Shown here piece after piece: positions 1 to 64,000 of a stretch of 64,000 nt of DNA; position 1 is the stretch's first letter, and the number at the start of each line of letters is the position of its first letter. The notes beneath the pieces were generated by a model. The model did no database searches and had not been told where the DNA came from. It was given only the letters and a program-made list of their open reading frames with translations. The position numbers were made by a program, and so were the translations under genes. This DNA comes from Ensifer adhaerens (GTDB lineage: Bacteria; Pseudomonadota; Alphaproteobacteria; Rhizobiales; Rhizobiaceae), in the NCBI RefSeq assembly GCF_020035535.1, contig NZ_CP083351.1, positions 372,001 through 436,000 of the forward strand, written 5' to 3'.

Positions 1-348
1 GGGCGTACGGGTCAAGATCGCCAAGCCGCGATCTGGGTTTTGATGTATCTAGTTGACATCAACATCGTCTGTAAAGCGTGGCCCGGCGCGCTGCAGACGG
101 TGTCCTGGCTACGCTCCGTTGATCCGCTCAGCATCCACTGAGTGCCTTCATCATCGGCGATATCATGCACGGCATCACCCAAAAAAGAGAGGTCGGAACC
201 GAAGACCGCCGTGCACCTCACCGAATGGTGCCAAGCTGCCCACGATCACGGCGACCGCTTTTTGCCGACAACAGACCAAATCGCGATCGAATGGCGCCGC
301 ATCGCGACGATCCTCGCCTTTGATCGCGTTCTGTCGTGATTGCCGGTC
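1..348. other. Left edge, no gene recognised
   Basis: Several short overlapping frames occur on both strands, but none resembles a known protein or has a ribosome binding site that singles it out. The stretch lies beyond the 3' end of chrA and may contain the decayed end of a gene cut by the window border. Confidence 0.4.
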
Positions 349-1764
349 CTAGGCCAAACCAACGATGGCTCCGTACACAATGCCGAGGAGCGCGCATGCG
401 GCAAGAACCGTGAGCGTGCCGACCTTGAAGCGGAAGACGGCTATAACAGCGCCGACCGTAAGCGCCAGCGAGGGAATGTTGACGGAGCTAAACACCGGAA
501 CATCGACGGTCATTCCAAATGCACGCATTTCATAGAGCGTCCCAAACAACACATGCAGCGCAAACCAGACGGCGAGGTTCAGGATCACGCCAACGACCGC
601 CGCAGTGATCGCCGCAAGCGCCGCGGCGAGAGCCTTGTTGCTGCGCATCTTCTCCATGAAAGGCGCGCCGAGAAATATCCAGAGGAAGCACGGAACGAAC
701 GTCACCCATGTCGTGAGCAATCCGCCAAGCGTACCTGCCAGCAAAGGATGCAGCGATCCCGGCATGCGGTAAGCGCCCATGAAGCCGACGAACTGCGTAA
801 CCATGATCAACGGACCAGGCGTGGTTTCGGCCATCGCCAGACCGTCCAACATCTCGCCCGGCTTCAGCCAGTGATAGTGCTCGACCGCCTGCTGAGCGAC
901 ATAGGAAAGAACGGCATAGGCGCCACCGAAAGTGACCATGGCCATCTTGGAAAAGAACACGCCGATGGCGGTGAAGACACTGGCTTCTCCCAGGAACAGC
1001 AGAAGCAACAGGAGGGGCCCGCCCCACAGCAAAACTCCCCAGGCCGCGACCTTCAGAAGCCAGGACCGCTTGAGCAGAGCATGTTCGGGGATTCCTTCAC
1101 CAAGGGCGCTGTCGGTATCGGCAACGTACTTGCCTGCGAACTTGCCGTGTCCGCCGCTGGCCAGGAATGCCTCCCAACCCAACCGACCGCCAACATACCC
1201 GATCAGTCCTGCGGCAAAGACGACGAGCGGGAACGGCGCGCGGAAGAACGCGAGCGCCATGAACGCAGCCGCGGCCAGGCCGACCATGACCTTGTTCCTG
1301 AGGGCGCGGCGACCAATCCGAAGAACCGCCTCAAGGACGATCGCCAGCACCGCGGCCTTAAGGCCGAAGAACAGCGCCTCGACGGGACCGACATTGCCGA
1401 ACAGGGCATAGATCCAACTCAGTGCCATGATGGCCAAGGCGCCCGGCAGCACAAACAGGGTTCCGGCCACCAAGCCGCCCTTGGTCTTATGCAGCAGCCA
1501 TCCGATATAGATCGCCAGCTGCTGGGCTTCGGGACCGGGAAGGAGCGTGCAATAATTCAGCGCGTGCAGGAACCGGGTTTCGCCTATCCAGCGTTTCTCC
1601 TCGACGATGATCCGGTGCATGACGGCAATCTGCCCGGCAGGGCCTCCGAAGCTAAGCGCCGCGACACGCGCCCAGACGCGAACCGCCTCGCCGAACGGGA
1701 TTCCGTGCGACGGTACGTCGGCTGGCTTCGCCTCGCGGTGGTGGAGAGCTTCCGTATCATGCAT
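349..1764 (-). CDS. chrA: Chromate efflux transporter ChrA
   Basis: Encodes a 471-residue inner-membrane protein of the CHR (chromate ion transporter) family, long two-domain type. ChrA proteins export chromate from the cytoplasm. The N-terminal half has the family pattern of a short cytoplasmic start followed by SFGGPAGQIAVMHR and then LLPGPEAQQLAIYIGW. The C-terminal half repeats the fold with FGGAYAVLSYVAQQAVE and ETTPGPLIMVTQFVGF. The length fits the usual 400-470 residues. It starts 15 nt after the chrB stop on the same strand, so the two are an operon. The Shine-Dalgarno sequence is weak and translation may depend on chrB coupling. Family assignment is firm; substrate is inferred from the family and the chrB neighbour. 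Confidence 0.95.
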   Translation of the reverse strand: MHDTEALHHREAKPADVPSHGIPFGEAVRVWARVAALSFGGPAGQIAVMHRIIVEEKRWIGETRFLHALNYCTLLPGPEAQQLAIYIGWLLHKTKGGLVAGTLFVLPGALAIMALSWIYALFGNVGPVEALFFGLKAAVLAIVLEAVLRIGRRALRNKVMVGLAAAAFMALAFFRAPFPLVVFAAGLIGYVGGRLGWEAFLASGGHGKFAGKYVADTDSALGEGIPEHALLKRSWLLKVAAWGVLLWGGPLLLLLLFLGEASVFTAIGVFFSKMAMVTFGGAYAVLSYVAQQAVEHYHWLKPGEMLDGLAMAETTPGPLIMVTQFVGFMGAYRMPGSLHPLLAGTLGGLLTTWVTFVPCFLWIFLGAPFMEKMRSNKALAAALAAITAAVVGVILNLAVWFALHVLFGTLYEMRAFGMTVDVPVFSSVNIPSLALTVGAVIAVFRFKVGTLTVLAACALLGIVYGAIVGLA

Positions 1765-1779
1765 CTGCTGTCGTCCGTG

Positions 1780-2760
1780 CTATGCGCGTGTCGCGCGGAA
1801 ATATTCATAGAGATTGTCGAGGACCGATCCACCCTGAGCGATCCGCTGTTCGTCCTGCGTGTTGGAGGCGCAAATCCCGGCGATCAGGCTGGCGATGCCG
1901 CTGGTCTCCTCGCGCGCAAACTTCGCGTCCTTCAAGTCGATGTCGTGCACGATCTCCGAGAGGGTATGCAGGGCCGGATCTGTAATGGCGGCCCTCGTCA
2001 GGAGAACTTCGAAGCTGCAGCGATCGCCCTCATGCGTGATCTCGCCTTCAAACATGTCGAAGCGGATTTCGCCCGGATTGGGGACGTAGCCTTTGCCGGG
2101 TACGAAGCGAATGGCGGCATCCGGATCGATGAAGCGGCGGATGAGCCAACTACACGCGATACGGTCGACATGGACGCCCTCGCGAGTAACCCAGACGCGA
2201 CCTTTCAGATCATCCGGGCTCTCCACCGGGTTTTTCGGTCCTTCTTCGGCCACGTCCACGTCCTCTACCAGATTATGTTCCAAATCCGCGACGGCGGTCT
2301 CGGCCTTTACTCGTGCGGCCGCGCCGAAAAAGTCGATCGCCACGATATCCGCCAGTCGCCGACGGAGACGGCCGACGGACGCCCGCAATTCCGCCTTGTC
2401 AGCGGCCTTGTCTGCCGCTTCCAGCGTTGCGGCGAGCGCGCGTGCTTCGCTCGATACCGCCTCGTAGGCTTCATCCCGCGCGACATCGAACATCGCGCGC
2501 GCCTGAGCGTCCGACAACCCGTCAATCAGTCTGGCCTCGCAGAGCATGGCCTCGCCTCCGCCCTCCACGATTTCTTTCAGGAGCCATTCGAAATCTTCCT
2601 GGGTCTCGGCGTTCCCGGGAAGAGCGTAAACGGTGCTCTTGACCGCAACCGCACCGACGCGCTGCAGCCGCCGCCAGATTTTCACGCGGAAGTACGCTGG
2701 CTTGCTGGGCAATTGATGGATCAATAGCAACCAGCGCTGCGCCGTCGTCTCGTCTCTCAT
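1780..2760 (-). CDS. chrB: Chromate resistance protein ChrB
   Basis: Encodes a 326-residue cytoplasmic protein matching ChrB, which in other bacteria acts as a chromate-responsive regulator of chrA. The N-terminus (RWLLLIHQLP, then RVKIWRRLQRVGAVAVKSTVYALP) is the typical ChrB opening. The second half (WVTREGVHVDRIACSWLIRRFIDPDA, then FDMFEGEITHEGDRCSFEVLL) is the conserved ChrB C-terminal domain. It is the first gene of a two-gene operon with chrA. The start ATG follows an AT-rich leader holding two GTATCAT repeats that may be its own operator. No strong Shine-Dalgarno is visible. The gene looks intact. Confidence 0.93.
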   Translation of the reverse strand: MRDETTAQRWLLLIHQLPSKPAYFRVKIWRRLQRVGAVAVKSTVYALPGNAETQEDFEWLLKEIVEGGGEAMLCEARLIDGLSDAQARAMFDVARDEAYEAVSSEARALAATLEAADKAADKAELRASVGRLRRRLADIVAIDFFGAAARVKAETAVADLEHNLVEDVDVAEEGPKNPVESPDDLKGRVWVTREGVHVDRIACSWLIRRFIDPDAAIRFVPGKGYVPNPGEIRFDMFEGEITHEGDRCSFEVLLTRAAITDPALHTLSEIVHDIDLKDAKFAREETSGIASLIAGICASNTQDEQRIAQGGSVLDNLYEYFRATRA

Positions 2761-2769
2761 ATAGAAACC

Positions 2770-2806
2770 GTATCATCAAGATTCCAAAATGCAACGCTTG
2801 TATCAT
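2770..2806. promoter_or_regulatory. Direct repeats upstream of chrB
   Basis: GTATCAT occurs at 2770-2776 and again at 2800-2806, exactly 30 nt (about three helical turns) apart, within the AT-rich leader 10-50 nt upstream of chrB. This spacing would put two protein molecules on one DNA face. A ChrB operator is the simplest reading; it is inference from position only. Confidence 0.35.
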
Positions 2807-3494
2807 TTTGCTATCCCTCCGGGGAACATATCGGCCCCTTTGAACCCCGACCAGTCCTTTGCTGGTCTGGCGCGGCTTGAGGAATTGTCCGAACAGCTGC
2901 TGACGAGTGACTACGAGAGCCACCGCGGCGGGTGCGGCCCGACGTCTGAATTGATCGAGCGTCGGCGGGACCAACGGGACTGGTGGACCGACGGGGCTGG
3001 GGCAGCCTGGTCTTCGACTGAAACGGGAGTTGTTCCTCGCCGCAACCTTCGTCGATCCTTCACGAAATTAACTTCGACGGTTTTGACGGCTCAGGCGATG
3101 CGGGCGGCGGTCTTGCCGCCGCCCGCGTTGGGACGATGAGCTTGCAAGGAGACGCCGATCGTCGTCTATTGCTTCTAAGGATTCCAGGTTCGCCGCGAGG
3201 CCTTTGAAGAGTTGCACCGCCGCGGCCGAGGCGCGGAGGTGGTCCTCCACCGATTGCGGGCTTCCAAGAGGTCGACTAGGGCAAAGTGGGAAGCGGCGCC
3301 TTACAGTGAACGGGCTGCTGGCGGGTCGCGGGAGACACATAGCTGCACCGGACTAAGCTGCGTGGTGGCAATAAATTCCCAAAGGTGGCCGAATGAGGAT
3401 TAGGTATTCCTAAAAGTCGACATCGGACGTCATCTCTTTGCGTTGTGATAGTCCATCAGATTGATAGCTTATCCGTTAAACAATGGAGGTCGAC
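2807..3494. other. Gene-poor stretch between chrB and the sulfate-binding protein
   Basis: About 690 bases between divergent genes. Only short mutually overlapping frames are present and none is recognised. The minus-strand frame around 3150-3260 has amino-acid-like composition and could be the tail of a decayed gene, but no family could be named. A perfect GC hairpin lies at 3100-3126. The last 70 bases are AT-richer and probably hold the promoter of the downstream sulfate-binding protein. Confidence 0.4.
3100..3126. terminator. Perfect GC-rich hairpin (terminator-like)
   Basis: GCGGGCGGCGG at 3100-3110 pairs with CCGCCGCCCGC at 3116-3126 around a 5-base loop, giving an 11-bp uninterrupted stem. 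There is no T run on either side, so intrinsic termination is uncertain. No recognisable gene remains directly beside it, which suggests it outlived the gene it served. Confidence 0.45.
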
Positions 3495-4520
3495 ATGAAT
3501 TCGAATAAACTTTCTGGAATGATCAAACTGGCGTTTGTCGTGGCAAGCCTGCACCTGGGCTCAGTCGGCCTGGCGGCTGCAGACACAACGATCCTGAACG
3601 TCTCCTATGATCCCACCCGCGAGCTCTACAAGGATTTCAACGCTGCTTTCGCGAAGAAGTGGAAGGCTGATACCGGGGAAACGGTCACGGTACAGGCGTC
3701 CCATGGCGGCTCGGGCAAACAGGCCCGAGCCGTTATCGACGGCCTTGATGCCGACGTGGTGACGCTGGCACTCGAGGCCGACATCGACGCCATTGCCAAG
3801 GAGAGCGGCAAGATACCCGCCGACTGGAAAAAGCGTCTGGAAAATGGCAGCGCCCCCTATACCTCAACAATCGTTTTCCTGGTCCGCAAAGGTAACCCAA
3901 AAGGCATCAAGGATTGGGGAGACCTCGTGAAAGAAGGTATCCAGGTCATCACGCCCAACCCGAAAACATCGGGCGGTGCGCGCTGGAATTTTCTGGCGGC
4001 ATGGGCCTGGGCCCGCGGCGCCAACAACGGTGACGATGCGAAGGCGCAGGAATATGTGACACAGCTTTTCAAACACGTGCCAGTGCTGGATACGGGTGCG
4101 CGCGGCGCGACGACCACCTTCGTTCAGCGTGGACTTGGCGACGTATTGCTGGCCTGGGAGAACGAAGCGTATCTTTCACTTGAAGAACTCGGACCTGACA
4201 AATTTGAGATCGTCACCCCATCGGTCTCGATCAAGGCTGAGCCGCCGGTTGCTCTCGTGGACGGAAACGTTGACAAGAAGGGTACCCGGAAGGTGGCCGA
4301 GGCCTACCTCCAATACCTTTACAGCGATGTCGGCCAGAAGATTGCCGCCAAGCACTTTTATCGGCCGTTCAAGCCCGAACTTGCCGATCCCGCGGACATT
4401 AAGCGCTTTGCGGATGTAAAGCTCATCACGATCGACGAGTTCGGCGGCTGGAAGGAAGCTCAGCCGAAATTCTTCGCCGACGGGGGCGTCTTCGATCAGA
4501 TCTACAAGCCCGCACAGTAA
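3495..4520 (+). CDS. sbp: Sulfate ABC transporter periplasmic binding protein
   Basis: Encodes a 341-residue periplasmic sulfate/thiosulfate-binding protein (Sbp/CysP family). A Sec signal peptide spans about residues 1-29 (ending GLAAA before DTTI). It is followed by the family motifs NVSYDPTRELYKDFN, SHGGSGKQARAV, DADVVTLALEADID and TPNPKTSGGARWNFLAAW, which form the anion site. The ATG at 3495 is chosen because GGAGG at 3485-3489 sits 5 nt before it; an in-frame ATG at 3483 overlaps that Shine-Dalgarno. Normally cysT, cysW and cysA follow. Here no permease is seen and cysA survives only as a fragment at 5470, so this is an orphan binding protein. Chromate resembles sulfate, which makes the adjacency to chrBA notable. 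Confidence 0.93.
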   Translation: MNSNKLSGMIKLAFVVASLHLGSVGLAAADTTILNVSYDPTRELYKDFNAAFAKKWKADTGETVTVQASHGGSGKQARAVIDGLDADVVTLALEADIDAIAKESGKIPADWKKRLENGSAPYTSTIVFLVRKGNPKGIKDWGDLVKEGIQVITPNPKTSGGARWNFLAAWAWARGANNGDDAKAQEYVTQLFKHVPVLDTGARGATTTFVQRGLGDVLLAWENEAYLSLEELGPDKFEIVTPSVSIKAEPPVALVDGNVDKKGTRKVAEAYLQYLYSDVGQKIAAKHFYRPFKPELADPADIKRFADVKLITIDEFGGWKEAQPKFFADGGVFDQIYKPAQ

Positions 4521-4890
4521 CATGTGCCCTCTGGCATGGCTGCGAGGGATCTTTGACAGCCGAGCGTCGTCCCCAACTTGGGTCCGACGCTCGGCGACAT
4601 TGCAGGATCAGGCCCCGGGTGCCGCAAAGTCGTCGCGACGCTGATGCCAAGCCGGTTTGCGCATTCTGTTCCGTTCGGGTCCATCCACGTCGTGAATGGC
4701 TACAACGATCTTACGAACATTCTCATCTCGCGCGTCCAGTTTCGCAAAAAAGCTGAAAGCGTTAAGCTGATTTGTTGGCGGCTTACATGAAAGCGGTGTG
4801 CCAGTCGCACCTTGTCAACGAATCCCAACTACGGTGGTGGATGATGACCGTGCCCAGCTCGTGGTCAATTCGTGACGTTCTGGAGCTTAA
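4521..4890. other. Intergenic stretch after sbp
   Basis: About 370 bases with no recognisable gene. It contains the hairpin at 4559-4595 just after sbp and nothing else that stands out. In intact sulfate-uptake operons the cysT permease gene would begin here; no trace of it was found by eye. Confidence 0.45.
4559..4595 (+). terminator. Hairpin 38 nt after sbp stop
   Basis: GCCGAGCGTCG at 4559-4569 pairs perfectly with CGACGCTCGGC at 4585-4595. The 15-base loop can extend the pairing through CCC and GGG. There is no T run after the stem. Its position directly downstream of sbp fits a terminator or an mRNA 3'-end stabiliser. Confidence 0.5.
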
Positions 4891-5298
4891 ATGCAAGCCG
4901 ATGACAGCGGACCAACCCTAGCTCAAGGCCTAGTGAGGCTTGGCACGCTCTTAGCAGTAACCGCGATTGGCGGCTACTTCCTCTGGAGCTTGTTCAGTGA
5001 GAACGCGGCTTTAAAACGGCTTGCGACTACCGCAAAAAACTTTCGTTACACGCAAAGTTGTGATGTCGAAGGGCGCCCCGTCTCCTCTGGCGTATCCAAC
5101 TGCATTGATCTGAACCATTACGTCTTTGTCTACGGTCCCGTGATGACAGCGCTCCGCAGAGACTGCACGGGAAAGCCGGAAAAGATACTCTTCTTCGAGA
5201 AGGGGGAAGTCGCTCGGACCGAGATAAATCGCGTTGAGAAGTTGCTGCGATTCCGCGAGCAGAACGGAACGAATTCCCCCTGCGGATTGTATCGTTAG
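4891..5298 (+). CDS. Hypothetical membrane-anchored protein
   Basis: A 135-residue protein that I do not recognise. It has a short cytoplasmic start and a single hydrophobic segment at about residues 17-34 (LGTLLAVTAIGGYFLWSLF). A polar domain of about 100 residues with three cysteines (in TQSCDVEG, NCIDLN and RRDCTGK) and a final Cys in SPCGLYR follows. This fits an inner-membrane protein with a periplasmic domain that may have disulfides. No clear Shine-Dalgarno is seen before the ATG. It sits between sbp and a cysA remnant and shows no obvious tie to sulfate transport. Confidence 0.55.
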   Translation: MQADDSGPTLAQGLVRLGTLLAVTAIGGYFLWSLFSENAALKRLATTAKNFRYTQSCDVEGRPVSSGVSNCIDLNHYVFVYGPVMTALRRDCTGKPEKILFFEKGEVARTEINRVEKLLRFREQNGTNSPCGLYR

Positions 5299-5469
5299 GA
5301 AAGCCAAGTAACAGACCTAGGCGCTCCAAGTATTCCATGGAAGGAGCCCTACAATTTGGCTTTGCTTATGGCCTTTCACGATCGACAGCCTCGTGCGACT
5401 GTTCAATCCTTAGAGAAACCGTCGGTCGTCCGAATCTTCAATTAACTCCCACCACGGAAGGATGCTTAC

Positions 5470-5775
5470 ATGGATGTTCGAATCGAAGGTCTGAGCAAAG
5501 TTTGACCGCGCTCGCGTGTTTGCGGGTGAATTGGTTGCGTTGCTCGGCTCCTCGGGCTCAGGAAAGACGACGTTACTCCGTCTGACCGCCCGCCTGGAAA
5601 ACCCAACGGGCGGTGCCTGTGTTCTTTAGCGCCGAAGACGCTTCGCAGAAGACCGTGCAAGAGAGAAAGATAGGATTTATCTTGCATCACCCTCTTTCGG
5701 CACAAACGTGGCCTTTGGACCAAAGGTTCGCCGCTCAGACAAGAGGGCGCCTCCAGAAGAGTTTTGCAACCGGCG
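5470..5775 (+). pseudogene. cysA: Remnant of sulfate ABC transporter ATPase CysA
   Basis: The N-terminal quarter of a CysA-type ATPase can be read across three frames. [10 protein letters not shown] runs into a stop at about 5503. In the next frame [20 protein letters not shown] with the Walker A motif continues to LENPTGG. In a third frame [19 protein letters not shown] follows, then VAFGPKVRRSDKRAPPEE. The stretch that should link SK to the GEL motif is partly deleted. The Q-loop, signature and Walker B regions are gone, and no homology is visible after about 5775. This is a dead gene. It matches the sbp gene upstream and shows the locus once had a sulfate uptake operon. Confidence 0.85.
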
Positions 5776-6140
5776 CCAGGCCCGCACCCGCTGGATCCTC
5801 TCGACGGAGTCGCTGCCACAAGCTGTTCGAGGCGGCACAAGCTTGACGCTGGCCGAGTACAATCTGGACCGGCAGCGGCGCAATGCCCGGACCCACACGC
5901 TCCATTACCCGCGGCGCTGGAAGTACGCCATTTTGGGCAAGTCCTTGCTGAACTGCGAAATTCCGCCATTCACGCCTTGAGTTGAACGGCAAGGCTAAAG
6001 GCACCGTTTAGAGCCGCTCCAGCTTCACGCGTGCCACCCTGACAGGAGCGTTCTTTTTCACGAAACGGTCAGGAAAGAGTGTCCCATTTCTTTAATCCAT
6101 AAATTTTATAGAGAATTATTGGGCCAAATTGGAGGATCCC
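5776..6140. other. Intergenic stretch before the FMN reductase
   Basis: No gene is recognised in the first 280 bases, which may be further decayed transporter sequence. The last 60 bases (about 6080-6130) are strongly AT-rich, including ATAAATTTTATAGAG, and are the likely promoter region of the FMN reductase gene. Confidence 0.4.
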
Positions 6141-6701
6141 ATGTCCGCGCTTCGGCTCGTAAGTCTCACCGGCAGTTTCAATCGCCCATCCAAGACACGC
6201 GCTCTTGCGGATCATATCGCTTCGCTGGTTGAGGCACGATACGCTGTCGAGAGCGAACTCTATGATCTCAATGACGTCGGGCCGTCGCTTGGGAGGGCGC
6301 TCTGGCGCAAGGATCTCGATCGGCAGGCATCAGATGTTGTTAATGCAGTCATCTCCGCCGATGTGCTGCTTGTCGGCTCGCCGACATACAAGGGCTCCTA
6401 TCCAGGTCTGTTCAAACATCTGATCGACCTGATCGATCCTCTCGAGCTCAGGGGCAAGCCCGTGATCCTGACCGCGACAGGCGGCGGCGATCGGCATGCC
6501 CTGGTGGTCGAGCATCAGTTGCGTCCGCTCTTCGGCTTCTTCAGTGCCCGCACACTTCCGACGGCGATCTATGCGGCGGACGTCGATTTCAGGGACTATC
6601 AGGTCGCGCCGTCGCGCTTGGCCGCACGCTTTGAAGATCTGCTGTCCGATCTCGGCGATGTCCTGCCGAAGCGTGAGAAGAGCGTTGGCTATGCCGCTTA
6701 A
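6141..6701 (+). CDS. msuE: NAD(P)H-dependent FMN reductase, SsuE/MsuE type
   Basis: Encodes a 186-residue cytoplasmic flavodoxin-fold reductase. Enzymes of this family pass reduced FMN to partner monooxygenases that desulfonate alkanesulfonates. The N-terminus SLTGSFNRPSKTRALA is the FMN phosphate-binding loop. The motif GSPTYKGSYPGLFKHLIDLID is diagnostic for SsuE/MsuE, and ILTATGGGDRHALVVEHQLRPLFGFF completes the flavin site. The ATG at 6141 is preceded at 5 nt by GGAGG; an upstream TTG overlaps that site and is not used. The next gene, a flavoprotein, follows after 145 nt but is broken. No monooxygenase or sulfonate importer is in the window, so the partner must be elsewhere. The gene symbol is a best guess within SsuE/MsuE. 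Confidence 0.85.
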   Translation: MSALRLVSLTGSFNRPSKTRALADHIASLVEARYAVESELYDLNDVGPSLGRALWRKDLDRQASDVVNAVISADVLLVGSPTYKGSYPGLFKHLIDLIDPLELRGKPVILTATGGGDRHALVVEHQLRPLFGFFSARTLPTAIYAADVDFRDYQVAPSRLAARFEDLLSDLGDVLPKREKSVGYAA

Positions 6702-6846
6702 GGCCTTCGAAAACGGGCCCGTCGCCCGAACGCGAAGGAGTAGCGCAAAACGTCAGTGATTTACTGGAGAATAACGCGCTGCCCTCCTTGAGTGAAGAGG
6801 GCCGCTGCAGCCCCCCCACCCGGCCTGGAGAGGAAGGAGCCAACCG

Positions 6847-8228
6847 ATGACGCTTTCGCCCGCCCACTCCCCGCAACCGCAGCGGGGCGCCGCCCTTGCC
6901 AAAATCGCGATCGTTGGACGCGGTTTTACCGGTCTCATGGTCGCGATCGCTTTGCTGCGGGCGTTCAAGCGACCCTTTCATCTCGTCATGTACGATCCGT
7001 TTCCAAAGATCGACGGCGCCGAGAGTGGGCGGCCGTCATCGACCCTCTTGAACAGCCGTGTTCGGGACTTGTCGATTGACCCGTCATTGCGCGACGACTT
7101 CAAGCAATGGCTCGAGACAAACGATCGATTGCCCGACCAGTCGGGTGAGGGGGATGCCGATCAATGTCCAATTGGCAGCCGGTTGCGATGGCTGTCGTAG
7201 ATAGGCTTCACATGCCGCTTGAACCGGCGACGCTCCTCCGGAGTCAGCGCTTGCCAAAGGTCATGCGCGCGCAAGCGGAAGTCATTCATGATGCCTTGCC
7301 AGCCAGAACCTTCCGCAGCCGCCTTGCTCGCCGCCTCCCGCAGGTAGCGGAAGGCACCGCGAAGCGTTTTAGGGAACGGCTGGCTGGACGACGTGATACC
7401 AACTGCCCAGGGCGTATGGGGTTGCGGCAGAAACCCGGATGCCGAGATCAATGTCACATGAGACGCCTCGCCAGCCGCCAGCAACCGCAATGCGCGGTCA
7501 ACGGCATGGATCCCTCCGCCAATCACCAGCGCGTCGCGAACTGCAGTTTGGCTATCGTCAACGCCGGCGCAACTGCGCAAGCCGTAACCGGTCGCCAGGA
7601 ACACCGCGTCGAAGCGAGCCTGCTCACCCTCACCTGAGAGAAGCGACAATCCACCCTGCGCATGACGGCCAATTGCCGCTACACTGTCGGCGCGGACCTG
7701 GACCATGACGTCGACGCGTTCTCGCAGCGCTTCGGAGAACCGCTGATAGACATAGGTGCTGAAAACCTCGCCTGCCACAAATGCGTTTATGAACGTTTGC
7801 GTCAGGCGATCGAAAGTGGAGCAATAACCGTGCGCAAGGGCAGAGTGGAGCGCATCGCCACCAATGGCGTGCTTCTGTCCACCGCGGCGGGTTTGCAGGT
7901 TCTGCCTGCAGAGCAAACGATCGATTGTCGTATCCGCCTGATCGATGCGGATTCTCTTCTTCTGCGTTCGCTTGTCTCGGCCAATCTTGCTAAGCGAGAC
8001 GAACTCGACATTGGCATCTTCGTCGACCGAAGCGGTCGGGCGCTGGTCGACCCGGAAACCTTCGAGGGCGTATTTGCAATGGGACCGCTCGGGCTCGGTA
8101 GCCTTCCCGACATTGACCTCATTCCGGAAATCGTCAATCAGGCGCATGTAGCAGCCGACGTGCTTGGAGCATGGGTTGATGGCCGCCAGGAAGCGCCTGG
8201 AACGGCTACATGGGCCACGCAAGCTTAA
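6847..8228 (+). pseudogene. FAD/NAD(P)-binding protein gene split by an internal inversion
   Basis: The gene begins with a good Shine-Dalgarno (GGAAGGAG) and an ATG at 6847. The first ~108 residues contain the Rossmann motif AIVGRGFTGLMVAIALL and read to about 7170. The C-terminal ~148 residues continue on the same strand from about 7785 (VYERLRQAIESGAITV) to 8228, including DCRIRLIDADS and FAMGPLGLGSLPDID. The ~610 bases between hold the middle of the same protein on the opposite strand, in one uninterrupted frame. Read N, inverted middle, C, the order matches the YdhS-like FAD/NAD(P)-binding family. As it stands no full-length protein can be made. It follows msuE and was probably co-transcribed with it. 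Confidence 0.8.
7173..7784 (-). other. Inverted middle segment of the flavoprotein gene
   Basis: Read on the minus strand from 7784 to 7173, one open frame encodes AFVAGEVFSTYVYQRFSEAL, then FDAVFLATGYGL, then DALVIGGGIHAVDRALRLL (a second nucleotide-binding fold) and ends at KPIYDSHRNRLP. These are the expected central residues of the surrounding pseudogene. The borders are estimates, good to about 10 bases. A simple flip cannot restore the frame at both joints, because the left and right joints need different phases. A small insertion or deletion therefore accompanied or followed the inversion. I see no long inverted repeats at the borders. Confidence 0.75.
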
Positions 8229-8597
8229 GACGCTTTGGCCGCATCCGCCATTTGAGCCGTCGGCACTTCGGTCTCTTGCGCGGCCGGTCTTTGCTGATCT
8301 CTTCCCTTCGTGTGCCTCTGAGATAACGGAGGCTCGTTTGCAATATAATGCAGAATTCCGGCTCAAGCGTGCACCCTGCGGCTTGTTCTCAGCCGCCTGA
8401 GGTTGTGCGCGGTCCGGATGCAGATGAATTCCGACGGATCGGAAATGGCCCTATGTCTAGGCTCGCAAGGCCACCCCCGCATGGACCAACGGGCCCGCCG
8501 TGAAGGGACGAAGGTCCACATTGGTACCCACATCATCACCGGCTGCATACCGTTGAAGTCGGTTTTGCGGAACACCCACCGGGGTCGTGGTTTCTGC
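8229..8597. other. Intergenic stretch, nothing recognised
   Basis: About 370 bases between convergent genes. Short frames exist on both strands, with no family match and no clear hairpin or repeat. Confidence 0.4.
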
Positions 8598-9611
8598 TCA
8601 GTCGGGCTTGAAGCCGATCACCATCGAGTCCGGTCCCAGCAACGGCTCGACGCGCGTAGAGACGAAGCCGGCGTCGCGCATCCAGGCTTGGCAGTCGGCG
8701 CCGGTGTAGTCGAACCCGCCGCGGGTCTCGATCAGCATGTTCAGGCTCATCAGCAGGCCGAAGGCGTTCAAGCGGCGGTCGTCGTCGATGACGGCATCGT
8801 AGACGATTAGGGCCCCGCCGTTCGGCAGTGCGGCGAACGCTTTTTCCACAAGCTTCCTTTTCTCGGCCAGATCCCAGTCGTGCAGGATGTGCCCCATCAC
8901 GATCACATCCGCATTCGGCAGCGGGTTGTCGAAGAAGTTGCCGCTTTGAAAGCGGATGCGGTCCGCGAGGCCCTGCCGGTTGACGAATTCCTCGAAGATC
9001 GGCTGCACGGAGGGCAGGTCAAAGCCGATGGCCTTAAGATGCGGATGGGCGCGCGCGACCACCACTGGCACCATCCCTTGCGCCGCCCCCACATCGGCGA
9101 AGGTCGTGTATTTCGACCAGTCGAACTTGGCGGCGATCGCCTGCGCCGCACCAGCGCTGATCCCGCTCATGGCCTCGAGGAACCCGCGCAACCGTGCCGG
9201 TTCCGCATAAATCGCGGCGAAAAAGTCCTCGCTGTGCTTGGCTTCGTTCTGCGGCTCTCCGGTGCGCAGGGCTTCCGTCAACGAGCCCCAGAAACCGTAG
9301 AGCCGGGCATTGGCCATTTCGAGGATGCCGCCGATATAGGAGGGTTTTGCCTTGTCGAGGAAGAGGTCCGTATCAGGGGCATTGCGATAGCGGCCCTCCT
9401 CACGTTCGAGCAGCCTCAGGGCCACCAGGGTGTCGAGGAAGTCGCGGGCCGCGCGGGGATGCAGTTTCAACCTGGTTTGCAGGTCGGATAGGTTGGCCGG
9501 GCCGGTTGCGAGCGCGGTGAAGACGCCGAGCTCGACCGCGCTGAGCACGGCTTTGGAGGCCCAGAATCCCATGCTGAGCTGCATGATGTTGTCCGGTGTC
9601 GTTGCGCCCAT
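8598..9611 (-). CDS. SAM-dependent O-methyltransferase
   Basis: Encodes a 337-residue cytoplasmic methyltransferase of the O-methyltransferase family 2 (acetylserotonin/hydroxyneurosporene type). The N-terminal winged-helix dimerisation domain covers about residues 10-90 ([19 protein letters not shown]). The SAM-binding motif FADVGAAQG lies at 172-179. The acidic loop GFDLPSV follows at about 197, and the catalytic HDWD at 244-247. The length is normal. The ATG at 9611 is chosen because GAGGAG lies 8 nt upstream; an in-frame ATG at 9626 overlaps that site and longer starts lack one. It stands alone, so the substrate cannot be deduced; small phenolics are typical. Confidence 0.88.
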
Positions 9612-10170
9612 CGCTCGTCTCCTCATGGATCGTGTCGTCAAACGGCATCCGGGATTGGCGCAAAAACCGAGGCGGTCCGGCAGCGCTGGCAAGTCGAGGA
9701 CGTTCCGTCTCGTCGAGGCACTTAGTCGGCAAAAATAGAGCGTTTTGCCAGAGGCCGCAATTAATCAAGAAGCGCTAGGTAAGGGCTCTTCGGCCACCTC
9801 ATTTATGACAGGAGTTGTAGCCCGCTTCTGTCAGGAGTGGAGTCCGTAACCATGCCGCACGACATCGAGCGACGCCCTCGGCGGCATGGCGGTGAGGTTT
9901 CGAAGGGTAGGGGCTCAGCCTTCATCACTAATGGATGGTAGCGTGCCGGGTCGTCGCAAAAGGTGGTCGAAGGCAGTCCCCTGCAGCTCGTCGCTCTTAT
10001 CCCGGCTAGGACTTGCCCCAAGAAATGGTCAGTTCTTGGGGCGTTGGATCGTTGTCGTATCAAATCCATAGGCGGTGATATGTTAACGTGTCATTGTTTG
10101 CTTGCCAGCATAGCTAAGGTGGTATGTTTGCAGATCAATCGAACGAAATATGAGCCGTTAAGGTTTCAAA
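9612..10170. other. Divergent intergenic region, methyltransferase and hipB
   Basis: About 560 bases between divergent genes. It holds the perfect hairpin at 10015-10042. The AT-richer bases 10075-10170 probably contain the hipB promoter and operator. No coding sequence is recognised. Confidence 0.4.
10015..10042. terminator. Perfect 10-bp hairpin
   Basis: GCCCCAAGAA at 10015-10024 pairs with TTCTTGGGGC at 10033-10042 around an 8-base loop. There is no T run. It lies between divergent genes, where a terminator is not expected, so it could be an operator or a relic of a lost gene. Confidence 0.4.
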
Positions 10171-10461
10171 ATGGCCAGTGAATTGTTGCAAGAAATCGGC
10201 AATCTTTTGCGCGATGCGCGAAAAGCTGCCCATCTGACCCAGGTGGCTGATCTCGCCGGGATATCGAGGCCCCGGTACCGTGATATCGAGAAAGGGACCG
10301 CGGCGGCGCGCGCCACAACGCTCATCAATATCGCTCGCGCAGTTGGTCTCGAACTGATACTCGTTCCTCAAGCAATGGTGCCCGCGATCAGGGCGCTTTC
10401 GCGACCTATGGAGGACGATGACCTGCCGGCCTTTGCACCGGAACCTGATAGGGAGCGATGA
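10171..10461 (+). CDS. hipB: HipB-like XRE-family antitoxin
   Basis: Encodes a 96-residue DNA-binding protein. The helix-turn-helix runs from about residue 6 to 65 (GNLLRDARKAAHLTQ, AGISRPRYRDIEKG, TLINIARAVGLELILV) and is of the XRE/Cro type. HipB antitoxins bind and inhibit HipA kinases and repress their own operon. Its stop (TGA 10459-10461) overlaps an ATG at 10458, the usual coupling to hipA. The helix-turn-helix appears one or two residues shorter than the family consensus around LTQVADLAG, which may weaken the recognition fold. The partner toxin is truncated, so any remaining role would be repression. Confidence 0.85.
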   Translation: MASELLQEIGNLLRDARKAAHLTQVADLAGISRPRYRDIEKGTAAARATTLINIARAVGLELILVPQAMVPAIRALSRPMEDDDLPAFAPEPDRER

Positions 10462-11244
10462 TGGCAGCGACCTAACGCCCGCGAGCTCGTCGAAAAGTCG
10501 AATTTTGAGGGGATCCCGGAAGAACTTTCTACGTTGGCGGATGGCAAGGTGTTGCTGGTCAGACGCTTCGACAGGGCCGAAGGCGGCGCGCGTATTCATA
10601 TTGAGGACTTCGCACAGGTCTTCGGTGTCTACCCTTCGCGCAAGTACGACGGTGCGGCTTACCACGATATCGCGAGTGCACTGAACGTCGCTGTCTCGCA
10701 AGCCGCCGCCCTGGAGTTTGTCCGCCGGCTGACAATGGCTGTGCTCACGGGCAACGGAGATATGCATCTGAAGAACTGGTCGATCATTTATCCCGAAGAC
10801 GGAAACACCCCAGCGTTGGCTCCTGTTTATGATGTGCTTTCGACCATCCCTTATATTCCCGCTGATGCGATGGCGCTTTCGTTGGGCGGCGAACGAGCGC
10901 TTAAGGCCCTCTCGGCCCCACGATGGAAATCTTTCGCAAACCGGGCTCGCCTTCCCGAGCCTGCAACCCTGCGGGCCGTCACCGAAACGGTCGAACTCGT
11001 CAATGAGCGCTGGTGGACATTGCCGGAACGCGACGCTGTTCCGACGGCTGTGCTGGAGAGGATCGATGCTCACATTAAGGTTGTGACGCCTCTCCTTGAT
11101 AGGGGTCAAGGTCATATGATGGGGGGAAAACCGATACGAATGCCAGCTCTTGCCGGAAAAGGGGGATGGGCGGTCTGTTTCCGTTTTCTGCTTGGAAAGT
11201 CTCATGATGTATCGACACGGCTTGAGGCTGTCAGTTGCAGATAG
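10458..11244 (+). pseudogene. hipA: HipA-like toxin kinase, N-terminal half deleted
   Basis: The original start survives as an ATG overlapping the hipB stop, but it runs into TAA after four or five codons. From about 10474 a second frame continues with the C-terminal half of HipA: EGIPEELSTLADGK, LLVRRFDR, then the catalytic loop GNGDMHLKNWS and the metal-binding APVYDVLST. It ends at 11244. The intact family has about 400-440 residues; some 200 N-terminal residues, including the N-subdomain and most of the ATP-binding lobe, are missing. An internal ATG at 10534 could start a 236-residue fragment. Without the ATP lobe the fragment is unlikely to phosphorylate its tRNA-synthetase target. Confidence 0.8.
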
Positions 11245-11372
11245 CCTGGAGCTTGGCGAGAGGAAGAGGCTGGTTCGCTTCACCCTATATCGGTGAGGAT
11301 GTCTGCGCTGATTTTTGTATGCCTCCTCGCTGAGCGGTGAGCATGCGTTCGTCAGGCCCGACCCTCACCTCT

Positions 11373-12293
11373 CTAGTCGGCAACGCTTGAGAGAAAATCC
11401 GTTCGCTCGGCTGCGCTCGCAACGAACACCGCCTTCAGGCGTTCAGCGGCAGGAGAAAGGCTGTGTTGACGGCGCTGCAACAGGGAAACGTCGCGCATGA
11501 CGAGGGGCTCGACCAGGTCGACGGTCGTGACACGCACGGCGGAGGCGAGCTGGCTGGAGTTTTCCGGCAATACCGCGACCCCCATGCCCGCGGCGATCAT
11601 GCTGATTGCGGTCGTTGAGAAACGCACTTCGTATTTTGGCCGGAAGTTTGGAACGACACGGATCAGGTTGTGCTCGACGATGTTGCGCAGCGGGTTGGCG
11701 GCCGCCAGCGTGATGAGGGTTTCCCCCTGCAGTTCCGCCCAGCGCACCGATTTGCGCTTGGCAAAGCGGTGATCCTCCCGGCAGACCAGCATCAGCTTGT
11801 CGCGCAGCAACGGGGTTGCGGTGATCTCCGGATCCTCCTGCGACAGCGTCCCGACGGCAATGTCGACCTCGTTGCGCTTGAGCGCGGGGGTGATCTGTTC
11901 CTCCGGCATGTCGCGGATGTTGACGGAGATCTCCGGGTACATGCGCAAGAACCGCGCGATGATCGGCGGCACGATGGTAGCGGCAAGAACGATCGCCGCA
12001 GCGATCGTCACCTGGCCGCGCTTCAAGGAAGCGTTGTCGCGCACGTCCCCGACCGCAAGCTCCAGGTCCTTGAGGATCTTTCGTGCCTGCGGCAGAAACT
12101 CCTCACCGACGAGGGTAAGGGAGACCATGCGCGTGTGTCTGTCGAAGAGGCGCACCCCGATCTCCGATTCCAGGTCGCGGATAAGAATACTGACCGCTGA
12201 CTGGGTAAGATGGAGGTTTCGCGCGGCCAGATTGAACTGGCCGAGCTCGGCGACCGCTATGAAGGCCCTGAGTTGCCGCAGGGTTATGTTCAT
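11373..12293 (-). CDS. LysR-family transcriptional regulator (downstream copy)
   Basis: A 306-residue LysR regulator. The N-terminal helix-turn-helix (residues about 4-60: LRQLRAFIAVAELGQFNLAA, LTQSAVSILIRDLE, GVRLFDRHTR) is followed by a periplasmic-binding-like effector domain. It lies 57 nt after the ABC ATPase gene on the same strand and so may be the last gene of the BMP-importer operon. It resembles the second LysR at 19629-20525 (both open with M-x-ITL-K/R-QLRAF), so the two may be paralogues flanking one regulon. The effector is unknown; a purine- or pyrimidine-like substrate is suggested by the neighbours. Confidence 0.92.
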   Translation of the reverse strand: MNITLRQLRAFIAVAELGQFNLAARNLHLTQSAVSILIRDLESEIGVRLFDRHTRMVSLTLVGEEFLPQARKILKDLELAVGDVRDNASLKRGQVTIAAAIVLAATIVPPIIARFLRMYPEISVNIRDMPEEQITPALKRNEVDIAVGTLSQEDPEITATPLLRDKLMLVCREDHRFAKRKSVRWAELQGETLITLAAANPLRNIVEHNLIRVVPNFRPKYEVRFSTTAISMIAAGMGVAVLPENSSQLASAVRVTTVDLVEPLVMRDVSLLQRRQHSLSPAAERLKAVFVASAAERTDFLSSVAD

Positions 12294-12350
12294 CGATGCG
12301 CGGCCTCCTGTTGTCGAACTTTCATCAAAGCCTGCCGCGTCTACTCTTGT

Positions 12351-13883
12351 CTACCCCGCAAGTGCTGGTTGCTCTTTGTTGCCGGCCATCAGCAGGCCGA
12401 GTTCGTCGAGGCGGCTGCGGTCCGGCGGCAATTCGCCAAGGATTTCGCCGTGAAACATCACGAGGATGCGATCGCAAATCGCAAAGAGCTCCTCAAGTTC
12501 GGTGGAAATCAAGAGGATGGCCCGGCCGTTGTCGCGTTGCTTCAACATCTCCTCCATCACGAACTCCATCGCGCCGATGTCAATACCGCGGGCAAGCTGG
12601 TTGACGAGGATGAAATCCGGATTGCGCGCCAGTTCCCGCGCGACCACCAGCTTTTGCTGGTTGCCGCCCGACAGGGCACCGATCGGCTGGTCTTCGTCTC
12701 GACATTTCACGCGGAAACGCTTGATGAGATCGCGGGTCTGTTCGCCGATTGCCCGTCGGTTCAGCATGCCGCGGGTCGCGAAGGGTTTCTGGTCATAGCG
12801 CTGGAGAATGGTGTTCTCGCTGAGCGATAGCGGCATCACGATGCCATGCTTGTGCCGGTCTTCGGGAATGTGGGAGAAGCGCCTGGCATTAATGCGGGCG
12901 GGGTCGAGGCCTGTGATGTCTTCGCCATTGAGCATCACGCGGCCGGAACTGATCGGCAAAAGACCGGAAAGCCCGAGCGAAAGCTCCGTCTGGCCATTGC
13001 CGGACACACCTGCGATCCCGACGATTTCGCCAGCGCGCACATTGAGACTGACGCCGCGCACGGCGGGCAGGCCAGCCTCGCCGCGGCAGACGAGATTTTC
13101 AACCGAAAACACGATGCGACCGGGAGACGAGGGGCTTCGCGGCAGTTCCATGCGGACGTCGCGGCCGACCATCATGCGGGCAAGGTCACGCGCATTGGTC
13201 TCGCGCGCATCGATCGTGTGCACGACGCGGCCGTCGCGCATGACGCTGATGCGATTGCTGACGCGCATCACCTCGTCGAGCTTGTGCGAGATAAAGACGA
13301 CGGTCTTGCCGTCCTTCACGAGGTCACCCATGAGGCACAGCAGTCGGTCGGTCTCCTGCGGCGTAAGAACGGCGGTCGGTTCATCGAGAATCAGCAGATC
13401 GACACCGTGGAACAGGGCCTTGAGGATTTCGACACGCTGTTGTTCGCCGACCGAAAGATCCTCAATGCGCGCCTCGGGGCGCACGTCGAGCGCATAGCGG
13501 TCGGAAAGGGCGCGGATTGTCTCGTGCACCTTGTTCATGTCATTGATGACGCCAAGCGCCGAGCCCTGGCCGAGGATGTAGTTTTCCGCCACCGTCAGGT
13601 TGGGCACCAGCATGAAGTGCTGATGCACCATGCCGATGCGCTGGCGGATCGCTTCCCGAGGGCTGTTGAAGCGCACGGATTGACCCTTGTAGACGATCTC
13701 GCCCTCATCGGGGCGCACCATGCCGCAGATCATGCTCATCAGCACGCTCTTGCCCGCGCCGTTTTCGCCGAGCAGCGAATGGATCTCGCCCTCTGTAATT
13801 TCCAGTGACACGCCGTCGCTCGCCACAATGGAACCGAAGCGCTTGCGGATATTATCGATGCGCAGGAAAGGAAGCTTGGACAT
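12351..13883 (-). CDS. BMP-type ABC importer ATPase (double ATP-binding cassette)
   Basis: A 510-residue peripheral membrane ATPase with two fused cassettes, as in nucleoside importers (YufO/NupA) and sugar importers of the RbsA type. The first half has Walker A GENGAGKS at about residue 38, the signature LSVGEQQR and Walker B LLILDEPTA. The second half has the degenerate GVSGNGQTEL P-loop, LSGGNQQK and an ILVNQLARG Walker B in which the usual Asp-Glu is replaced. That degeneration is typical of site 2. The ATG at 13883 is chosen because GAGG lies 8 nt before it and it follows the permease stop by 5 nt. The open frame runs further upstream over that permease, but that part is not coding. Confidence 0.93.
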   Translation of the reverse strand: MSKLPFLRIDNIRKRFGSIVASDGVSLEITEGEIHSLLGENGAGKSVLMSMICGMVRPDEGEIVYKGQSVRFNSPREAIRQRIGMVHQHFMLVPNLTVAENYILGQGSALGVINDMNKVHETIRALSDRYALDVRPEARIEDLSVGEQQRVEILKALFHGVDLLILDEPTAVLTPQETDRLLCLMGDLVKDGKTVVFISHKLDEVMRVSNRISVMRDGRVVHTIDARETNARDLARMMVGRDVRMELPRSPSSPGRIVFSVENLVCRGEAGLPAVRGVSLNVRAGEIVGIAGVSGNGQTELSLGLSGLLPISSGRVMLNGEDITGLDPARINARRFSHIPEDRHKHGIVMPLSLSENTILQRYDQKPFATRGMLNRRAIGEQTRDLIKRFRVKCRDEDQPIGALSGGNQQKLVVARELARNPDFILVNQLARGIDIGAMEFVMEEMLKQRDNGRAILLISTELEELFAICDRILVMFHGEILGELPPDRSRLDELGLLMAGNKEQPALAG

Positions 13884-13888
13884 ATCCG

Positions 13889-14821
13889 TTACCTCATCTC
13901 GTAGGGCTGGCCGAGTTTGCTCGGTGCGGAGCCCCTGCCGCGGACGACGACGAGCGTGATGATCGTCATGACGTATGGAAGTGCCTGCAGCACCTGGTAC
14001 GGCACGACGATCGATGCCTGCGCCTGAAGCATGAGCTGCAGCGCATAAAAGAGGCCGAAGAGCAGGGAGACGAAGAAGGCCCCGGTCGGCGACCAGCGCG
14101 CGAAAACGACCACTGCAAGCGCGATGAAGCCGCGGCCGGAGGTTATGCCTTCGACAAATTGATTGGAGTGGCCAAGCGTCAGGAACGCGCCTCCAAGCCC
14201 GGCAAGGCCGGTGCCGACCAACACCGCCGCGTAGCGGTAGCCAGTCACACTTCTGCCGGCGACGTCCACGGCCTTGGGATGTTCGCCGACCGCTCGAAGG
14301 GTAAGGCCGAAGGAGGTGCGGTAAAGCACCAGCGCGGCAAGGACTGTGACGAGGATCGTCGAATAGACGATGAGGTTTTGCCGAAAGAACGCTTCCCCGA
14401 GGAAAGGCAGATCGCTGAGGAAGGGGATGCGGACGGGTTGTGCGATTTCGATGCCTTTGCCAGTCGAGACGTAGTAGGTGCGAAAGAGGAAGCCGGTAAG
14501 GCCCATGCCAAGCAGGTTCAAAGCCGCACCCACGACGATCTGATCCGCCTTGATGGTGATCGTCAGGAAGGCGAAGATCAGCCCGAACAGCATGCCGCCG
14601 GCGATACCTGCTGAGAGCCCGAGGGGAATGTTGCCGGTCGCGGACGCAGCGGCGAAGCCGCAAAACGCACCCATCAGCATCGTACCCTCGAGGCCGATAT
14701 TGAGCACGCCTGCCCGTTCGGAAAAGACCTCTCCGATCGAGGCGAATATGAGCGGTGTCGCAAGCCTCCAGGCGGCGCCGACAAGCGTCGCGAGAAATGT
14801 GCCAAACATCATGTCGTCCAT
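13889..14821 (-). CDS. BMP-type ABC importer permease (second)
   Basis: A 310-residue inner-membrane permease with about eight to ten hydrophobic segments, of the BPD_transp_2 family. The motif GEVFSERAGVLNIGLEGTMLMGAF near residues 30-50 is characteristic of the YufQ/NupQ permease. RAVGEHPKAVDVAGRSV at about residue 190 is the coupling-loop region. It follows the other permease gene by 75 nt and precedes the ATPase by 5 nt. With those and the BMP binding protein it forms a complete nucleoside-type importer. Confidence 0.92.
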   Translation of the reverse strand: MDDMMFGTFLATLVGAAWRLATPLIFASIGEVFSERAGVLNIGLEGTMLMGAFCGFAAASATGNIPLGLSAGIAGGMLFGLIFAFLTITIKADQIVVGAALNLLGMGLTGFLFRTYYVSTGKGIEIAQPVRIPFLSDLPFLGEAFFRQNLIVYSTILVTVLAALVLYRTSFGLTLRAVGEHPKAVDVAGRSVTGYRYAAVLVGTGLAGLGGAFLTLGHSNQFVEGITSGRGFIALAVVVFARWSPTGAFFVSLLFGLFYALQLMLQAQASIVVPYQVLQALPYVMTIITLVVVRGRGSAPSKLGQPYEMR

Positions 14822-14896
14822 ATGAGACCCTTCCGGAATATCGCTAAAGTTTTGTTGTCCCGAAGCGCTCGCGACGCTTGGGGAGTTTCCATGCTT

Positions 14897-15991
14897 TCAA
14901 GCCACTATCCTGAAGAAGTCGCGCAACTTGGCGAAAGCGACGACCGATAGAATGACGATGCCCTGAATGATCAAGACGAGGATCTGCGGGACCTGAGAGT
15001 TGATCTGGAGGATTTCCGAGCCCGAGCGAAGCGTCGCGAAGAGACCCCCCGACAGGATCGCCGCCAGTGGATTGTTATTGGCCAGCAGCGCCACCGCGAT
15101 GCCTTCGAAACCATAGCCGGGGGAGATATTCTGATAGAGCCGACGCGTGACGCCCGCCACCTCGAAGGCCCCGGCAAGGCCGGCGAGCGCACCGCTGATG
15201 CAAATCGCGATCATGACGTTTCGCGCGACATTCATGCCGGCATAGCGGGCAGCATGCGGATTGACGCCGACGACGCGCAACGCAAATCCCACGCTGCTCC
15301 TTTTGAGGAAGATGGATAGTGCGATCGCCAGGGCCACGGCAACGAGGATGCCGATGTGAAGCCGCATGTCCGTGACGATGCGGGGCGTCCAGGCCTCACG
15401 AACGAGCTTTGCGGATTGGGGGTAGGCGGCACTTGCATCGCGCATCGGACCGGTGACGAGGTAGCTCGTCATGATGAGGGCAATGTAGTTGAGCATGATC
15501 GTGGTAACGATCTCGCTCGCCTGAAAGCGCACCTTGAGATAGCCCGCGATGCCGGCCCAGGCGGCGCCTGCAAGGGCGCCCGCCAGCATCACGAGCGGCG
15601 CGTGCACCCAGACAGACAGACCGTCGATGCTGGTGCCGACGAAGGTGGCGGCGATCGCTCCGACATAGAGTTGACCTTCGGCGCCGATATTCCAGATCGA
15701 ACAGCGGAAGGCGACACAAAGACCTGCGCCGATCAGGATCAGCGGCGTCGCCTTCAGAAGAATCTCTCCGACCGATCGCATGTCCTGGAAGGAGCCGAAG
15801 ATCATCACGGTGACGACATCGCTGCCGTTGAAGCCGTTCAGCCAGAGCAGGGCAGCGCCGCAGGCAAGCGCGACGAGGACCGCTGCCAGAGGTGTCACGG
15901 TGCTGATCGCAGCCTGAAAGAGCGAGCGGTAGAATGCTTGGGTTGCTTGAGAATTCACGGTCTCGCGCACTCCCTGGTTTACCTGTGCCAT
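14897..15991 (-). CDS. BMP-type ABC importer permease (first)
   Basis: A 364-residue inner-membrane permease, YufP-like member of BPD_transp_2. Motifs are LCVAFRCSIWNIGAEGQLYVG at about residues 115-135 and VGVNPHAARYAGM at about 240. Several hydrophobic segments lie between. The start at 15991 is preferred because it fits the family N-terminus, but its Shine-Dalgarno is weak. An in-frame ATG at 16060 would add 23 residues that include the hairpin region after the binding-protein gene, which argues against it. Confidence 0.88.
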   Translation of the reverse strand: MAQVNQGVRETVNSQATQAFYRSLFQAAISTVTPLAAVLVALACGAALLWLNGFNGSDVVTVMIFGSFQDMRSVGEILLKATPLILIGAGLCVAFRCSIWNIGAEGQLYVGAIAATFVGTSIDGLSVWVHAPLVMLAGALAGAAWAGIAGYLKVRFQASEIVTTIMLNYIALIMTSYLVTGPMRDASAAYPQSAKLVREAWTPRIVTDMRLHIGILVAVALAIALSIFLKRSSVGFALRVVGVNPHAARYAGMNVARNVMIAICISGALAGLAGAFEVAGVTRRLYQNISPGYGFEGIAVALLANNNPLAAILSGGLFATLRSGSEILQINSQVPQILVLIIQGIVILSVVAFAKLRDFFRIVA

Positions 15992-16029
15992 GGGTGGGGT
16001 CCGGATGTTGGTGTGATGCGGAGGGATGT

Positions 16030-16055
16030 GTTGCGGCCGGTAAGCCGGCCGCAAC
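16030..16055 (-). terminator. Hairpin between binding-protein gene and permease gene
   Basis: GTTGCGGCCGG at 16030-16040 pairs perfectly with CCGGCCGCAAC at 16045-16055 around the loop TAAG. It sits 10 nt past the stop of the BMP binding-protein gene. With no T run it is more likely an mRNA stabiliser or partial terminator that keeps the binding protein more abundant than the permeases. Confidence 0.55.
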
Positions 16056-16064
16056 CGCAATCGG

Positions 16065-17054
16065 CTATTGCTCGCCGGTCTTGATTTGCCCGGCGGCGAT
16101 CTTGGCGCTGATTGCCGTCACCTCGGCTTGGATATCTGCCGGTACCGAGACCGGACCATCGTCTCGGAAGGTGAAAGAGATGACCTTGGGGTCCTTCAGG
16201 CCGAAGACCACGTTTTCCTTCGGCGGATTGCCGTCCTTGATCGAGCGCACCACCTCGACCACGCCTTGCGCATAGTCGGCGACGTAGAGGCCGAGGATGT
16301 TGTTGGGCGCAACCTCGGTGAAGTCGCTGAAGATCGAGAAGGAGCGCACGTTGGGACCCGATTCTGCGATCGCCTGATAGCCGCCGACCGTCGCACCCGA
16401 GGCGTTCGGCACCACGAAGTCAGCGCCTTGGGCGATCATGCTCAGGGCCGCTTCCTTGGCAGCGGTCGTGTCGGTGAAGTTGCCGATATAGGCTTCGCTG
16501 ATCGGGAAATCCGGGTTGATGCTTCTTGCACCATTCTTGAAGCCTGCGAACGCCTGCTGGATTGGAGGGATTTCCATGCCGCCGACAAGACCGGCCTTGC
16601 CGCCCATTTTGGCGGCAATGACGCCCATCAGGTAGAAGGGCTGGCTGGTATCGGTGTTGAGGCCGATGACGTTGCCCTCGTGGATGGCGCTGGAAGAGAT
16701 CAGGAAGTAGGTGTCCGGATAGTCCTCGGCCACGTCGAGTGCTGCATCCTGGAATTCGAAGCCATGTCCGAGGATGACCTTGTATCCCTGGCTCGCATAG
16801 TCGCGAAACGCCTTCTCAAACGATGCCGGGTTCTGCTGCAACTCGACATAGCTGACCTTGGCGCCGAGCTGTTTCTCGACGCCTTTCAGCGCATTGTAGC
16901 CGATCCGGTTCCATCCCTCTTCCGAAACGCTGCCGGGGACCAGAAGACCCATCTTGAAATCTTCAGCGCGTGCAAAGTCCTGGCAGAGCGATCCGGCAAG
17001 AGCCAGCCCGAGAGTTGATGCAAGCAGCGAACGACGTGAAATTGCGGTGTTCAT
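16065..17054 (-). CDS. BMP-family ABC importer substrate-binding protein
   Basis: A 329-residue periplasmic protein of the BMP/PnrA-like family, which typically binds nucleosides or purines. The N-terminus SRRSLLASTLGLALAG with a twin arginine and a cleavage site near residue 30 (FARAE) is a signal peptide, possibly Tat. Family motifs are GWNRIGYNALKGVEKQLG, KVILGHGFEFQDAALDVAEDYPDTYF and the C-terminal LGLYVADYAQGVVEVVRSI. The ATG at 17054 has GGGAGG 7 nt before it. It heads the transporter genes and follows the amidohydrolase gene by 54 nt. The ligand is not evident; the associated purine permease and deaminase-like enzyme suggest a nucleobase-like compound. Confidence 0.92.
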   Translation of the reverse strand: MNTAISRRSLLASTLGLALAGSLCQDFARAEDFKMGLLVPGSVSEEGWNRIGYNALKGVEKQLGAKVSYVELQQNPASFEKAFRDYASQGYKVILGHGFEFQDAALDVAEDYPDTYFLISSSAIHEGNVIGLNTDTSQPFYLMGVIAAKMGGKAGLVGGMEIPPIQQAFAGFKNGARSINPDFPISEAYIGNFTDTTAAKEAALSMIAQGADFVVPNASGATVGGYQAIAESGPNVRSFSIFSDFTEVAPNNILGLYVADYAQGVVEVVRSIKDGNPPKENVVFGLKDPKVISFTFRDDGPVSVPADIQAEVTAISAKIAAGQIKTGEQ

Positions 17055-17108
17055 TTCATTCCTCCCATTAGATTGAAGTTCCAATCCCCCCGGAGCAGCC
17101 GTTCCCTT

Positions 17109-18404
17109 TTATGCGTTCTCCTTCAGGCGGATGTTTTCTGTGATGCTCTGCGAAACCAGCCGCCCGTTCGAAAAGACGAAGGCACGGTCGGGTCCGCCGG
17201 CAACCAGCGTGTCGGTATCGACGCAGTCGCTGATGACGAAATCGGCGCGGGCGCCGGCCTTGAGACCGTAATTGCGGCCAAGGCCCATCAGGCGGGCTGG
17301 CGCGGTTGTGATCATCTTGTGCGCGGCGGCGAGTTCGTCGCCACGCAGATGTCCGGCAAGCAGCGTCCAACGCGCGATTTCCAGCATGTCCCCCGAACCG
17401 GTCGGAACGAACGGGTCCTGGATGTTGTCCGAGGCGGTGGCGATGGTGACGCCGGCGCGATGCAATTCGGCCACGCGCGTCAGTCCGCGCGGGGGCAGCA
17501 TTTCGTAGTCCCGACCCTGCAGGTAGAGATTTGCCGCCGGCAGCGTCACGACGCCCACATCAAGGGCAAGCAGCCGTTCGGCGATGCGCTGGAATTCACG
17601 ACGGGGCAGGGCGCTCAGCACCGAAACATGGCTAAAGACCGTGCGGCCCTGCATGCCGAAGCGCTCGACCCGTTCAAGGGCGGCGTCCAGAAGCTGGACA
17701 CCGGCATTGAGGTGTTCGTCAAGGTGCAGGTCGACCGGCTTTCCGGCCTCCACTGCGGCCGAAAACAAGATGTCGAGATAACGCGGCGGGTCCTGCGAGA
17801 CGGCGGGTGTTCCACCGACCGCGTCGGCGAGCGCCACCGCGCCGCCTATATTCTTCTCAAGCCAATCGAAATCCTGGCCGGGATGCGGCGTCATGAACGC
17901 GACAAGCTGCAAGGTGATGCGGTCTCTATTTGCGTTCCGGATGCCCGCCAGGGTCTCGATACCGTGGAAGCCTGCATCCTTATCGACGTTGATATGGCTG
18001 CGGATCGCGGTCGTGCCGCGTGAAAGACAGCGCTCGATCGTGCGGGTCGCGCGCCTGTGAATGTCGTCAGGGCCCGCGGTGCGAGCATATTTCGCGAATG
18101 CTTCGCGGGCGCCCTGGAGCGTGCCCGACGGATTGGGCGTGAAGCGAAGCACGCCTGTCTTGTCGAGATGCTGATGCGCATCGACGAAACCCGGTGAAAC
18201 GAGCGTGCCCGTGATGTCCACGCGGACGCTTGAGGAACTGGTGTCGAGAAAGGGCTCGGCGATGGTGATGCGCCCATCGGCGCCAACGATAATGTCGCTT
18301 GGCGACTGCGAACCGTCGTCATGAACGACGGTTCCGCCGGTAAGAGCAAAGGGCTTGCCGGCCGTCAGGCTTTTGAGCGCCGCCGCTGGATTGTCACGTA
18401 CCAT
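17109..18404 (-). CDS. Cytosine-deaminase-like amidohydrolase
   Basis: A 431-residue cytoplasmic metal-dependent hydrolase. The motifs follow the CodA branch in order: PGFVDAHQHLDKTG (metal HxH, about residues 72-85), VDLHLDEHLNAG (metal His and catalytic Glu), VFSHVSVL (His) and TIATASDNIQDPF, where CodA has the catalytic Asp. CodA-type enzymes deaminate cytosine or related ring compounds, or hydrolyse cyclic amides. The first residues are the usual Urease-like small beta domain. It lies just upstream of the BMP binding protein and likely acts on the imported compound. The promoter region 18405-18546 holds several palindromes. Substrate is unknown. Confidence 0.88.
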   Translation of the reverse strand: MVRDNPAAALKSLTAGKPFALTGGTVVHDDGSQSPSDIIVGADGRITIAEPFLDTSSSSVRVDITGTLVSPGFVDAHQHLDKTGVLRFTPNPSGTLQGAREAFAKYARTAGPDDIHRRATRTIERCLSRGTTAIRSHINVDKDAGFHGIETLAGIRNANRDRITLQLVAFMTPHPGQDFDWLEKNIGGAVALADAVGGTPAVSQDPPRYLDILFSAAVEAGKPVDLHLDEHLNAGVQLLDAALERVERFGMQGRTVFSHVSVLSALPRREFQRIAERLLALDVGVVTLPAANLYLQGRDYEMLPPRGLTRVAELHRAGVTIATASDNIQDPFVPTGSGDMLEIARWTLLAGHLRGDELAAAHKMITTAPARLMGLGRNYGLKAGARADFVISDCVDTDTLVAGGPDRAFVFSNGRLVSQSITENIRLKENA

Positions 18405-18456
18405 TCGTCCCCACCTTCTTTGTTATGGCGGGAAACTAAGCACGAGCGATTAATTT

Positions 18457-18482
18457 AAACAAATTCATTATTTCAATTGTTT
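18457..18482. promoter_or_regulatory. Inverted repeat upstream of the amidohydrolase operon
   Basis: AAACAAATT at 18457-18465 and AATTGTTT at 18475-18482 form an imperfect inverted repeat with a 9-base spacer in AT-rich DNA, 53 nt upstream of the amidohydrolase start. LysR sites are interrupted dyads of this size. It shares ATTCATT with the dyad near the LysR gene at 20534-20560, which makes a common regulator plausible. Confidence 0.4.
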
Positions 18483-18499
18483 GATAAAATATCAGCAAT

Positions 18500-18544
18500 A
18501 ATCGCCGGCGATTGTCTTTCTTTGCGGCATGCATCGTCGATGCA
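18500..18544. promoter_or_regulatory. Two short perfect palindromes
   Basis: AATCGCCGGCGATT (18500-18513) is a perfect 14-bp palindrome. TGCATCG-T-CGATGCA (18530-18544) is perfect with a single central base. Both lie between the terminator of the aldolase gene and the amidohydrolase start, so they may be operators for the importer operon. Confidence 0.35.
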
Positions 18545-18578
18545 AAAGTCGAGTATAATCAATGGATTATACTCGACT
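18543..18578 (-). terminator. Intrinsic terminator of the aldolase gene
   Basis: AGTCGAGTATAATC at 18547-18560 pairs perfectly with GATTATACTCGACT at 18565-18578, giving a 14-bp stem with a 4-base loop. On the minus strand the stem is followed directly by TTTT (18546-18543). It starts 45 nt after the aldolase stop, so it would end aldolase transcription and separate it from the amidohydrolase-importer operon. Confidence 0.65.
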
Positions 18579-18622
18579 GCAGTTGGTGCGGATCGGCGAC
18601 GCGCTAAGGAACGCCGCGGAGG

Positions 18623-19411
18623 TCAGTGCCTGTATTGCGGCTCTTCGGCATCCAGTTGCCGGCGGATGGCGGCAAGATGGGCCTTGGCAGACTGGGGATC
18701 GCCTTCGCGCATCTGCCGGTACGCGGCCTCGGCAATTGCCTGGTCGACCGGCGAAACTTTCCTGCCCGTCGACATGGCGAGAACCTGCACCTCGGCTGCT
18801 CTTTCGAGGTAGTAGAGATCGTCCCACGCCTCGGCGATCGTGGGCGCCAGCACCAAGACGCCATGGTGCTTCAAGAAAACGATGTCCGCATCGCCTGCCG
18901 CCTCGGCAATGCGTGCACCCTCGCGGTGATCAAGTGCCAGCCCGTTGTAATGTTCGTCGACGGCCGTGCGGCCGTAGAATTTGAGTGCTGTCTGGCCTGC
19001 CCAGATCAGCGGCGGGCCGTCCGTCATCGAAAGCGCCGTTGCATAGGGCATGTGCGTGTGGAAGGCGACCTTCGCGCGCGGCAGCAGCCGGTGGATCTCG
19101 GCGTGGATATAGAAGGCCGTTGCCTCCGGTTCGCCCTCGCCATCGACAACGGTGCCGTTCAAATCGCACACGAGCAACTTTGAAGCCGTTAGTTCGCGAA
19201 AGGCATAGCCATAGGGATTGACGATGAAGAGCGTGTCATGGCCGGGGACGACCGCGGAGAAGTGATTGCAGATCCCTTCCTCGAACCCGTTGCGTGCCGC
19301 CATGCGGAAACAGGCGGCGAGGTCTTCCTTCGCGGTGCGGATGGCATCGCTGGAAAGGTCGGGATAGTTCGTCCGCGCGGCGTTGGCACGGCCTTTCAGG
19401 GAGTGCGCCAT
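18623..19411 (-). CDS. Class II aldolase/adducin-family protein
   Basis: A 262-residue cytoplasmic protein of the class II aldolase family (AraD/FucA fold). Members are zinc-dependent aldolases, epimerases or decarboxylases. NPYGYAFRELTASKLLVCDLNG covers the substrate phosphate-like loop region. FHTHMPYATALS holds the metal His pair, and FLKHHGVLVLAP the third metal His. The ATG at 19411 has GGAG 9 nt before it. Sequence style (RxAARNGFEEGICNHFS) is close to the adducin-like hydrolase/decarboxylase branch rather than sugar-phosphate aldolases. It is probably controlled by the LysR 218 nt upstream. The reaction is not predictable from sequence. Confidence 0.88.
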   Translation of the reverse strand: MAHSLKGRANAARTNYPDLSSDAIRTAKEDLAACFRMAARNGFEEGICNHFSAVVPGHDTLFIVNPYGYAFRELTASKLLVCDLNGTVVDGEGEPEATAFYIHAEIHRLLPRAKVAFHTHMPYATALSMTDGPPLIWAGQTALKFYGRTAVDEHYNGLALDHREGARIAEAAGDADIVFLKHHGVLVLAPTIAEAWDDLYYLERAAEVQVLAMSTGRKVSPVDQAIAEAAYRQMREGDPQSAKAHLAAIRRQLDAEEPQYRH

Positions 19412-19628
19412 CGTTATTGCTCCTGGATTGGCGTGGATGGGGGCGGCGGTTGGCCAAAGGCGTCTTGGACGCCCGCCTCCGCGCACAGGGTCAAGCCGCT
19501 GCGCCCTGCCTGCCCGCGGTTGCGCGGTCCAGCAGCGCCACCAGATAACGCTGGAATTTGAGCGCGGTCAATCGGAGCGACTGGCCGATGCCGGACCTGA
19601 GTTCTGAACCCATATCGGCCTGAAAGCC

Positions 19629-20525
19629 TCAATGAACCGATTTTACAAGAAAGTCGCGAAACCGTCGGGCGGCAGGCGACAGCGAGCGTGCGCGCTTCTG
19701 GATCAGGCTGACTTCGCGCTTGATATGCGGCTCGGTCGGTGTGCGCACCACAAGGCCCATGGACGTCGCGAGGCGGGTGACGGCCGACGTCATGATCGCG
19801 ACCCCGAGACCGCCTTCGACCATGCCGATGATCGTCAGCGGCAATGCGACCTCCTGCATTGCCTTTTCGAATGGCAACACGATGCCATTGCGCGCCAGTT
19901 CGTTTTCCAGGCGATCGCGGATCGGGTTGCCGCGCTGTGGACCGATCAGCTTGCGGTCGGCGAGATCCGTCCAGCGGATTTCCGCCAGTCTGACCAGCGG
20001 ATCATCCGGGTGCAGGACCACGAGGAATTCATCGGTGGTGATCCGCGTGCCCATGAGTTCGGTGTCGTCTTCCGGCGCCGTCCCGATGCCGATGTCGACC
20101 GAGCCGTTGGCCACCTGTTCCAGGACGGCTTTTTCGGCGACATCGTGCAGTGCGACAGTAATCTCCGGGTAGAGCTTGTTGAAGCCATTGACGAGCTGCG
20201 GCAGCATCAGGGCCGCCTGCACCGTTCCAGCCGCGATCGATACCTTGCCGCGCCGCAGCGCGTTCAGTTCGCGCGAGGCCTCCACCATGCCTTCGATGTC
20301 TGCCACCGCGCGTGCTGCGACCGGCAGGATGTCCATGCCCGCCTGGGTGAGGCGCAGCAGCCGGGTATGCCGGTCGAAGAGACGCAGATTGAGGTTCTGC
20401 TCCAGTTGGCGGACCAACGTACTAACGGCCGATTGCGACGAACCGAGCTTGTCGGCTGCAAGCGTGAACTGGCCGAGATTGGCTACGGTAACGAAGGCCC
20501 GAAGCTGCTTTAACGTGATGTCCAT
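19629..20525 (-). CDS. LysR-family transcriptional regulator (divergent copy)
   Basis: A 298-residue LysR regulator with N-terminal helix-turn-helix (LKQLRAFVTVANLGQFTLAA, SSQSAVSTLVRQLE, NLRLFDRHTRLLRL) and effector domain. It is divergent from the NCS2 permease gene 162 nt away, and a dyad at 20534-20560 begins 9 nt upstream of its start. This is the classic LysR arrangement for autoregulation and control of a divergent operon. It is the closest regulator to the Mo-hydroxylase operon and the aldolase gene. Confidence 0.93.
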   Translation of the reverse strand: MDITLKQLRAFVTVANLGQFTLAADKLGSSQSAVSTLVRQLEQNLNLRLFDRHTRLLRLTQAGMDILPVAARAVADIEGMVEASRELNALRRGKVSIAAGTVQAALMLPQLVNGFNKLYPEITVALHDVAEKAVLEQVANGSVDIGIGTAPEDDTELMGTRITTDEFLVVLHPDDPLVRLAEIRWTDLADRKLIGPQRGNPIRDRLENELARNGIVLPFEKAMQEVALPLTIIGMVEGGLGVAIMTSAVTRLATSMGLVVRTPTEPHIKREVSLIQKRARSLSPAARRFRDFLVKSVH

Positions 20526-20533
20526 GGGAGCTC

Positions 20534-20560
20534 ATTCATTCAATTACTATATGAATAAAT
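20534..20560. promoter_or_regulatory. LysR-type operator in the divergent lysR/permease promoter
   Basis: ATTCATTCA (20534-20542) and TGAATAAAT (20552-20560) form an inverted repeat matching 8 of 9 positions with a 9-base spacer. The core ATTCA-N9-TGAAT contains the T-N11-A pattern of LysR sites. It lies between the divergent LysR and NCS2 permease genes. Confidence 0.55.
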
Positions 20561-20687
20561 ATAATTGTGCCGATTGTTAACTGATTTGGCCAGCCGCATG
20601 ATCCGCGATGTACGGCGTGCGGTGATAACACCATGAGGCCAAGATGCCCCCCACCGCGCCGGAAGCTGTTCGCTGGGAGGAAAGCGA

Positions 20688-22079
20688 ATGTCTAATCCCG
20701 ATACGACGGATCCTGTCGAAAAGATGTACCCGATCACGAGCCTGATGGCTCTGGGCCTGCAACACGTACTCGTCATGTATGCCGGAGCGGTGGCCGTGCC
20801 GCTGATCGTCGGCAGCGCGCTTCAACTGCCCAAGGAACAGATTGCGATGCTCGTCAGCGCGGACCTGTTTTGTTGTGGCATCGTCACCATCATACAGTCG
20901 CTCGGCCTGTGGAATGTCGGCATTCGCCTGCCGATCATGATGGGCATTTCGTTCACCGCCGTGCCGTCCATCATCGCAACGGGTACCAATCCCGACCTCG
21001 GCATGCCCGGCGTCATTGGTGCCGTCATCGGCTCCGGTGTGTTTACCATCCTGGCCGCTCCGTTCTTCGGGCGCTGGGTACGCTTCTTCCCGCCCGTCGT
21101 CACCGGCACGGTCATGCTGGTGATCGGCCTGTCACTGATGCGGGTCGGCGTGAACTGGGCGGCAGGTGGCCAGCCGATGATCAAGGGGCCGGAGGGAATG
21201 ATCCCGAATCCGGCCTATGGCGCGCCGTTCGCGCTTGCCGTCGCCGCCATCGTGCTTCTGTCGATCCTGCTCCTTACGCGCGTTCTCAAGGGCTTCCTGT
21301 CCAACCTTGCGGTGCTGATCGGCATCGGCATCGGTTTCGCCGTCGCCATTGCCGCCGGCAAGGTGGATTTTCATGGCGTCGCGGATGCGGACTGGGTTCG
21401 CATCATCCATCCGCTCGCCTTCGGATGGCCGATCTTCGAGTTCTGGTCGATCTTCTCGCTCTGTGCGGTCATGACGGTCATGATGATTGAATCGACCGGC
21501 CAGTTCCTCGCAGTCGGAGATATGGCCGGGCGCAAGATCACCCAGGCCGAGCTCACCCGCGGCCTAAGAACCGACGGTGTCGGCAACATTATCGGTGGGC
21601 TGCTCAACACCTTCACCTACACGACCTATGCGCAAAATGTCGGCCTGCTGCAGATCACCGGCGTGCTCAGTCGATGGGTGGTGGCGGCGGGTGGTTTCAT
21701 CCTGATCCTGCTCGGTTCGCTGCCGAAGGTTGCCTTCGTCAGTGCGTCGATCCCGAGCTATGTCGTCGGGGGTGCTGCGATCGTCATGTTCGGCATGGTT
21801 TCAGCGACCGGCGTGAAGATCCTGTCCAAGGTGGACTTCGCCGCCAACCGCCGCAATCTCTACATCGTCGCCGTCAGCGTCGGCCTCGCCATGGTGCCTG
21901 TTGTCGCCGAAAACATCTTCGTCCAGCTTCCCGCAGCGCTGGAAAAGTTCCTGCACAGCGGCGTGCTCGTCGGAACCTTTGCGGCAGCCCTGCTTAACAT
22001 CCTGTTCAACGGCGTGCCGGCGAAAGACCCGGACGAGGTCGAGGTCGAAAACAGCGCGCCGGCGCCTGACCCGGCCTGA
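20688..22079 (+). CDS. NCS2 uracil/xanthine-family permease
   Basis: A 463-residue inner-membrane permease with about 12-14 membrane segments. Family motifs are LGLQHVLVMYAGAVAVPLIVG near the start, RLPIMMGISFTAVPSIIA, and the NCS2 signature ESTGQFLAVGDMAGRKI. NTFTYTTYAQNVGLLQITGV, which contains the conserved QN, follows. These proteins take up uracil, xanthine or urate by proton symport. GGGAGGAAAGCG precedes the ATG. It heads the Mo-hydroxylase operon with 63 nt to the next gene, so it likely imports that operon's substrate. The motif is closer to xanthine/urate members than to uracil members, but substrate is not certain. Confidence 0.92.
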   Translation: MSNPDTTDPVEKMYPITSLMALGLQHVLVMYAGAVAVPLIVGSALQLPKEQIAMLVSADLFCCGIVTIIQSLGLWNVGIRLPIMMGISFTAVPSIIATGTNPDLGMPGVIGAVIGSGVFTILAAPFFGRWVRFFPPVVTGTVMLVIGLSLMRVGVNWAAGGQPMIKGPEGMIPNPAYGAPFALAVAAIVLLSILLLTRVLKGFLSNLAVLIGIGIGFAVAIAAGKVDFHGVADADWVRIIHPLAFGWPIFEFWSIFSLCAVMTVMMIESTGQFLAVGDMAGRKITQAELTRGLRTDGVGNIIGGLLNTFTYTTYAQNVGLLQITGVLSRWVVAAGGFILILLGSLPKVAFVSASIPSYVVGGAAIVMFGMVSATGVKILSKVDFAANRRNLYIVAVSVGLAMVPVVAENIFVQLPAALEKFLHSGVLVGTFAAALLNILFNGVPAKDPDEVEVENSAPAPDPA

Positions 22080-22142
22080 GAGCCACCAGTCCAGTCCGGC
22101 GGCCAACGTGCCGCCGGTGCCCCGAACCCCGCGAGGAATACC

Positions 22143-23006
22143 ATGAGACGCTTCGACTATCATCGGGCGGAAACGCTGGAGCACGCCTCCCGTCTTCTTA
22201 CCGAACTTGGCGACGACACCTTTCTGTTTAACGGCGGTACGGATCTGCTGGTCGAAATTCGCGAGCGGCTGCGGCGTGTGCGCAACGTCGTCGACATCAA
22301 GCAGATCCCCGGCCTGTCCGATATCACCTATGACGAGACGCGCGGGCTGACCTTCGGCGCGCTGGTAAGCGTCGGCCGCCTTGAGCGCCTGCCTCTTGTG
22401 CGCGAGCGTTATCCGAACCTTCGCTCTGCGCTCGCTTCGCTCGGCTCCATCCAGGTGCGCAACCGTGCGACCGTTGTTGGCAACGTCTGTCGGGCCTCGC
22501 CGTCGGCCGATACCATTCCGCCGCTGATCGCCGATGGCGCTTTCATACACATTTACAGCCGTACCAACATGCGGGTCGTGCCGCTTTCGGAATTCTTCAC
22601 CGGTGCCGGCAGGACTGTGCTCGAGCGAGGCGAAATCGTCACCGGCATTACGGTTCCGCCGGCCAGCGACAACGCAGGAAAAGCCTATCTCAAGCACGGC
22701 CGCCGCAAGGCAATGGAGCTTTCCACCGTCGGCGTTGCCGTCAGCCTCGCCATGGAAGGCAGCGTGTGCAGCAACATCCGCATAGCGCTCGGTGCTGTCG
22801 GCGCGACCGTGCTGCGCGCGCCTGAGGCAGAACGCATTCTGCTTGGATCGACACTCGACGCTGCCACGATCAGGTCCGCTGCCCGAAAGGCGATGGAGGA
22901 ATGCACGCCGATCAGCAACGTGCGCGCCAGCGCCGACTACCGGCGCGATATGGTCGGCGTCCTGACGGGGCGCGCCATCAACCAGGCATTGGAGGCCTTG
23001 GCATGA
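22143..23006 (+). CDS. Molybdenum hydroxylase FAD-binding subunit
   Basis: A 287-residue cytoplasmic subunit of the xanthine dehydrogenase/CoxM family. [26 protein letters not shown] near residue 30 is the first FAD loop. [30 protein letters not shown] sequence ([17 protein letters not shown]) at about 105-120 is the second. It passes electrons from the iron-sulfur subunit to an acceptor. Its stop overlaps the start of the iron-sulfur gene by 4 nt (ATGA), so the subunits are translationally coupled in the order FAD, FeS, Mo. No [4Fe-4S] insertion typical of 4-hydroxybenzoyl-CoA reductase is evident. Confidence 0.9.
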
Positions 23007-23485
23007 AACGGATAGTCGAGTTCACCGTCAACGGCGAGGAACGGGAGATGGCGGTCGAGACCTGCCGCTCGCTGCTCGATGCGCTGCGCGACGACGTCGG
23101 CCTCACCGGCACGAAGAAGGGTTGCGATGTCGGCGATTGCGGGGCGTGCACGGTGCTGGTCGATGGCGAGCCCGTCAACGCCTGTCTGATACTCGCGGTC
23201 GAAGTGGAGGGCCGTTCGGTTGAGACCGTCGAAGCGCTCCAGCCAGGCGTCGATACGCTGCACCCGCTGCAGGATGCCTTCATGCGTCATGGCGCCTCGC
23301 AATGCGGCTTCTGCACACCGGGCATCTTGATGATGGCCAAGAAGCTGATCGACGACAATCCGCGCCCGACCGATGACGACATCCGCTTCGGTCTTTCCGG
23401 CAATATCTGCCGCTGCACCGGCTACACCAAGATTTTCGACGCGATCAAATCCGCCGCGCGCGAGATGGAGGCTGCAAGATCATGA
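23003..23485 (+). CDS. Molybdenum hydroxylase [2Fe-2S] subunit
   Basis: A 160-residue cytoplasmic subunit with two [2Fe-2S] clusters. The plant-type cluster is bound by Cys41, Cys46, Cys49 and Cys61 ([14 protein letters not shown]). The second, in a helical domain, uses Cys101, Cys104, Cys136 and Cys138 (QCGFCTPG and NICRCTGY). All eight ligands are present. It links the molybdopterin site to FAD. The start at 23003 overlaps the preceding stop, and its own stop overlaps the next ATG. A longer in-frame extension over the FAD gene is not used. Confidence 0.94.
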
Positions 23486-25788
23486 ACATGACGACCCCTA
23501 TCGAACAACGCGATTTCAAGATCGTCGGCAAGAGCGTCAAGCGCGACGACGTGCTCGAAAAGGTGACGGGCGAGGCGCAATATACCGGTGATATCAAGCG
23601 GCCCGGCATGCTTCACGGCAAGATCAAGCGTGCGCCCCTGGCCCATGCCCGCATCAAGAGCATCGACGTCAGCAAGGCGCTCGCCTATCCCGGTGTGAAA
23701 GCGGTGCTGACGCACGAAAACGTGCCGCGCGTCTTGCATTACGGCTCGCCGCATCCGCGTTCGGCTTCCTGCACCAAGGACCAGTACATCCTCGATGATC
23801 ACGTGCGTTTCTGGGGTGAGGGCGTCGCCGCAGTCGCGGCGGTCAGCGAGGAGATCGCCGACGAGGCACTCGATCTGATCGAGGTCGAATACGAGCCGCT
23901 GCCGGCCGTCTTCGAGCCTGAGGATGCCACCCGGCCAGATGCACCCCTGATCCATGAAGTCGGCCCCGGCGGTAACCTGGTTCTCGATCCGGTACGCGTC
24001 AACCGTGGCGATGTCGATGCTGGCTTTGCCGCGGCGGATTTCGTGCTCGAGGGCACCTTTGCCGGTGGACGTCCGCACCCGGCCTATATGGAGCCGAATG
24101 TCTGCATTGCCGACTGGGACGGCTCGAACAAGCTCACCTTCTGGACGTCAACGCAGACCTCCTTCATGGTGCGCGGCATCCTTGCCGAAGTGCTCGGACT
24201 GCCGCTCACGAAGGTCCGCGTGCTCGTCGACCACATGGGCGGCGGTTTCGGCGCCAAGCAGGATCTCTTCCAGCACGAGTTCCTTTGCGCCTTGCTTGCC
24301 AAGGAGACGCGCCGGCCGGTCAAGATGGAATTCACCCGTCGCGAGACCTTCGTCGCCGGGCGCTCGCGCCATCCCTGCAAGATCTGGCTGAAGCAGGGTT
24401 TCAAGAACGACGGCACGCTCGTGGCCCGCGACATGAAGCTCGTCTACGATTCCGGCGCCTACGGCTCGCATGGTCCAGGCGTCACAATCGTCGGCACGAC
24501 GGCGGCGACCTCGCTCTATCGCTGCGACAACGTGCGGCTGGAGGGGCGCTGTGTCTACACCAACACGCCGATCAACGGCGCTTTCCGCGGCTATGGCGTG
24601 GTGCAAAGCTACTATGCCCTCGACATCCAGATGGACGAGGCGGCCGAACGGCTCGGCATGGACCCCGCCGAGCTCAAGCTGAAGAACGTGGTGCGCGAGG
24701 GCGACATCGCGCCCTCCGGCCACCCCATCATCGGCCACGGGCTCGCGATCTGCTTGAAGCACGGCATTGACGTGCTCGACTGGAAGGCGTTGCGCAACCG
24801 CGATCGCACGCCGGATGCCAAGCGTCCGCATATCCGAACGGGATGGGGGGTTGGTTGCGAAATGCATGGGTCGTCGGCCTATCCGGGCATCAAGGAGCAA
24901 GGAAACGCCACGGTTAAGATTAACGAGGATGGCACGGTGACATTGCTCACCGGCGCGGCGGGTCTCGGCACGGGCGCCCATACGGCGCTCGCACAGATCG
25001 TCGCTGAAGAACTCGGCGTGCGGTTCGAAGACGTCGGCGTCATTCATGGCGATACCGATGTCGTTCCGTGGGATATCGGAGCCTTCGCAAGCCACACCAC
25101 TTACCTGGTCGGCACCGCCGCGAAGATGGCTGCCGGCAAGGTCCGCGCCGCCGTGCTCGAGCGCGCTGCGATGAAGCTGCAGCTTGCACCCTCTGACCTT
25201 GATCTCTCGGAAGGTCGGGTTTTCGTCCTCACCGAGCCCGATCGCGTCATGACGGTTGCCGAGGCAATGGGGCCTTCTCGAGGAATTCCCGCCGCCAACA
25301 TCGTTGCCAACGGCACCTATGAGCCGACGAAATCCTACTCCTTCGCCGCACATTTCACCGAGGTGGACGTCGACATCGAAACCGGGATCGTCGAGGTCAA
25401 GCGTGTCGTGCCGGTGCACGATGTCGGTCGGGTCATCCACCCGATCGCTGCGCAAGGCCAGATTGAGGGTGGTATCCAGCAGGGCATCGGCCACACGCTT
25501 ACCGAAGACTACGTCATCTGCAAGAAGACCGGCCGGTCGCTGAATGCCGGCCTGGTCGACTACAAGATGCCGCTCTCGATGGACATGCCGGATATCGAAA
25601 CGATCATTCTGGAAGCCGCGCCCGATCCAGGTGGTCCCTGGGGCGCCAAGGGCGTCGGTGAGGATCCGATCATCGCCATCGGCCCCTCGATCGCCAACGC
25701 GATCCATGACGCCGTCGGCGTGCGCTTCCACCACTATCCGATTACTCCGGAAGATATTCTGAAAGCCTTGAGGGAGAAGGGCGAATGA
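23482..25788 (+). CDS. Molybdenum hydroxylase catalytic (molybdopterin) subunit
   Basis: A 768-residue catalytic subunit of the xanthine oxidase family. Domains are the a/b hammerhead (about residues 20-130, [19 protein letters not shown]) and the Mo-binding domains. The latter include [34 protein letters not shown] and [16 protein letters not shown]. The catalytic Glu is Glu727 in [12 protein letters not shown]. Such enzymes hydroxylate an electron-poor ring carbon using water. The [10 protein letters not shown] loop differs from the AFRG(F/Y)G-x-PQ of true xanthine dehydrogenases, so another N-heteroaromatic substrate is likely. Length is typical. It overlaps the FeS gene and the COG0523 gene by 4 nt each. 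Confidence 0.92.
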
Positions 25789-26918
25789 ACATCCATATCG
25801 AACCTGCGAGCCGGCAGAAGCTCCCGATCACGATCCTCACCGGGTTCCTTGGGTCGGGAAAGACGACGCTGCTCAATTACATTCTCACCGAACGCCACGG
25901 TCATCGCATCGCCGTGATTGAAAACGAGTACGGCGAGGTCGACGTCGACAGCGATCTGGTGCTCGCCTCCGACGAGGAAATCTTCCAGATGCAGAACGGC
26001 TGCATCTGCTGTTTCGTCGACGTGCGCAATGATCTGATCGACGTGATGAAGAAGCTCTTGAGCCACAAGGACAAGTTCGATCACATCATCGTCGAGACGT
26101 CCGGTCTCGCCGATCCGACGCCCGTGGCCACAGCCTTCTTCGTCGACCGCAACGTGGCGGAAGAAGTAGAACTCGATGCGGTGGTCACGCTGGTCGATGC
26201 CAAGCATATCGACCAGCATCTTTACGATCCCGTCCTCGATGGCAGCGACAACCAGGCGGTCAACCAGATCGTCGCGGCTGACCGTATCATCGTCAACAAG
26301 ATCGACCTGGCAGAAGACGAGGCGCTCGGGTCGCTGGAGGGTTCGTTGCGCAAGCTCAACCAGACAGCGCCGATCCTCAGATCCAGCTATGGCAAGGTCG
26401 ACCTTTCCGACATTCTTGGCGTGAACGGCTTCCGGCCGTCCTATGTGCGCGAGCGGGCAGAAATCCTCGATATCGATCTGGATGACAATCGCGATGCGCA
26501 TGGTCATCACCATCACGAATGCCATGATGCGGCGTGCGACCATCCGGATCACGATCACGCCCGTCATGGCCACGATCATGACCATCGCCACGCGTCAGCT
26601 CTCAAACCGCACCGGCATGACGCGACCGTAACGTCGCATTCCTTCGTCTACCCGGAGGCTTTCGACGCTGAGAAACTCGCCGCCTTCCTTGAAGGTTACC
26701 TGGACAAACACGGCAACGACATTTTCCGCACCAAGGGCATCGTTTCGGTCGCCAATGACGATCGCTTCTTCGTGCTTCAGGCGGTGCACAAGCTCGTAGA
26801 TTTCCGCCCTGACCACGCATGGGGCGAAGACAGGCGGAAATCGAAATTCGTTTTCATTGGTCGCAATCTCGACCGTGTCGGTATCGACAGAAACTTGCGT
26901 GCATGCCTGGTGCCATAG
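25785..26918 (+). CDS. COG0523 (CobW-family) GTP-dependent metallochaperone
   Basis: A 377-residue cytoplasmic G3E GTPase. The Walker A is GFLGSGKTT at 20-28, and ENEYGEVDVD follows. The CxCC zinc-binding motif is Cys73/75/76 in NGCICCF, with ETSGLADPTP near 104 and NKID at 171-174. A long His-rich tract spans about residues 239-279, with HxH repeats and two Cys. The C-terminal CobW domain ends in FIGRNLDR. These proteins deliver zinc or another metal to client enzymes. It is translationally coupled to a Mo hydroxylase that has no zinc site, and the next operon encodes metal-dependent amidohydrolases. They are the likelier clients; this is inference. Confidence 0.9.
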   Translation: MNIHIEPASRQKLPITILTGFLGSGKTTLLNYILTERHGHRIAVIENEYGEVDVDSDLVLASDEEIFQMQNGCICCFVDVRNDLIDVMKKLLSHKDKFDHIIVETSGLADPTPVATAFFVDRNVAEEVELDAVVTLVDAKHIDQHLYDPVLDGSDNQAVNQIVAADRIIVNKIDLAEDEALGSLEGSLRKLNQTAPILRSSYGKVDLSDILGVNGFRPSYVRERAEILDIDLDDNRDAHGHHHHECHDAACDHPDHDHARHGHDHDHRHASALKPHRHDATVTSHSFVYPEAFDAEKLAAFLEGYLDKHGNDIFRTKGIVSVANDDRFFVLQAVHKLVDFRPDHAWGEDRRKSKFVFIGRNLDRVGIDRNLRACLVP

Positions 26919-26967
26919 CAGCGCTTCTCCACGCCGGACGGTGCCTTCGTAAGTCTTTCTGTCTGAG

Positions 26968-26994
26968 CCGCCCGCGCACCTCCAGCGCGGGCGG
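26968..26994 (+). terminator. Terminator of the Mo-hydroxylase operon
   Basis: CCGCCCGCGC at 26968-26977 pairs perfectly with GCGCGGGCGG at 26985-26994 around a 7-base loop, followed by a T-containing stretch (TTGCTGCTTC). It starts 50 nt after the COG0523 stop, so it probably ends that operon. Confidence 0.6.
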
Positions 26995-27053
26995 TTGCTG
27001 CTTCGTCAGCGTAAAATAGGAAATAAAAACAATATCTTAGCAAAAATAATCTG

Positions 27054-27082
27054 TTGACACGACGCTTCCGTCGAGGTTAGCT
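27054..27082 (+). promoter_or_regulatory. Candidate sigma-70 promoter
   Basis: TTGACA at 27054-27059 is a perfect -35 hexamer. With a 17-base spacer the -10 would be TTAGCT at 27077-27082, a weak match. It lies about 235 nt upstream of the first amidohydrolase and downstream of a terminator, so it could drive the amidohydrolase-UbiD operon. Confidence 0.4.
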
Positions 27083-27318
27083 TGAAGCCGAGTAGAAGCA
27101 CCGACAATTGCTCACCGTCTGTTGGAAGATGAGGCCGCGATGTCGATGCTGACTACGAAAGGAATGCCCGGTTGCGCCCGCCTTGGGGATTTGAGCGCCG
27201 GCCTTTCTTTTCCGTCATCGGCATTTCCTGAGATCGCGGATCCACGCCTGGCTTCGGCCGGCATGGCGTTCACCGCGCGGCCCCGCATCGACCGGACCCT
27301 CTACGACAGGAGAACCCC

Positions 27319-28242
27319 ATGATAATTGACCTGAGCTGCTACCCCACCGACCTGGTGGATCTGGCTTGGCGCCACGACGGGCCGCCGTTCACCGGCGACA
27401 AACTGCTGAAAATGATGGACGGCCCGTACTATGTGAACGGCAAGCCGCGCCGCATTGACAAGGCTTTCATCCAGCCGCCGCAGGGCAACACGATCTATAC
27501 CCACGAAGTCATGGACCTGGAGGGCAAGGCCGCCATCCGCCAGTACATGGCCTATACCGAAAAAATGGTGACTGAGCATCCGGACCGCTTCCTTGGCTGC
27601 TTCGTCTACAATCCGCGCTACGGCACGCAGAACGGTGCAGACGAGATCGAACGCTATGCCAAGGAGTTCGATTTCAAGATGGTGCAGCTGCAGGCAAACA
27701 TGCACGCCTATCGTCCCGACCGCGCGCTCGACTGGCTGCGTCCGGCTCTAAAGAAATGCGCCGATCTCGGCCTGATGGTGAAAGTACACACCGGCGACGG
27801 GCCGTACTCGATCCCGACGGAGTTCTACCCGATCATCCGCGAGTTCCCCGAAGTAAACTTCATCCTGGCGCATTTCGGCGTGCAGACCGGCGGCGTCTAC
27901 GTGTTCGAACCGATGCAGATGGCGCTCGATACGCCGAGCGTCTACGTGGAATCCGGCTGGTGCCTGCAGTCGCGCATCGTCGAATTCGCAAAGGTCCTGC
28001 CCAAGCACAAGATCCTCTTTGGCTCCGATACCCCGCCGAACGAGCCGGGCATGTGGATCAACCTTCTGGAAGTCCTCTGCCATGAGCCGCCCCAGGGCCT
28101 GAACCTCGATGAAGATACGCTGGAGGATTACCTCGGCAACAACGTCGCCCGCATGATCGGCCTTGAGGCAACCAAGCCCCCGGCCACGGTCGAGGAAGCC
28201 GAGGCGTATCTGCGCCAGCACGGCGTAGCGCTCGCCGCGTAA
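27319..28242 (+). CDS. Amidohydrolase-2 (ACMSD-like) protein lacking the HxH motif
   Basis: A 307-residue TIM-barrel protein of the amidohydrolase-2 family, whose members are zinc- or manganese-dependent decarboxylases and hydrolases. The barrel is well conserved: VKVHTGDGP (His157), ILAHFGVQTGG (His185) and FGSDTPPNEPGM (Asp237). However the N-terminal metal motif reads DLSCYP at residues 4-9, where its neighbour has DTHLHP, so both HxH histidines are replaced. It is otherwise closely related to the protein encoded 18 nt downstream. It may be a non-catalytic partner of a heteromer or bind a metal differently. The ATG at 27319 follows an AGGAG site. Confidence 0.88.
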   Translation: MIIDLSCYPTDLVDLAWRHDGPPFTGDKLLKMMDGPYYVNGKPRRIDKAFIQPPQGNTIYTHEVMDLEGKAAIRQYMAYTEKMVTEHPDRFLGCFVYNPRYGTQNGADEIERYAKEFDFKMVQLQANMHAYRPDRALDWLRPALKKCADLGLMVKVHTGDGPYSIPTEFYPIIREFPEVNFILAHFGVQTGGVYVFEPMQMALDTPSVYVESGWCLQSRIVEFAKVLPKHKILFGSDTPPNEPGMWINLLEVLCHEPPQGLNLDEDTLEDYLGNNVARMIGLEATKPPATVEEAEAYLRQHGVALAA

Positions 28243-28260
28243 ATTTGAACGGAGTGAACA

Positions 28261-29205
28261 ATGATCATCGATACCCATCTTCACCCGACCAATCTCGTCG
28301 ACGAGGCGTGGCGCCACACCGGCGAGCCCTTCACCGGCGAGCGCATGCTCAAACTGATGGACGGCCCCTACATGATCAACGGCAAGCCGCGCCGGATCGA
28401 CATGGGCTTCATTCAGCCGCCGCCGGGCAACACCGGCTACCGCGACGGTAACCGCAAGGGCCGCGAGGGCATTCGCGACTACATGGCCTATTGCGCCGAG
28501 CTTTGCCAGAAGTACCCGGACCGCTTTATTGGCAACTTCAACTACAATCCGCGCTGGGGACCTGAAAACGGCGCGGCGGAGCTGGAATTCCACGTCAAGG
28601 AATACGGCTTCAAAATGCTGAAGCTGCACGCCAACATGCACGGCTATCGCCCCGACCGCGCGCTCGACTGGCTGCGTCCTGCGATGAAGAAATGCGCAGA
28701 ACTCGGCGTTGTGGTTCTCATCCACACAGGCGACGGCCCTTACACCATCCCGACGATGTTCTACCCGATCATTCGTGAATTCCCGATGGTCAACTTCATC
28801 ATCGGCCATTTCGGCATTCAGACGGGTGGCAACTACTCGTTCGAATCTTTCTGGATGGCGATGGATACGCCGAACGTCTACTGCGAGTCCGGCTGGTGCT
28901 TCCAGTCGCGCATTGTCGAGTTCGCCCAGCAACTGCCGAAGAACAAGATCGTGTTCGGTACGGACAGCCCGCCGAACGATCCTGGCATGTGGCTGCGCGA
29001 ACTGGAAGTGCTGTGCAAGGATCCGCCGCAGGGCATCAACCTCTCCGAGGATGATCTGGAGGGCTATCTCGGCAACAACATCGCCAAGCTCGTCGGCATC
29101 GACCCGTCGCCGCCGCCGCGCGACCTCAGGGACGCACAAGCACGCCTTAAGGACTCCTACGCCGGCGTCGACCGCGCGACGGGCCGTCACCTGGAATTTG
29201 CTTGA
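28261..29205 (+). CDS. Amidohydrolase-2 (ACMSD-like) metal-dependent hydrolase or decarboxylase
   Basis: A 314-residue TIM-barrel enzyme with the full metal set: His6 and His8 (DTHLHP), His155 (LIHTGDGP), His183 (IGHFGIQTGG) and Asp235 (FGTDSPPNDPGM). The family includes ACMSD, gamma-resorcylate decarboxylase, isoorotate decarboxylase and some hydrolases. It is a tandem paralogue of the upstream protein, sharing long runs such as HAYRPDRALDWLRP/HGYRPDRALDWLRP. It is separated by 18 nt with a GGAG-like site. The context (UbiD next, Mo hydroxylase upstream) suggests it acts on a hydroxylated heteroaromatic acid or an opened ring. Exact reaction unknown. Confidence 0.9.
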   Translation: MIIDTHLHPTNLVDEAWRHTGEPFTGERMLKLMDGPYMINGKPRRIDMGFIQPPPGNTGYRDGNRKGREGIRDYMAYCAELCQKYPDRFIGNFNYNPRWGPENGAAELEFHVKEYGFKMLKLHANMHGYRPDRALDWLRPAMKKCAELGVVVLIHTGDGPYTIPTMFYPIIREFPMVNFIIGHFGIQTGGNYSFESFWMAMDTPNVYCESGWCFQSRIVEFAQQLPKNKIVFGTDSPPNDPGMWLRELEVLCKDPPQGINLSEDDLEGYLGNNIAKLVGIDPSPPPRDLRDAQARLKDSYAGVDRATGRHLEFA

Positions 29206-29213
29206 TTGAAGAC

Positions 29214-29238
29214 GACGGCGCCCGTTCCGGGCGCCGTC
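29214..29238 (+). terminator. Hairpin between amidohydrolase and ubiD genes
   Basis: GACGGCGCCCG at 29214-29224 pairs perfectly with CGGGCGCCGTC at 29228-29238, with a TTC loop. There is no T run. It occupies the 60-nt gap before ubiD and could be a partial terminator, an attenuator or a processing site that separates amidohydrolase and UbiD expression. Confidence 0.5.
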
Positions 29239-29265
29239 ACTCTCCAGATGCGCCGAGGCTGAGAA

Positions 29266-30639
29266 ATGACCCAATACCACAAGCAAGACGTCCGACGCTT
29301 CCTGACGGACTACAGGCAGGAGCACCCCGAAGACGTGATCACCATCGACCGTGCGGTGTCGGATGATCAGGACGCGACGGCGTTGATCTGGAACCTGGCC
29401 GACAAGGGACAGCATCCGATGCTGCATCTTAAGAGTGTTAGCGGCATCGGTTCTGAAGTTCTTTGCAACATCTTCGCCTCGCGCGAGCGGATCGCCCGCC
29501 TTCTCGGCTCGACGGCCGAAAATCTGCACGAGGTCTACCAGGCGCGCTCCAATCGGCCGTTCACGCCGAAACTTCTGGAATCGGGCCCGATAAGCGAGGA
29601 GATCATCTCCGGCGATGCCGTCGACCTGCACGATCTGCCGATGCTCAAGCATTTCGACACGGATCGTGCGAAATACATCACCAGCGGCATCATCATCGGC
29701 GAGCATCCGCAAACCGGTGCCGGCAATCTCAGCTATCACCGCGCGATGATCCATTCGAAAAACTCGCTCGCAACCTCGCTTCACTCGCGCGGCCATCTCT
29801 GGCGGTTGATGAACATGGCCAAGGAGAAGGGAAAACCGATGCCCGTCGCCATGGTCATCGGTGGCCATCCGCTCTTCATGATCGCGGCCTCCGCCCGTCT
29901 TGCCTTCGGTGAAGACGAGCGTGATGTCGCCGGTGGCTTGATGGGAGAACCGCTTGAGGTCGTGCGCACGCCAAAATTTGGCATCCGCGTCCCCGCTCAT
30001 GCCGAAATCGTGCTGGAAGGCGTGCTGGATCCCGAGGCGCATGTGGAGGAGGGGCCTTTCGGCGAGTTCACCGGTTATTCCTCCGATCGTTCGACCAACA
30101 ATCTCTTCACCGTCGAAACCGTAATGCGCCGGCGCGATGCCATCCTCGTTAGCGTGGCTGGCGGTAACTCGGCGGAACACCTCAATCTCGGTCGCGTGCC
30201 GCGCGAGGCGGAGGTGGTGGAAAAACTGAAGGCGCGTTTTCCCTCGATCACCGCCGTGCACTACCCCTCGTCGGGCACGCATTTCCACGCCTATATCGCC
30301 ATGAACCAGACCCGCGAGGGAGAAGCGCGGCAGGTGATGCTCGGCCTTCTTGGCTGGGACCAGTATCTGAAAACCGTCGTCGTGTTGGACGCGGATGTCG
30401 ACATCACCCGTGACAGTGAAGTGCTCTGGGCGCTCGCAACCCATTTCCAGCCGCACAAGGACGTCGTCATCATCGAGGGCCTTCCGGGCAATGCGCTCGA
30501 TCCCTCCGCCAGCGGCATTGGCACGACGTCGCGCATGGGTCTCGATGCGACCCGCGGGCCGAATTTTCACGGCGTGCGCGCCCGCATCAGCGACGAGGCT
30601 TCTGCTCGTGCCGCATCTCTGCTGAAAAGCGTGGGATAG
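29266..30639 (+). CDS. UbiD-family prenylated-FMN decarboxylase
   Basis: A 457-residue cytoplasmic decarboxylase of the UbiD family, which needs prenylated FMN made by UbiX. The cofactor-binding Arg sits in NLSYHRAMIHSKN (Arg159). The catalytic acidic motif is EEGPFGEFTGY around residues 261-271. AMVIGGHPLFMIAAS and GVRARISDEA complete the pattern. Members decarboxylate aromatic, heteroaromatic or unsaturated acids. This sequence looks like a catabolic branch and not ubiquinone-pathway UbiD, which is about 490 residues. It is followed at 3 nt by its own ubiX. The substrate is unknown; a heteroaromatic carboxylate fits the neighbours. Confidence 0.92.
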   Translation: MTQYHKQDVRRFLTDYRQEHPEDVITIDRAVSDDQDATALIWNLADKGQHPMLHLKSVSGIGSEVLCNIFASRERIARLLGSTAENLHEVYQARSNRPFTPKLLESGPISEEIISGDAVDLHDLPMLKHFDTDRAKYITSGIIIGEHPQTGAGNLSYHRAMIHSKNSLATSLHSRGHLWRLMNMAKEKGKPMPVAMVIGGHPLFMIAASARLAFGEDERDVAGGLMGEPLEVVRTPKFGIRVPAHAEIVLEGVLDPEAHVEEGPFGEFTGYSSDRSTNNLFTVETVMRRRDAILVSVAGGNSAEHLNLGRVPREAEVVEKLKARFPSITAVHYPSSGTHFHAYIAMNQTREGEARQVMLGLLGWDQYLKTVVVLDADVDITRDSEVLWALATHFQPHKDVVIIEGLPGNALDPSASGIGTTSRMGLDATRGPNFHGVRARISDEASARAASLLKSVG

Positions 30640-30642
30640 GCC

Positions 30643-31224
30643 ATGGCGCATCCAAGACGCATGATCGTCGGCATTTCGGGGGCATCCGGCGTTGTCTACG
30701 GAAAGCGCCTCCTCGAAGTGCTGCGCGACCTCGACATCGAGACACACCTGATCATGTCACGCGCTGCCTGCATAACGCTTGCGGCCGAGGCGGAGTTCTC
30801 GAAACAGGATCTCGAAGCTCTGGCGACAACCACACATTCCAACAAGGACATCGGCGCGGCCTGCTCGTCCGGCTCCTACAAGACGCTTGGCATGATCGTC
30901 GCTCCCTGTTCGGTAAAGACGCTTGCCGAGATTGCAACGGGCACAACGGACAATCTGCTATCGCGTGCCGCCGACGTCGTGCTCAAGGAGCGTCGCCGCC
31001 TCGTCCTCATGCTGCGCGAGACACCGCTCCATCTCGGCCACATTCGCAATATGGCGCAAGTGACCGAGATGGGCGGCATCATCTATCCGCCCGTGCCGGC
31101 TTTTTATGCAAAGCCACGAAGCATCGAGGACATGGTCGACCACACCGTCGGCCGCGTGCTCGATCTCTTCGAACTTGATGCGGGCGTCGTGCGACGGTGG
31201 CAGGGAACGAGAGGAGAGGAATGA
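30643..31224 (+). CDS. ubiX: UbiX-family flavin prenyltransferase
   Basis: A 193-residue flavin prenyltransferase that attaches dimethylallyl phosphate to FMN, giving the UbiD cofactor. The FMN phosphate loop is VGISGASGVVYGKRLLE at about 8-24. CSSGSYKTLGMIVAPCSVKTLAEIA and LVLMLRETPLHLGHIRNM are diagnostic, and YPPVPAFYAKPRSIEDMVDHTVGR closes the family pattern. It sits 3 nt after the UbiD gene and 1 nt before the XdhC-type gene. The organism probably has another ubiX; this one is dedicated to the operon. Confidence 0.94.
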   Translation: MAHPRRMIVGISGASGVVYGKRLLEVLRDLDIETHLIMSRAACITLAAEAEFSKQDLEALATTTHSNKDIGAACSSGSYKTLGMIVAPCSVKTLAEIATGTTDNLLSRAADVVLKERRRLVLMLRETPLHLGHIRNMAQVTEMGGIIYPPVPAFYAKPRSIEDMVDHTVGRVLDLFELDAGVVRRWQGTRGEE

Positions 31225-31225
31225 C

Positions 31226-32161
31226 ATGGCAGGGAGCATCGCCACATATCCGGATAGTTTTGCGCCCGAACCCCGTGCCGCATTCTTGTCGGACGATGCC
31301 GCCGACATTCTCGCTTTCGCGGCCGAGTGTCTGGAAGGCGGCCACAAGGCTGCCCTTGTCACCCTTGTCGAAATCCGGGGTGGCGCAGCGCGGGCTCTTG
31401 GTGCGCAAATGGTCGTGCGCGAGGATGGTTTTTATTGCGGCTTCGTGTCTGGCGGCTGCACGGAAGCGGCCGTTGCGGCTGAGGCCATGACGGCAATCGG
31501 GAAGGACATGGATCGCAACCTTCGTCTCGGTGAAGGCTCTCCCTTCTTCGACATCGTTCTTCCGTGCGGCGGCGGGATTACGCTCACCATCCATGTCCTG
31601 CGCGATGCAACCGTCTTGCACCTCGCCTTGACGGCCCTTGATCGCCGCACGCCGATGCGCCTGCGCTATCATCCCGGCAAACGAACCCTTTCCGTCGCGC
31701 CTGGCGAGGGACCAAGCGGATGGGATGGCCCGTACTTTTTACGGGCGTATCGACCGAAACCGCGGCTGCTGATCGCCGGTACACCGTTGGAGGCCCAGGT
31801 GGTGTCGCGGCTGGCAGTTGCCTGCGGATACGAGGTTGTCGTTCTGGCGCGCAGTGAGCAGCCCTCAGCGGATCAGTTGGACGCCGACACTGCCGTCGCG
31901 CTGCTCTTTCATGATATCGATCGGGAACTGCCGGTGCTGAACGCCGCGCTCGCCTCGAAAGCATTTTACGTCGGCGCCCTCGGCAGCCGCAGGACCCACG
32001 CGAAGCGTTGCGAGGCTCTTCGCCGTTGCGGCTATGGCGACGACGACATTGCGCGCATCAGAGCGCCGATCGGGATCTTCGACAAGGCAAGAGACGCGTC
32101 CTCTCTCGCCGTCTCCGTCGTTGCCGACATTGCGCACGCACGGGTCGGCTACACAGCTTGA
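31226..32161 (+). CDS. XdhC/CoxI-family Mo-cofactor maturation protein
   Basis: A 311-residue cytoplasmic protein. XdhC proteins bind the molybdenum cofactor and help its sulfuration and insertion into xanthine-oxidase-type enzymes. The N-terminal domain has ALGAQMVVREDGFYCGFVSGGCTEAAVA (motif GGCTEA) and FDIVLPCGGGITLTIHVL. The C-terminal Rossmann domain has RLLIAGTPLEAQVVSRLA and FYVGALGSRRTHAKRCEAL. The start at 31226 follows GAGAGGA and the UbiX stop by 1 nt. Its location in the UbiD operon, 5 kb from the Mo hydroxylase, ties the two operons to one pathway. Confidence 0.9.
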   Translation: MAGSIATYPDSFAPEPRAAFLSDDAADILAFAAECLEGGHKAALVTLVEIRGGAARALGAQMVVREDGFYCGFVSGGCTEAAVAAEAMTAIGKDMDRNLRLGEGSPFFDIVLPCGGGITLTIHVLRDATVLHLALTALDRRTPMRLRYHPGKRTLSVAPGEGPSGWDGPYFLRAYRPKPRLLIAGTPLEAQVVSRLAVACGYEVVVLARSEQPSADQLDADTAVALLFHDIDRELPVLNAALASKAFYVGALGSRRTHAKRCEALRRCGYGDDDIARIRAPIGIFDKARDASSLAVSVVADIAHARVGYTA

Positions 32162-32221
32162 GGCTGTGGCTGCCACGACCGGTTCCAGCCCTACGCAGCA
32201 GGTTACCGGGGCGTTGCTGGA

Positions 32222-32710
32222 TCAAACATTCCCGCCCAACGCCATCTCAACCATTGTCGGACGAAAGCCTGCCGTTAAAAACAGTCGCTGGGCTGCCTCG
32301 TTTCTGTGGGCCGTCGACAGTACGAGCAGGTCAGCACCTCGCCTTTGCAGCTCTGCGATCACCGCGTCCACCAGCATGCGACCGACGCCTTGGTTGCGAT
32401 GTTCGGGATCCACAAAGAGATCGTGGATGACCCCCGCCGGCCCTCGAAGCGCCATATAGTCATATCCCTCGAGAGAGGCATAGGCATATCCGACGATTGC
32501 TTCGGCCTGTTCGGCTGCGAGGACCACGACATCGGACGCTTCCAGCTGACTTTGCAGCCATCGAGCATAGGAAGCCTTCGTATCGGCCCGCGTTGCGATG
32601 AAGCGCTCGGGGTCCCATTGGTGATGGAGCGCCGTTAGCTGCGTGCCGAACGTGCCGAGGACTGGCATGTCTCCCTTCCGGGCGGCTCTGATCGTGATTG
32701 ATGTCGACAT
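32222..32710 (-). CDS. GNAT-family N-acetyltransferase
   Basis: A 162-residue cytoplasmic acetyltransferase. The acetyl-CoA motif A is VIHDLFVDPEHRNQGVGRMLVDAVI at about residues 93-117 (pattern Q/R-x-x-G-x-G). It is followed by LLVLSTAHRNEAAQRLFLTAGFRPT, the motif B region. The length is typical. It is convergent with the XdhC gene and unrelated to the operon. The substrate is unknown. Confidence 0.88.
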   Translation of the reverse strand: MSTSITIRAARKGDMPVLGTFGTQLTALHHQWDPERFIATRADTKASYARWLQSQLEASDVVVLAAEQAEAIVGYAYASLEGYDYMALRGPAGVIHDLFVDPEHRNQGVGRMLVDAVIAELQRRGADLLVLSTAHRNEAAQRLFLTAGFRPTMVEMALGGNV

Positions 32711-32749
32711 TTTGCTGCATGATCCATCTGGTGTTCGAACAGCATGAAC

Positions 32750-33043
32750 CTATACGCCGATCGGTTCGTCTGCCCAACTGACACGGTGGCCCATGGAGGG
32801 CAGACGGTCAAAGGTGGCCTGCGAATGGGTCGTTTCCAGTTGCAGGTTGTCGCCGAATGCGAATCGGCGCGGAGCGGCGTTCGCCGCCTGGACATCCCGG
32901 CCTCGGTCAAACATCTCGGAAAGGATATAGGCATGGCCGCCGACAGCCTGGAACTGTCCGCCCATCACGCCGAACGACATGACGGTCTTCCCCTGCTCGA
33001 GGAGCAGTGCGGAATTTGCTGGTCGATGGTTCGTTTTGGCGGG
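32750..33043 (-). pseudogene. Remnant of gamma-glutamyltransferase C-terminus
   Basis: On the minus strand the frame from about 33043 to 32750 reads GKTVMSFGVMGGQFQAVGGH, then a segment like ILSEMFDRGRDVQAANAAPR, and then LQLETTHSQATFDRLPSMGH. This is the end of the small subunit of gamma-glutamyltranspeptidase-family proteins (normally PVMSFGVMGG, DYGxDPQAAxDAPR, LExT). The upstream part, with the autoprocessing Thr and the large subunit, is absent. It is about 95 residues against about 530 in the family. It is a gene fragment, not an expressed enzyme. Confidence 0.75.
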
Positions 33044-33370
33044 GAAGTGCGATGACCGTCGGTCGATCAGGTGATGAGCTACGCCAAGGGCCGCATGCCC
33101 GGCAGCGGCGTGGAATGGTTTGATGTCGGCTGCGCCAATTGCGCCCACTATGCCGGCGACCTGCTGCGCTGTTTGCTGCATTCGCAGCACTGGCGAGTTT
33201 TCGAGGGAGACTCGAGTTATCCGGCCAGGCCCATATCGGCCCGATTCCACCTGGTCTCTGCCGATCAGCGGTCGAAGAAGAGCAACCGGGTGCGCTAGGA
33301 TCGAGCGGCTGACTTTTTGCCAAGGACCGTCGTGGTTCTTCGGGTCCCTGCTCACTCGGCGCAGCACCTA
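33044..33370. other. Unassigned stretch beside the gamma-glutamyltransferase remnant
   Basis: About 330 bases without a recognisable gene. A plus-strand frame from 33071 to 33298 has a protein-like opening (SYAKGRMPGSGVEWFDVG) but no match I can name and no clear ribosome binding site. It may be more degraded coding sequence. Confidence 0.35.
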
Positions 33371-34156
33371 TTACGCAACCACAATGGGGACTTTGGTCGG
33401 CGACGCCTTGACCCGGTTGTACAGATCGATAACGTCCTGGTTGATCATGCGTACGCAACCGGAAGAGGCCTGTGTGCCAATGGTCCACCATTCCGGTGAG
33501 CCGTGCACGCGATAGCCGGTATCGCGGCCGTCCTTGTATATATAGTGCGCGCGGGCGCCGAGCGGGTTGTCGAGGCCACCCGGCTGGCCACCCGTCCATT
33601 TCACCAGCTCCGGCTTGCGCGCGATCATTTCTTTGGGCGGCGTCCAGGTCGGCCATTGTTTTGTATACTGGATCTCCGCGCGGCCGTTCCATTCGAAGCC
33701 GGCCTTGCCAATGCCGACACCGTAGCGGACCGCTTCGCCGCCTTCCTGCACCCAATAGAGATGCCGCTCATTGAGCCGCACCACGATCGTGCCCGGCGCT
33801 TCACCAGTCGGATCGCGAACGATCTGACGACGGAATTCCGGCTTAACCTTTTGGAACGGGATTGCCGGGATGACGAAGCCATTGTCGGTCAGCGAGGCAT
33901 ACATCGTGCTGTTGTCGGTGATGTTACCGTCGACGCCGATTGGTGGGATTGCCCCGGTCGACATGTAGTCAACGCCCAAAGGCGACATGCGACCGGACGG
34001 TTCGAGCGATGGGAGTTCGAGCGCCTGCGAACAGCCGGAGGCACCAAGCAGGGTCATGACACCGAAGTTTGAAAGCAGGGTGCGGCGGGAAACGACGTAG
34101 CCGGCTTCCGAAATGGTCGCGCCGGAGGCGAGCTTCTGATCTTGCGGCTTACGCAT
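33371..34156 (-). CDS. L,D-transpeptidase (YkuD domain) lipoprotein
   Basis: A 261-residue exported protein that forms or edits 3-3 crosslinks in peptidoglycan or attaches proteins to it. The N-terminus has a twin arginine (SRRTLLSNFG, about 23-32) and a hydrophobic stretch ending in the lipobox GASGC at Cys42, so it may be a Tat-exported lipoprotein. The YkuD domain begins near residue 110 (GTIVVRLNERHLYWV). The catalytic motif HGSPEWWTIG...SSGCVRM has His218 and Cys234. The ATG at 34156 is chosen because GGGG lies about 12 nt upstream. An in-frame ATG at 34219 would add 21 residues with poor codon style. Confidence 0.88.
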   Translation of the reverse strand: MRKPQDQKLASGATISEAGYVVSRRTLLSNFGVMTLLGASGCSQALELPSLEPSGRMSPLGVDYMSTGAIPPIGVDGNITDNSTMYASLTDNGFVIPAIPFQKVKPEFRRQIVRDPTGEAPGTIVVRLNERHLYWVQEGGEAVRYGVGIGKAGFEWNGRAEIQYTKQWPTWTPPKEMIARKPELVKWTGGQPGGLDNPLGARAHYIYKDGRDTGYRVHGSPEWWTIGTQASSGCVRMINQDVIDLYNRVKASPTKVPIVVA

Positions 34157-34327
34157 GCACTTTTTACCCCAAACGACCTCGGCATCATGCCTCCGGATGG
34201 GCGCATTTTTACGATTCATGGTTAAAAAGGAGTGAAGCCGTAACCTGCCGCACGGGTGCTTGATCGCAGCCCGGGCCATTCCAGCAACGGGCTCTGGCCT
34301 CGATAGCGGCCTTCGCCTCGAGACACG

Positions 34328-34648
34328 CTACCGCGAGAGATTGCGGGCGATCTGCACGAGCGCGACATCGCTTGCATCCGCGCGCTGAGTTTGCTTTCCA
34401 GCTTCCAGCCAAGACAGGTTCATTACGTCTAGAATCTGCTCGTCGGACTGAACGACGCCGGCAACTTCGAAATCTTTCCGAATAATGGCAAGAAGATCAT
34501 TGCGTTCGAAGTCAAGCGCCCTCATCGCAAGCTCGTTCGAATAGGCGATCGCGCTCTCACCGGTAAGAGCCAGTTTGTCCGCGGCCCAAATGCCAACCAG
34601 TTTGTTGCGCCGAGCCATTCTCATCACGTCTGTACCCAGGCCAGCCAT
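34328..34648 (-). CDS. DUF1476 / ATP synthase inhibitor zeta-like protein, N-terminally short
   Basis: A 106-residue cytoplasmic protein of the DUF1476 family. In alphaproteobacteria this family includes the zeta subunit that inhibits the F1-ATPase. The conserved body is present: MARRNKLVGIWAADKLALTGESA, NDLLAIIRKDFEVAGVVQSDEQIL. Family members have about 30 residues before ARRNK, including the inhibitory N-terminal helix. Here only about 11 precede it. Upstream in frame there are 12 codons after a TGA and no other start codon. So the inhibitory segment appears to be lost. It is probably a second copy in the genome; function uncertain. Confidence 0.8.
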   Translation of the reverse strand: MAGLGTDVMRMARRNKLVGIWAADKLALTGESAIAYSNELAMRALDFERNDLLAIIRKDFEVAGVVQSDEQILDVMNLSWLEAGKQTQRADASDVALVQIARNLSR

Positions 34649-34979
34649 CGAGGTGCTCCCAAGCTTGTTTGATAATATCCTACCTCAATTTTTCTCGTCT
34701 CTAAACGTATTCCGCTTCGTCGAGCAAAAGCAGAAAACAGCCGAGGCTGTCACATATGCGCTGCGCGGATATTGTCAGTGCACGCCCGATACCGTCAGCA
34801 TCGTCTTCGACGACGTCAGAGATGATAGTTGAGCATTCTCTGACAGGCTTCGTCACTACGCAGCAACCCAAGAACGCTCGAGACTTCTTGCCCGGCAAGC
34901 TTTCGCTTGTCGGACAACAGAAGTGGATTGCGCAATGGCCCGAGCGCCGAGCAATCGGTATCCTCGCATTGAGCACTCC
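34649..34979. other. Intergenic stretch, possible decayed small gene
   Basis: About 330 bases. On the minus strand two overlapping frames (SVLGLLRSDEACQRMLN, then EDDADGIGRALTISAQRI and DSLGCFLLLLDEAEYV ending at 34701) look like parts of one small protein joined by a frameshift. I cannot name a family. The rest is featureless. Confidence 0.3.
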
Positions 34980-36245
34980 TCAGTCTTCGTGCGAGCGACA
35001 CGTGGGAGCGCGTTCTAGGCTTTGATTTGAAACACAGTCCTTGGCGGCGTTCGCCGGTTTGCTGCCCGACGACCCCGCTAACCCGTTTAAATGGTGAACG
35101 TAGTTTTCGCGTGTCGCTTGATCGACAACGGCGACCGGTGCAGCGAGGACCAGGCCCGCAGCATTGCCTGCTGCTGCCGCAACCCCGGCCGTTCCAGCGA
35201 TAAGGTGATCTCCAAGGCCCATCTTGCTGTCCGTCAGGGTTTGGCCGTCAGAAATCCGGGCGCCGATCAGTTGGACCACCTGCGGCGATTCCGCGAACTT
35301 GCCATGGTGCATGCTGTCTCCGGCCTTCACCTTGGTCAGATCAATGACGGTGATATCGTGGTTCGCCAACTCTTGGCGATAAGGGGCTTGCTCCGGATCG
35401 ATCGATCCCAGCCGGGGGATGTCACCCCAGACCCTGCGCGAAAAAGCGAGCGCCCGGTCGTCCTGTGACACGAAGAGGGTGAACCGCGGGTGCTGGTCGC
35501 CCATGTCCTCGATCTGCGAGCGAAACACATCGACGTCGACGTCGGGGGCTGCAAGCATCACGTTTTTGAACTTTGGCGGTAGCCGTCCGTTACGGATGGC
35601 CATCTGCCGGAGCGCTTCCAGCGTCAGCCAGTTTCCCATCGAATGAGCCAGGATCGAGACGTCTTTCACCTCCTTGTCCGCAGCCAAATACTGGAACAAC
35701 GATTCCAGCGCATTGCGGGTATAGTTGGTGCTTTCACGGTCATAGCCATAGGCCAACAGGCTGCCCCGCGATGGCCAGGTTACCAGAACGGGCGTGCTTT
35801 TGACGCCGGAATCATGGACGATCTGGGCAAAACGATAGACGGAGTCTTCAAAGCGATTGTTGAATCCGTGGATGAACACGAGCACGCTCCGGTCGGGACT
35901 TTTCCTGACGGAAGTACTCAGCCAGGCCTTAGCCTCGTCCTTCGTCAGTTCATCCGCCTTCAAGGTTGCAAAGTCTGTCGCCGGGTTGGCGGGCAGCTTC
36001 TTTGGCCATGCCACGTCACCCACCTTCCGTAGAGGGGGGATGGATACGGTGATGTCCGCAAACGTTGGTGCACGTGCCCTCTCGCCCGAGAACATTTCTC
36101 CGGGCACTTTTGAGCGGTCACGCGTCGTCGTGATCAACATCTCCACCCTGCTTGCATCGGCTGACGTCTCGGCGACGGGCGTCAAAACACCCTTCGGGTG
36201 GCCGCCGCATCCGGAAACCGTGATGAGCGTCAAGCAAAGGATCAT
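34980..36245 (-). CDS. Alpha/beta hydrolase (DUF900) lipoprotein
   Basis: A 421-residue exported protein with an alpha/beta-hydrolase fold of the DUF900 type. From the ATG at 36245, MILCLTLITVSGC forms a hydrophobic stretch with a lipobox (Cys13). The oxyanion motif is VLVFIHGFNNRFEDSVYR near residue 125, and VTWPSRGSLLAYGYDRES follows. The nucleophile elbow is LAHSMGNWL near residue 197, and the acidic and His residues are in AAPDVDVDVF and GDSMHHGKF. Alternative starts are TTG 36305 and GTG 36359, which add a basic n-region; 36359 would overlap the small upstream gene. Substrate unknown. Confidence 0.82.
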   Translation of the reverse strand: MILCLTLITVSGCGGHPKGVLTPVAETSADASRVEMLITTTRDRSKVPGEMFSGERARAPTFADITVSIPPLRKVGDVAWPKKLPANPATDFATLKADELTKDEAKAWLSTSVRKSPDRSVLVFIHGFNNRFEDSVYRFAQIVHDSGVKSTPVLVTWPSRGSLLAYGYDRESTNYTRNALESLFQYLAADKEVKDVSILAHSMGNWLTLEALRQMAIRNGRLPPKFKNVMLAAPDVDVDVFRSQIEDMGDQHPRFTLFVSQDDRALAFSRRVWGDIPRLGSIDPEQAPYRQELANHDITVIDLTKVKAGDSMHHGKFAESPQVVQLIGARISDGQTLTDSKMGLGDHLIAGTAGVAAAAGNAAGLVLAAPVAVVDQATRENYVHHLNGLAGSSGSKPANAAKDCVSNQSLERAPTCRSHED

Positions 36246-36333
36246 CCGGCGCAGGCGACTTGAGAATGGAGCGACGCGTGCATCGCTGGTTTCAGATTTG
36301 ATCAAAACGCTTCCGCTTCCTGAAATCTTGGCT

Positions 36334-36546
36334 CTAGCAATAATAGACGCCGACGGCACAGCGTCTCACGGTTCGCCGAGCTACGCCCGCGACGCTGACC
36401 GGCGTCAAGGGACGACCGACACGAGCCTCGGCGTGCTTGGCAAAGCCGTAGAGCCCAAGGATTGGTGCTTGCTCAGCGACATCGATCGCGGGAAGCAACA
36501 GCGCGGCAATAACCAGAACGGTCTTCAGTCTCCCGGGCACGGTCAT
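36334..36546 (-). CDS. Small secreted or membrane-anchored hypothetical protein
   Basis: A 70-residue protein. It starts with a signal-like segment (LKTVLVIAALLLPAIDVAEQA). A basic tail ends in PLTPVSVAGVARRTVRRC and AVGVYYC. Its ATG overlaps the stop of the upstream DUF2092 gene by 4 nt (ATGA), so it is probably translated by coupling. Repeated similar RRT/VRR tails with paired C-terminal cysteines are reminiscent of small rhizobial exported proteins found beside DUF2092 genes, but I cannot name a family. Function unknown. Confidence 0.65.
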   Translation of the reverse strand: MTVPGRLKTVLVIAALLLPAIDVAEQAPILGLYGFAKHAEARVGRPLTPVSVAGVARRTVRRCAVGVYYC

Positions 36547-37331
36547 TTGTTGCCTCCAATGGACAGGTGATCTGGTAGTTCGTCGACGTCGGCAAGATCC
36601 TTCAGCTCCACCATCTTCGCGTCGGTCTTGTTGACGTAACTATAGTCTTCCGCCACGACATCGACGCCTGTCTTCCAGTCCGAAATCTGGATACTGTATT
36701 GCGGACCTTGCTCGATCTGACTGGCGGTAATCACGTAGCGGCAGGGATAAGGCGTTTCTCCCTGCGCAATCCAAATCTGCCAGTCGACGTCTTTCGCCCG
36801 GAAAGCGAGATGATCGCATTCGACACCCCCGATCACGCCGCTGCCGAGGTCCTTTACGTTGGTTACGCCCTCCATCAGCTTGTCATAGGCATCGGGCAGG
36901 AGCAGGTCCCCGCCGGGCACCGGTTTGCCGAGCTTATCCCGCATCGCATCGACCAGATGCTCGAGTGTGCCGGGGAGTTCCACCTGGGTGTAGCGGTTTA
37001 TATCCTTTCCGACCAACGTCACCGTCTTGCCGTCGAAAACCATTTCAACATTGGCGAAGCCGCCAAGTCGCGTGGCGCGCAATTTGTCCGGTCGCCCTAG
37101 TTCGATCTTGCCGGAACTCGCCAAAAGCAATTTCTGATGGTCACTGGTGACGAATTCCAGGTTTGAATCGTAGGCGAACGAAATCGCCTTTTGCGAAGCG
37201 AGATAGTCTGACATCGCCTTGAGGAGGCCCTTTGCCTCGACTTCTGCCGCCATGGCTCCTTGTTGCGCAATCACCCCTAATAGTAAGGCGAGTGCAGCGG
37301 TTGGGGCGGTTTTCTTACTCCAGCGGATCAT
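36543..37331 (-). CDS. DUF2092-domain exported protein
   Basis: A 262-residue periplasmic protein. A Sec signal peptide spans about residues 1-27 (WSKKTAPTAALALLLGVIAQQGAMAAE). DUF2092 follows: LLKAMSDYLASQKAISFAYDSNLE, GRPDKLRATRLGGFANVEMVFDGKTVTL, GGVECDHLAFRAKDVDWQIWI and PYPCRYVITA. The fold is like the LolA/LppX lipoprotein-carrier group. Members often accompany the small protein encoded next, as here. The ATG at 37331 is chosen for the signal peptide; an in-frame ATG at 37358 is possible. Function unknown. Confidence 0.85.
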   Translation of the reverse strand: MIRWSKKTAPTAALALLLGVIAQQGAMAAEVEAKGLLKAMSDYLASQKAISFAYDSNLEFVTSDHQKLLLASSGKIELGRPDKLRATRLGGFANVEMVFDGKTVTLVGKDINRYTQVELPGTLEHLVDAMRDKLGKPVPGGDLLLPDAYDKLMEGVTNVKDLGSGVIGGVECDHLAFRAKDVDWQIWIAQGETPYPCRYVITASQIEQGPQYSIQISDWKTGVDVVAEDYSYVNKTDAKMVELKDLADVDELPDHLSIGGNK

Positions 37332-37472
37332 CGGCCTTTGCCTCTCGGTGCCTGGCATGCATCAGTCGCCGGCCGGCGGCTAATATCGGCAAACTGTAGA
37401 CACAGCCGAGAATGAACGCCCGTAACGTCTGGTAGGTTCTGCGCGACGAGACTGTAGGATCTGTCTTCCAGC

Positions 37473-39284
37473 CTAGGGGCGTTTTGCTGCAGCGGCGGCC
37501 AACATCTGCGCCGCGACGTCCTCTTCGCTCGGCACAGGAAGCCCCGCCTTGCGGAGCGATGCGATCATCCGCAGATTGTCCATCGGCTGGATGTTGCGTT
37601 TCCTGTGCTCCTCAATGATGTTCGGGATGTAGTCTGGACGCATCTTCATGAAGATCTCTCCCTCGCGCCTTGCGTCATCCAACAATCCAGCGTCGGCGTA
37701 GATGGCGGTTGCGACCAGGTGAAACATCGGGAACTGTTGCAGGTTCGTCTTGCGGATGAGGCGCACCGCTTTATCAGTATCGTTCAGCATATAGGCCGCG
37801 AGCGCTCGTGCTCCGTGATAGAAGCTTGCGCCACCGGGATTAAGCGCAAGTGCTCTATCCAGAAGATCCGCGCCACGCTGCCACTCGCCACAGATTGCGA
37901 GCCGCGTCCCGAACTCACCCAATAGCTCCGTGTCGTTCGGGTTTAATGCCAACGCTTCCTCGCCAACCTGAAGCGCTTCTGCGAGTTGTTGGTTGAAAAA
38001 CAATGCGATCATCAAGGATTGAAGCGCCCGGGTGTTACCCGGTTCCAGTTCAATCGCCCGTCGGGCCGAGCGCAAAGCGCGCTCAAGCGGCGTCGGTTGA
38101 CTGCTTCTGGGGTTGAAGCGAAAGCGATCCTCATCAAGGTACAAGATGGAAGACATTGCCCACCCGGTCGCATAACCAGGGTAGCGTGCAATGACGCTTT
38201 CCAGACACTCTCTGGCGTCCAGATGGGTCTCTGGGGTCAATTCTGAACGATACGCATAGAAACGAAGTGTGCAGTCGTAGACCCCAAGGTCGTCAGGGGG
38301 AGGGTTTGCTGTCGCAGCCTGCGCGATAGCGCCGTAAGGCTGAGCTATCGCGGACGCCACCTTGCTCGCGACGTCGGATTGGATGACGAACAGTTCCCGG
38401 CTCGTCAGGTCATCATCATAGGTCTGCGACCAGATAATTGCTCCGTCGGATGTGTCCAGCAAGCGCGCCGTCACCCGGACCTTGGAACCCGCGACCCTGA
38501 CGCCGCCTGCAAGCAGATAGCGGGCACCGAGCCCGCCGCGAACCTCGGAAGCCTCAACCTGTGGCGAGAGAGATTTTGACGTCTCGCGGCCGAAAACCTT
38601 GATCTCCTTGAACCGCGGCAGGGCGGTGAGCAGTTCCTCGGTCAGCCCTGCTGTGTACAGTTGGGCCTTGGGGCCGTCGCCAAGATTGGCAAAGGGTGCG
38701 ATCACCAGCTTCGGCTCGTCTGGTAACCTTGCAGCTCCGGCACGTTTGGCGGCCTCAACGACACGCTCGCTCCCCCAGTATGTGAGCGCGGCAAGACCGA
38801 TGACGCCAACAAGCCCAATCATCAGCCACCCGCGACGCTGCCAAGATTGACCGACCTTCTTGCTTCCCGTGTCGACCGCGGTAGAAATTGCAGGTGATAT
38901 CGGACAGTTCCAGGCGAATGAAGGCGCATAACGTCCCTTTGGGATATCTATCCTGACGCGATCGTCCTGTCCGGCCACGAGATAGTAACGCTCGAGCGCA
39001 CGTCTCAGCCGCCCGGCCTCGATGCGGACGACCGGATCGTCCTGGGTAAAGTCTTCGCCCCGCTTGAATACCTCGACCGCGATGGTGTAGCCCTTTAGCC
39101 GCTGCCCTCGTCCCGCAAGCGACTCCTCGACGACGAAGCTCAGAAAGGCCGGGCCGCGACCTCCCTTTGGAAACTCCGCACTCGAAATGATGCGCGCAAG
39201 TTGGTCACGAACATCTGCGGCGGTTGGTACAGATCCTGGCGATTCCCCCATGCCGGCTGATCCGTGTGCCACAATTGTGTCCAT
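37473..39284 (-). CDS. Membrane-anchored regulator with TPR repeats (adenylate-cyclase-like architecture)
   Basis: A 603-residue protein. The N-terminal ~120 residues (LARIISSAEFPKGGRGPAFL, VVRIEAGRLRRALERYY) resemble the DNA-binding-like domain found before TPR regions in rhizobial cyclase-type regulators. A single membrane segment is near residues 152-172 (GWLMIGLVGVIGLAALTYW). A TolB-like/FlgO domain follows at about 190-320 (IAPFANLGDGPKAQLYTAGLTEELLTAL). C-terminal tetratricopeptide repeats run from about 400 to 560. There is no cyclase catalytic domain. AGGAG lies 6 nt before the ATG at 39284. It is probably a sensory or signalling scaffold; target unknown. Confidence 0.8.
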   Translation of the reverse strand: MDTIVAHGSAGMGESPGSVPTAADVRDQLARIISSAEFPKGGRGPAFLSFVVEESLAGRGQRLKGYTIAVEVFKRGEDFTQDDPVVRIEAGRLRRALERYYLVAGQDDRVRIDIPKGRYAPSFAWNCPISPAISTAVDTGSKKVGQSWQRRGWLMIGLVGVIGLAALTYWGSERVVEAAKRAGAARLPDEPKLVIAPFANLGDGPKAQLYTAGLTEELLTALPRFKEIKVFGRETSKSLSPQVEASEVRGGLGARYLLAGGVRVAGSKVRVTARLLDTSDGAIIWSQTYDDDLTSRELFVIQSDVASKVASAIAQPYGAIAQAATANPPPDDLGVYDCTLRFYAYRSELTPETHLDARECLESVIARYPGYATGWAMSSILYLDEDRFRFNPRSSQPTPLERALRSARRAIELEPGNTRALQSLMIALFFNQQLAEALQVGEEALALNPNDTELLGEFGTRLAICGEWQRGADLLDRALALNPGGASFYHGARALAAYMLNDTDKAVRLIRKTNLQQFPMFHLVATAIYADAGLLDDARREGEIFMKMRPDYIPNIIEEHRKRNIQPMDNLRMIASLRKAGLPVPSEEDVAAQMLAAAAAKRP

Positions 39285-39900
39285 CAATCGCTCCTACGAC
39301 GCACACAGCTGCGACAATCACAGATTTAGTTTGCGTCCCTTGATGTAACCTACGCTGCCAAGTTCCGCTCGTCCAGAAACCAGATCGGACCACAACAGAG
39401 ATTTGGTGTTGCATTCAATGGCATCGTGATCGCTGCGGGGGGATGGCGCTGAAGCAGGGTCGACCGTCTAGCCCCGTGGCCGCTGCACTTTACGTCGCGC
39501 GCGCAAATGGCGAGGCTTGAATTCCTCAGGCAGATTCGCGGGGCAATTCTTGAAGGAGTTTCGCCGTCGGCACAGTGAATGGCGCGAGCTTGCGAGGAGT
39601 GTAAGGGCGATGAGGACGAATGACCGCCAGTTTTTCGCGGAGGTCTCGTCGCAGCTCGTGAACACCAAGGCCGCGTTTGACTTGGAAGAAGCGCCGTGTT
39701 GCGCTCAGCGCCGACCGATGGGGCGTGCCGTTTGCGATCGTGTATGGGAAGGCGGCTACCGCGCGTTGGCTCAAGTCCAGACACGCGGGCGTGGACATCG
39801 GTAGCGGAGACGTTTGCAGCTCTGCCGGGAAGGCAGCAACTGCAAACGTAGAGGTCGGAGACGCTCTATCCGCTTGTGTCGCGCGGGAGGAAAACTATTT
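39285..39900. other. Gene-poor stretch with one large hairpin
   Basis: About 615 bases between the TPR protein and DUF2147 genes. Overlapping frames on both strands show no recognisable protein. The only clear structure is the hairpin at 39810-39849. Confidence 0.4.
39810..39849. repeat. Compound hairpin
   Basis: ACGTTTGCAG at 39810-39819 pairs with CTGCAAACGT at 39840-39849. Inside it CTGCC (39822-39826) pairs with GGCAG (39832-39836), so the structure is a two-stage stem. It has no T run. It may be a downstream structure of the convergent DUF2147 gene or a relic of a mobile element. Confidence 0.5.
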
Positions 39901-40239
39901 TCACATTCGTGGCCAGGTCTGAGATTCGCACACGACCTTCAGCACACACCCCTTCATCTTCAGGGCGTTGCCTGAAACGGTAAGGGAACCGTCATAGGTC
40001 TTGTTCGCGTCCGGATCTGTTATCTTTCCTGAGTAGCTGCCATCCTTGCCATGGAAAGTACCGATCTGCTTGCCTGCATGCTTTCCGGATTTCAACGTGA
40101 TGCAGTAACCTCCACCGCAAGGGGAAATCGCCGCAGTGTCGCCCAGCTCGGTTTTCCAGTTGCCGATGATCGGGTCTTCTGCGAAGGCGTTGCTTGAAGC
40201 CAGCGTGAGTGCGGCAGCCATGGCGAAGATATGCTTCAT
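39901..40239 (-). CDS. DUF2147 exported protein
   Basis: A 112-residue periplasmic protein. A Sec signal peptide spans about residues 1-20 (MAAALTLASSNAFAE). The DUF2147 body is complete: IIGNWKTELGDTAAISPCGGGYCITLKSG, KQIGTFHGKDGSYSGKITDP, then LKMKGCVLKVVCESQTWPRM. Conserved cysteines suggest two disulfides. AGGAG lies 6 nt before the ATG. The family forms a small beta-barrel of unknown function and is common as single secreted proteins in rhizobia. Confidence 0.9.
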   Translation of the reverse strand: MKHIFAMAAALTLASSNAFAEDPIIGNWKTELGDTAAISPCGGGYCITLKSGKHAGKQIGTFHGKDGSYSGKITDPDANKTYDGSLTVSGNALKMKGCVLKVVCESQTWPRM

Positions 40240-40715
40240 ATGTCGCTCCTATGATTGGGACACCCCGAGCCTACGCCCGTACCCCCTCACGCGCCTGTAA
40301 CAACTCGTAGGCTCTCTGTAAGGCAACGGCTGTGGGGCCTCTTCGTGCGATGTAACATCTGAGGGATGAGGGTGCGATTGTTCCACCTTTTCGCGTGATG
40401 AGAGTTCCGCGATCTGTGACATGAGCTTCGCACCGCCGACCCATGTTCCGGCAATCGATGTAAAACTCTTGGCTTCCCCCGCGCGCGACGAACCTTCGCG
40501 GGAAACGTGGAATAGCCCGCAAGACAAGGCGTCGGCAGCGCTCGCCATCGTGTCGTCTCTGGCCTGCTAAAACGACACCGCGACCGTAACAGGGGCGTTG
40601 GATACTGTAAGCTACTTTCCTTTTGGCCACCGTATTGAGCATGTCAACGCTGGTTAGCGCCTCGTTTATCGACCGGGCTAACCGAGTTTGGGGCTGTTTT
40701 CGATCGGACTTGCCA
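40240..40715. other. Divergent intergenic region
   Basis: About 475 bases between the DUF2147 gene and the Cys-rich protein gene, which are divergent. A minus-strand frame (40249-40548) is open but not recognised. Promoters for both genes should lie here, though no consensus hexamers stand out. Confidence 0.35.
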
Positions 40716-41141
40716 ATGACAAACAGACTTGCAGTTTTCGGAGGAACGTTAGTTCTCACTGTTCTTGCCCTTGCCACAATCGGTCGGGCAGACACCATCA
40801 GCTACGCCGACGCCGTGAGCTTGCTCGCCAACGATTGCGGCTCGGATATCAAAAAACACTGCAAGGGGCTCAACCTGGGCGGCGGCCGCATCCAGACCTG
40901 TCTCGAGCAGAACGTGGGCAAAGTCTCGCCAACCTGTACCGTGACTTTGGCGAACGTGATCACGTCGATAAGCCAACGCCAGGCGGCCCAATCGTCCTTT
41001 GCGGAGCTCTGCCGACACGACATTGCCCAATACTGCAAGAGCGTCAAAGGCGAAGGAAATGTTCTTTCCTGTCTGAACAAGGCGACGCGCGTGAACGAAG
41101 GGCAATGCGGTCAGGCCATCATCGACGCCGGATGGCGCTGA
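40716..41141 (+). CDS. Exported protein with two cysteine-rich repeats
   Basis: A 141-residue exported protein. The signal peptide spans about residues 1-25 (LAVFGGTLVLTVLALATIGRAD). Two repeats of the GLG1-type Cys-rich module follow: first CGSDIKKHCKGL, then QTCLEQNVGKVSPTC; second CRHDIAQYCKSV, then LSCLNKATRVNEGQC. Each carries four cysteines in the same order, likely two disulfides each. The start at 40716 is chosen because it begins the signal peptide; longer starts lack one. It precedes an OmpA-like gene by 28 nt and may be co-transcribed. Function unknown. Confidence 0.8.
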   Translation: MTNRLAVFGGTLVLTVLALATIGRADTISYADAVSLLANDCGSDIKKHCKGLNLGGGRIQTCLEQNVGKVSPTCTVTLANVITSISQRQAAQSSFAELCRHDIAQYCKSVKGEGNVLSCLNKATRVNEGQCGQAIIDAGWR

Positions 41142-41169
41142 GACCTTCTTGATAACGAAAGGCAAGTCG

Positions 41170-41740
41170 ATGAAGAATTTCCATCTTGGCGCATTACTGA
41201 CGATCGGGCTCGGCATGGCCGCTGGCGCGGTCGCAGCGCAGGACATCAGTGACAAGGAACTTGTGCGCACCCTTGGGAGGGTGGAAGGCGCCGCGCCCGC
41301 AATCGACGTCGCGCTTCTGGTACAGGAGGCCGAGGCGAATGCGGGAAAAGGTTTCGCCGACCTTCCGAACTGGCAGAAACTCTCCAAGTTGTCGCAACTG
41401 ATCGTAGATATCGAATTTGAGAACGACTCGATCGCCATCGAGCCGAGTTCTTACCGCACTGTCGGGCTGATCGCCGACGCGTTGCCACCATCCCAACCTG
41501 CGGCGCTATAGATTTCTCATCGTCGGCCACACGAGCTCGACGGGAGACGCGCAACACAATCTTGAACTCAGCGCGCAGCGCGCCAATGCCATAACTGAGG
41601 CACTTTCGACTACGTTTGCGATCGCGCCCGAGCGCTTGTATTCGATTGGCGTGGGCGAGGAGTGGCCGCTCGATACAGCCAACCCGACGTCGGCGGAAAA
41701 CCGGCGGGTCCAATTGATCAACCTCGGTCTCGTCAAATAG
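41170..41740 (+). pseudogene. OmpA-domain protein gene with a frameshift
   Basis: The gene begins at 41170 with a signal peptide (GALLTIGLGMAAGAVAAQ) and reads into the start of an OmpA-like peptidoglycan-binding domain (IVDIEFENDSIAIEPSSYRTVG). At about 41485 an extra C shifts the frame and a TAG follows at 41509. One frame over, the domain continues as RRYRFLIVGHTSSTGDAQHN, then LSAQRANAITEAL, to VQLINLGLVK and a stop at 41740. Removing one C in GTTGCCACC would restore about 189 residues. The rest of the domain is well conserved, so the shift is recent or a sequencing error. The intact product would anchor to peptidoglycan. Confidence 0.85.
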
Positions 41741-41821
41741 CGCGCATCTAGATGAGTTCATTCTGGGGCAGATTTTCCCCCAGCCGCATTTCGGTGCAAG
41801 ATTTTTTTTTGGAGGATAGTA

Positions 41822-43264
41822 ATGGATATCACGCGTCGTGAGTTAACGGTTGCCAGTCTTGGGCTGATGGCCGCCGGTTCCGTGGGGTCTGCGGCGAACG
41901 CCGAAGACGGACTGGTGGCAAATTTGCCGGAAGGTCTTGATGAATTCGCATTGGCCGTCGAGGCGTATATCTACGCCTATCCGCTTGTCACCATGGAGAT
42001 CACCCGGCGCGTGATCACCAACGTCGCCGAGGTTGAAGGAACCCGAGGTCCGATGGGGCATGTCATCAAGCTGCGCCAGTATCCGGATGCCAAATTCCGC
42101 GACGTGACGGCGCCCAATGCCGACACCCTCTATACGACCGCATTTTTCGATGTGGGTGATGAACCTTGGGTGATCAGCCTGCCCGACCTCAAGGATCGTT
42201 ATGCTCTGTTTCCGATGCTGGACGGCTGGACGACGGTGTTCGACGTTCCCGGAAAGCGGACGACCGGTACAGGAGCGCAGACCTACGTTGTGACCGGCCC
42301 CGGTTGGGAAGGGACGCTGCCGGAAGGGCTGAAGGAATACAAGTCGCCGACAAGCATCGTCTGGTTGCTTGGGCGCATCTATTGCACGGGCACGCCGGAG
42401 GACTACGCAGAGGTTCACAAGCTGCAGGATGAGGTAAAGCTTTATCCCTTGAGTGCATGGGGCAAGGACTGGACACCACCCAAGGGCAAGGTCGATCCGT
42501 CGGTCGACATGAAGACCGCGGTTCGCGCGCAAGTCAACAAGATGGATGCCGTCGAATACTTCACCCTGTTCGCCGAGCTCCTGAAAAGAAATCCGCCGAG
42601 CGAAGCCGATGCACCGATCGTCGCCAAGCTCGCCGAGCTGGGCATCGTTCCCGGCAAGGACTTCGACAAGACCAAGTTCGACCCTGCATTTGCAAAGCGC
42701 GTCCCGGAGCTGGGTTTTGCCCGCATCATGCTGCATTTCAAGTTCAGCGACGGCGACGTTCAGGACATCGACGGCTGGGGCTTCACAACGAAGACCGGCA
42801 TCTACGGCACCAACTATGTCCAGCGGGCCTTGATCACCGCGATCGGTCTTGGGGCAAACCGGCCGCAAGATGCGATCTACCCAACGTCGACGAAGTCCGG
42901 AGGCAGTCTGATCAAGCGGGCCTACAATGGGTCCGACAAGTATGTGCTGACGTTCAAGAAAGGTCTGACGCCGCCGGTTGGGGGCTTCTGGTCACTGACC
43001 ATGTACGATGCGGAGTACTTCTTCGTCGACAACCCGCTCAACCGCTATTCGATCAGTGCAAGGGAGCCGCTCAAGGCCAACCCGGACGGCTCTATCGACC
43101 TGTTGATCCAGCACGAATCTCCAGGAGCGGACAAGGAATCAAACTGGCTGCCGGCGCCCAAGGGGAAATTTATCCTCATGATGCGCCTGTATTGGCCGAA
43201 CGAGGCCAATCCCTCCATCATCGACGGCACGTGGACGATCCCGCCGGTGAGAAATGTAAGCTGA
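41822..43264 (+). CDS. DUF1254/DUF1214 exported protein
   Basis: A 480-residue exported protein. The N-terminus TRRELTVASLGLMAAGSVGSAANAED has a twin arginine and cleavage near residue 27, so Tat export is likely. DUF1254 covers about 40-170 (EAYIYAYPLVTMEITRR, APNADTLYTTAFFDVGDEPWVI). DUF1214 lies near the C-terminus (FWSLTMYDAEYFFVDNPLNRYSI, ESNWLPAPKGKFILMMRLYWP). A strong GGAGG site follows a run of nine T. The pair of domains is widespread but has no settled function. A terminator-like hairpin follows the gene. Confidence 0.9.
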   Translation: MDITRRELTVASLGLMAAGSVGSAANAEDGLVANLPEGLDEFALAVEAYIYAYPLVTMEITRRVITNVAEVEGTRGPMGHVIKLRQYPDAKFRDVTAPNADTLYTTAFFDVGDEPWVISLPDLKDRYALFPMLDGWTTVFDVPGKRTTGTGAQTYVVTGPGWEGTLPEGLKEYKSPTSIVWLLGRIYCTGTPEDYAEVHKLQDEVKLYPLSAWGKDWTPPKGKVDPSVDMKTAVRAQVNKMDAVEYFTLFAELLKRNPPSEADAPIVAKLAELGIVPGKDFDKTKFDPAFAKRVPELGFARIMLHFKFSDGDVQDIDGWGFTTKTGIYGTNYVQRALITAIGLGANRPQDAIYPTSTKSGGSLIKRAYNGSDKYVLTFKKGLTPPVGGFWSLTMYDAEYFFVDNPLNRYSISAREPLKANPDGSIDLLIQHESPGADKESNWLPAPKGKFILMMRLYWPNEANPSIIDGTWTIPPVRNVS

Positions 43265-43276
43265 TTGCAGGCTGGC

Positions 43277-43301
43277 AATGGGCGGCTTAACGCCGCCCAT
43301 T
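43277..43301 (+). terminator. Hairpin after the DUF1254 gene
   Basis: AATGGGCGGC at 43277-43286 pairs perfectly with GCCGCCCATT at 43292-43301 around TTAAC. It starts 12 nt after the stop codon. The T-richness after it is slight (CATTACC). Confidence 0.55.
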
Positions 43302-43539
43302 CATTACCGTCAGCGCGTGATCAATTCGGAACTGAATAGGCCAGGCCTCAACGAGCACCGTCACGCTCAGCTCTGTCCCTGCCGCAAATGGGCGCCCCGT
43401 AGCTACCCGCCGTCACAGTTCGGCCTGGCTCGCAAGTTTGACAAACGACCAGGTTGAGACGGGTTGGCAGCGGGAAGGGAAGAACCGGGGAGGGCAACCA
43501 CATCCTGGCCAGCTCGGATTCATGGGAAAGGGTCTCTGC

Positions 43540-44934
43540 ATGAAGCATGCGGAGTTCGTCGCGCACATTCGTCAAACCTATGCTCGCCTTTTTGATCCAG
43601 ATACGAGCGAGGAGACGTGGTCTCTTTTCCTGACTGCCAACACGGGCTGGAACGGCTTGATCGAGGAGTATCTACGGCGCGTCGAAAGGTACCTCAGCAA
43701 ACGCGGGCTGCTTTCCAAGGTTTACATTCGACAAATAGAGGAGAAATGGGGCGGTCTACGCTGCTACCTCAGGCCGACGAATGACTTTCGCCTGTCGGCA
43801 GAAGCGACCGCTGCGCTTGGCGGCATCTATCACGACATTGCGGGCCGGTCGTACCACACGTGTGACGTGTGCGGCGAAACCGGGCGATTGAAGTCCATCA
43901 ACGGCACATACCTCACCCGGTGCAACGATCATATCTCTGACAGCAGGTTCATGACGGGTCTTGCAAGTGTCGAGGGTGTGGCGGCGAAGGAATTGAACGT
44001 TGGCAACTCACCTCATGGGAATGACAAGGCCGCGGCTCCACTCTCTTGGGAAGCCAACCTTATTGACGGTTTCGAAGGTGACCGCTTCTCGCCCATGGGT
44101 GGGCTCTACTATCGCGATAATGTCGAGCAACGGGCAGGCTCACTCGAGTTTCAGCGCGACGTCACGTTTGGCAGTGCCGGCGCGTTGAAACTAAGCGTCC
44201 GACCGCTCTTTGATGGCGAAAACCATCGGAGCGAGCGGGCGGAGGTGTGGGAACGCACGGCTCTGCGCGTACCCTATGACACAGCCGTCTGGTACGGCTT
44301 TTCCGTGAAGTTTGCCGACCCAATCCCGCAACAGGACCACCGCCATCTGATCGCTCAATGGAAGCGCGAGATCGGTCCGGACGCCAGGGGTGACTATAGT
44401 CCCTTCCTGGCACTTCGTTTGGTTCGCGGTCGGCTCTTTGCGACCGTTGAAACCACTTTTCCCGTGATCCCTGGCCGGGTTTTGCCAACCAGCGCACCGG
44501 TTCTCACGCCGGTTTGGCTACGTCCGGGAAAGCGGCAGATGCGTGCACTGGTAGCCGCCGACCCGGGTTGGACGCCAGCAGACGGGCACCTGTTTACCGC
44601 CTACACAGATCGTATCACTGTCATCCCCAGAGGAAATGAACTACCGACGCCGCATAGTGGCTGGATTGACTTTGCGGTGATGACCCGTCCAGGCCCGGAT
44701 GGTACGGGGCATATCGAACTCTTCGCCAACGATCGTTGGATCGTGACGGTCCGAGGGCATATCGGCCACGACGAACAAGGGCTGGGCGCTCGGCAGTATT
44801 TCAAGTTCGGGCCCTACCGCTCGGCATCTCAGGGCGAATGGTCGCTCTACTTCGACAACTTTCGCCGCTCCACGCGTAGTGATGATGTGCTCGGACCGGT
44901 CGGACTTGCAGCGCTACGTTCAGCAGGCTCATAG
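43540..44934 (+). CDS. Fusion of a CxxC-type domain with a polysaccharide lyase
   Basis: A 464-residue protein with two unrelated parts. Residues about 1-150 resemble small cytoplasmic proteins with the pattern RQIEEKWGGLRCYLRP, then CDVCGETGRLKS and TRCNDH, i.e. a CxxC...CxxH metal-site module seen in immunity-like hypothetical proteins. Residues about 190-440 match a heparin-lyase-I-like polysaccharide lyase fold (SLEFQRDVTFGSAGALKLSV, HRSERAEVWERTALRVPYDTAVWYGFSVKF split over the domain, HLIAQWKRE). Secreted lyases normally start with a signal peptide; this one has none. The ATG at 43540 follows GGGAAAGGG; longer starts are possible. No stop or frameshift separates the parts. Confidence 0.75.
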   Translation: MKHAEFVAHIRQTYARLFDPDTSEETWSLFLTANTGWNGLIEEYLRRVERYLSKRGLLSKVYIRQIEEKWGGLRCYLRPTNDFRLSAEATAALGGIYHDIAGRSYHTCDVCGETGRLKSINGTYLTRCNDHISDSRFMTGLASVEGVAAKELNVGNSPHGNDKAAAPLSWEANLIDGFEGDRFSPMGGLYYRDNVEQRAGSLEFQRDVTFGSAGALKLSVRPLFDGENHRSERAEVWERTALRVPYDTAVWYGFSVKFADPIPQQDHRHLIAQWKREIGPDARGDYSPFLALRLVRGRLFATVETTFPVIPGRVLPTSAPVLTPVWLRPGKRQMRALVAADPGWTPADGHLFTAYTDRITVIPRGNELPTPHSGWIDFAVMTRPGPDGTGHIELFANDRWIVTVRGHIGHDEQGLGARQYFKFGPYRSASQGEWSLYFDNFRRSTRSDDVLGPVGLAALRSAGS

Positions 44935-45186
44935 ATCCCGGGACAGAACACTTCCTCAAAAGCTGGAGCGCGCCCCTGGCCGATTCAATGACTGCAAGCT
45001 GAAGCCGTGCCCTCATTGCATTGGCCTGGGCACTTGCGAACGTGGCCTTCGCCCGTCTGCCGCAGCTTGCGCGAAGGTCTTTGCTACTTTTCGACACCCA
45101 ACCGTTCGATGCCAGGAAGCACCCCTTGATGGCGTCGCGAACCGGTGTACGCCTTGTAGATCCCATAGCGTTCGCTCTGTTGTTGC

Positions 45187-45828
45187 TCAACTGCCGAGGG
45201 TTGCCGCCATGGCGCGGATAACAACAACGGCGGAAGCAGCGCCTGGGTCGACATGGCCAAGCGAGCGTTCGCGCACACGGGCTGCCCGACCCTTGGCCGC
45301 CACCATTGACCGGGTCGCGTTGGCCCCGGCATCGGCGGCGGCAACAACATCGCTCCAGAACTCAGCGCTAGTCTTCTCGTCTGCGAGTGCTGCTGCTGCG
45401 GCGTCGGCTGCTGGCAACCAGGCATCCAGCATGGTCTTGTCGCCGCGCTGGCCCTTGCCGCGCTCGCAGATGCCAGAGCCGATGGCGTCGATCATGGCCG
45501 CTGCTGTGGCAAGGTTCAGTTCACTGGCGTCCGCAAGCGCCTGTGCGGCGCGACGAAAGGCGGTCGCATAAAGCGGACCCGTCGATGCGCCAACGGCGTT
45601 GAGGAAGGCACCGGCCGCCGTCTCCATCACATCGCAGGGCTGCGCCTTGTCGACGTCGATCTTTGCGAGTTCGGCTTTCACCGCAAGGAAACCCAACGAC
45701 ATCGTTGTGCCATGGTCGGCGTCGCCAATCGCGCCGTCCAGTTCGGAAAGATGATCCTTCTCGGTCTCCACGGCGGCAGAAATCGCCTCGAACATAGCGA
45801 TGAGGCGGCGCACCGCATTTTCCGACAT
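45187..45828 (-). CDS. DhaL-type kinase nucleotide-binding subunit (copy 1)
   Basis: A 213-residue cytoplasmic protein of the DhaL family, the ATP/ADP-binding subunit of dihydroxyacetone-type kinases. The metal motif GAIGDADHGTTMSLGF at about 30-45 has the conserved Asp set. GPLYATAFRRA and GDKTMLDAWLPAADAA are also typical, and GAAS near the end closes the fold. GGGAGG precedes the ATG at 45828 by 7 nt. It lies 62 nt after the SorC-DhaK fusion gene and probably pairs with that DhaK domain. No DhaM phosphotransferase subunit is in the window, so ATP is the likely donor. Confidence 0.88.
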   Translation of the reverse strand: MSENAVRRLIAMFEAISAAVETEKDHLSELDGAIGDADHGTTMSLGFLAVKAELAKIDVDKAQPCDVMETAAGAFLNAVGASTGPLYATAFRRAAQALADASELNLATAAAMIDAIGSGICERGKGQRGDKTMLDAWLPAADAAAAALADEKTSAEFWSDVVAAADAGANATRSMVAAKGRAARVRERSLGHVDPGAASAVVVIRAMAATLGS

Positions 45829-45890
45829 GATTATCCTCCCAGAACGTCGCGGGGGGTGGCGTTTCGTAGCCCGCACCCCGTGACGGAATA

Positions 45891-47978
45891 TCAATTGATA
45901 CGCAGGAAAGCCGTTTCGCAAGGATGGCGCAACAGTTCGGTCAGTTCCTGGTCGAGATGCAGAATGGAGATGGAAGCTCCAACCATGTCGAGTGAGGTGC
46001 AATAGTGCCCAATCCAGTTCGCTTCAATCCGAATATTCTTGGCTTCCAGTCTTTGGGCGACTCTCCGGAATAGGATGTAGAGTTCCATCATCGGTGTGCC
46101 GCCGAAGGAGTTGACGAGCACGGCAACGCGGTCGCCGGGGGCGGCCTTCATCTCCTTGAAGATGTTGTCCATGATGCTGTCGGTGATTTCGTCTGCGGAT
46201 TTGATCCGCTCGCGCGTGACCCCCGGTTCGCCATGGATGCCCATCCCGATCTCCATGTCATCGGGCCCAATCTCGAAATTGTGCCTTCGGGTCTGCGGCA
46301 TCGCGCAGGGCTCGAGCGCCACGCCGACGGTGTAGGTGCGCAGGTTTGCCTTTCGCGTGACCGCCTCGCAGGCTTCAAGCGTCAGGCCGCGATCACAGGC
46401 AGCACCGGCGATCTTGAAGATGAAGAAGTTTCCGGCAACGCCACGGCGTCCCTCGCGGTCTTCGACCGGCGACGATGCGATGTCATCGGTGGTGAGCACC
46501 GTGCGGACTTTGATGCCTTTCTCCTCGGCGATCTCCGCGGCCATCTCGAAGTTCATCACGTCGCCCGCATAATTGCCGTAGACGAAAAGCACGCCCTCGC
46601 CGCCCGAGGCAGCGGCTGCGCATTGTACGATCGGGTCGGGTGGCGGCGAGGAGAAGATATTGCCGACGGCAACGGCATCGGCGAGCCCCTTGCCGACATA
46701 GCCGAGAAAGCATGGCTCGTGGCCCGTGCCGCCGCCAATCACCAGTCCGACTTTCCCAGACCTTGGGCCGTTGCGCGCGACCAGCGCGCGATTGGAGCCG
46801 TTGATCGGCTGCAGATAATCGGTATGTGCGCGAACGACGCCGTCGAGCATCTCCTCGACCACCTGGTTCGGGTTGTTCAGGAACTTCTTTACGTGGGTTC
46901 GATAAGAGCTTGGCGCCTGCGCGACCTTTGGTTTCTGGGAAAGTCGTGCATCGAGACTTGTAACGCCGTCTGCCCGAAGGATGCCGTGTCCGGTTGCCGC
47001 ATCGGTGATCAGCACGTTGGCGTAGCCGCCGCGCAGTGCGGCAAGGAGGGCCGGAACCTTGTCGAAGCCGCCTGCAACGAGAATGCGCGTGTCGATCTTG
47101 CGCAGCATGTCGAGCGAGATACCGACGGTGCGGTCGTCGAGCGGGCCTGCGACCGGTCGGCCGCGCTCGTCGATAAAGCGTCCGGCAACGACGCCGACGG
47201 CCCCGGCTGCCAGGTAGTGCTGCAGCGAAACGGACTCGAAGAAGCCGCTGGTATGGATCGTCGAGTTTGGTCGCAGCGAGGAAATGCCAAAGAGCATTCG
47301 ATTGGCGCGCCCGAGCGTTTGGAATTGTTCCTGCAGCAGCGGCTCATCCAGCAGCATGGTGCGCATTGCCGGCGATTTGACGATGGCCGGGGCGGTGATG
47401 TTGACGCATCGCGCCGAGACCGACTGAGCGATTGCGGCCGCACAGAGTTCGGGCGTGTAGGCAAAGGTTGCCGTGGTGCCGCCAGTTGCCTGGACGACGG
47501 TCATGTCCTGGAGCGCTGCAATATCCGCATGTTCGCCGACGGAAAGCACGGTGCGCCCCCAGGCGACCGCGAGCGTGTCCCCGGACTTCAGGAGCTTCGG
47601 AAGCGCCTGTGCGGCGGCTACGCCAAGCCGGTCGATGAGCGGTCGCGCGTTGTCGTCGCTTGGGACCACGAGGCAGTCCATCAGCCCGAAATGCCGCTTC
47701 AATTCCTGCGCGATCGTCAAGGAAGCCAGCCGCGCCGGCTCCAGGGAGATGTGGACGATACCTTTTTCGCGCGCGTCCGCCAGATAGCTGTTGACCGTCG
47801 CGCGTGAGACGCCCATGGCGTCGGCGATCTCGCCCTGGGTCATGCCGTCTTCGTAGTAGAGCCAGCAAGCCCACACATAGGGGTCATCGCCGTAGCGCAG
47901 CGGGATTGCGTCCGACGTATCGCTCGCACCGCCGCGGTTGGCGCCGCCCTTGCGTGGAGAGGGTGTCTTGGTCGTCAT
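45891..47978 (-). CDS. SorC-type transcriptional regulator fused to a DhaK kinase domain
   Basis: A 695-residue cytoplasmic two-part protein. The N-terminal part has a helix-turn-helix near residues 45-70 (DGMTQGEIADAMGVSRATVN) and a SorC/DeoR sugar-binding domain to about 340 (LAVAWGRTV, FGISSL, DRTVGISLDMLRKI). After a short linker a full DhaK domain begins (HVKKFLNNPNQVVEEMLDG). It contains GLVIGGGTGHEPCFLGYVG and the substrate-binding His in GMGIHGEPGVTRE. The ATG at 47978 is preferred over one at 48023. The fusion suggests a regulator whose DhaK part phosphorylates or senses the same ketose. Its DhaL partner is encoded next. Confidence 0.9.
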   Translation of the reverse strand: MTTKTPSPRKGGANRGGASDTSDAIPLRYGDDPYVWACWLYYEDGMTQGEIADAMGVSRATVNSYLADAREKGIVHISLEPARLASLTIAQELKRHFGLMDCLVVPSDDNARPLIDRLGVAAAQALPKLLKSGDTLAVAWGRTVLSVGEHADIAALQDMTVVQATGGTTATFAYTPELCAAAIAQSVSARCVNITAPAIVKSPAMRTMLLDEPLLQEQFQTLGRANRMLFGISSLRPNSTIHTSGFFESVSLQHYLAAGAVGVVAGRFIDERGRPVAGPLDDRTVGISLDMLRKIDTRILVAGGFDKVPALLAALRGGYANVLITDAATGHGILRADGVTSLDARLSQKPKVAQAPSSYRTHVKKFLNNPNQVVEEMLDGVVRAHTDYLQPINGSNRALVARNGPRSGKVGLVIGGGTGHEPCFLGYVGKGLADAVAVGNIFSSPPPDPIVQCAAAASGGEGVLFVYGNYAGDVMNFEMAAEIAEEKGIKVRTVLTTDDIASSPVEDREGRRGVAGNFFIFKIAGAACDRGLTLEACEAVTRKANLRTYTVGVALEPCAMPQTRRHNFEIGPDDMEIGMGIHGEPGVTRERIKSADEITDSIMDNIFKEMKAAPGDRVAVLVNSFGGTPMMELYILFRRVAQRLEAKNIRIEANWIGHYCTSLDMVGASISILHLDQELTELLRHPCETAFLRIN

Positions 47979-48119
47979 CTGGTCTTTTTCTTCCCCTGTT
48001 TTGGCTCGGGAGGATGGAAGCAACGTCGTGCTTTTGCAACCTCATAACCGCGTGGAGCGGGGCGCGACCCCAGTCTATTCACCGGGATCGCGCAGGCCCT
48101 GGGAGAAGGTCATCGGCCG

Positions 48120-48133
48120 CGGCAAGCTTGCCG
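48120..48133 (-). terminator. Palindromic hairpin after DhaL copy 2
   Basis: CGGCAAGCTTGCCG is a perfect 14-bp palindrome, flanked by GCCGC/GCCGCGG that can lengthen a stem. It lies 17 nt downstream of the DhaL copy 2 stop on the minus strand and 142 nt before the SorC-DhaK start. It may end the upstream transcript or mark a processing site. Confidence 0.4.
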
Positions 48134-48149
48134 CCGCGGCGCGCAGGTG

Positions 48150-48791
48150 TCAGGCGAGGCGCGCCTGGGCGCCAAGCGAAAGTTCCTTGAGGATGATTGC
48201 GCAGGATGTCGCGCCTGCGTCGAGCACCCCCAGAGAGCGCTCGCCGAGCCGGCTGGCGCGGCCGATCTTGGCAACGAGGTCGCGCGTCGAGTCGCGGCCG
48301 GCTTCGGCCGCGACAATCAGGGCGTCGAGGGCTTCGGAGAAGCTCTTCCCGGACGAGACAGACCCGTCGAAAGCCTCAATGGCCGGAACGAGCGTGTCGA
48401 TCAGCGTCTTGTCGCCAACCTTGGCGGAGCCGATCGACTGAATGCCCTCAAGCCCCGCGTGCAGCATACGGCTGTAGGCTGCCGTGTCGATGGCCGGCAC
48501 GCCGTCGAGCTTTTCGGCAAACTCGGTGAACATCACCCCATAGAGCGGGCCCATCGAGCCGCCGATCTCGGTCATCAGCACGGTGCCGAGCGTGTCCAGC
48601 GCCTCCGACAGGGTGGTTTCCCTGTCCTTCATCCGTTCGGCTGCCATGCCGAAGCCCTTGGCCATGTTGACGCCGTGGTCGCCGTCGCCGATCTTGCCGT
48701 CAATCTCGCTCAGATAGGCGCGGTTCTCGATAATGCGTTCTGCGAGCGACTGCACGATCGCGCCGGCATTGGCGTTGCTAAACGTCTGCAT
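48150..48791 (-). CDS. DhaL-type kinase nucleotide-binding subunit (copy 2)
   Basis: A 213-residue DhaL-family subunit, paralogous to the copy at 45187. The metal motif is GKIGDGDHGVNMAKGF at about 32-47. GGSMGPLYGVMFTEF, GDKTLIDTLVPAIEAF and LGVLDAGATSCAIIL follow. It starts 15 nt after the stop of the free-standing DhaK gene and no doubt works with it. Together they form a two-subunit ATP-dependent ketose kinase. Confidence 0.9.
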   Translation of the reverse strand: MQTFSNANAGAIVQSLAERIIENRAYLSEIDGKIGDGDHGVNMAKGFGMAAERMKDRETTLSEALDTLGTVLMTEIGGSMGPLYGVMFTEFAEKLDGVPAIDTAAYSRMLHAGLEGIQSIGSAKVGDKTLIDTLVPAIEAFDGSVSSGKSFSEALDALIVAAEAGRDSTRDLVAKIGRASRLGERSLGVLDAGATSCAIILKELSLGAQARLA

Positions 48792-48806
48792 GATGCGCTT
48801 CCTTCG

Positions 48807-49799
48807 TCACAGGATGGTGGTGCAGCGGACCTCGACGTCGAGGAGCGCCTTGAGTTCGTCGTCGAGTGCCAGCACGGTCAGCGTCGCGCCGACCATCTCC
48901 AGCGATGTGAAGTAGTTGCCGATATAGGTCCGGTAGATGCTAAGGCCGCGGGCGGTGATTTCCTTCTCGATCGTGTCGTTCAGGATATAGAGCTCGTTGA
49001 GCGGCGTGGCGCCGAGGCCAGAAACCAGCACCGCAACCTCCGTTCCGGACGCCAGGTTGTGATCGTCGAGCACGATCTGGCACATGTCCTTGGCGACTTC
49101 GTCGGCGGTCTTCAGCGCTTCGACCCGTACGCCCGGTTCGCCGTGGTGGCCGATGCCGACTTCCATCGTGCCGGGCTCGATCTGGAAGTTCGGATGGCCG
49201 ACGGCGGGAAGCGTGCAGGGACCAAGGCCGACGCCGATCGAGCGGCAGTTGTCGATCGCCTTCTGCGCGGTCGCGCGCACCTCTTTGAGACTTGCGCCTT
49301 CGGCCGCCTTGGCGCCGCCGATCTTCCACATGAAGATCTCGCCGGCCACGCCGCGGCGCTTCTCGCGCTCTTCCGGCGGTGCCGAGCAGACGTCGTCATT
49401 GGCAACGACGGTCAGCACCTCGATGCCATCCTTGGCAGCGAGCTTCGTCGCCATCTTCACGTTCATGTTGTCGCCGGCATAGTTGCCGTAAAGGCAGACG
49501 ACGCCCTTGCCGCCATTGGCTTCGCGGATGGCATCGTGGAAGCTCTTGGCGGTCGGTGAGGAGAAAAGCTCGCCGACGGCAACGGCATCCAGCATGTTGC
49601 GGCCGGTGTAGCCTATGAAGGCCGGCTCGTGGCCAGAGCCGCCTCCGGTGACGACGCCGACCTTGCCGGCAACCGGCGCGCCCTTGGCGACGACCACGCG
49701 CGGGTTGTCAGCCAGGCGAACGATGTCGGAGTGAGCCTTGACGAAGCCCTTGACGGTGTCCTCGACCACCTCGTCGGGATTGTTGATGAACCTTTGCAT
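48807..49799 (-). CDS. DhaK-type kinase substrate-binding subunit
   Basis: A 330-residue cytoplasmic subunit of dihydroxyacetone-type kinases. The ketose forms a hemiaminal with a His; here the motif is VGIGHHGEPGV at about residue 215. The N-terminus MQRFINNPDEVVEDTVKGF, VGVVTGGGSGHEPAFIGY and CLYGNYAGDNMNVKMA are all typical. The length fits. Homologues act on dihydroxyacetone or, in mycobacteria, on erythruloses. It is encoded between the SDR dehydrogenase and DhaL, so the SDR product (a ketose) is the likely substrate. Confidence 0.92.
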   Translation of the reverse strand: MQRFINNPDEVVEDTVKGFVKAHSDIVRLADNPRVVVAKGAPVAGKVGVVTGGGSGHEPAFIGYTGRNMLDAVAVGELFSSPTAKSFHDAIREANGGKGVVCLYGNYAGDNMNVKMATKLAAKDGIEVLTVVANDDVCSAPPEEREKRRGVAGEIFMWKIGGAKAAEGASLKEVRATAQKAIDNCRSIGVGLGPCTLPAVGHPNFQIEPGTMEVGIGHHGEPGVRVEALKTADEVAKDMCQIVLDDHNLASGTEVAVLVSGLGATPLNELYILNDTIEKEITARGLSIYRTYIGNYFTSLEMVGATLTVLALDDELKALLDVEVRCTTIL

Positions 49800-49828
49800 G
49801 GTGTCTCCTGTAATGGGGTCGTGCTTCG

Positions 49829-50602
49829 TCAGAGAATGGTGTAGCCGCCGTCGATCAGGAGATCGGCGCCGTTGATCATGTCGGCTCCTGCCGACGCCAG
49901 GAACACGGCGGCCGCCGCGATCTCTTCGGGAAAGGCGAAACGGCCGGCCGGGATACGCTTCTTGGCTGCTTCCCCCTTCTCACCGCTCCAGGCCTTCTTG
50001 CCGAGTTCGGTCAGAACGATGGTTGGCGAGATAGTGTTGACGGTGATGCCGTGCTTGCCCCATTCGGCCGCAAAGGTCTTCGACATGCCGATGACGCCGA
50101 ACTTCGATGCGCAATAGGCAACGTGGTCTTCGATCGCCACGGTGCCGGCCTGGGAGGCGAGATTGACGATCTTGCCGCCCTTTCCGGCTGCGATCATCGC
50201 CCGACCGACCGCTTGGGTGACGAGGAAGCTGCCCTTCAGATTGATGGCGATGGTTTTGTCCCAATGGTCGAGCGACAGATCTTCGGCCGGCGCCAGGTAG
50301 ACGACGCCGGCGCTGTTGACGGCGATGTCGATGCCACCGAACGCGGCGAGCACGCTGGAGACGGCCGCATTGACCGAGGCTGCATCCGAAACGTCGCAGA
50401 CGAAGGGCCTCGCGCCACCGCCGAGCGCTTCGGCTTTTGCGCGCGCAACATCCTCATTGATGTCGAGCACGGCCACTTTGGCGCCCTTTTCGGCAAAGGC
50501 GCTGGCGATGGCCGCACCGATACCGGAGGCGCCGCCGGTGACGAGGGCAACCTTGCCGGTCAGCGGGAAGTTAAGGTCGATCTGGGGAGTGGTCTCGGTC
50601 AT
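49829..50602 (-). CDS. Short-chain dehydrogenase, probably polyol-oxidising
   Basis: A 257-residue cytoplasmic NAD(P)-dependent SDR. The Rossmann motif is TGGASGIGAAIA at about 22-33; Asp48 in VLDINED points to NAD. NSAGVV and the catalytic Ser/Tyr/Lys set (NLASQAG, YCASKFG) follow. The C-terminal half (SPTIVLTELGKKAW) resembles polyol dehydrogenases such as threitol and galactitol dehydrogenases. The ATG at 50602 follows GAGGGA. It lies 60 nt after the binding-protein gene and 29 nt before DhaK, which fits oxidation of an imported polyol to a ketose. Substrate is inference. Confidence 0.88.
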   Translation of the reverse strand: MTETTPQIDLNFPLTGKVALVTGGASGIGAAIASAFAEKGAKVAVLDINEDVARAKAEALGGGARPFVCDVSDAASVNAAVSSVLAAFGGIDIAVNSAGVVYLAPAEDLSLDHWDKTIAINLKGSFLVTQAVGRAMIAAGKGGKIVNLASQAGTVAIEDHVAYCASKFGVIGMSKTFAAEWGKHGITVNTISPTIVLTELGKKAWSGEKGEAAKKRIPAGRFAFPEEIAAAAVFLASAGADMINGADLLIDGGYTIL

Positions 50603-50627
50603 GTCGTTGTCCCTCGGCGGTTGGATA

Positions 50628-50650
50628 GCGGGGCGGGCAAGCCGCCCCGC
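50628..50650 (-). terminator. Hairpin after the sugar-binding-protein gene
   Basis: GCGGGGCGG at 50628-50636 pairs perfectly with CCGCCCCGC at 50642-50650 around GCAAG. It starts 12 nt past the binding-protein stop and before the SDR gene. It probably reduces read-through and stabilises the binding-protein mRNA. Confidence 0.55.
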
Positions 50651-50661
50651 CAGCATTGGCG

Positions 50662-51648
50662 TTACTTGCGGGCTTCGAGCAGCTTGTCGACGTTCTCGGT
50701 CGTGACCGGGGTCCACGGAACGTTGTATTCCTTGTCCTTGCCGTCGTTGAACGGCATGTCGGGGTACTGCGCCCAGATGTCGGACTGCGGCTTGTAGTCA
50801 CCCTTCTTTGCCTGGAAGATAGCGATGTCGAGCGCGCCCTGCGCCTGGGCGCGGGCATCCTGCAGGATCGAAGTCATCGTGCCTTCCTTGACGGCCGTCA
50901 GCGCATCGGTCACGCCGTCGATGCCGGCAATGGCGAAATCGTCGACCTTGAGGCCGGCCGATTTGATTGCCTCGATTGCGCCGAGCGCCATCTCGTCGTT
51001 CTGGCCGATGACGCCGTTGATCTGGCCCTTGTGAGCCGTGAGCCAGTTTTCCATCAGCGTCTGGGCTTCGGCACGCGACCAGTTGGCGGTCTGCTGTTCC
51101 AGGACCTTGACGTCGGGGCACTCGGCGAGCGCCTTCTTGTTGCCTTCGAGACGGGAGATCTGCGCCGACTGGCCGATCGGGCCCTCGATGATCACGACGT
51201 TGCCCTTGCACCCGATCTTGTCGAGCACGGTCTTGGCTTCCATGTAGCCCGAGACCGTGTCGTCCGATCCGACATAGGCGGTCAAGAGATCCGAGTTGAC
51301 GCGCGTGTTGGAGCCGACGACCGGGATCCCGGCGTCGTGTGCGGCTTGAACGGCGGTTGCACCGGCCTCGATATCGATTGGCACGAAGATGATCGCGTTG
51401 AATTTCTGCGTGATCATCGTGTTGAACTGTTCCTGCTGGACCAGCGCGTCGTAGCGGCCATCAAACACGGTCAGTTCGACTTCACCGCTCTTGACGGCGG
51501 GATGATCTTCGAGGGCCGCCGACCAGATCTGCATAAACTCGGCGTTGAGGCCGTAGGGCGCTGCGCCGATCTTGATCTTTTCCTGCGCGACGGCTGACGA
51601 CGCCAAGAGGGCCGTGGCGGAAGCCAGGGCGATCACGAGTTTCTTCAT
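50662..51648 (-). CDS. Ribose-type sugar ABC transporter substrate-binding protein
   Basis: A 328-residue periplasmic binding protein of the RbsB-like family 4 (Peripla_BP_4). The signal peptide spans about residues 1-22 (LVIALASATALLASSAVAQE). Typical motifs are AIIFVPIDIEAGATAVQAAHDAGIPVVGSNT, YVGSDDTVSGYMEA and NGVIGQNDEMALGAIEAIKSAG. GGAGGAG lies 4 nt before the ATG at 51648. The ligand is a sugar or polyol by context. It lies downstream of the ATPase and permease genes and is likely enriched by the hairpin after it. Confidence 0.92.
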   Translation of the reverse strand: MKKLVIALASATALLASSAVAQEKIKIGAAPYGLNAEFMQIWSAALEDHPAVKSGEVELTVFDGRYDALVQQEQFNTMITQKFNAIIFVPIDIEAGATAVQAAHDAGIPVVGSNTRVNSDLLTAYVGSDDTVSGYMEAKTVLDKIGCKGNVVIIEGPIGQSAQISRLEGNKKALAECPDVKVLEQQTANWSRAEAQTLMENWLTAHKGQINGVIGQNDEMALGAIEAIKSAGLKVDDFAIAGIDGVTDALTAVKEGTMTSILQDARAQAQGALDIAIFQAKKGDYKPQSDIWAQYPDMPFNDGKDKEYNVPWTPVTTENVDKLLEARK

Positions 51649-51734
51649 GCTACTCCTCCATATTGTGGTTTCCGCCGCCTTCATGGCGCACGGATTGGTT
51701 GACAGCCGCCGCCAGGCGGCCGTTGTCTTGAGGG

Positions 51735-52739
51735 TCAGAGACCCTGATTGCGTTTCTGGTCGAGCATCACGGCGCCAACGATCAGCGCGCCCTTGAGGAC
51801 TTGCTGGTAGTAGGACTGGATGCCCATCAGATCGAGGCCGTTGTTCATCACGCCGATGATCAGCGCCCCGATCAGCGTTCCCGTGACGCGGCCGACGCCA
51901 CCCGAAAGGCTAGTGCCGCCGATGACGACCGCGGCGATAGCGTCGAGTTCATAGGCGATGCCTGCCTGCGGCAGGGCCGAGCCGGTGCGAGCCGAGAGCA
52001 TCATGCCTGCAAGGCCCGAAAGACCGCCGGAGATGACGTAGACGAGGAAGCGGATGCGGGTGACGTTGATGCCCGAAGTCTTGGCAGCATGCGGATTACC
52101 GCCAACGGCGTAGATGTAGCGGCCGAAGCGCGTGCGGGTCAGGATCCACCAGGATGCGAGAAAGACGGTCGCAAGCAGGATGACCGGCATCGGGATGCCA
52201 AGGATGTTGCCCGTTCCGATCCAGCGGAACTCAGGCGTCAGCGCCGGCACGGGCTTGCCGCCGCCATAGATCAGCGTCATGCCGCGGGCAGCAGACAACA
52301 TGCCGAGCGTGGCGACGAAGGCCGGGACCGAGAAGCGCGAAACGATGAAGCCGACGATGATGCCGCAGGCGACGCCGACGAGAATGCCGATCGCCAGTGC
52401 CACAAAGAAGGGGTAGGGCGCGCCGGCGACACCGGCAGTGGCCGAAGTGGTCGCGAAGCTGGCGCTGACCATTCCGGCAAGGGCCACGACCGAGCCTACG
52501 GATAGGTCTATGCCGCGTGTCAGGATGACGAAGGTCATGCCGATCGCAAGTACGCCGTTGATCGACGTCTGCAAAAGCACGTTCGAGATGTTGCCGGGCG
52601 TCAGGAAGTACTCGTTGGAGAACGAGAGGATGACTGCCAGCAGCAGGAAGGCGAGAAAGATGCCGTATTCCTGGATCAGCGTGCCGCGCTGTTCGGCGCT
52701 GAACCAGCTTCTGGACGGGTTGTTTTCGATGTTGGACAC
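51735..52739 (-). CDS. Ribose-type sugar ABC transporter permease
   Basis: A 334-residue inner-membrane permease (RbsC-like, BPD_transp_2) with about eight to ten membrane segments. Motifs are GISNVL-like NISNVLLQTSINGVLAIGMTFVILTRGIDLSVGS near residues 45-80 and YAVGGNPHAAKTSGINVTRIRF at about 215. GGVGRVTGTLIGALIIGVMNNGL follows. It lies 58 nt after the ATPase gene and 86 nt before the binding-protein gene. It should form a homodimer with the ATPase. Confidence 0.93.
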   Translation of the reverse strand: MSNIENNPSRSWFSAEQRGTLIQEYGIFLAFLLLAVILSFSNEYFLTPGNISNVLLQTSINGVLAIGMTFVILTRGIDLSVGSVVALAGMVSASFATTSATAGVAGAPYPFFVALAIGILVGVACGIIVGFIVSRFSVPAFVATLGMLSAARGMTLIYGGGKPVPALTPEFRWIGTGNILGIPMPVILLATVFLASWWILTRTRFGRYIYAVGGNPHAAKTSGINVTRIRFLVYVISGGLSGLAGMMLSARTGSALPQAGIAYELDAIAAVVIGGTSLSGGVGRVTGTLIGALIIGVMNNGLDLMGIQSYYQQVLKGALIVGAVMLDQKRNQGL

Positions 52740-52797
52740 GGTTCTCAGGCCCCTTTGATGTCGGACAAGCGCTTTTGGCGTCGATCTCGCGGGTGGT

Positions 52798-54276
52798 TCA
52801 GGTCGACAGATGGACGAGGGTTTGGGCGTCGGTCGCCCGGCGGTCGTAGATGCCGGCCGATTTTCCCTGCCGCATGACCAGGATACGGTCGGACATGCCG
52901 AGCACTTCGTCGATCTCGGAGGAAATCATGACGACGGTGCCGCCGGCTGCGGTGAAGTCACAGATGATGCGGTAGATTTCGCGTTTCGCGCCCACGTCGA
53001 CGCCGCGGGTGGGCTCATCAAGCAGGAGCAGTCGCGGTTGGCGCAGGAACCATTTGCCCAGCACCACCTTCTGCTGGTTGCCGCCCGATAGGCCCGAGAC
53101 CGGCATCGTGTCGCGTGCGGCCTTGATGCCGAAGCGAGCGATCATCTCGGCACTGGCTGCCGCCTCGTCCCGCGCCTTCATGACGAAACTTGGGCTCATC
53201 TCGGGAAGGCTGGCCAGGCAGATGTTGCCGCGAACGCTATCGGCAAGATTGAGGCCGCTGACTTTCCTGTCTTCGGTGACAAGCGCGATGCCGCTCGCCA
53301 TTGCGTCGGCCGGCTTGTTGACACTGATCTGCTCGCCCTCGAGCCTCACGTCACCCCGTGCCGGACGGTCGAGGCCGAACAGGCAGTTGAAGATCTCCGT
53401 GCGGCCCGAACCCATCAGCCCGTAGATGCCGAAGATCTCGCCCTTGCGCACGGAAAACGAGATATCCTCGATCTTGCCCGGCAATGTCAGCCCAGAGACC
53501 TCGAGGCCGATCTTGTCGGTGGGAGCGTTGGTCTTGATATATTCCTCGCCGAGTTCGCGCCCGACGATCATCTTGATCAGGCCGGGGCGATCGATATCGG
53601 CCAGCAGGCCGCTGCCGACATAGCCGCCGTCGCGAAAGACCGTGTAGCTGTCGGCGATCTGGAAGATCTCCGACAGCCGATGCGAGACGTAGACGACGCC
53701 CTTGCCTTCGGCCTTGAGGCGAGCGACCGCGGCAAACAGGTGCTGGGCTTCCTTCTCGCCAATCGCTGATGTCGGTTCGTCCATGAAAATCACCTCGGCT
53801 TCGTGGCTGAAAGCCTTGGCGATTTCGACGAGCTGCATCTGCGCGACCGAAAGGGTCAACATCGTCTGTGTGGCGCGGATGCCGAATTCCAGCCGATCCA
53901 GCAATTGCTGGGCATCCCGGTTCATCTTCTTGAAATCGATGCCGCCGAAGCGCCCTGAGGGTTCGCGGCCGAGATAGATGTTTTCGGCCACCGTCATGTG
54001 CGGGACGGGGCTCAGTTCCTGCTCGATGATGGCGATGCCGGAGGCAAGTGCTTCGGCCGGGTTGCCGTAGCGGACTTCCTTGCCGCGCCGCCAGATCGTG
54101 CCGCCGTCGCGTTGCTGGATGCCCATCAGGATCGAAAGGAAAGTGGACTTGCCGGCGCCGTTGCCACCGCAAAGCGCGTGAACCGAGCCGGCCTGAAGTT
54201 CCAGGCGGCCGTCGCGCAAGGCGGCGACGCCTCCGAACGACTTCTTTAATCCCTCAACTTTCAGCAATGGCTGCAT
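52798..54276 (-). CDS. Ribose-type sugar ABC transporter ATPase
   Basis: A 492-residue double-cassette ATPase (RbsA-like). First half: Walker A GGNGAGKS near 36-43, LSVAQMQLVEIAKA signature region and VIFMDEPTSA. Second half: GLMGSGRTEI P-loop, LSGGNQQKVVLGKW signature and LLLLDEPTRGVD Walker B. Both halves keep key residues, though the first P-loop has GGN where most have GEN. GGAGG lies 5 nt before the ATG at 54276. It is the first gene of the polyol operon, with operator-like repeats upstream. Confidence 0.93.
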   Translation of the reverse strand: MQPLLKVEGLKKSFGGVAALRDGRLELQAGSVHALCGGNGAGKSTFLSILMGIQQRDGGTIWRRGKEVRYGNPAEALASGIAIIEQELSPVPHMTVAENIYLGREPSGRFGGIDFKKMNRDAQQLLDRLEFGIRATQTMLTLSVAQMQLVEIAKAFSHEAEVIFMDEPTSAIGEKEAQHLFAAVARLKAEGKGVVYVSHRLSEIFQIADSYTVFRDGGYVGSGLLADIDRPGLIKMIVGRELGEEYIKTNAPTDKIGLEVSGLTLPGKIEDISFSVRKGEIFGIYGLMGSGRTEIFNCLFGLDRPARGDVRLEGEQISVNKPADAMASGIALVTEDRKVSGLNLADSVRGNICLASLPEMSPSFVMKARDEAAASAEMIARFGIKAARDTMPVSGLSGGNQQKVVLGKWFLRQPRLLLLDEPTRGVDVGAKREIYRIICDFTAAGGTVVMISSEIDEVLGMSDRILVMRQGKSAGIYDRRATDAQTLVHLST

Positions 54277-54503
54277 GGTTTCCTCCACGCGTCGTCAATT
54301 TCGACAAAAATCACATTGAGATCGACAAATGTCAATCGCACAATTTTACTTTTGATAATTGAACTACGACTTTTGTAAAGCTGCGATATCGCCAAACGCA
54401 CCGATCGAGGCAGGCCGTTGGTGCTGAAGCTGGCAGGAATTCAGTTCCAGCGCGTTGAAATCGGGGGGTCCACGCCTTCGGCCGCGGGAACTTAGGCCTC
54501 ACA
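54277..54503. other. Promoter region of the polyol operon
   Basis: About 230 bases, AT-rich in 54295-54375, between the divergent operon start and a chemoreceptor remnant. It contains the repeats described at 54301-54361. The 54380-54500 part has no recognisable coding. Confidence 0.5.
54301..54361 (-). promoter_or_regulatory. Candidate SorC-type operators
   Basis: TCGACAAAAATCA (54301-54313) and TCGACAAATGTCA (54322-54334) are direct repeats matching 11 of 13 bases, 21 nt (two helical turns) apart. CAATT (54341-54345) and AATTG (54357-54361) form an inverted repeat next to them. They lie 25-85 nt upstream of the operon start and would suit the SorC-DhaK regulator encoded in the operon. Confidence 0.4.
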
Positions 54504-54836
54504 TTGGCGGGAGTAACGCGGCAATTGGTTGCCGTCGCCTTGGACCTGCAGCAGATCAATACTGCCGTCAACCAAATGGATCAGGACACGCAGAAGAATG
54601 CGGCGATGGTCGAGGAAACCACGGCTGCGATCCACAGCCTTTCGCGAGAAGTGTCTTCGCTGAACGAACTCATCGCACTATTCAAAGTGACCGCGGTGGC
54701 GCCAAAGGCACCCAACACAGCATACCCGACGGTCGTGTCTCCGCCGCACTCGCCCGCGCGTGATCTCAGACGCCGGCTGATTGGCGCATCCGGCAACAGT
54801 GCGACGTTGAGACGAGAGGACTGGGAAGAGTTCTAG
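54504..54836 (+). pseudogene. C-terminal remnant of a methyl-accepting chemotaxis protein
   Basis: The frame from about 54550 reads QQINTAVNQMDQDTQKNAAM, then VEETTAAIHSLSREVSSLNE and LIALFKV, the last helix of an MCP signalling domain. A variable linker and the terminal EDWEEF resemble a CheR/CheB tether. The sensor, HAMP and most of the signalling domain are gone. An ATG at 54504 gives an open frame of 110 residues, but it cannot form a chemoreceptor. Confidence 0.8.
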
Positions 54837-55035
54837 GTACGCGAGGGTCAGATCCCAATGATCGCTGCTGTAGCTGAAGCAATGGACCCGAAACTCGCCC
54901 GGATATGCTTCTGCGCCGACGGGCTGAGGATCCATATCCAAGTTCGTAAAGAGGGAAGTTGCCTGGGGGCGTTCAATCGAGGAGGCGCGCATGGCGCGAA
55001 GCTTCGTTCGAGGCTTGTCCATGCAGCATGGCACA

Positions 55036-55518
55036 TCACAAGCCGAGCCATAAGCCGGCAGTCAGAAAGGCGAGTGTGCCCGCCGCGACTTTCATGCCTC
55101 GGCTGTGGAACACGCGCGCCATACGAGATGGGTGTCCTGGACGGCCGGTAATGTAGCGTTCCGTGACGTCAGCGTCGGCATGCATAATGTCTTCATCATC
55201 CCAGCCGAACGCTTCACAGGCCATTGTCGGCCAAACCGAGCTTTGATTGAGCTCATCGATCGCCCTCAGACTACGTTCCTGCATCGCCTTTAAGGTGGCT
55301 TCCTTGGGCTGAGGCGTCTCGGTTATCTTGACTGCGACAAGGTCCGAAACCCTGACGATGTTCTTACCGATATTCACGCTCCCTCCGGTGCGATAGGGGA
55401 CGACGAAGCGTTTGATGAACTGCCTTTCGTTCAGGTCGGAAAACACCAGAACAGCCTTATCCGCGGCCTGCGAGGTGCAAACGACGACGTGGAAGTATGA
55501 TTGCTGCGGTTCGCCCAT
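55036..55518 (-). CDS. Hypothetical tail-anchored protein
   Basis: A 160-residue protein I cannot name. It opens with MGEPQQSYFHVVVCTSQAAD and continues FSDLNERQFIKRFVVPYRTGGSVNIG, which reads like a compact small domain. A helical region follows (EATLKAMQERSLRAIDELN), and a hydrophobic C-terminus (VAAGTLAFLTAGLWLGL) looks like a membrane anchor. The start at 55518 has an AGG at a suitable distance; an ATG at 55665 would add 49 residues of uneven composition. It shows no clear link to neighbours. Confidence 0.6.
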   Translation of the reverse strand: MGEPQQSYFHVVVCTSQAADKAVLVFSDLNERQFIKRFVVPYRTGGSVNIGKNIVRVSDLVAVKITETPQPKEATLKAMQERSLRAIDELNQSSVWPTMACEAFGWDDEDIMHADADVTERYITGRPGHPSRMARVFHSRGMKVAAGTLAFLTAGLWLGL

Positions 55519-55909
55519 CACGCGCCTGCAAGTCCTCGATTTCCGCCGAGAAGTATCGCCAGTGACCGTCAGTTGAAGCATCCGGTCCACCGTATCAGAC
55601 GAATATGAAGGTGATGCGTACGTCCCCGGTTCGGGCTCGCACGTCTCTGTCGCAAAATGTTCCAACTGCCAGTCGCAAGAGCCAGTCGCACAAGCCGCCG
55701 GAATCGGTTGCTGGCACAGATGCTCATGACGCCCGGTTCCGCCAGGGCGTTGCAGGCAAGCCGGATGCGAACGCTGGAACGGCTGCGCGCTTCTGCCATC
55801 CCTCCGTGTGAAGGGTATGAGTTTTAGGAATGACCCCTGCGCGATAGTCGTTTGTCAGACAGGGTCGAATACCCGATCTATGCGTCCCACTGGAGAGGAG
55901 GACGCATTT
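55519..55909. other. Divergent intergenic region before the lyase operon
   Basis: About 390 bases. No gene is recognised. The promoter of the aspartase-like operon should be in the last 150 bases, but I see no strong consensus hexamers. Confidence 0.35.
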
Positions 55910-57283
55910 ATGATCGCAGGCCACGGCCCGACCCGTCAGGAAGTTGACAGCATTGGCGCGCACGCCGTGCCAGCGGCGGCCGTATACGGCATCCAGACGC
56001 AGCGGGCAGTCGAGCTCTATCCGCTCGAGGGGGCCGCGGGGTTTGCCGACTACCCTTTGCTCCTTGCCGCCATGCTGCATGTCAAGAAGGCGGCCGCGCG
56101 GACCAATATCGAGATCGGCGCGATCGAGGCGCCCATGGGCCAGGCGATCATCAAGGCGATCGACGATCTCCTGGCGCGCATCCCCCCCGAGGCATTCCCG
56201 GTCCATGCCTTCCATGGCGGCGGCGGGATCTCGTTCAACATGAACATCAACGAGGTCCTGGCCAACCTTGCCAATGCCAGAGATTTCGGCGTCGCCTTTG
56301 GCACCTATGCGCCCATCCACCCGAACGACCATGTGAACGCCAATCACTCCACGGCCGACTGTTTTTCGACCGGCTGTCATATCGCCGCACTCGCCGCCTT
56401 CGATGGCCTTTCGCAGGAAATTGAAGGACTTGCTGCCGATCTCGACAGGCTGGGCGCCGAATGGACGCCACTGCGCAAGCTCGCCCGCACGTGCCTCCAG
56501 GATGCCGTAGACATCGGTTTTGAAGACTATCTTGGCGGTGTCGCGTCTTGCCTGCGCCATAATCTGGCGCGGGCGGCACAAGATGCCGAGGACCTGCGCC
56601 ACGTCAGCATTGGCGGCAACATCATCGGTCGTTCTACCGATTGCGATCCCGGTTTCTTCGCGCTGATCATTCCCGCGCTCAACGAGCAGCTTGAAGCAGC
56701 CGGACTGCCGGCCGCGCTCACCCGAACCGGCAACCTTTATTCGGCCTCGCAGGCGCACGACCCTCTTTTGGCTCTTGCCGGATCGCTCGAACAGACCGCG
56801 CGCACGCTGATCCGTTTCGCCAAGGATTTGCGCCTGATGGCCTCGGGACCGCATGGTGGTCTCGCTGAGATCCGCCTGCCTGCGGTGCAGCCGGGGTCCT
56901 CGGCCATACCGGGCAAGGTCAACCCGACGATCCCGGAATTCATGGTGCAATGCGGCATGATGGCCTGTGGTCGCGCGGCCGCGGTGGCCATGACCGCAGA
57001 TCATGGGGAGATGGACTATAATCCATGGGAAGCGGTGGTTGTCACCGGCCTCCTCGACATGATCGCGATCCTCACTTCAGGGGTTTTTACCTTCAGGCGC
57101 AATTGCGTGCAGGGCATGCGGCCTGATGCGAAGCGCAACACCGACAATGCCACCAGTCTCTTGCCCTCGCTGATCCGGCTGAAACAGCTGAAGGGCTACA
57201 GCTATGCCTCCGCCATCGCAAAGGAGGCCGCCGGCGACGTCGACTTCGTACGCCGCAAGGTGACTGAGGCCGAAGCCGGCTGA
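55910..57283 (+). CDS. Aspartase/fumarase-superfamily lyase
   Basis: A 457-residue cytoplasmic lyase of the aspartase/fumarase superfamily. Members eliminate ammonia, water or an amine from succinyl-type substrates. The three conserved regions are present: HPNDHVNANHSTAD (about residue 140), GGNIIGRSTDCD (where aspartases have GGTAVGTG) and the signature GSSAIPGKVNPTIPE. The N-terminal VPAAAVYGIQTQRA is aspartase-like. The changed second region suggests a substrate other than aspartate. AGGAGG lies 8 nt before the ATG at 55910; a longer start at 55808 lacks one. It heads an operon with an aldehyde dehydrogenase. Confidence 0.87.
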   Translation: MIAGHGPTRQEVDSIGAHAVPAAAVYGIQTQRAVELYPLEGAAGFADYPLLLAAMLHVKKAAARTNIEIGAIEAPMGQAIIKAIDDLLARIPPEAFPVHAFHGGGGISFNMNINEVLANLANARDFGVAFGTYAPIHPNDHVNANHSTADCFSTGCHIAALAAFDGLSQEIEGLAADLDRLGAEWTPLRKLARTCLQDAVDIGFEDYLGGVASCLRHNLARAAQDAEDLRHVSIGGNIIGRSTDCDPGFFALIIPALNEQLEAAGLPAALTRTGNLYSASQAHDPLLALAGSLEQTARTLIRFAKDLRLMASGPHGGLAEIRLPAVQPGSSAIPGKVNPTIPEFMVQCGMMACGRAAAVAMTADHGEMDYNPWEAVVVTGLLDMIAILTSGVFTFRRNCVQGMRPDAKRNTDNATSLLPSLIRLKQLKGYSYASAIAKEAAGDVDFVRRKVTEAEAG

Positions 57284-57314
57284 CCTTTCCCTCCCAATCA
57301 CTTCTAAGCAAGGC

Positions 57315-58820
57315 ATGAAAGACATGTTGCAGGAAACCGAACTTGCCTGGGCTCAGCGTTGGCTCACAGCTGAGAAAAAGCAATATATCGATGGCCAGTG
57401 GGTCCGGGGCGCCGGCGCTAAATGGTCTGTGATCAACCCGGCGACCGGTAAGGCGCTTTGCGCAATACCACTTGCCGATGCAGACCAGGTCGAGACCGCA
57501 GCGGTTGCCGCCAACCGCTGCCATCGCAGCGAGGTCTGGAGCCGAAAGACGTCGCGCAAGACCCGCTCTGACCTGTTGAACGCCATCGCCCGGCTGATCC
57601 GCGAAAATGTCGAAAAGCTGTCGCTGCTCGAAAGCCTTGCCAACGGCAAGACCTACGCCGAGGCGCTGGTCGACGACATCCCGACCTGCGCCGACATTTT
57701 CGAATATTATGCCGGCTGGACGGACAAGTATTACGGCGAGGTCTCGCCTGTCGAGGACGGGTTCCTGAACTTCACCTCGAAGGACCCGGTTGGCGTCTGC
57801 GGGCTGATCGCGCCCTGGAACTTCCCGCTCTACCAGGCCAGCCTGAAGATCGCTCCGGCGCTTGCCATGGGCAATACCGTGGTGATGAAGCCGTCGGAGT
57901 TCACACCGCTCGCCACGCTCTATCTCGTAGAGTTGATCGATCGCCATCTCGACCTGCCGAAGGGCCTCCTGAACCTTGTCCTCACCGATGGCGAGGCAGC
58001 AAACCAGCTCACCCTCAGCCGCAACGTGCACAAGGTCTCCTTCACCGGCTCGACAGTGGTCGGACGCAAGATCGTGCAGAATTCGGGCGTCTCGAACCTC
58101 AAGGCCGTGACGCTGGAACTGGGCGGCAAGTCGCCTTGCATCTTCTTCGACGATACGCCGAACCTCGACGGGGCGATCGACCGGGCCTTCACCGTGATGT
58201 TCTCGCACAAGGGTGAGAAATGCTCGGAACCGACACGCTTTCTCATCCAGAAGGGTATCTATGACTATGTGCTGGAGCGGCTGATCGACAAGGCCGAGGC
58301 GGTGCGTTGCGGCGATCCGCTTGCGTCTGGAACCCAGCAGGGTCCGCAATGCAACGAGGCGCAGTTCCGTCGCATCATGAACTATATCGAGATCGGCAAG
58401 ACCGAAGCAGAGCTTGTCGCGGGTGGACGCGATGACCGGGCGGGAGAGAACGCCGACGGCCTCTTTATCCGTCCCACCATCTTTTCAAACGTGCCGCAGA
58501 CCGCCCGCATCGTGCAGGAGGAGATTTTCGGCCCCGTTCTCTCCTGCACGCCCTTTTTTACGGCGGAGGAGGCGGTGACCCTTGCCAACGACACGGTCTA
58601 TGGCCTCGCCGCGGGGGTCTATACCGGCAACGTGACCCTGGCCCACCGCATGGCCGAGCGGCTGGATGCCGGCATGGTCTTTGTCAACCGTTACGGTTGC
58701 TATGGGCTTTCCAGTCCCTTTGGCGGCTTCAAGGAAAGCGGCTGGGGCAAGGAAATGGCCGTGCATTCGCTTTCCTCCTACACCCGGACCAAGGGGACCT
58801 GGGTCTATTTCGGCGATTGA
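57315..58820 (+). CDS. NAD(P)-dependent aldehyde dehydrogenase
   Basis: A 501-residue cytoplasmic dehydrogenase of the ALDH superfamily that oxidises an aldehyde to an acid. IAPWNFPLYQASLKIAPALAMGNTVVMKPSE is the NAD-binding part near 165-195. FTGSTVVGRKI is the glycine motif, LELGGKSP holds the catalytic Glu, and HKGEKCSEPTRFLI the catalytic Cys. The Cys motif (GEKC in place of GQ-x-C) is slightly unusual. FGGFKESGWGKE near the end is standard. It starts 31 nt after the lyase gene. The ATG at 57324 is an alternative start. Substrate unknown. Confidence 0.92.
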   Translation: MKDMLQETELAWAQRWLTAEKKQYIDGQWVRGAGAKWSVINPATGKALCAIPLADADQVETAAVAANRCHRSEVWSRKTSRKTRSDLLNAIARLIRENVEKLSLLESLANGKTYAEALVDDIPTCADIFEYYAGWTDKYYGEVSPVEDGFLNFTSKDPVGVCGLIAPWNFPLYQASLKIAPALAMGNTVVMKPSEFTPLATLYLVELIDRHLDLPKGLLNLVLTDGEAANQLTLSRNVHKVSFTGSTVVGRKIVQNSGVSNLKAVTLELGGKSPCIFFDDTPNLDGAIDRAFTVMFSHKGEKCSEPTRFLIQKGIYDYVLERLIDKAEAVRCGDPLASGTQQGPQCNEAQFRRIMNYIEIGKTEAELVAGGRDDRAGENADGLFIRPTIFSNVPQTARIVQEEIFGPVLSCTPFFTAEEAVTLANDTVYGLAAGVYTGNVTLAHRMAERLDAGMVFVNRYGCYGLSSPFGGFKESGWGKEMAVHSLSSYTRTKGTWVYFGD

Positions 58821-58878
58821 AACACTCGCCTTCTCCCCGTCGCACATCCTCCCAACGCTCCATCCGAAAGTCTGAAGA

Positions 58879-59916
58879 ATGCAATACATCCGTCTCGGTC
58901 AATCCGGCCTCAAAGTCTCTCGACTGTGCCTCGGCACGATGAACATGGGCTCCAAGAACTGGAAGCCCTGGATTTTCGACGAGAGCGAAAGTGAGCCGAT
59001 TATTGCCCATGCGCTCGACAACGGCGTGAACTTCATCGATCTCGCCGACTTCTATTCGGCCGGCGCGGGCGAGGAGGTGGTGTGCAACGTGTTGCGCCGG
59101 GTGGCACGCCGGGAAGAACTGATCATCACCACCAAGCTCGGCTACGCCATCGGCAAGGGCGTCAACAGTGGCGGTCATTCGCGAAAGCGTGTCTTCGACG
59201 CCATGGACGGCTCGCTCACGCGCATGAAAAGCGACTACGTCGACATCTACATGCTGCACTACTTCGACACGGAGACCCCGGTCGAAGAGACGATGGAGGC
59301 AATGAACGATCTCGTTCGGGCCGGCAAGGCGCGCTACATCGGCGTCTCGACCATGTTCACCTGGCAGTTCGCCAAGATCCTGAAGGTCTGCGAAAAGAAC
59401 GGCTGGGCCCGCCCGATCAACATGCAGCTTCAGCTCAACTGCGCCTATCGCGAGGAAGAGCGCGAGATGATCCCGTTCTGTGCGGATCAAGGCGTCGGCG
59501 TTTCGGTCTTCAGCCCGCTTGCCCGCGGGATCCTGACCAACGACATGAACTCGATCCGCAACCAGACCGATTTCTTCACCGCCGAAATGTACAACGACCG
59601 CGCCTCGCGCGACATCGCTCTTTCGGTCGCTCGGGTAGCCGAGGCGCGCGGCGTCAGTCCGGCGCAGATTGCCCAGGCCTGGGTTCTCGGGAAGCCGGAA
59701 ATCTCATCCATGCTGGTCGGCGCCGATACCAAAGCGCAGTTCGACAGCGCCCTGGCGGCGCTCTCGACCGCGCTCGATGCTGACGAGGTGTTCGAAATCG
59801 AGCGCAACTACACGCCCTGCGACCTGATCAACGACTACACCGCAGGCAAGCGTCTGCCGCGCGAGCCGCGCCCGGCCGCCGGACGTTTCGCGGCACCCAT
59901 GGCAGCAGTTGCCTGA
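58879..59916 (+). CDS. Aldo/keto reductase
   Basis: A 345-residue cytoplasmic NADPH-dependent oxidoreductase with a TIM barrel. The catalytic tetrad is visible: Asp and Tyr in FIDLADFYSAG, Lys in ITTKLGY and His in IYMLHYFD. SPLARGILT and AWVLGKPEISSMLVGAD complete the cofactor site. It is nearest to the YghZ/AKR14-like and sugar-dehydrogenase groups. Spacing of 58 nt from the ALDH gene fits one operon. It may interconvert carbonyl and alcohol groups on the imported compound. Confidence 0.9.
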   Translation: MQYIRLGQSGLKVSRLCLGTMNMGSKNWKPWIFDESESEPIIAHALDNGVNFIDLADFYSAGAGEEVVCNVLRRVARREELIITTKLGYAIGKGVNSGGHSRKRVFDAMDGSLTRMKSDYVDIYMLHYFDTETPVEETMEAMNDLVRAGKARYIGVSTMFTWQFAKILKVCEKNGWARPINMQLQLNCAYREEEREMIPFCADQGVGVSVFSPLARGILTNDMNSIRNQTDFFTAEMYNDRASRDIALSVARVAEARGVSPAQIAQAWVLGKPEISSMLVGADTKAQFDSALAALSTALDADEVFEIERNYTPCDLINDYTAGKRLPREPRPAAGRFAAPMAAVA

Positions 59917-59976
59917 GGAGGAGGGCGGACCGGATGGCGGTCCGCCGCAAGGCAAATTCTAGAGGGAGAAGAGGAA

Positions 59977-61578
59977 ATGACGGATTTCAAGACACTCAGC
60001 GGCGCGCCGCTTCATCCGGAGGCCGAGACGCTCATGACGCGTCTTTCTGCCAGAGCAATTGACCGCCGCGGCTTCCTGCGTGCCATGGCCTGGCTTGGCG
60101 TTGCCGTCGGCAGCGCCAGCACCTTCGGCGGCAAGGTCTTTGCCCAGGAGACGCCCAAGGACGGGGGCACGCTGCGCTTTGCCTGCCAGATTCAGGAAAT
60201 CACCGATCCGATGATGACGAACTGGATCGAGGCTTCGAACCTGTTTCGCAACAGTCTGGAATTCCTGACCTACGTCGACGAGAACAACATCACCCATCCC
60301 TATCTGGCCAAGAGCTGGACACCGTCGGCGGACCTGACCGTCTGGGATTTCGAGCTTGACGAACGCGCCAAGTGGTCGAACGGTGACGCATTCCTGCCCG
60401 AGGACGTGATCTTCAACATCGAGCGCTGGATCGCACCGGATTCACAAAGCTCGAACAAGACTGCCTTCGGCGCAATCTCGCGCGTTGAAAAAACCAGCGA
60501 CCACGGTGTGCGCATCACGCTGTCGCGGCCGATGGCATCGCTCCCTGAACAGCTTTACTCCTACACCTGCCCGATCGTTCACCGCAGCTTCAAAGGCAAC
60601 TGGCCGGCCGACCCCGTCGGAACTGGACCGTTTGCGCTGGTCAGCCACGAGGTCGGACGGCAGGCCGTCTTCCGTAAGCGGCCCGATTACTGGGGCACGC
60701 CCGCCCATCTGGACGAGGTCCAGTATATCGACCTTGGGCCCGATGTGACGACGCACCTGGCGGCACTCTCCGGAGGACAGGTGGACGTCATCTACCGTGC
60801 CACGATTGCCGAGTACGACTTGATGAAGTCGCTGCCGAACATAAAGATCCTCTCGGTGAAGGGCGCCAACACCATCGTGCTGCGCATGCAGGTGGATCAA
60901 AAGCCGTTCGATGATATCCGCGTTCGCCAGGCGGTCGTGCTGGCCGCCAACAACCAGCAAATGCTTGATGTGGCCTATCGTGGACAGGGCGATCTCGGCG
61001 CCAACTATCATGTTTCTCCCACGCAGGCCGACTATTTCTCACTTCCGGCGACCCCGCGCGACGTAGAAAAGGCAAAGGCCCTTTTGGCTGAAGCCGGCCA
61101 TCCGGACGGGCTGGATATCGAGCTGACCCTCGGCAACACCCAGGGCAAGTGGGAACAGGACACCGCACAGGTGCTGCAGCAGAACCTTGCCGAGGCCGGC
61201 ATCCGGCTGAAGCTCAACGTATTGCCTGCCTCGCAATACTGGCCGATATGGAACAAGGTGCCCTTCGGCCTGACCTTCTGGGCGCACCGTCCGCTCGGCA
61301 CGATGACACTGGACCTTGCCTATCGCTCTGGCGGCTCATGGAACGAAAGTCACTTCGCCAGCCCGGAATTCGACGCGGCACTGGACAAAGCCATGGCCGT
61401 TGTCGACCCGCAGGCGCGAAAGGCCGCCATGCAGGATGTCCAACGCATCCTTCAGGACAACGCCGTCATGGTTCAGCCTTTCTGGCCGGAGCGTCTGACC
61501 GCTGCCTCCGAGCGGGTGCGCGGCTTTGTGCTGCATCCGTCGGACTATTTCCGCATGGACAGCGTCTGGGTCGCGTAA
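59977..61578 (+). CDS. Dipeptide/opine-type ABC transporter substrate-binding protein
   Basis: A 533-residue periplasmic binding protein of family 5 (DppA/OppA-like). The N-terminus has a twin-arginine motif (DRRGFLRAMAWLG, about 29-41) and cleavage near residue 57 (VFAQE), so export may use Tat. SLEFLTYVDENNITHPYLAKSW and WDFELDERAKWSNGDAFLPEDVIF are the family start. PVGTGPFALVSHEVGRQAVFRKRPDYWG is diagnostic. GGGAGAAGAGG lies before the ATG. Ligands in this family include peptides, opines and other amino compounds, which fits the lyase next door. Confidence 0.92.
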   Translation: MTDFKTLSGAPLHPEAETLMTRLSARAIDRRGFLRAMAWLGVAVGSASTFGGKVFAQETPKDGGTLRFACQIQEITDPMMTNWIEASNLFRNSLEFLTYVDENNITHPYLAKSWTPSADLTVWDFELDERAKWSNGDAFLPEDVIFNIERWIAPDSQSSNKTAFGAISRVEKTSDHGVRITLSRPMASLPEQLYSYTCPIVHRSFKGNWPADPVGTGPFALVSHEVGRQAVFRKRPDYWGTPAHLDEVQYIDLGPDVTTHLAALSGGQVDVIYRATIAEYDLMKSLPNIKILSVKGANTIVLRMQVDQKPFDDIRVRQAVVLAANNQQMLDVAYRGQGDLGANYHVSPTQADYFSLPATPRDVEKAKALLAEAGHPDGLDIELTLGNTQGKWEQDTAQVLQQNLAEAGIRLKLNVLPASQYWPIWNKVPFGLTFWAHRPLGTMTLDLAYRSGGSWNESHFASPEFDAALDKAMAVVDPQARKAAMQDVQRILQDNAVMVQPFWPERLTAASERVRGFVLHPSDYFRMDSVWVA

Positions 61579-61667
61579 GCGCAACGGCCGGGCGCAAGGC
61601 GCGCCGGCCGTCCAAGCGCGCCCCGCGAATGAGGCGCGGCCTGTTTCACGATGAGGGGGAGAATTCG

Positions 61668-62615
61668 GTGTTTTTGGGCATGTTCCTGTTGAGAAAGGTA
61701 GCGATCGCGCTTGCCACGATGCTGGCAGTTTCGTTCCTCATCTTTGTGGCGCTGGAGGTGAACGTCGAGGATGTCGCCGTCAAGGTGCTGGGGCAGTACT
61801 CGACCGTCGAGCAGCGTACGGCCTGGCTGGCGCAGAACGGCTACAACGATCCTTTTCTGCTTCGCTACATTCGTTGGCTGGGCCAATTCGTGGTCGGCGA
61901 CTGGGGCATGTCCACCTTCTTTCGCGCGCCGGTGATCGAGATGGTAATACCGCGCCTTGCGGCCTCGGCTCTCCTGGCCGGCGGCGCCTTGTTGGTGATT
62001 GTCGTTTTCGGTCTCGGCCTCGGCGTACTTGCCGGCATGCGGGCGGGCTCGCTCCTTGATCGGGTGATTTCGGTCTTTTCCGTCGTGACCACCTCGATAC
62101 CGGATTTTGCCTCGGCGGTGTTCCTGTCGGGGATTTTCGTATTCTGGCTCGGCCTTCTACCTGGTGCGAGCACGATGATCTCCGGATTTTCGCTGGCAGA
62201 ACTGGTTCTGCCAGTCTCGGTGCTCGGGCTTTATTCGATGGGTTACCTCGCGCGCGTGACGCGTGCTTCGATGGTAGAGGTGATGAACGCGCATTACATT
62301 CGCACCGCGCGCCTCAAGGGTGCCGGGATGGGTCGGATCGTGCTGCGCCACGCGCTGCGAAACGCCCTGATTACGCCCGTCACGGTCATCATGCTGCAAC
62401 TGCCCTGGCTCTTGTCGGGTGTCATCGTCGTTGAGGTCTTCTATGCCTACAAGGGTTTTGGCACGCTTCTCTACGACGCAGCGCTCAACCAGGACATCTA
62501 CCTGATCGAGGCCTGCGCCATGATCTCCGTGCTTGTTGTCGTGGCAAGCCAGGTTCTGTCCGATCTGCTCTACGGTTGGCTTAACCCGCGCATCGCACTG
62601 GGGGCTGCGGCATGA
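61668..62615 (+). CDS. Dipeptide-type ABC transporter permease DppB-like
   Basis: A 315-residue inner-membrane permease with about six membrane segments. The opening RKVAIALATMLAVSFLIFVAL and DPFLLRYIRWLGQFVVGDWGMS are DppB-like. The EAA coupling loop is YIRTARLKGAGMGRIVLRHALRNALITP at about 205-232. The start is taken as GTG 61668 because GGGGGAG ends 6 nt before it; ATG 61680 would place that site too far upstream. The open frame upstream overlaps the binding-protein gene and is not used. The stop overlaps the next start (ATGA). Confidence 0.9.
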   Translation: MFLGMFLLRKVAIALATMLAVSFLIFVALEVNVEDVAVKVLGQYSTVEQRTAWLAQNGYNDPFLLRYIRWLGQFVVGDWGMSTFFRAPVIEMVIPRLAASALLAGGALLVIVVFGLGLGVLAGMRAGSLLDRVISVFSVVTTSIPDFASAVFLSGIFVFWLGLLPGASTMISGFSLAELVLPVSVLGLYSMGYLARVTRASMVEVMNAHYIRTARLKGAGMGRIVLRHALRNALITPVTVIMLQLPWLLSGVIVVEVFYAYKGFGTLLYDAALNQDIYLIEACAMISVLVVVASQVLSDLLYGWLNPRIALGAAA

Positions 62616-63454
62616 AGACGATGATCTCGAATTTGGCAAAACCGCTTGTGCTTGTGGGAGGCGTGCTCGCCATCGGCTGGCTGCTGGTCGCCCTATTGGC
62701 ACCGCTGATTGCTCCCTACGACCCCTTGCAGACGCTGCAGCCCCTCGCCAAGCCGTTGACGGCGGGAGCCAAGGGGGAATTCTTCCTCTTTGGCACGGAC
62801 ATGCTGGGCCGCGACATCTTCTCGCGCCTTGTGTGGGGCGCGCGTACGGTGGTGGTCTACTCCACGCTCGCCACGCTGACCGCCTATGCCTTCGGCCTTT
62901 TCTTCGGCCTCATCGCCGGTTATGCCGGCGGGCGGACGGACGCGACCCTGTCGTTCCTCGCCAACGTCGTGCTCAGCTTCCCGGTCCTAGTGCTCTATAT
63001 CGTCATCATTGTCATGATCGGTGCCTCGCCCGTAAACATCGTCATCGCCGTGACGTTCAGCAGCGCGCCCGCTATCTTCCGTATCGTGCGCGGCATTACG
63101 ATCGATGTCGCCAGCCGGGACTTCGTCAAGTCTGCCATCACCCAGGGCGAAAGCACCCTGCGCATTCTCTTCGTCGATATCCTGCCCAACACGACCGGAC
63201 CGCTCGCCGTCGATTTTTGCCTCAGGCTCGGCTATACGGCGATCACCATCGGCACTCTTGGTTTCCTTGGCCTTGGCCTGCCTCCACCGACGCCCGATTG
63301 GGGCGGGATGGTCAACGAGGGCCGCGCCATGGCCATCGCCTTCCCGCATCTCGTCATATTCCCCTGTATCGCCATTTCGTCCCTGACCCTCGGCCTCAGC
63401 CTTTTGGCCGATGGCCTGCGCGAAGTGAACGACGCGAAGGAGCGCCAGGCATGA
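62612..63454 (+). CDS. Dipeptide-type ABC transporter permease DppC-like
   Basis: A 280-residue inner-membrane permease with about six membrane segments. FLFGTDMLGRDIFSRLVWGARTVVVYS near residues 55-80 is the DppC hallmark. FVKSAITQGESTLRILFVDILPNTTGPLAVD is a modified EAA loop, and LGLGLPPPTPDWGGMVNEGR is typical of the C-terminus. Start and stop overlap the neighbouring genes by 4 nt, so translation is coupled along the operon. Confidence 0.92.
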   Translation: MKTMISNLAKPLVLVGGVLAIGWLLVALLAPLIAPYDPLQTLQPLAKPLTAGAKGEFFLFGTDMLGRDIFSRLVWGARTVVVYSTLATLTAYAFGLFFGLIAGYAGGRTDATLSFLANVVLSFPVLVLYIVIIVMIGASPVNIVIAVTFSSAPAIFRIVRGITIDVASRDFVKSAITQGESTLRILFVDILPNTTGPLAVDFCLRLGYTAITIGTLGFLGLGLPPPTPDWGGMVNEGRAMAIAFPHLVIFPCIAISSLTLGLSLLADGLREVNDAKERQA

Positions 63455-64000
63455 ACCAGCCCCTCTTGAAGATCCGTAATCTTTCCGTGGCCCTGCCGAA
63501 GGGCGCCGACCGTCCTTTCGCGGTGCATGATGTTTCGCTTGAGGTGAAGCCAGCCGAGATCCTTTGCGTCGTCGGGGAATCCGGTTCGGGCAAGTCCGTG
63601 CTGACTTCGGCGCTGATGGGCGCCGCCCCACGCGGTCTTAGTGTTGCGAGCGGCGAGGCGCGCATGGGCGGACGCGATCTGCTCGCACTCACCGAACGCC
63701 AGTGGCGCGATATCCGCGGCAAGGATATCGGCATGATCTTCCAGGAGCCGATGGCTTCTCTCAATCCAGCGCTGACTGTCGCGCGGCAGATTGAGGAGGT
63801 CTTCGAGCTGCATTCCGATTATTCCCGGGCCGAACGTGCCGAACGCGCGCGGCGGCTGGTCGAGGAAATGCACCTGCCCGAACCGGACCGGGTTCTCAAA
63901 AGCTATCCGCACCAGCTGTCGGGTGGCCAGTGTCAGCGCGTGGTCATTGCGATGGCGCTGGCGATGAGCCCGAAGCTGCTGATTGCCGATGAACCGACCA
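63451..64000 (+). CDS. Dipeptide-type ABC transporter ATPase DppD-like (partial)
   Basis: The first ~183 residues of an oligopeptide-type ATPase, cut by the window end. Walker A GESGSGKS at about 41-48, the Q-loop IGMIFQEPMASLNPALTV, the signature LSGGQCQRVVIAMALA (usually GGQ-x-QR) and Walker B LLIADEPT are in order. A second cassette (DppF-like) may follow outside the window. Its start overlaps the permease stop by 4 nt. Confidence 0.92.
   Translation, partial: MNQPLLKIRNLSVALPKGADRPFAVHDVSLEVKPAEILCVVGESGSGKSVLTSALMGAAPRGLSVASGEARMGGRDLLALTERQWRDIRGKDIGMIFQEPMASLNPALTVARQIEEVFELHSDYSRAERAERARRLVEEMHLPEPDRVLKSYPHQLSGGQCQRVVIAMALAMSPKLLIADEPT

Follow-up and report, generated by a model that had tools for sequence, protein, structure and literature searches.

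Gene content and layout

The DNA analysed here (the window) is a stretch of 64,000 nucleotides from a 736-kb plasmid of Ensifer adhaerens; all coordinates are those of the window. A left-hand gene set on the minus strand encodes the parts of a BMP-type importer, namely the ATP-binding protein (bmpATP, 12351-13883; PF00005), permease 2 (13889-14821; PF02653), permease 1 (14897-15991; PF02653) and the substrate-binding protein (16065-17054; PF02608), followed by a cytosine-deaminase-like amidohydrolase, cda (17109-18404; PF07969/PF01979), a class II aldolase family protein (18623-19411; PF00596; NF005068 at 454.7 bits, above its cut-off of 269) and a LysR-type regulator (19629-20525; PF03466, PF00126). 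Divergent from the latter, the plus strand carries an NCS2 permease gene, ncs2 (20688-22079), the FAD (22143-23006; PF00941, PF03450), 2Fe-2S (23003-23485; PF01799, PF00111) and large (23482-25788; PF02738, PF20256, PF01315) subunits of a Mo hydroxylase, and a COG0523 GTPase (25785-26918; PF02492, PF07683) that is probably a metal chaperone. A second plus-strand run opens with a conserved leader RNA (27090-27318, aligned over 18 rows) and continues with two amidohydrolase genes, amh1 (27319-28242; PF04909) and amh2 (28261-29205; PF04909), a UbiD-family decarboxylase (29266-30639; PF01977, PF20696, PF20695), a UbiX flavin prenyltransferase (30643-31224; NF004685 at 273.5 bits, cut-off 188) and an XdhC-family Mo-cofactor maturation protein (31226-32161; PF13478, PF02625). 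The starts of bmpATP, permease 1, the 2Fe-2S subunit and XdhC follow RefSeq.

Every gene named in a preliminary description of this DNA was found in its place with Pfam or NCBIfam backing, and the RefSeq annotation of the near-identical plasmid NZ_CP083345.1 agrees with the gene calls. The single divergent LysR promoter proposed there for both sets holds in part. The lysR and ncs2 genes do diverge across 162 bp, but the left-hand genes sit behind lysR, a second LysR-type gene (11373-12293, minus strand; NCBIfam LysR matches) closes that set, and a separate leader region of 400 bp (26919-27318) precedes the run from amh1 to xdhC. The second LysR gene also adjoins bmpATP in six other loci.

Conservation and enzyme families

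Counts across loci and genomes rest on the 80 best of the 257 named matches to amh2, and all counts out of 80 below refer to these; in family searches of 199 genomes from the window's family, the best few candidates per genome (e.g. up to eight) were scored. The amh1 gene directly precedes amh2 in 80 of 80 loci. Window-type cda, the BMP binding protein and amh2 occur in an identical set of 7 of the 199 genomes, spanning five genera, so the two halves belong together, more firmly than had been claimed. The order of the importer and deaminase genes varies among relatives. The class II aldolase was rejected as a core step, since it is not linked to amh2 (only 4 of the 15 family genomes with the aldolase have amh2), and 13 of the 80 loci have it within reach. 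XdhC, previously taken as the tie between the halves, is not core either, with 15 of the 80 loci having it within reach; the link itself stands.

Each of the 80 genomes has a deaminase, of the cda type in 38 and of a distantly related type, c7, in 42; in four of them the only one seen is on another contig and is either truncated or of low identity. The c7 gene comes after ncs2 in beta/gamma loci, and in six loci cda takes that place, which indicates that the two types are exchanged at one step. In a tree of 34 rows, near-identical rows having been dropped, c7 groups with PDB 2paj, which we take to be an isoxanthopterin deaminase, and apart from 3hpa, presumably 8-oxoguanine-deaminase-like (branch support 100/100); identity to 2paj is 47-56% in the 24 cluster-bearing rows. 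This placement led us to reject an 8-oxoguanine deaminase as the beta/gamma enzyme. A literature search linking 2paj to isoxanthopterin returned nothing. A weaker c7 relative (45-57% identity) occurs without amh2 in 7 of 398 Pseudomonadota genomes, and the closest neighbours of 2paj in the tree are unlinked relatives of this kind; the deaminase family therefore also functions outside the pathway. The beta/gamma clusters thus carry a member of the 2paj family, one of the known pterin and isoxanthopterin deaminases, which also include Arad3529 and the PDA of Variovorax F1; the accessible portion of the paper on the last (PMC9513972) reports a deaminase and a carboxypeptidase, not the present cluster. 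Arad3529 is a proven pterin deaminase, and cda is a putative one from within the same broad amidohydrolase superfamily. Of 40 NCBIfam families matched by cda, 25 were listed, and it scores below the cut-off of each; for cytosine deaminase NF005759 it reaches 221 bits against a cut-off of 403.

The products of amh1 and amh2 are 64% identical. Their earlier label, paired ACMSD-like amidohydrolases, fits at family level (PF04909), with no NCBIfam match, and the two members of the pair are not equivalent. The HxH metal motif is present in amh2 in 81 of 81 clusters, and amh1 has S-x-Y at that place in all 81; amh2 thereby has both marks of an Amidohydro_2 metal-dependent hydrolase, PF04909 and HxH. 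The nearest PDB sequences to the pair are 5-carboxyvanillate/LigW2 decarboxylases at ~32 bits, and it is more likely that the pair opens and re-closes a ring than that it decarboxylates. Selenocysteine in amh1, hinted at by an in-frame TGA, was rejected, as the first stop is the gene end in four loci (L021-L024); all 80 loci encode the conserved Cys by TGC or TGT.

The presence of UbiD domains, together with a partner gene for UbiX, places the next protein of the run among the UbiD decarboxylases. Its best PDB matches are 6h6x (212.2 bits) and 6h6v (209.5 bits), the latter being PtHmfF (PMC8988006). HmfF, the nearest structure, acts on furandicarboxylate, a five-membered ring. A Pfam domain search of the cluster proteins turned up neither a CoA ligase nor a thioesterase family. 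The hmf clusters also contain a Mo hydroxylase beside UbiD and UbiX; the island differs in having a deaminase and an amidohydrolase pair instead.

FAD, 2Fe-2S and MoCo-binding domains in three subunits place the Mo hydroxylase in the xanthine-oxidase superfamily. Its large subunit scores 327.6 bits against the xanthine dehydrogenase (XDH) model TIGR02965, whose cut-off is 849.5, and is therefore not XDH (NF043082: 656.3, cut-off 780). The island shares a Mo hydroxylase of that superfamily, an XdhC protein and an NCS2 permease with xdhABC operons, but the large-subunit score led us to reject an ordinary XDH operon. Two genuine XDH genes lie elsewhere in the window's genome, and all 26 cluster genomes tested for a genuine XDH large subunit have one. 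The Mo hydroxylase of beta/gamma clusters belongs to a different family, and no Mo large subunit is within reach in 15 of the 80 loci. The XdhC protein carries the Pfam XdhC domains and falls below the cut-offs of TIGR02964 (57.3 bits against 161.6) and NF045664 (93.7 against 350). The ncs2 product belongs to the xanthine permeases of TIGR03173 (514.6 bits, cut-off 414.15), a subfamily that fits a purine substrate too. A literature search for work on NCS2 specificity in S. meliloti did not find any; it gave one review of the NAT family.

Leader RNA of the amh1 operon

Core halves of the xanthine riboswitch (NMT1 RNA, RF03054) lie at 27090-27099 and 27106-27113 of the window, and the hairpin between them is absent. 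Upstream of amh1, the halves RGUAGAAGC (one mismatch allowed) and AUUGCU were found in 38 of 81 clusters and are absent in 43. In 20 of the 38 leaders, including the window's, the halves are just 7 nt apart, which means that hairpin P2, unlike in RF03054, has been lost. Chance was rejected as the origin of the motif: it has 45 matches in 3.22 Mb (both strands, 80 loci), and falls within 330 nt before amh1 in 36 of the 80.

Of 31 genomes searched, 12 have RF03054 itself at a distance of 111-262 nt upstream of amh1, three of them above the Rfam gathering score of 36 (41.4, 43.4 and 41.5 bits); two mapped places in one locus (L072) lack the core and were taken to be on other contigs. In the other 19 genomes, the window's included, it was not found before amh1. 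The Rfam scan of window positions 11000-33000 did not have it among matches at E up to 5, the window's genome had none at E up to 0.5 and hence none at the gathering score, and scans of the window and of two other leaders (L034, L044) gave no match near the gathering score of any family. The 18 aligned window-type leaders have a mean column identity of 87%, and with rows so alike RNAalifold found almost no covariation (1 of 50 pairs). Single-sequence folding gave no excess stability (z -0.40), and a promoter/terminator scan of 26900-27340 found nothing. The window's own leader is either a degenerate or an altered-ligand variant.

For beta/gamma leaders a separate RNA model was built from 17 rows. 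Its one match in 150 genomes of the order of genome G518 (25.9 bits) has no island gene beside it and is probably due to chance. RNAs of the RF03054 class turn off genes whose products would yield oxidised purines. Those who discovered the class observed no oxidised-purine degradation genes under its control, and the main text of their paper makes no mention of UbiD, pterin or decarboxylase (PMC7373994).

A candidate route from pterins to xanthine

We propose, with a probability of roughly 0.6, that the island is pterin-catabolic and converts 2-amino-4-oxopteridines to xanthine; we infer all substrates and products and the order of steps. The pterin would be taken up by the BMP importer, the NCS2 permease or both, and cda would strip the 2-amino group to leave a 2,4-dioxopteridine of the lumazine type. 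The XdhC-matured Mo hydroxylase may then oxidise C6/C7 of the pyrazine ring to give 2,4,6,7-tetrahydroxypteridine. One amide of its pyrazine ring would be hydrolysed by amh1/amh2, with metal perhaps supplied by the COG0523 GTPase, and the freed enamine would close an imidazole with loss of water, a net isomerisation to xanthine-8-carboxylate (EC 5.5.1.3). UbiD, with prenylated FMN from UbiX, would decarboxylate this to xanthine for the xanthine dehydrogenases encoded elsewhere, and the leader RNA would shut the amh1 operon as product builds up.

The earlier view of one catabolic unit for a purine-like N-heteroaromatic is supported, as is the link between its halves. It had an imported ring acid hydroxylated, decarboxylated and opened. 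Hydroxylation and decarboxylation are retained here, but deamination is probably the first step, the acid more likely forms as an intermediate than enters as the substrate, and xanthine is the probable product.

Bacterial breakdown of isoxanthopterin to xanthine-8-carboxylate and xanthine was reportedly described by McNutt in the 1960s, and tetrahydroxypteridine cycloisomerase (EC 5.5.1.3) converts tetrahydroxypteridine to xanthine-8-carboxylate. To our knowledge, no genes have been assigned to the ring contraction or the decarboxylation. Deamination, hydroxylation, ring contraction and decarboxylation are each matched by one island gene class, and for the last two the island offers candidates. 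A published orphan-enzyme list includes EC 5.5.1.3 and rates it difficult (PMC1940265), and xanthine oxidase is stated to convert lumazine to violapterin (PMC9966888). A bolder version, which we regard as doubtful, would make an obligate amh1/amh2 heteromer, one subunit lacking the metal motif, the missing cycloisomerase. It would also place the pathway under alphaproteobacterial xanthine-riboswitch relatives, some rearranged (P2 lost, pyrimidinedione-edge pocket bases kept) to sense a dioxopteridine rather than xanthine, and, in most beta/gamma clusters, under an unrelated structured leader, not yet named, which would represent a new class of riboswitch.

Folates, biopterin and insect pigments are all sources from which pterins are set free. 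In the open-licence literature we found no gene cluster of this composition, as the preliminary description had held, and no description at gene level of pterin-ring breakdown by soil bacteria. If correct, the pterin-to-xanthine reading would supply gene candidates for two steps, the ring contraction and the xanthine-8-carboxylate decarboxylation, have pterin and purine breakdown meet at xanthine, account for 'xanthine dehydrogenase family', 'UbiD' and 'amidohydrolase' annotations on rhizobial megaplasmids, and add a pathway to the xanthine-riboswitch regulon whose leader variants may sense a new ligand.

The same enzymes might act on pterins in another order, which we think unlikely: pterin-6-carboxylate from folate breakdown would be imported and deaminated, UbiD would decarboxylate lumazine-6-carboxylate, and the Mo hydroxylase and amidohydrolases would follow. 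UbiD enzymes act on aromatic acids, and lumazine-6-carboxylate is reported from folate-degrading isolates (PMC5919439) and named a candidate intermediate (PMC9513972). The UbiD HudA did not decarboxylate imidazole-2-carboxylate, a motif within xanthine-8-carboxylate (PMC7976604), and this disfavours such a substrate. Against the other order stand the position of ubiD, which is separated from the Mo hydroxylase genes and belongs to the amh1-xdhC run with its own leader, and the five-membered ring on which the nearest UbiD structure acts.

Mo hydroxylases, UbiD and Amidohydro_2 enzymes each occur in known pathways for other N-heteroaromatic acids, and the preliminary description had proposed one of these (a pyridine, pyrimidine, pyrrole or imidazole carboxylate); an amino-substituted ring would then be the deaminase's substrate. 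This is improbable, because the strict deaminase link and the xanthine-family leader RNA (38 of 81 clusters) point to a fused pyrimidine ring, and the Pfam search found no ring-cleaving oxygenase domain among the window's cluster proteins.

Purine-fermenting clostridia break xanthine down hydrolytically. A comparable route here, in which the amidohydrolases open xanthine, UbiD decarboxylates 4-amino-5-imidazolecarboxylate and the deaminase acts on 4-aminoimidazole, would suit the xanthine-type permease and riboswitch family but is slightly less probable again: this riboswitch class turns off xanthine-producing genes, with none for oxidised-purine degradation under it (PMC7373994), the exchangeable deaminase belongs to the 2paj family, and all 26 cluster genomes tested already have a normal XDH. 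That the importer, deaminase and aldolase form a separate nucleobase salvage set, a mere neighbour, is largely refuted: the set has its own LysR gene and its aldolase is not linked to amh2, but importer and deaminase occur in exactly the seven family genomes with amh2, in varied gene order.

Island genes and their occurrence

Every gene family named in the preliminary description was confirmed by Pfam and NCBIfam, with concordant RefSeq annotation. The window (G000:C3:372001-436000) belongs to an 8.1-Mb genome of three contigs, and its contig C3 matches plasmid p1 (736 kb) of Ensifer adhaerens W2-A, where RefSeq annotation is consistent with the island gene content. The Mo hydroxylase large subunit (23482..25788, +) scores 327.6 bits against a xanthine dehydrogenase cut-off of 849.5, ruling it out as a xanthine dehydrogenase (XDH); two genuine XDH genes (1379.6 and 1395.1 bits) occur in the genome, both on contigs other than C3. 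The 'cytosine deaminase', here cda (17109..18404, -), matches 40 NCBIfam families; for all 25 of these that were listed it scores below cut-off. The two Amidohydro_2 proteins, encoded by amh1 (27319..28242, +) and amh2 (28261..29205, +), are 64% identical. An HxH motif is present in 81/81 amh2 sequences and replaced by S-x-Y in 81/81 amh1 sequences, while downstream His, His and Asp residues are retained; we take the HxH and the later His, His and Asp to be metal ligands, as in the family at large. Judged by sequence, amh1 and amh2 are a fixed pair whose members are unlike each other. Directly 3′ of the COG0523 GTPase gene cobW (25785..26918, +) lies a GC-rich inverted repeat without a T run (26968-26994), which may be the end of the first right-hand operon; a terminator scan gave no match there.

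Scanning named genomes with amh2 confirmed 257 relatives; we retained the 80 best. Their hosts are Rhizobiales, Rhodobacterales, Acidiphilium, Burkholderiales, Pseudomonas, Crenobacter and Marinobacterium. The cluster is also present on pSymB of Sinorhizobium meliloti ABS7. Neighbours were counted in fetched stretches with 10-kb flanks, some shorter. The gene order for which the preliminary description had proposed a search recurs among these best 80 of 257 in its amh pair (amh1 immediately 5′ of amh2 in 80/80), UbiD (79/80, the exception being L029, whose stretch ends too early) and Mo large subunit (65/80), and less often in XdhC (15/80). UbiX is present at 76 of the same 80 loci, COG0523 at 75, NCS2 at 66 and class II aldolase at 13; at L042 and L054 the sole UbiD is 38% identical and at a different place.

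As marked by amh2, the island is sparsely distributed, with 7/199 genomes of the window's family and 4/398 of its phylum. The family genomes bear out the tie that had been proposed between its halves: cda (7/199, E up to 1e-100) and the BMP binding protein (16065..17054, -; 7/199, E up to 1e-90) occur in the identical seven genomes, from five genera, that hold amh2. The island's two halves are one functional unit, and the original observation as a whole is sound. Of the gene sets it had joined, importer and deaminase are tied to amh2; the class II aldolase, found in 15/199 family genomes, is mostly without amh2 (11 of its 15 genomes, only four having both) and is therefore accessory.

One locus, L020, is a contig labelled Enemella evansiae, an actinobacterium; it holds an alphaproteobacterial-type cluster with amh2 90% identical to the query, and is possibly mislabelled or contaminated. 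Relatives of amh2 at 69-74% identity (P0138, P0142, P0152) carry the names Nocardia, Streptomyces and Humibacter, which may mean that the enzyme extends outside Proteobacteria.

Exchange of deaminases

Many beta/gamma clusters have an Amidohydro_1 protein, c7, after NCS2 (20688..22079, +, in the window). Its position is taken by cda in Paracoccus and Brucella/Ochrobactrum clusters (L040, L044, L047-L049, L066), gene order being unchanged; both proteins belong to the amidohydrolase superfamily and are non-orthologous. Within the stretches fetched for the best 80 of 257 amh2 relatives, cda is found at 14 loci, c7 at 37, both at none and neither at 29. Whole-genome search of these 29 adds 24 genomes with cda and five with c7, so that each of the 80 genomes has cda (38) or c7 (42). 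Weaker cases are L029 (cda on a different contig), L042 and L054 (c7 at 53% and 50% identity, on other contigs) and L059 (partial c7, different contig). Genome-wide, c7 was not found in the five cda genomes searched, nor in the window's genome. In the phylum sample (398 genomes), c7 at at least 66% identity occurs in exactly the three amh2 genomes other than the window's, and weaker relatives in seven genomes without amh2.

The nearest PDB match to c7 is 2paj (446 bits), followed by 3hpa (289 bits); a 34-row tree places 2paj within the c7 group and 3hpa outside it, with full support, and the rows closest to 2paj belong to genomes without amh2. We take 2paj to be the isoxanthopterin deaminase of Hall 2010; Fan 2013 reportedly proposed an undescribed pterin pathway on genomic context. 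Pterin deaminase activity is proven for Arad3529 and for the enzyme of Variovorax F1 (PMC9513972). Four further loci (L097-L100) hold 2paj relatives, 62-90% identical, in genomes without amh2, three of them (L098-L100) within a conserved gene set that includes a putative ABC-type ATPase.

Leader RNAs before amh1

The 400-bp gap between cobW and amh1 contains a conserved leader (27090..27318; mean column identity 87% over 18 rows, the window and L001-L017). When seven loci were searched against Rfam at gathering level, the S. medicae locus showed the xanthine riboswitch (RF03054) immediately 5′ of amh1, at 41.5 bits. The family was then searched in 31 selected whole genomes (E up to 0.5; cut-off 36 bits) and the hits mapped: matches lie 111-262 nt upstream of amh1 in 12 genomes, three above the cut-off and the others at 19.7-35.6 bits, and are absent before amh1 in 19/31 at that E value, the window's genome included. 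Within the same clusters, further matches precede transporter genes or cobW (L019, L020, L022, L023, L029, L077). Those upstream of an NMT1-type ABC transporter gene are sub-threshold (L022:5498-5560, L023:5510-5573, L029:5547-5605); their placement suggests an extra uptake system for the pathway.

Searching the 345 nt before amh1 for RGTAGAAGC (one mismatch allowed) and ATTGCT within 75 nt, we found the riboswitch core in 38/81 clusters, window included. At one P1 position these leaders pair G-C (28) or C-G (10), without a single mismatch. The core halves are just 7 nt apart in 20/38, the window's included; these lack hairpin P2, including the base paired with C11 in the crystal structure, and keep G10 and U40, which clamp the pyrimidinedione edge of xanthine (PMC8266621). 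Loss of P2 explains why the window leader fails the Rfam test; from its sequence, this leader may be degenerate, or a variant sensing another ligand.

The leader is of another kind in most beta/gamma clusters. With a covariance model built from 17 rows, we located it in 36/50 loci searched (19 of the 36 outside the model rows), always 61-189 nt upstream of amh1 (e.g. L070:8866-8956), and in its hairpin 4/6 pairs changed on both sides (covariation score 0.462 vs 0.187 in shuffles). At gathering level, none of L034, L055, L056 and L062 has an Rfam match, and nothing convincing was found in Rfam for the L034 leader; across 150 genomes from the order of genome G518, the model's sole match is weak and has no island genes beside it. 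Neither the xanthine-type core nor the beta/gamma leader was found in L072 or the Paracoccus/Brucella-type loci (L040, L044, L047-L049, L066). The latter have another leader before amh1, with stretches common among them; L044 has a GC hairpin with T run upstream, at ~8722-8797.

Proposed breakdown of a pterin to xanthine

Xanthine riboswitches act as OFF switches for genes whose products would give rise to oxidised purines (PMC7373994). With the amh1-amh2-UbiD operon under such an OFF-type switch, its product should be xanthine or urate. In the isoxanthopterin breakdown reported in the 1960s, deamination gives violapterin, oxidation tetrahydroxypteridine, cycloisomerisation xanthine-8-carboxylate (EC 5.5.1.3) and decarboxylation xanthine. 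The island resembles this scheme in offering one gene class per step: its deaminase would act on an isoxanthopterin-type pterin (yielding violapterin in that scheme), the Mo hydroxylase would form tetrahydroxypteridine, the amidohydrolases would cycloisomerise it, and UbiD (29266..30639, +) would release xanthine, to be passed to genuine XDH. In the ring contraction, the 6,7-dioxo ring would behave as a cyclic oxamide, one amide being hydrolysed and the free enamine closing on the other carbonyl to give the imidazole; such chemistry plausibly suits a metal-dependent amidohydrolase. A published list counts EC 5.5.1.3 among orphan activities (PMC1940265). Genuine XDH is present in 26/26 cluster genomes tested, a figure from cluster genomes alone.

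This scheme as written is the best-supported reading of the island (probability roughly 0.6), and pterin catabolism with its steps in some order is likelier still. The main alternative concerns UbiD, which might act on lumazine-6-carboxylate instead of xanthine-8-carboxylate. Xanthine C8 is more reactive toward electrophiles than imidazole C2. This may soften the objection raised by HudA, a pyrrole-2-carboxylate UbiD whose failure to decarboxylate imidazole-2-carboxylate (PMC7976604) counts against xanthine-8-carboxylate. The earlier statement that no described pathway is known to have this combination of genes agrees with the literature covered, mostly non-subscription papers, in which we found no described gene cluster for breakdown of pterin, isoxanthopterin, tetrahydroxypteridine or xanthine-8-carboxylate. 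Near the island in L028, L034 and 16 other loci is a gene (cluster c13) resembling arylmalonate decarboxylase and Asp/Glu/hydantoin racemases, which perhaps handles downstream products.
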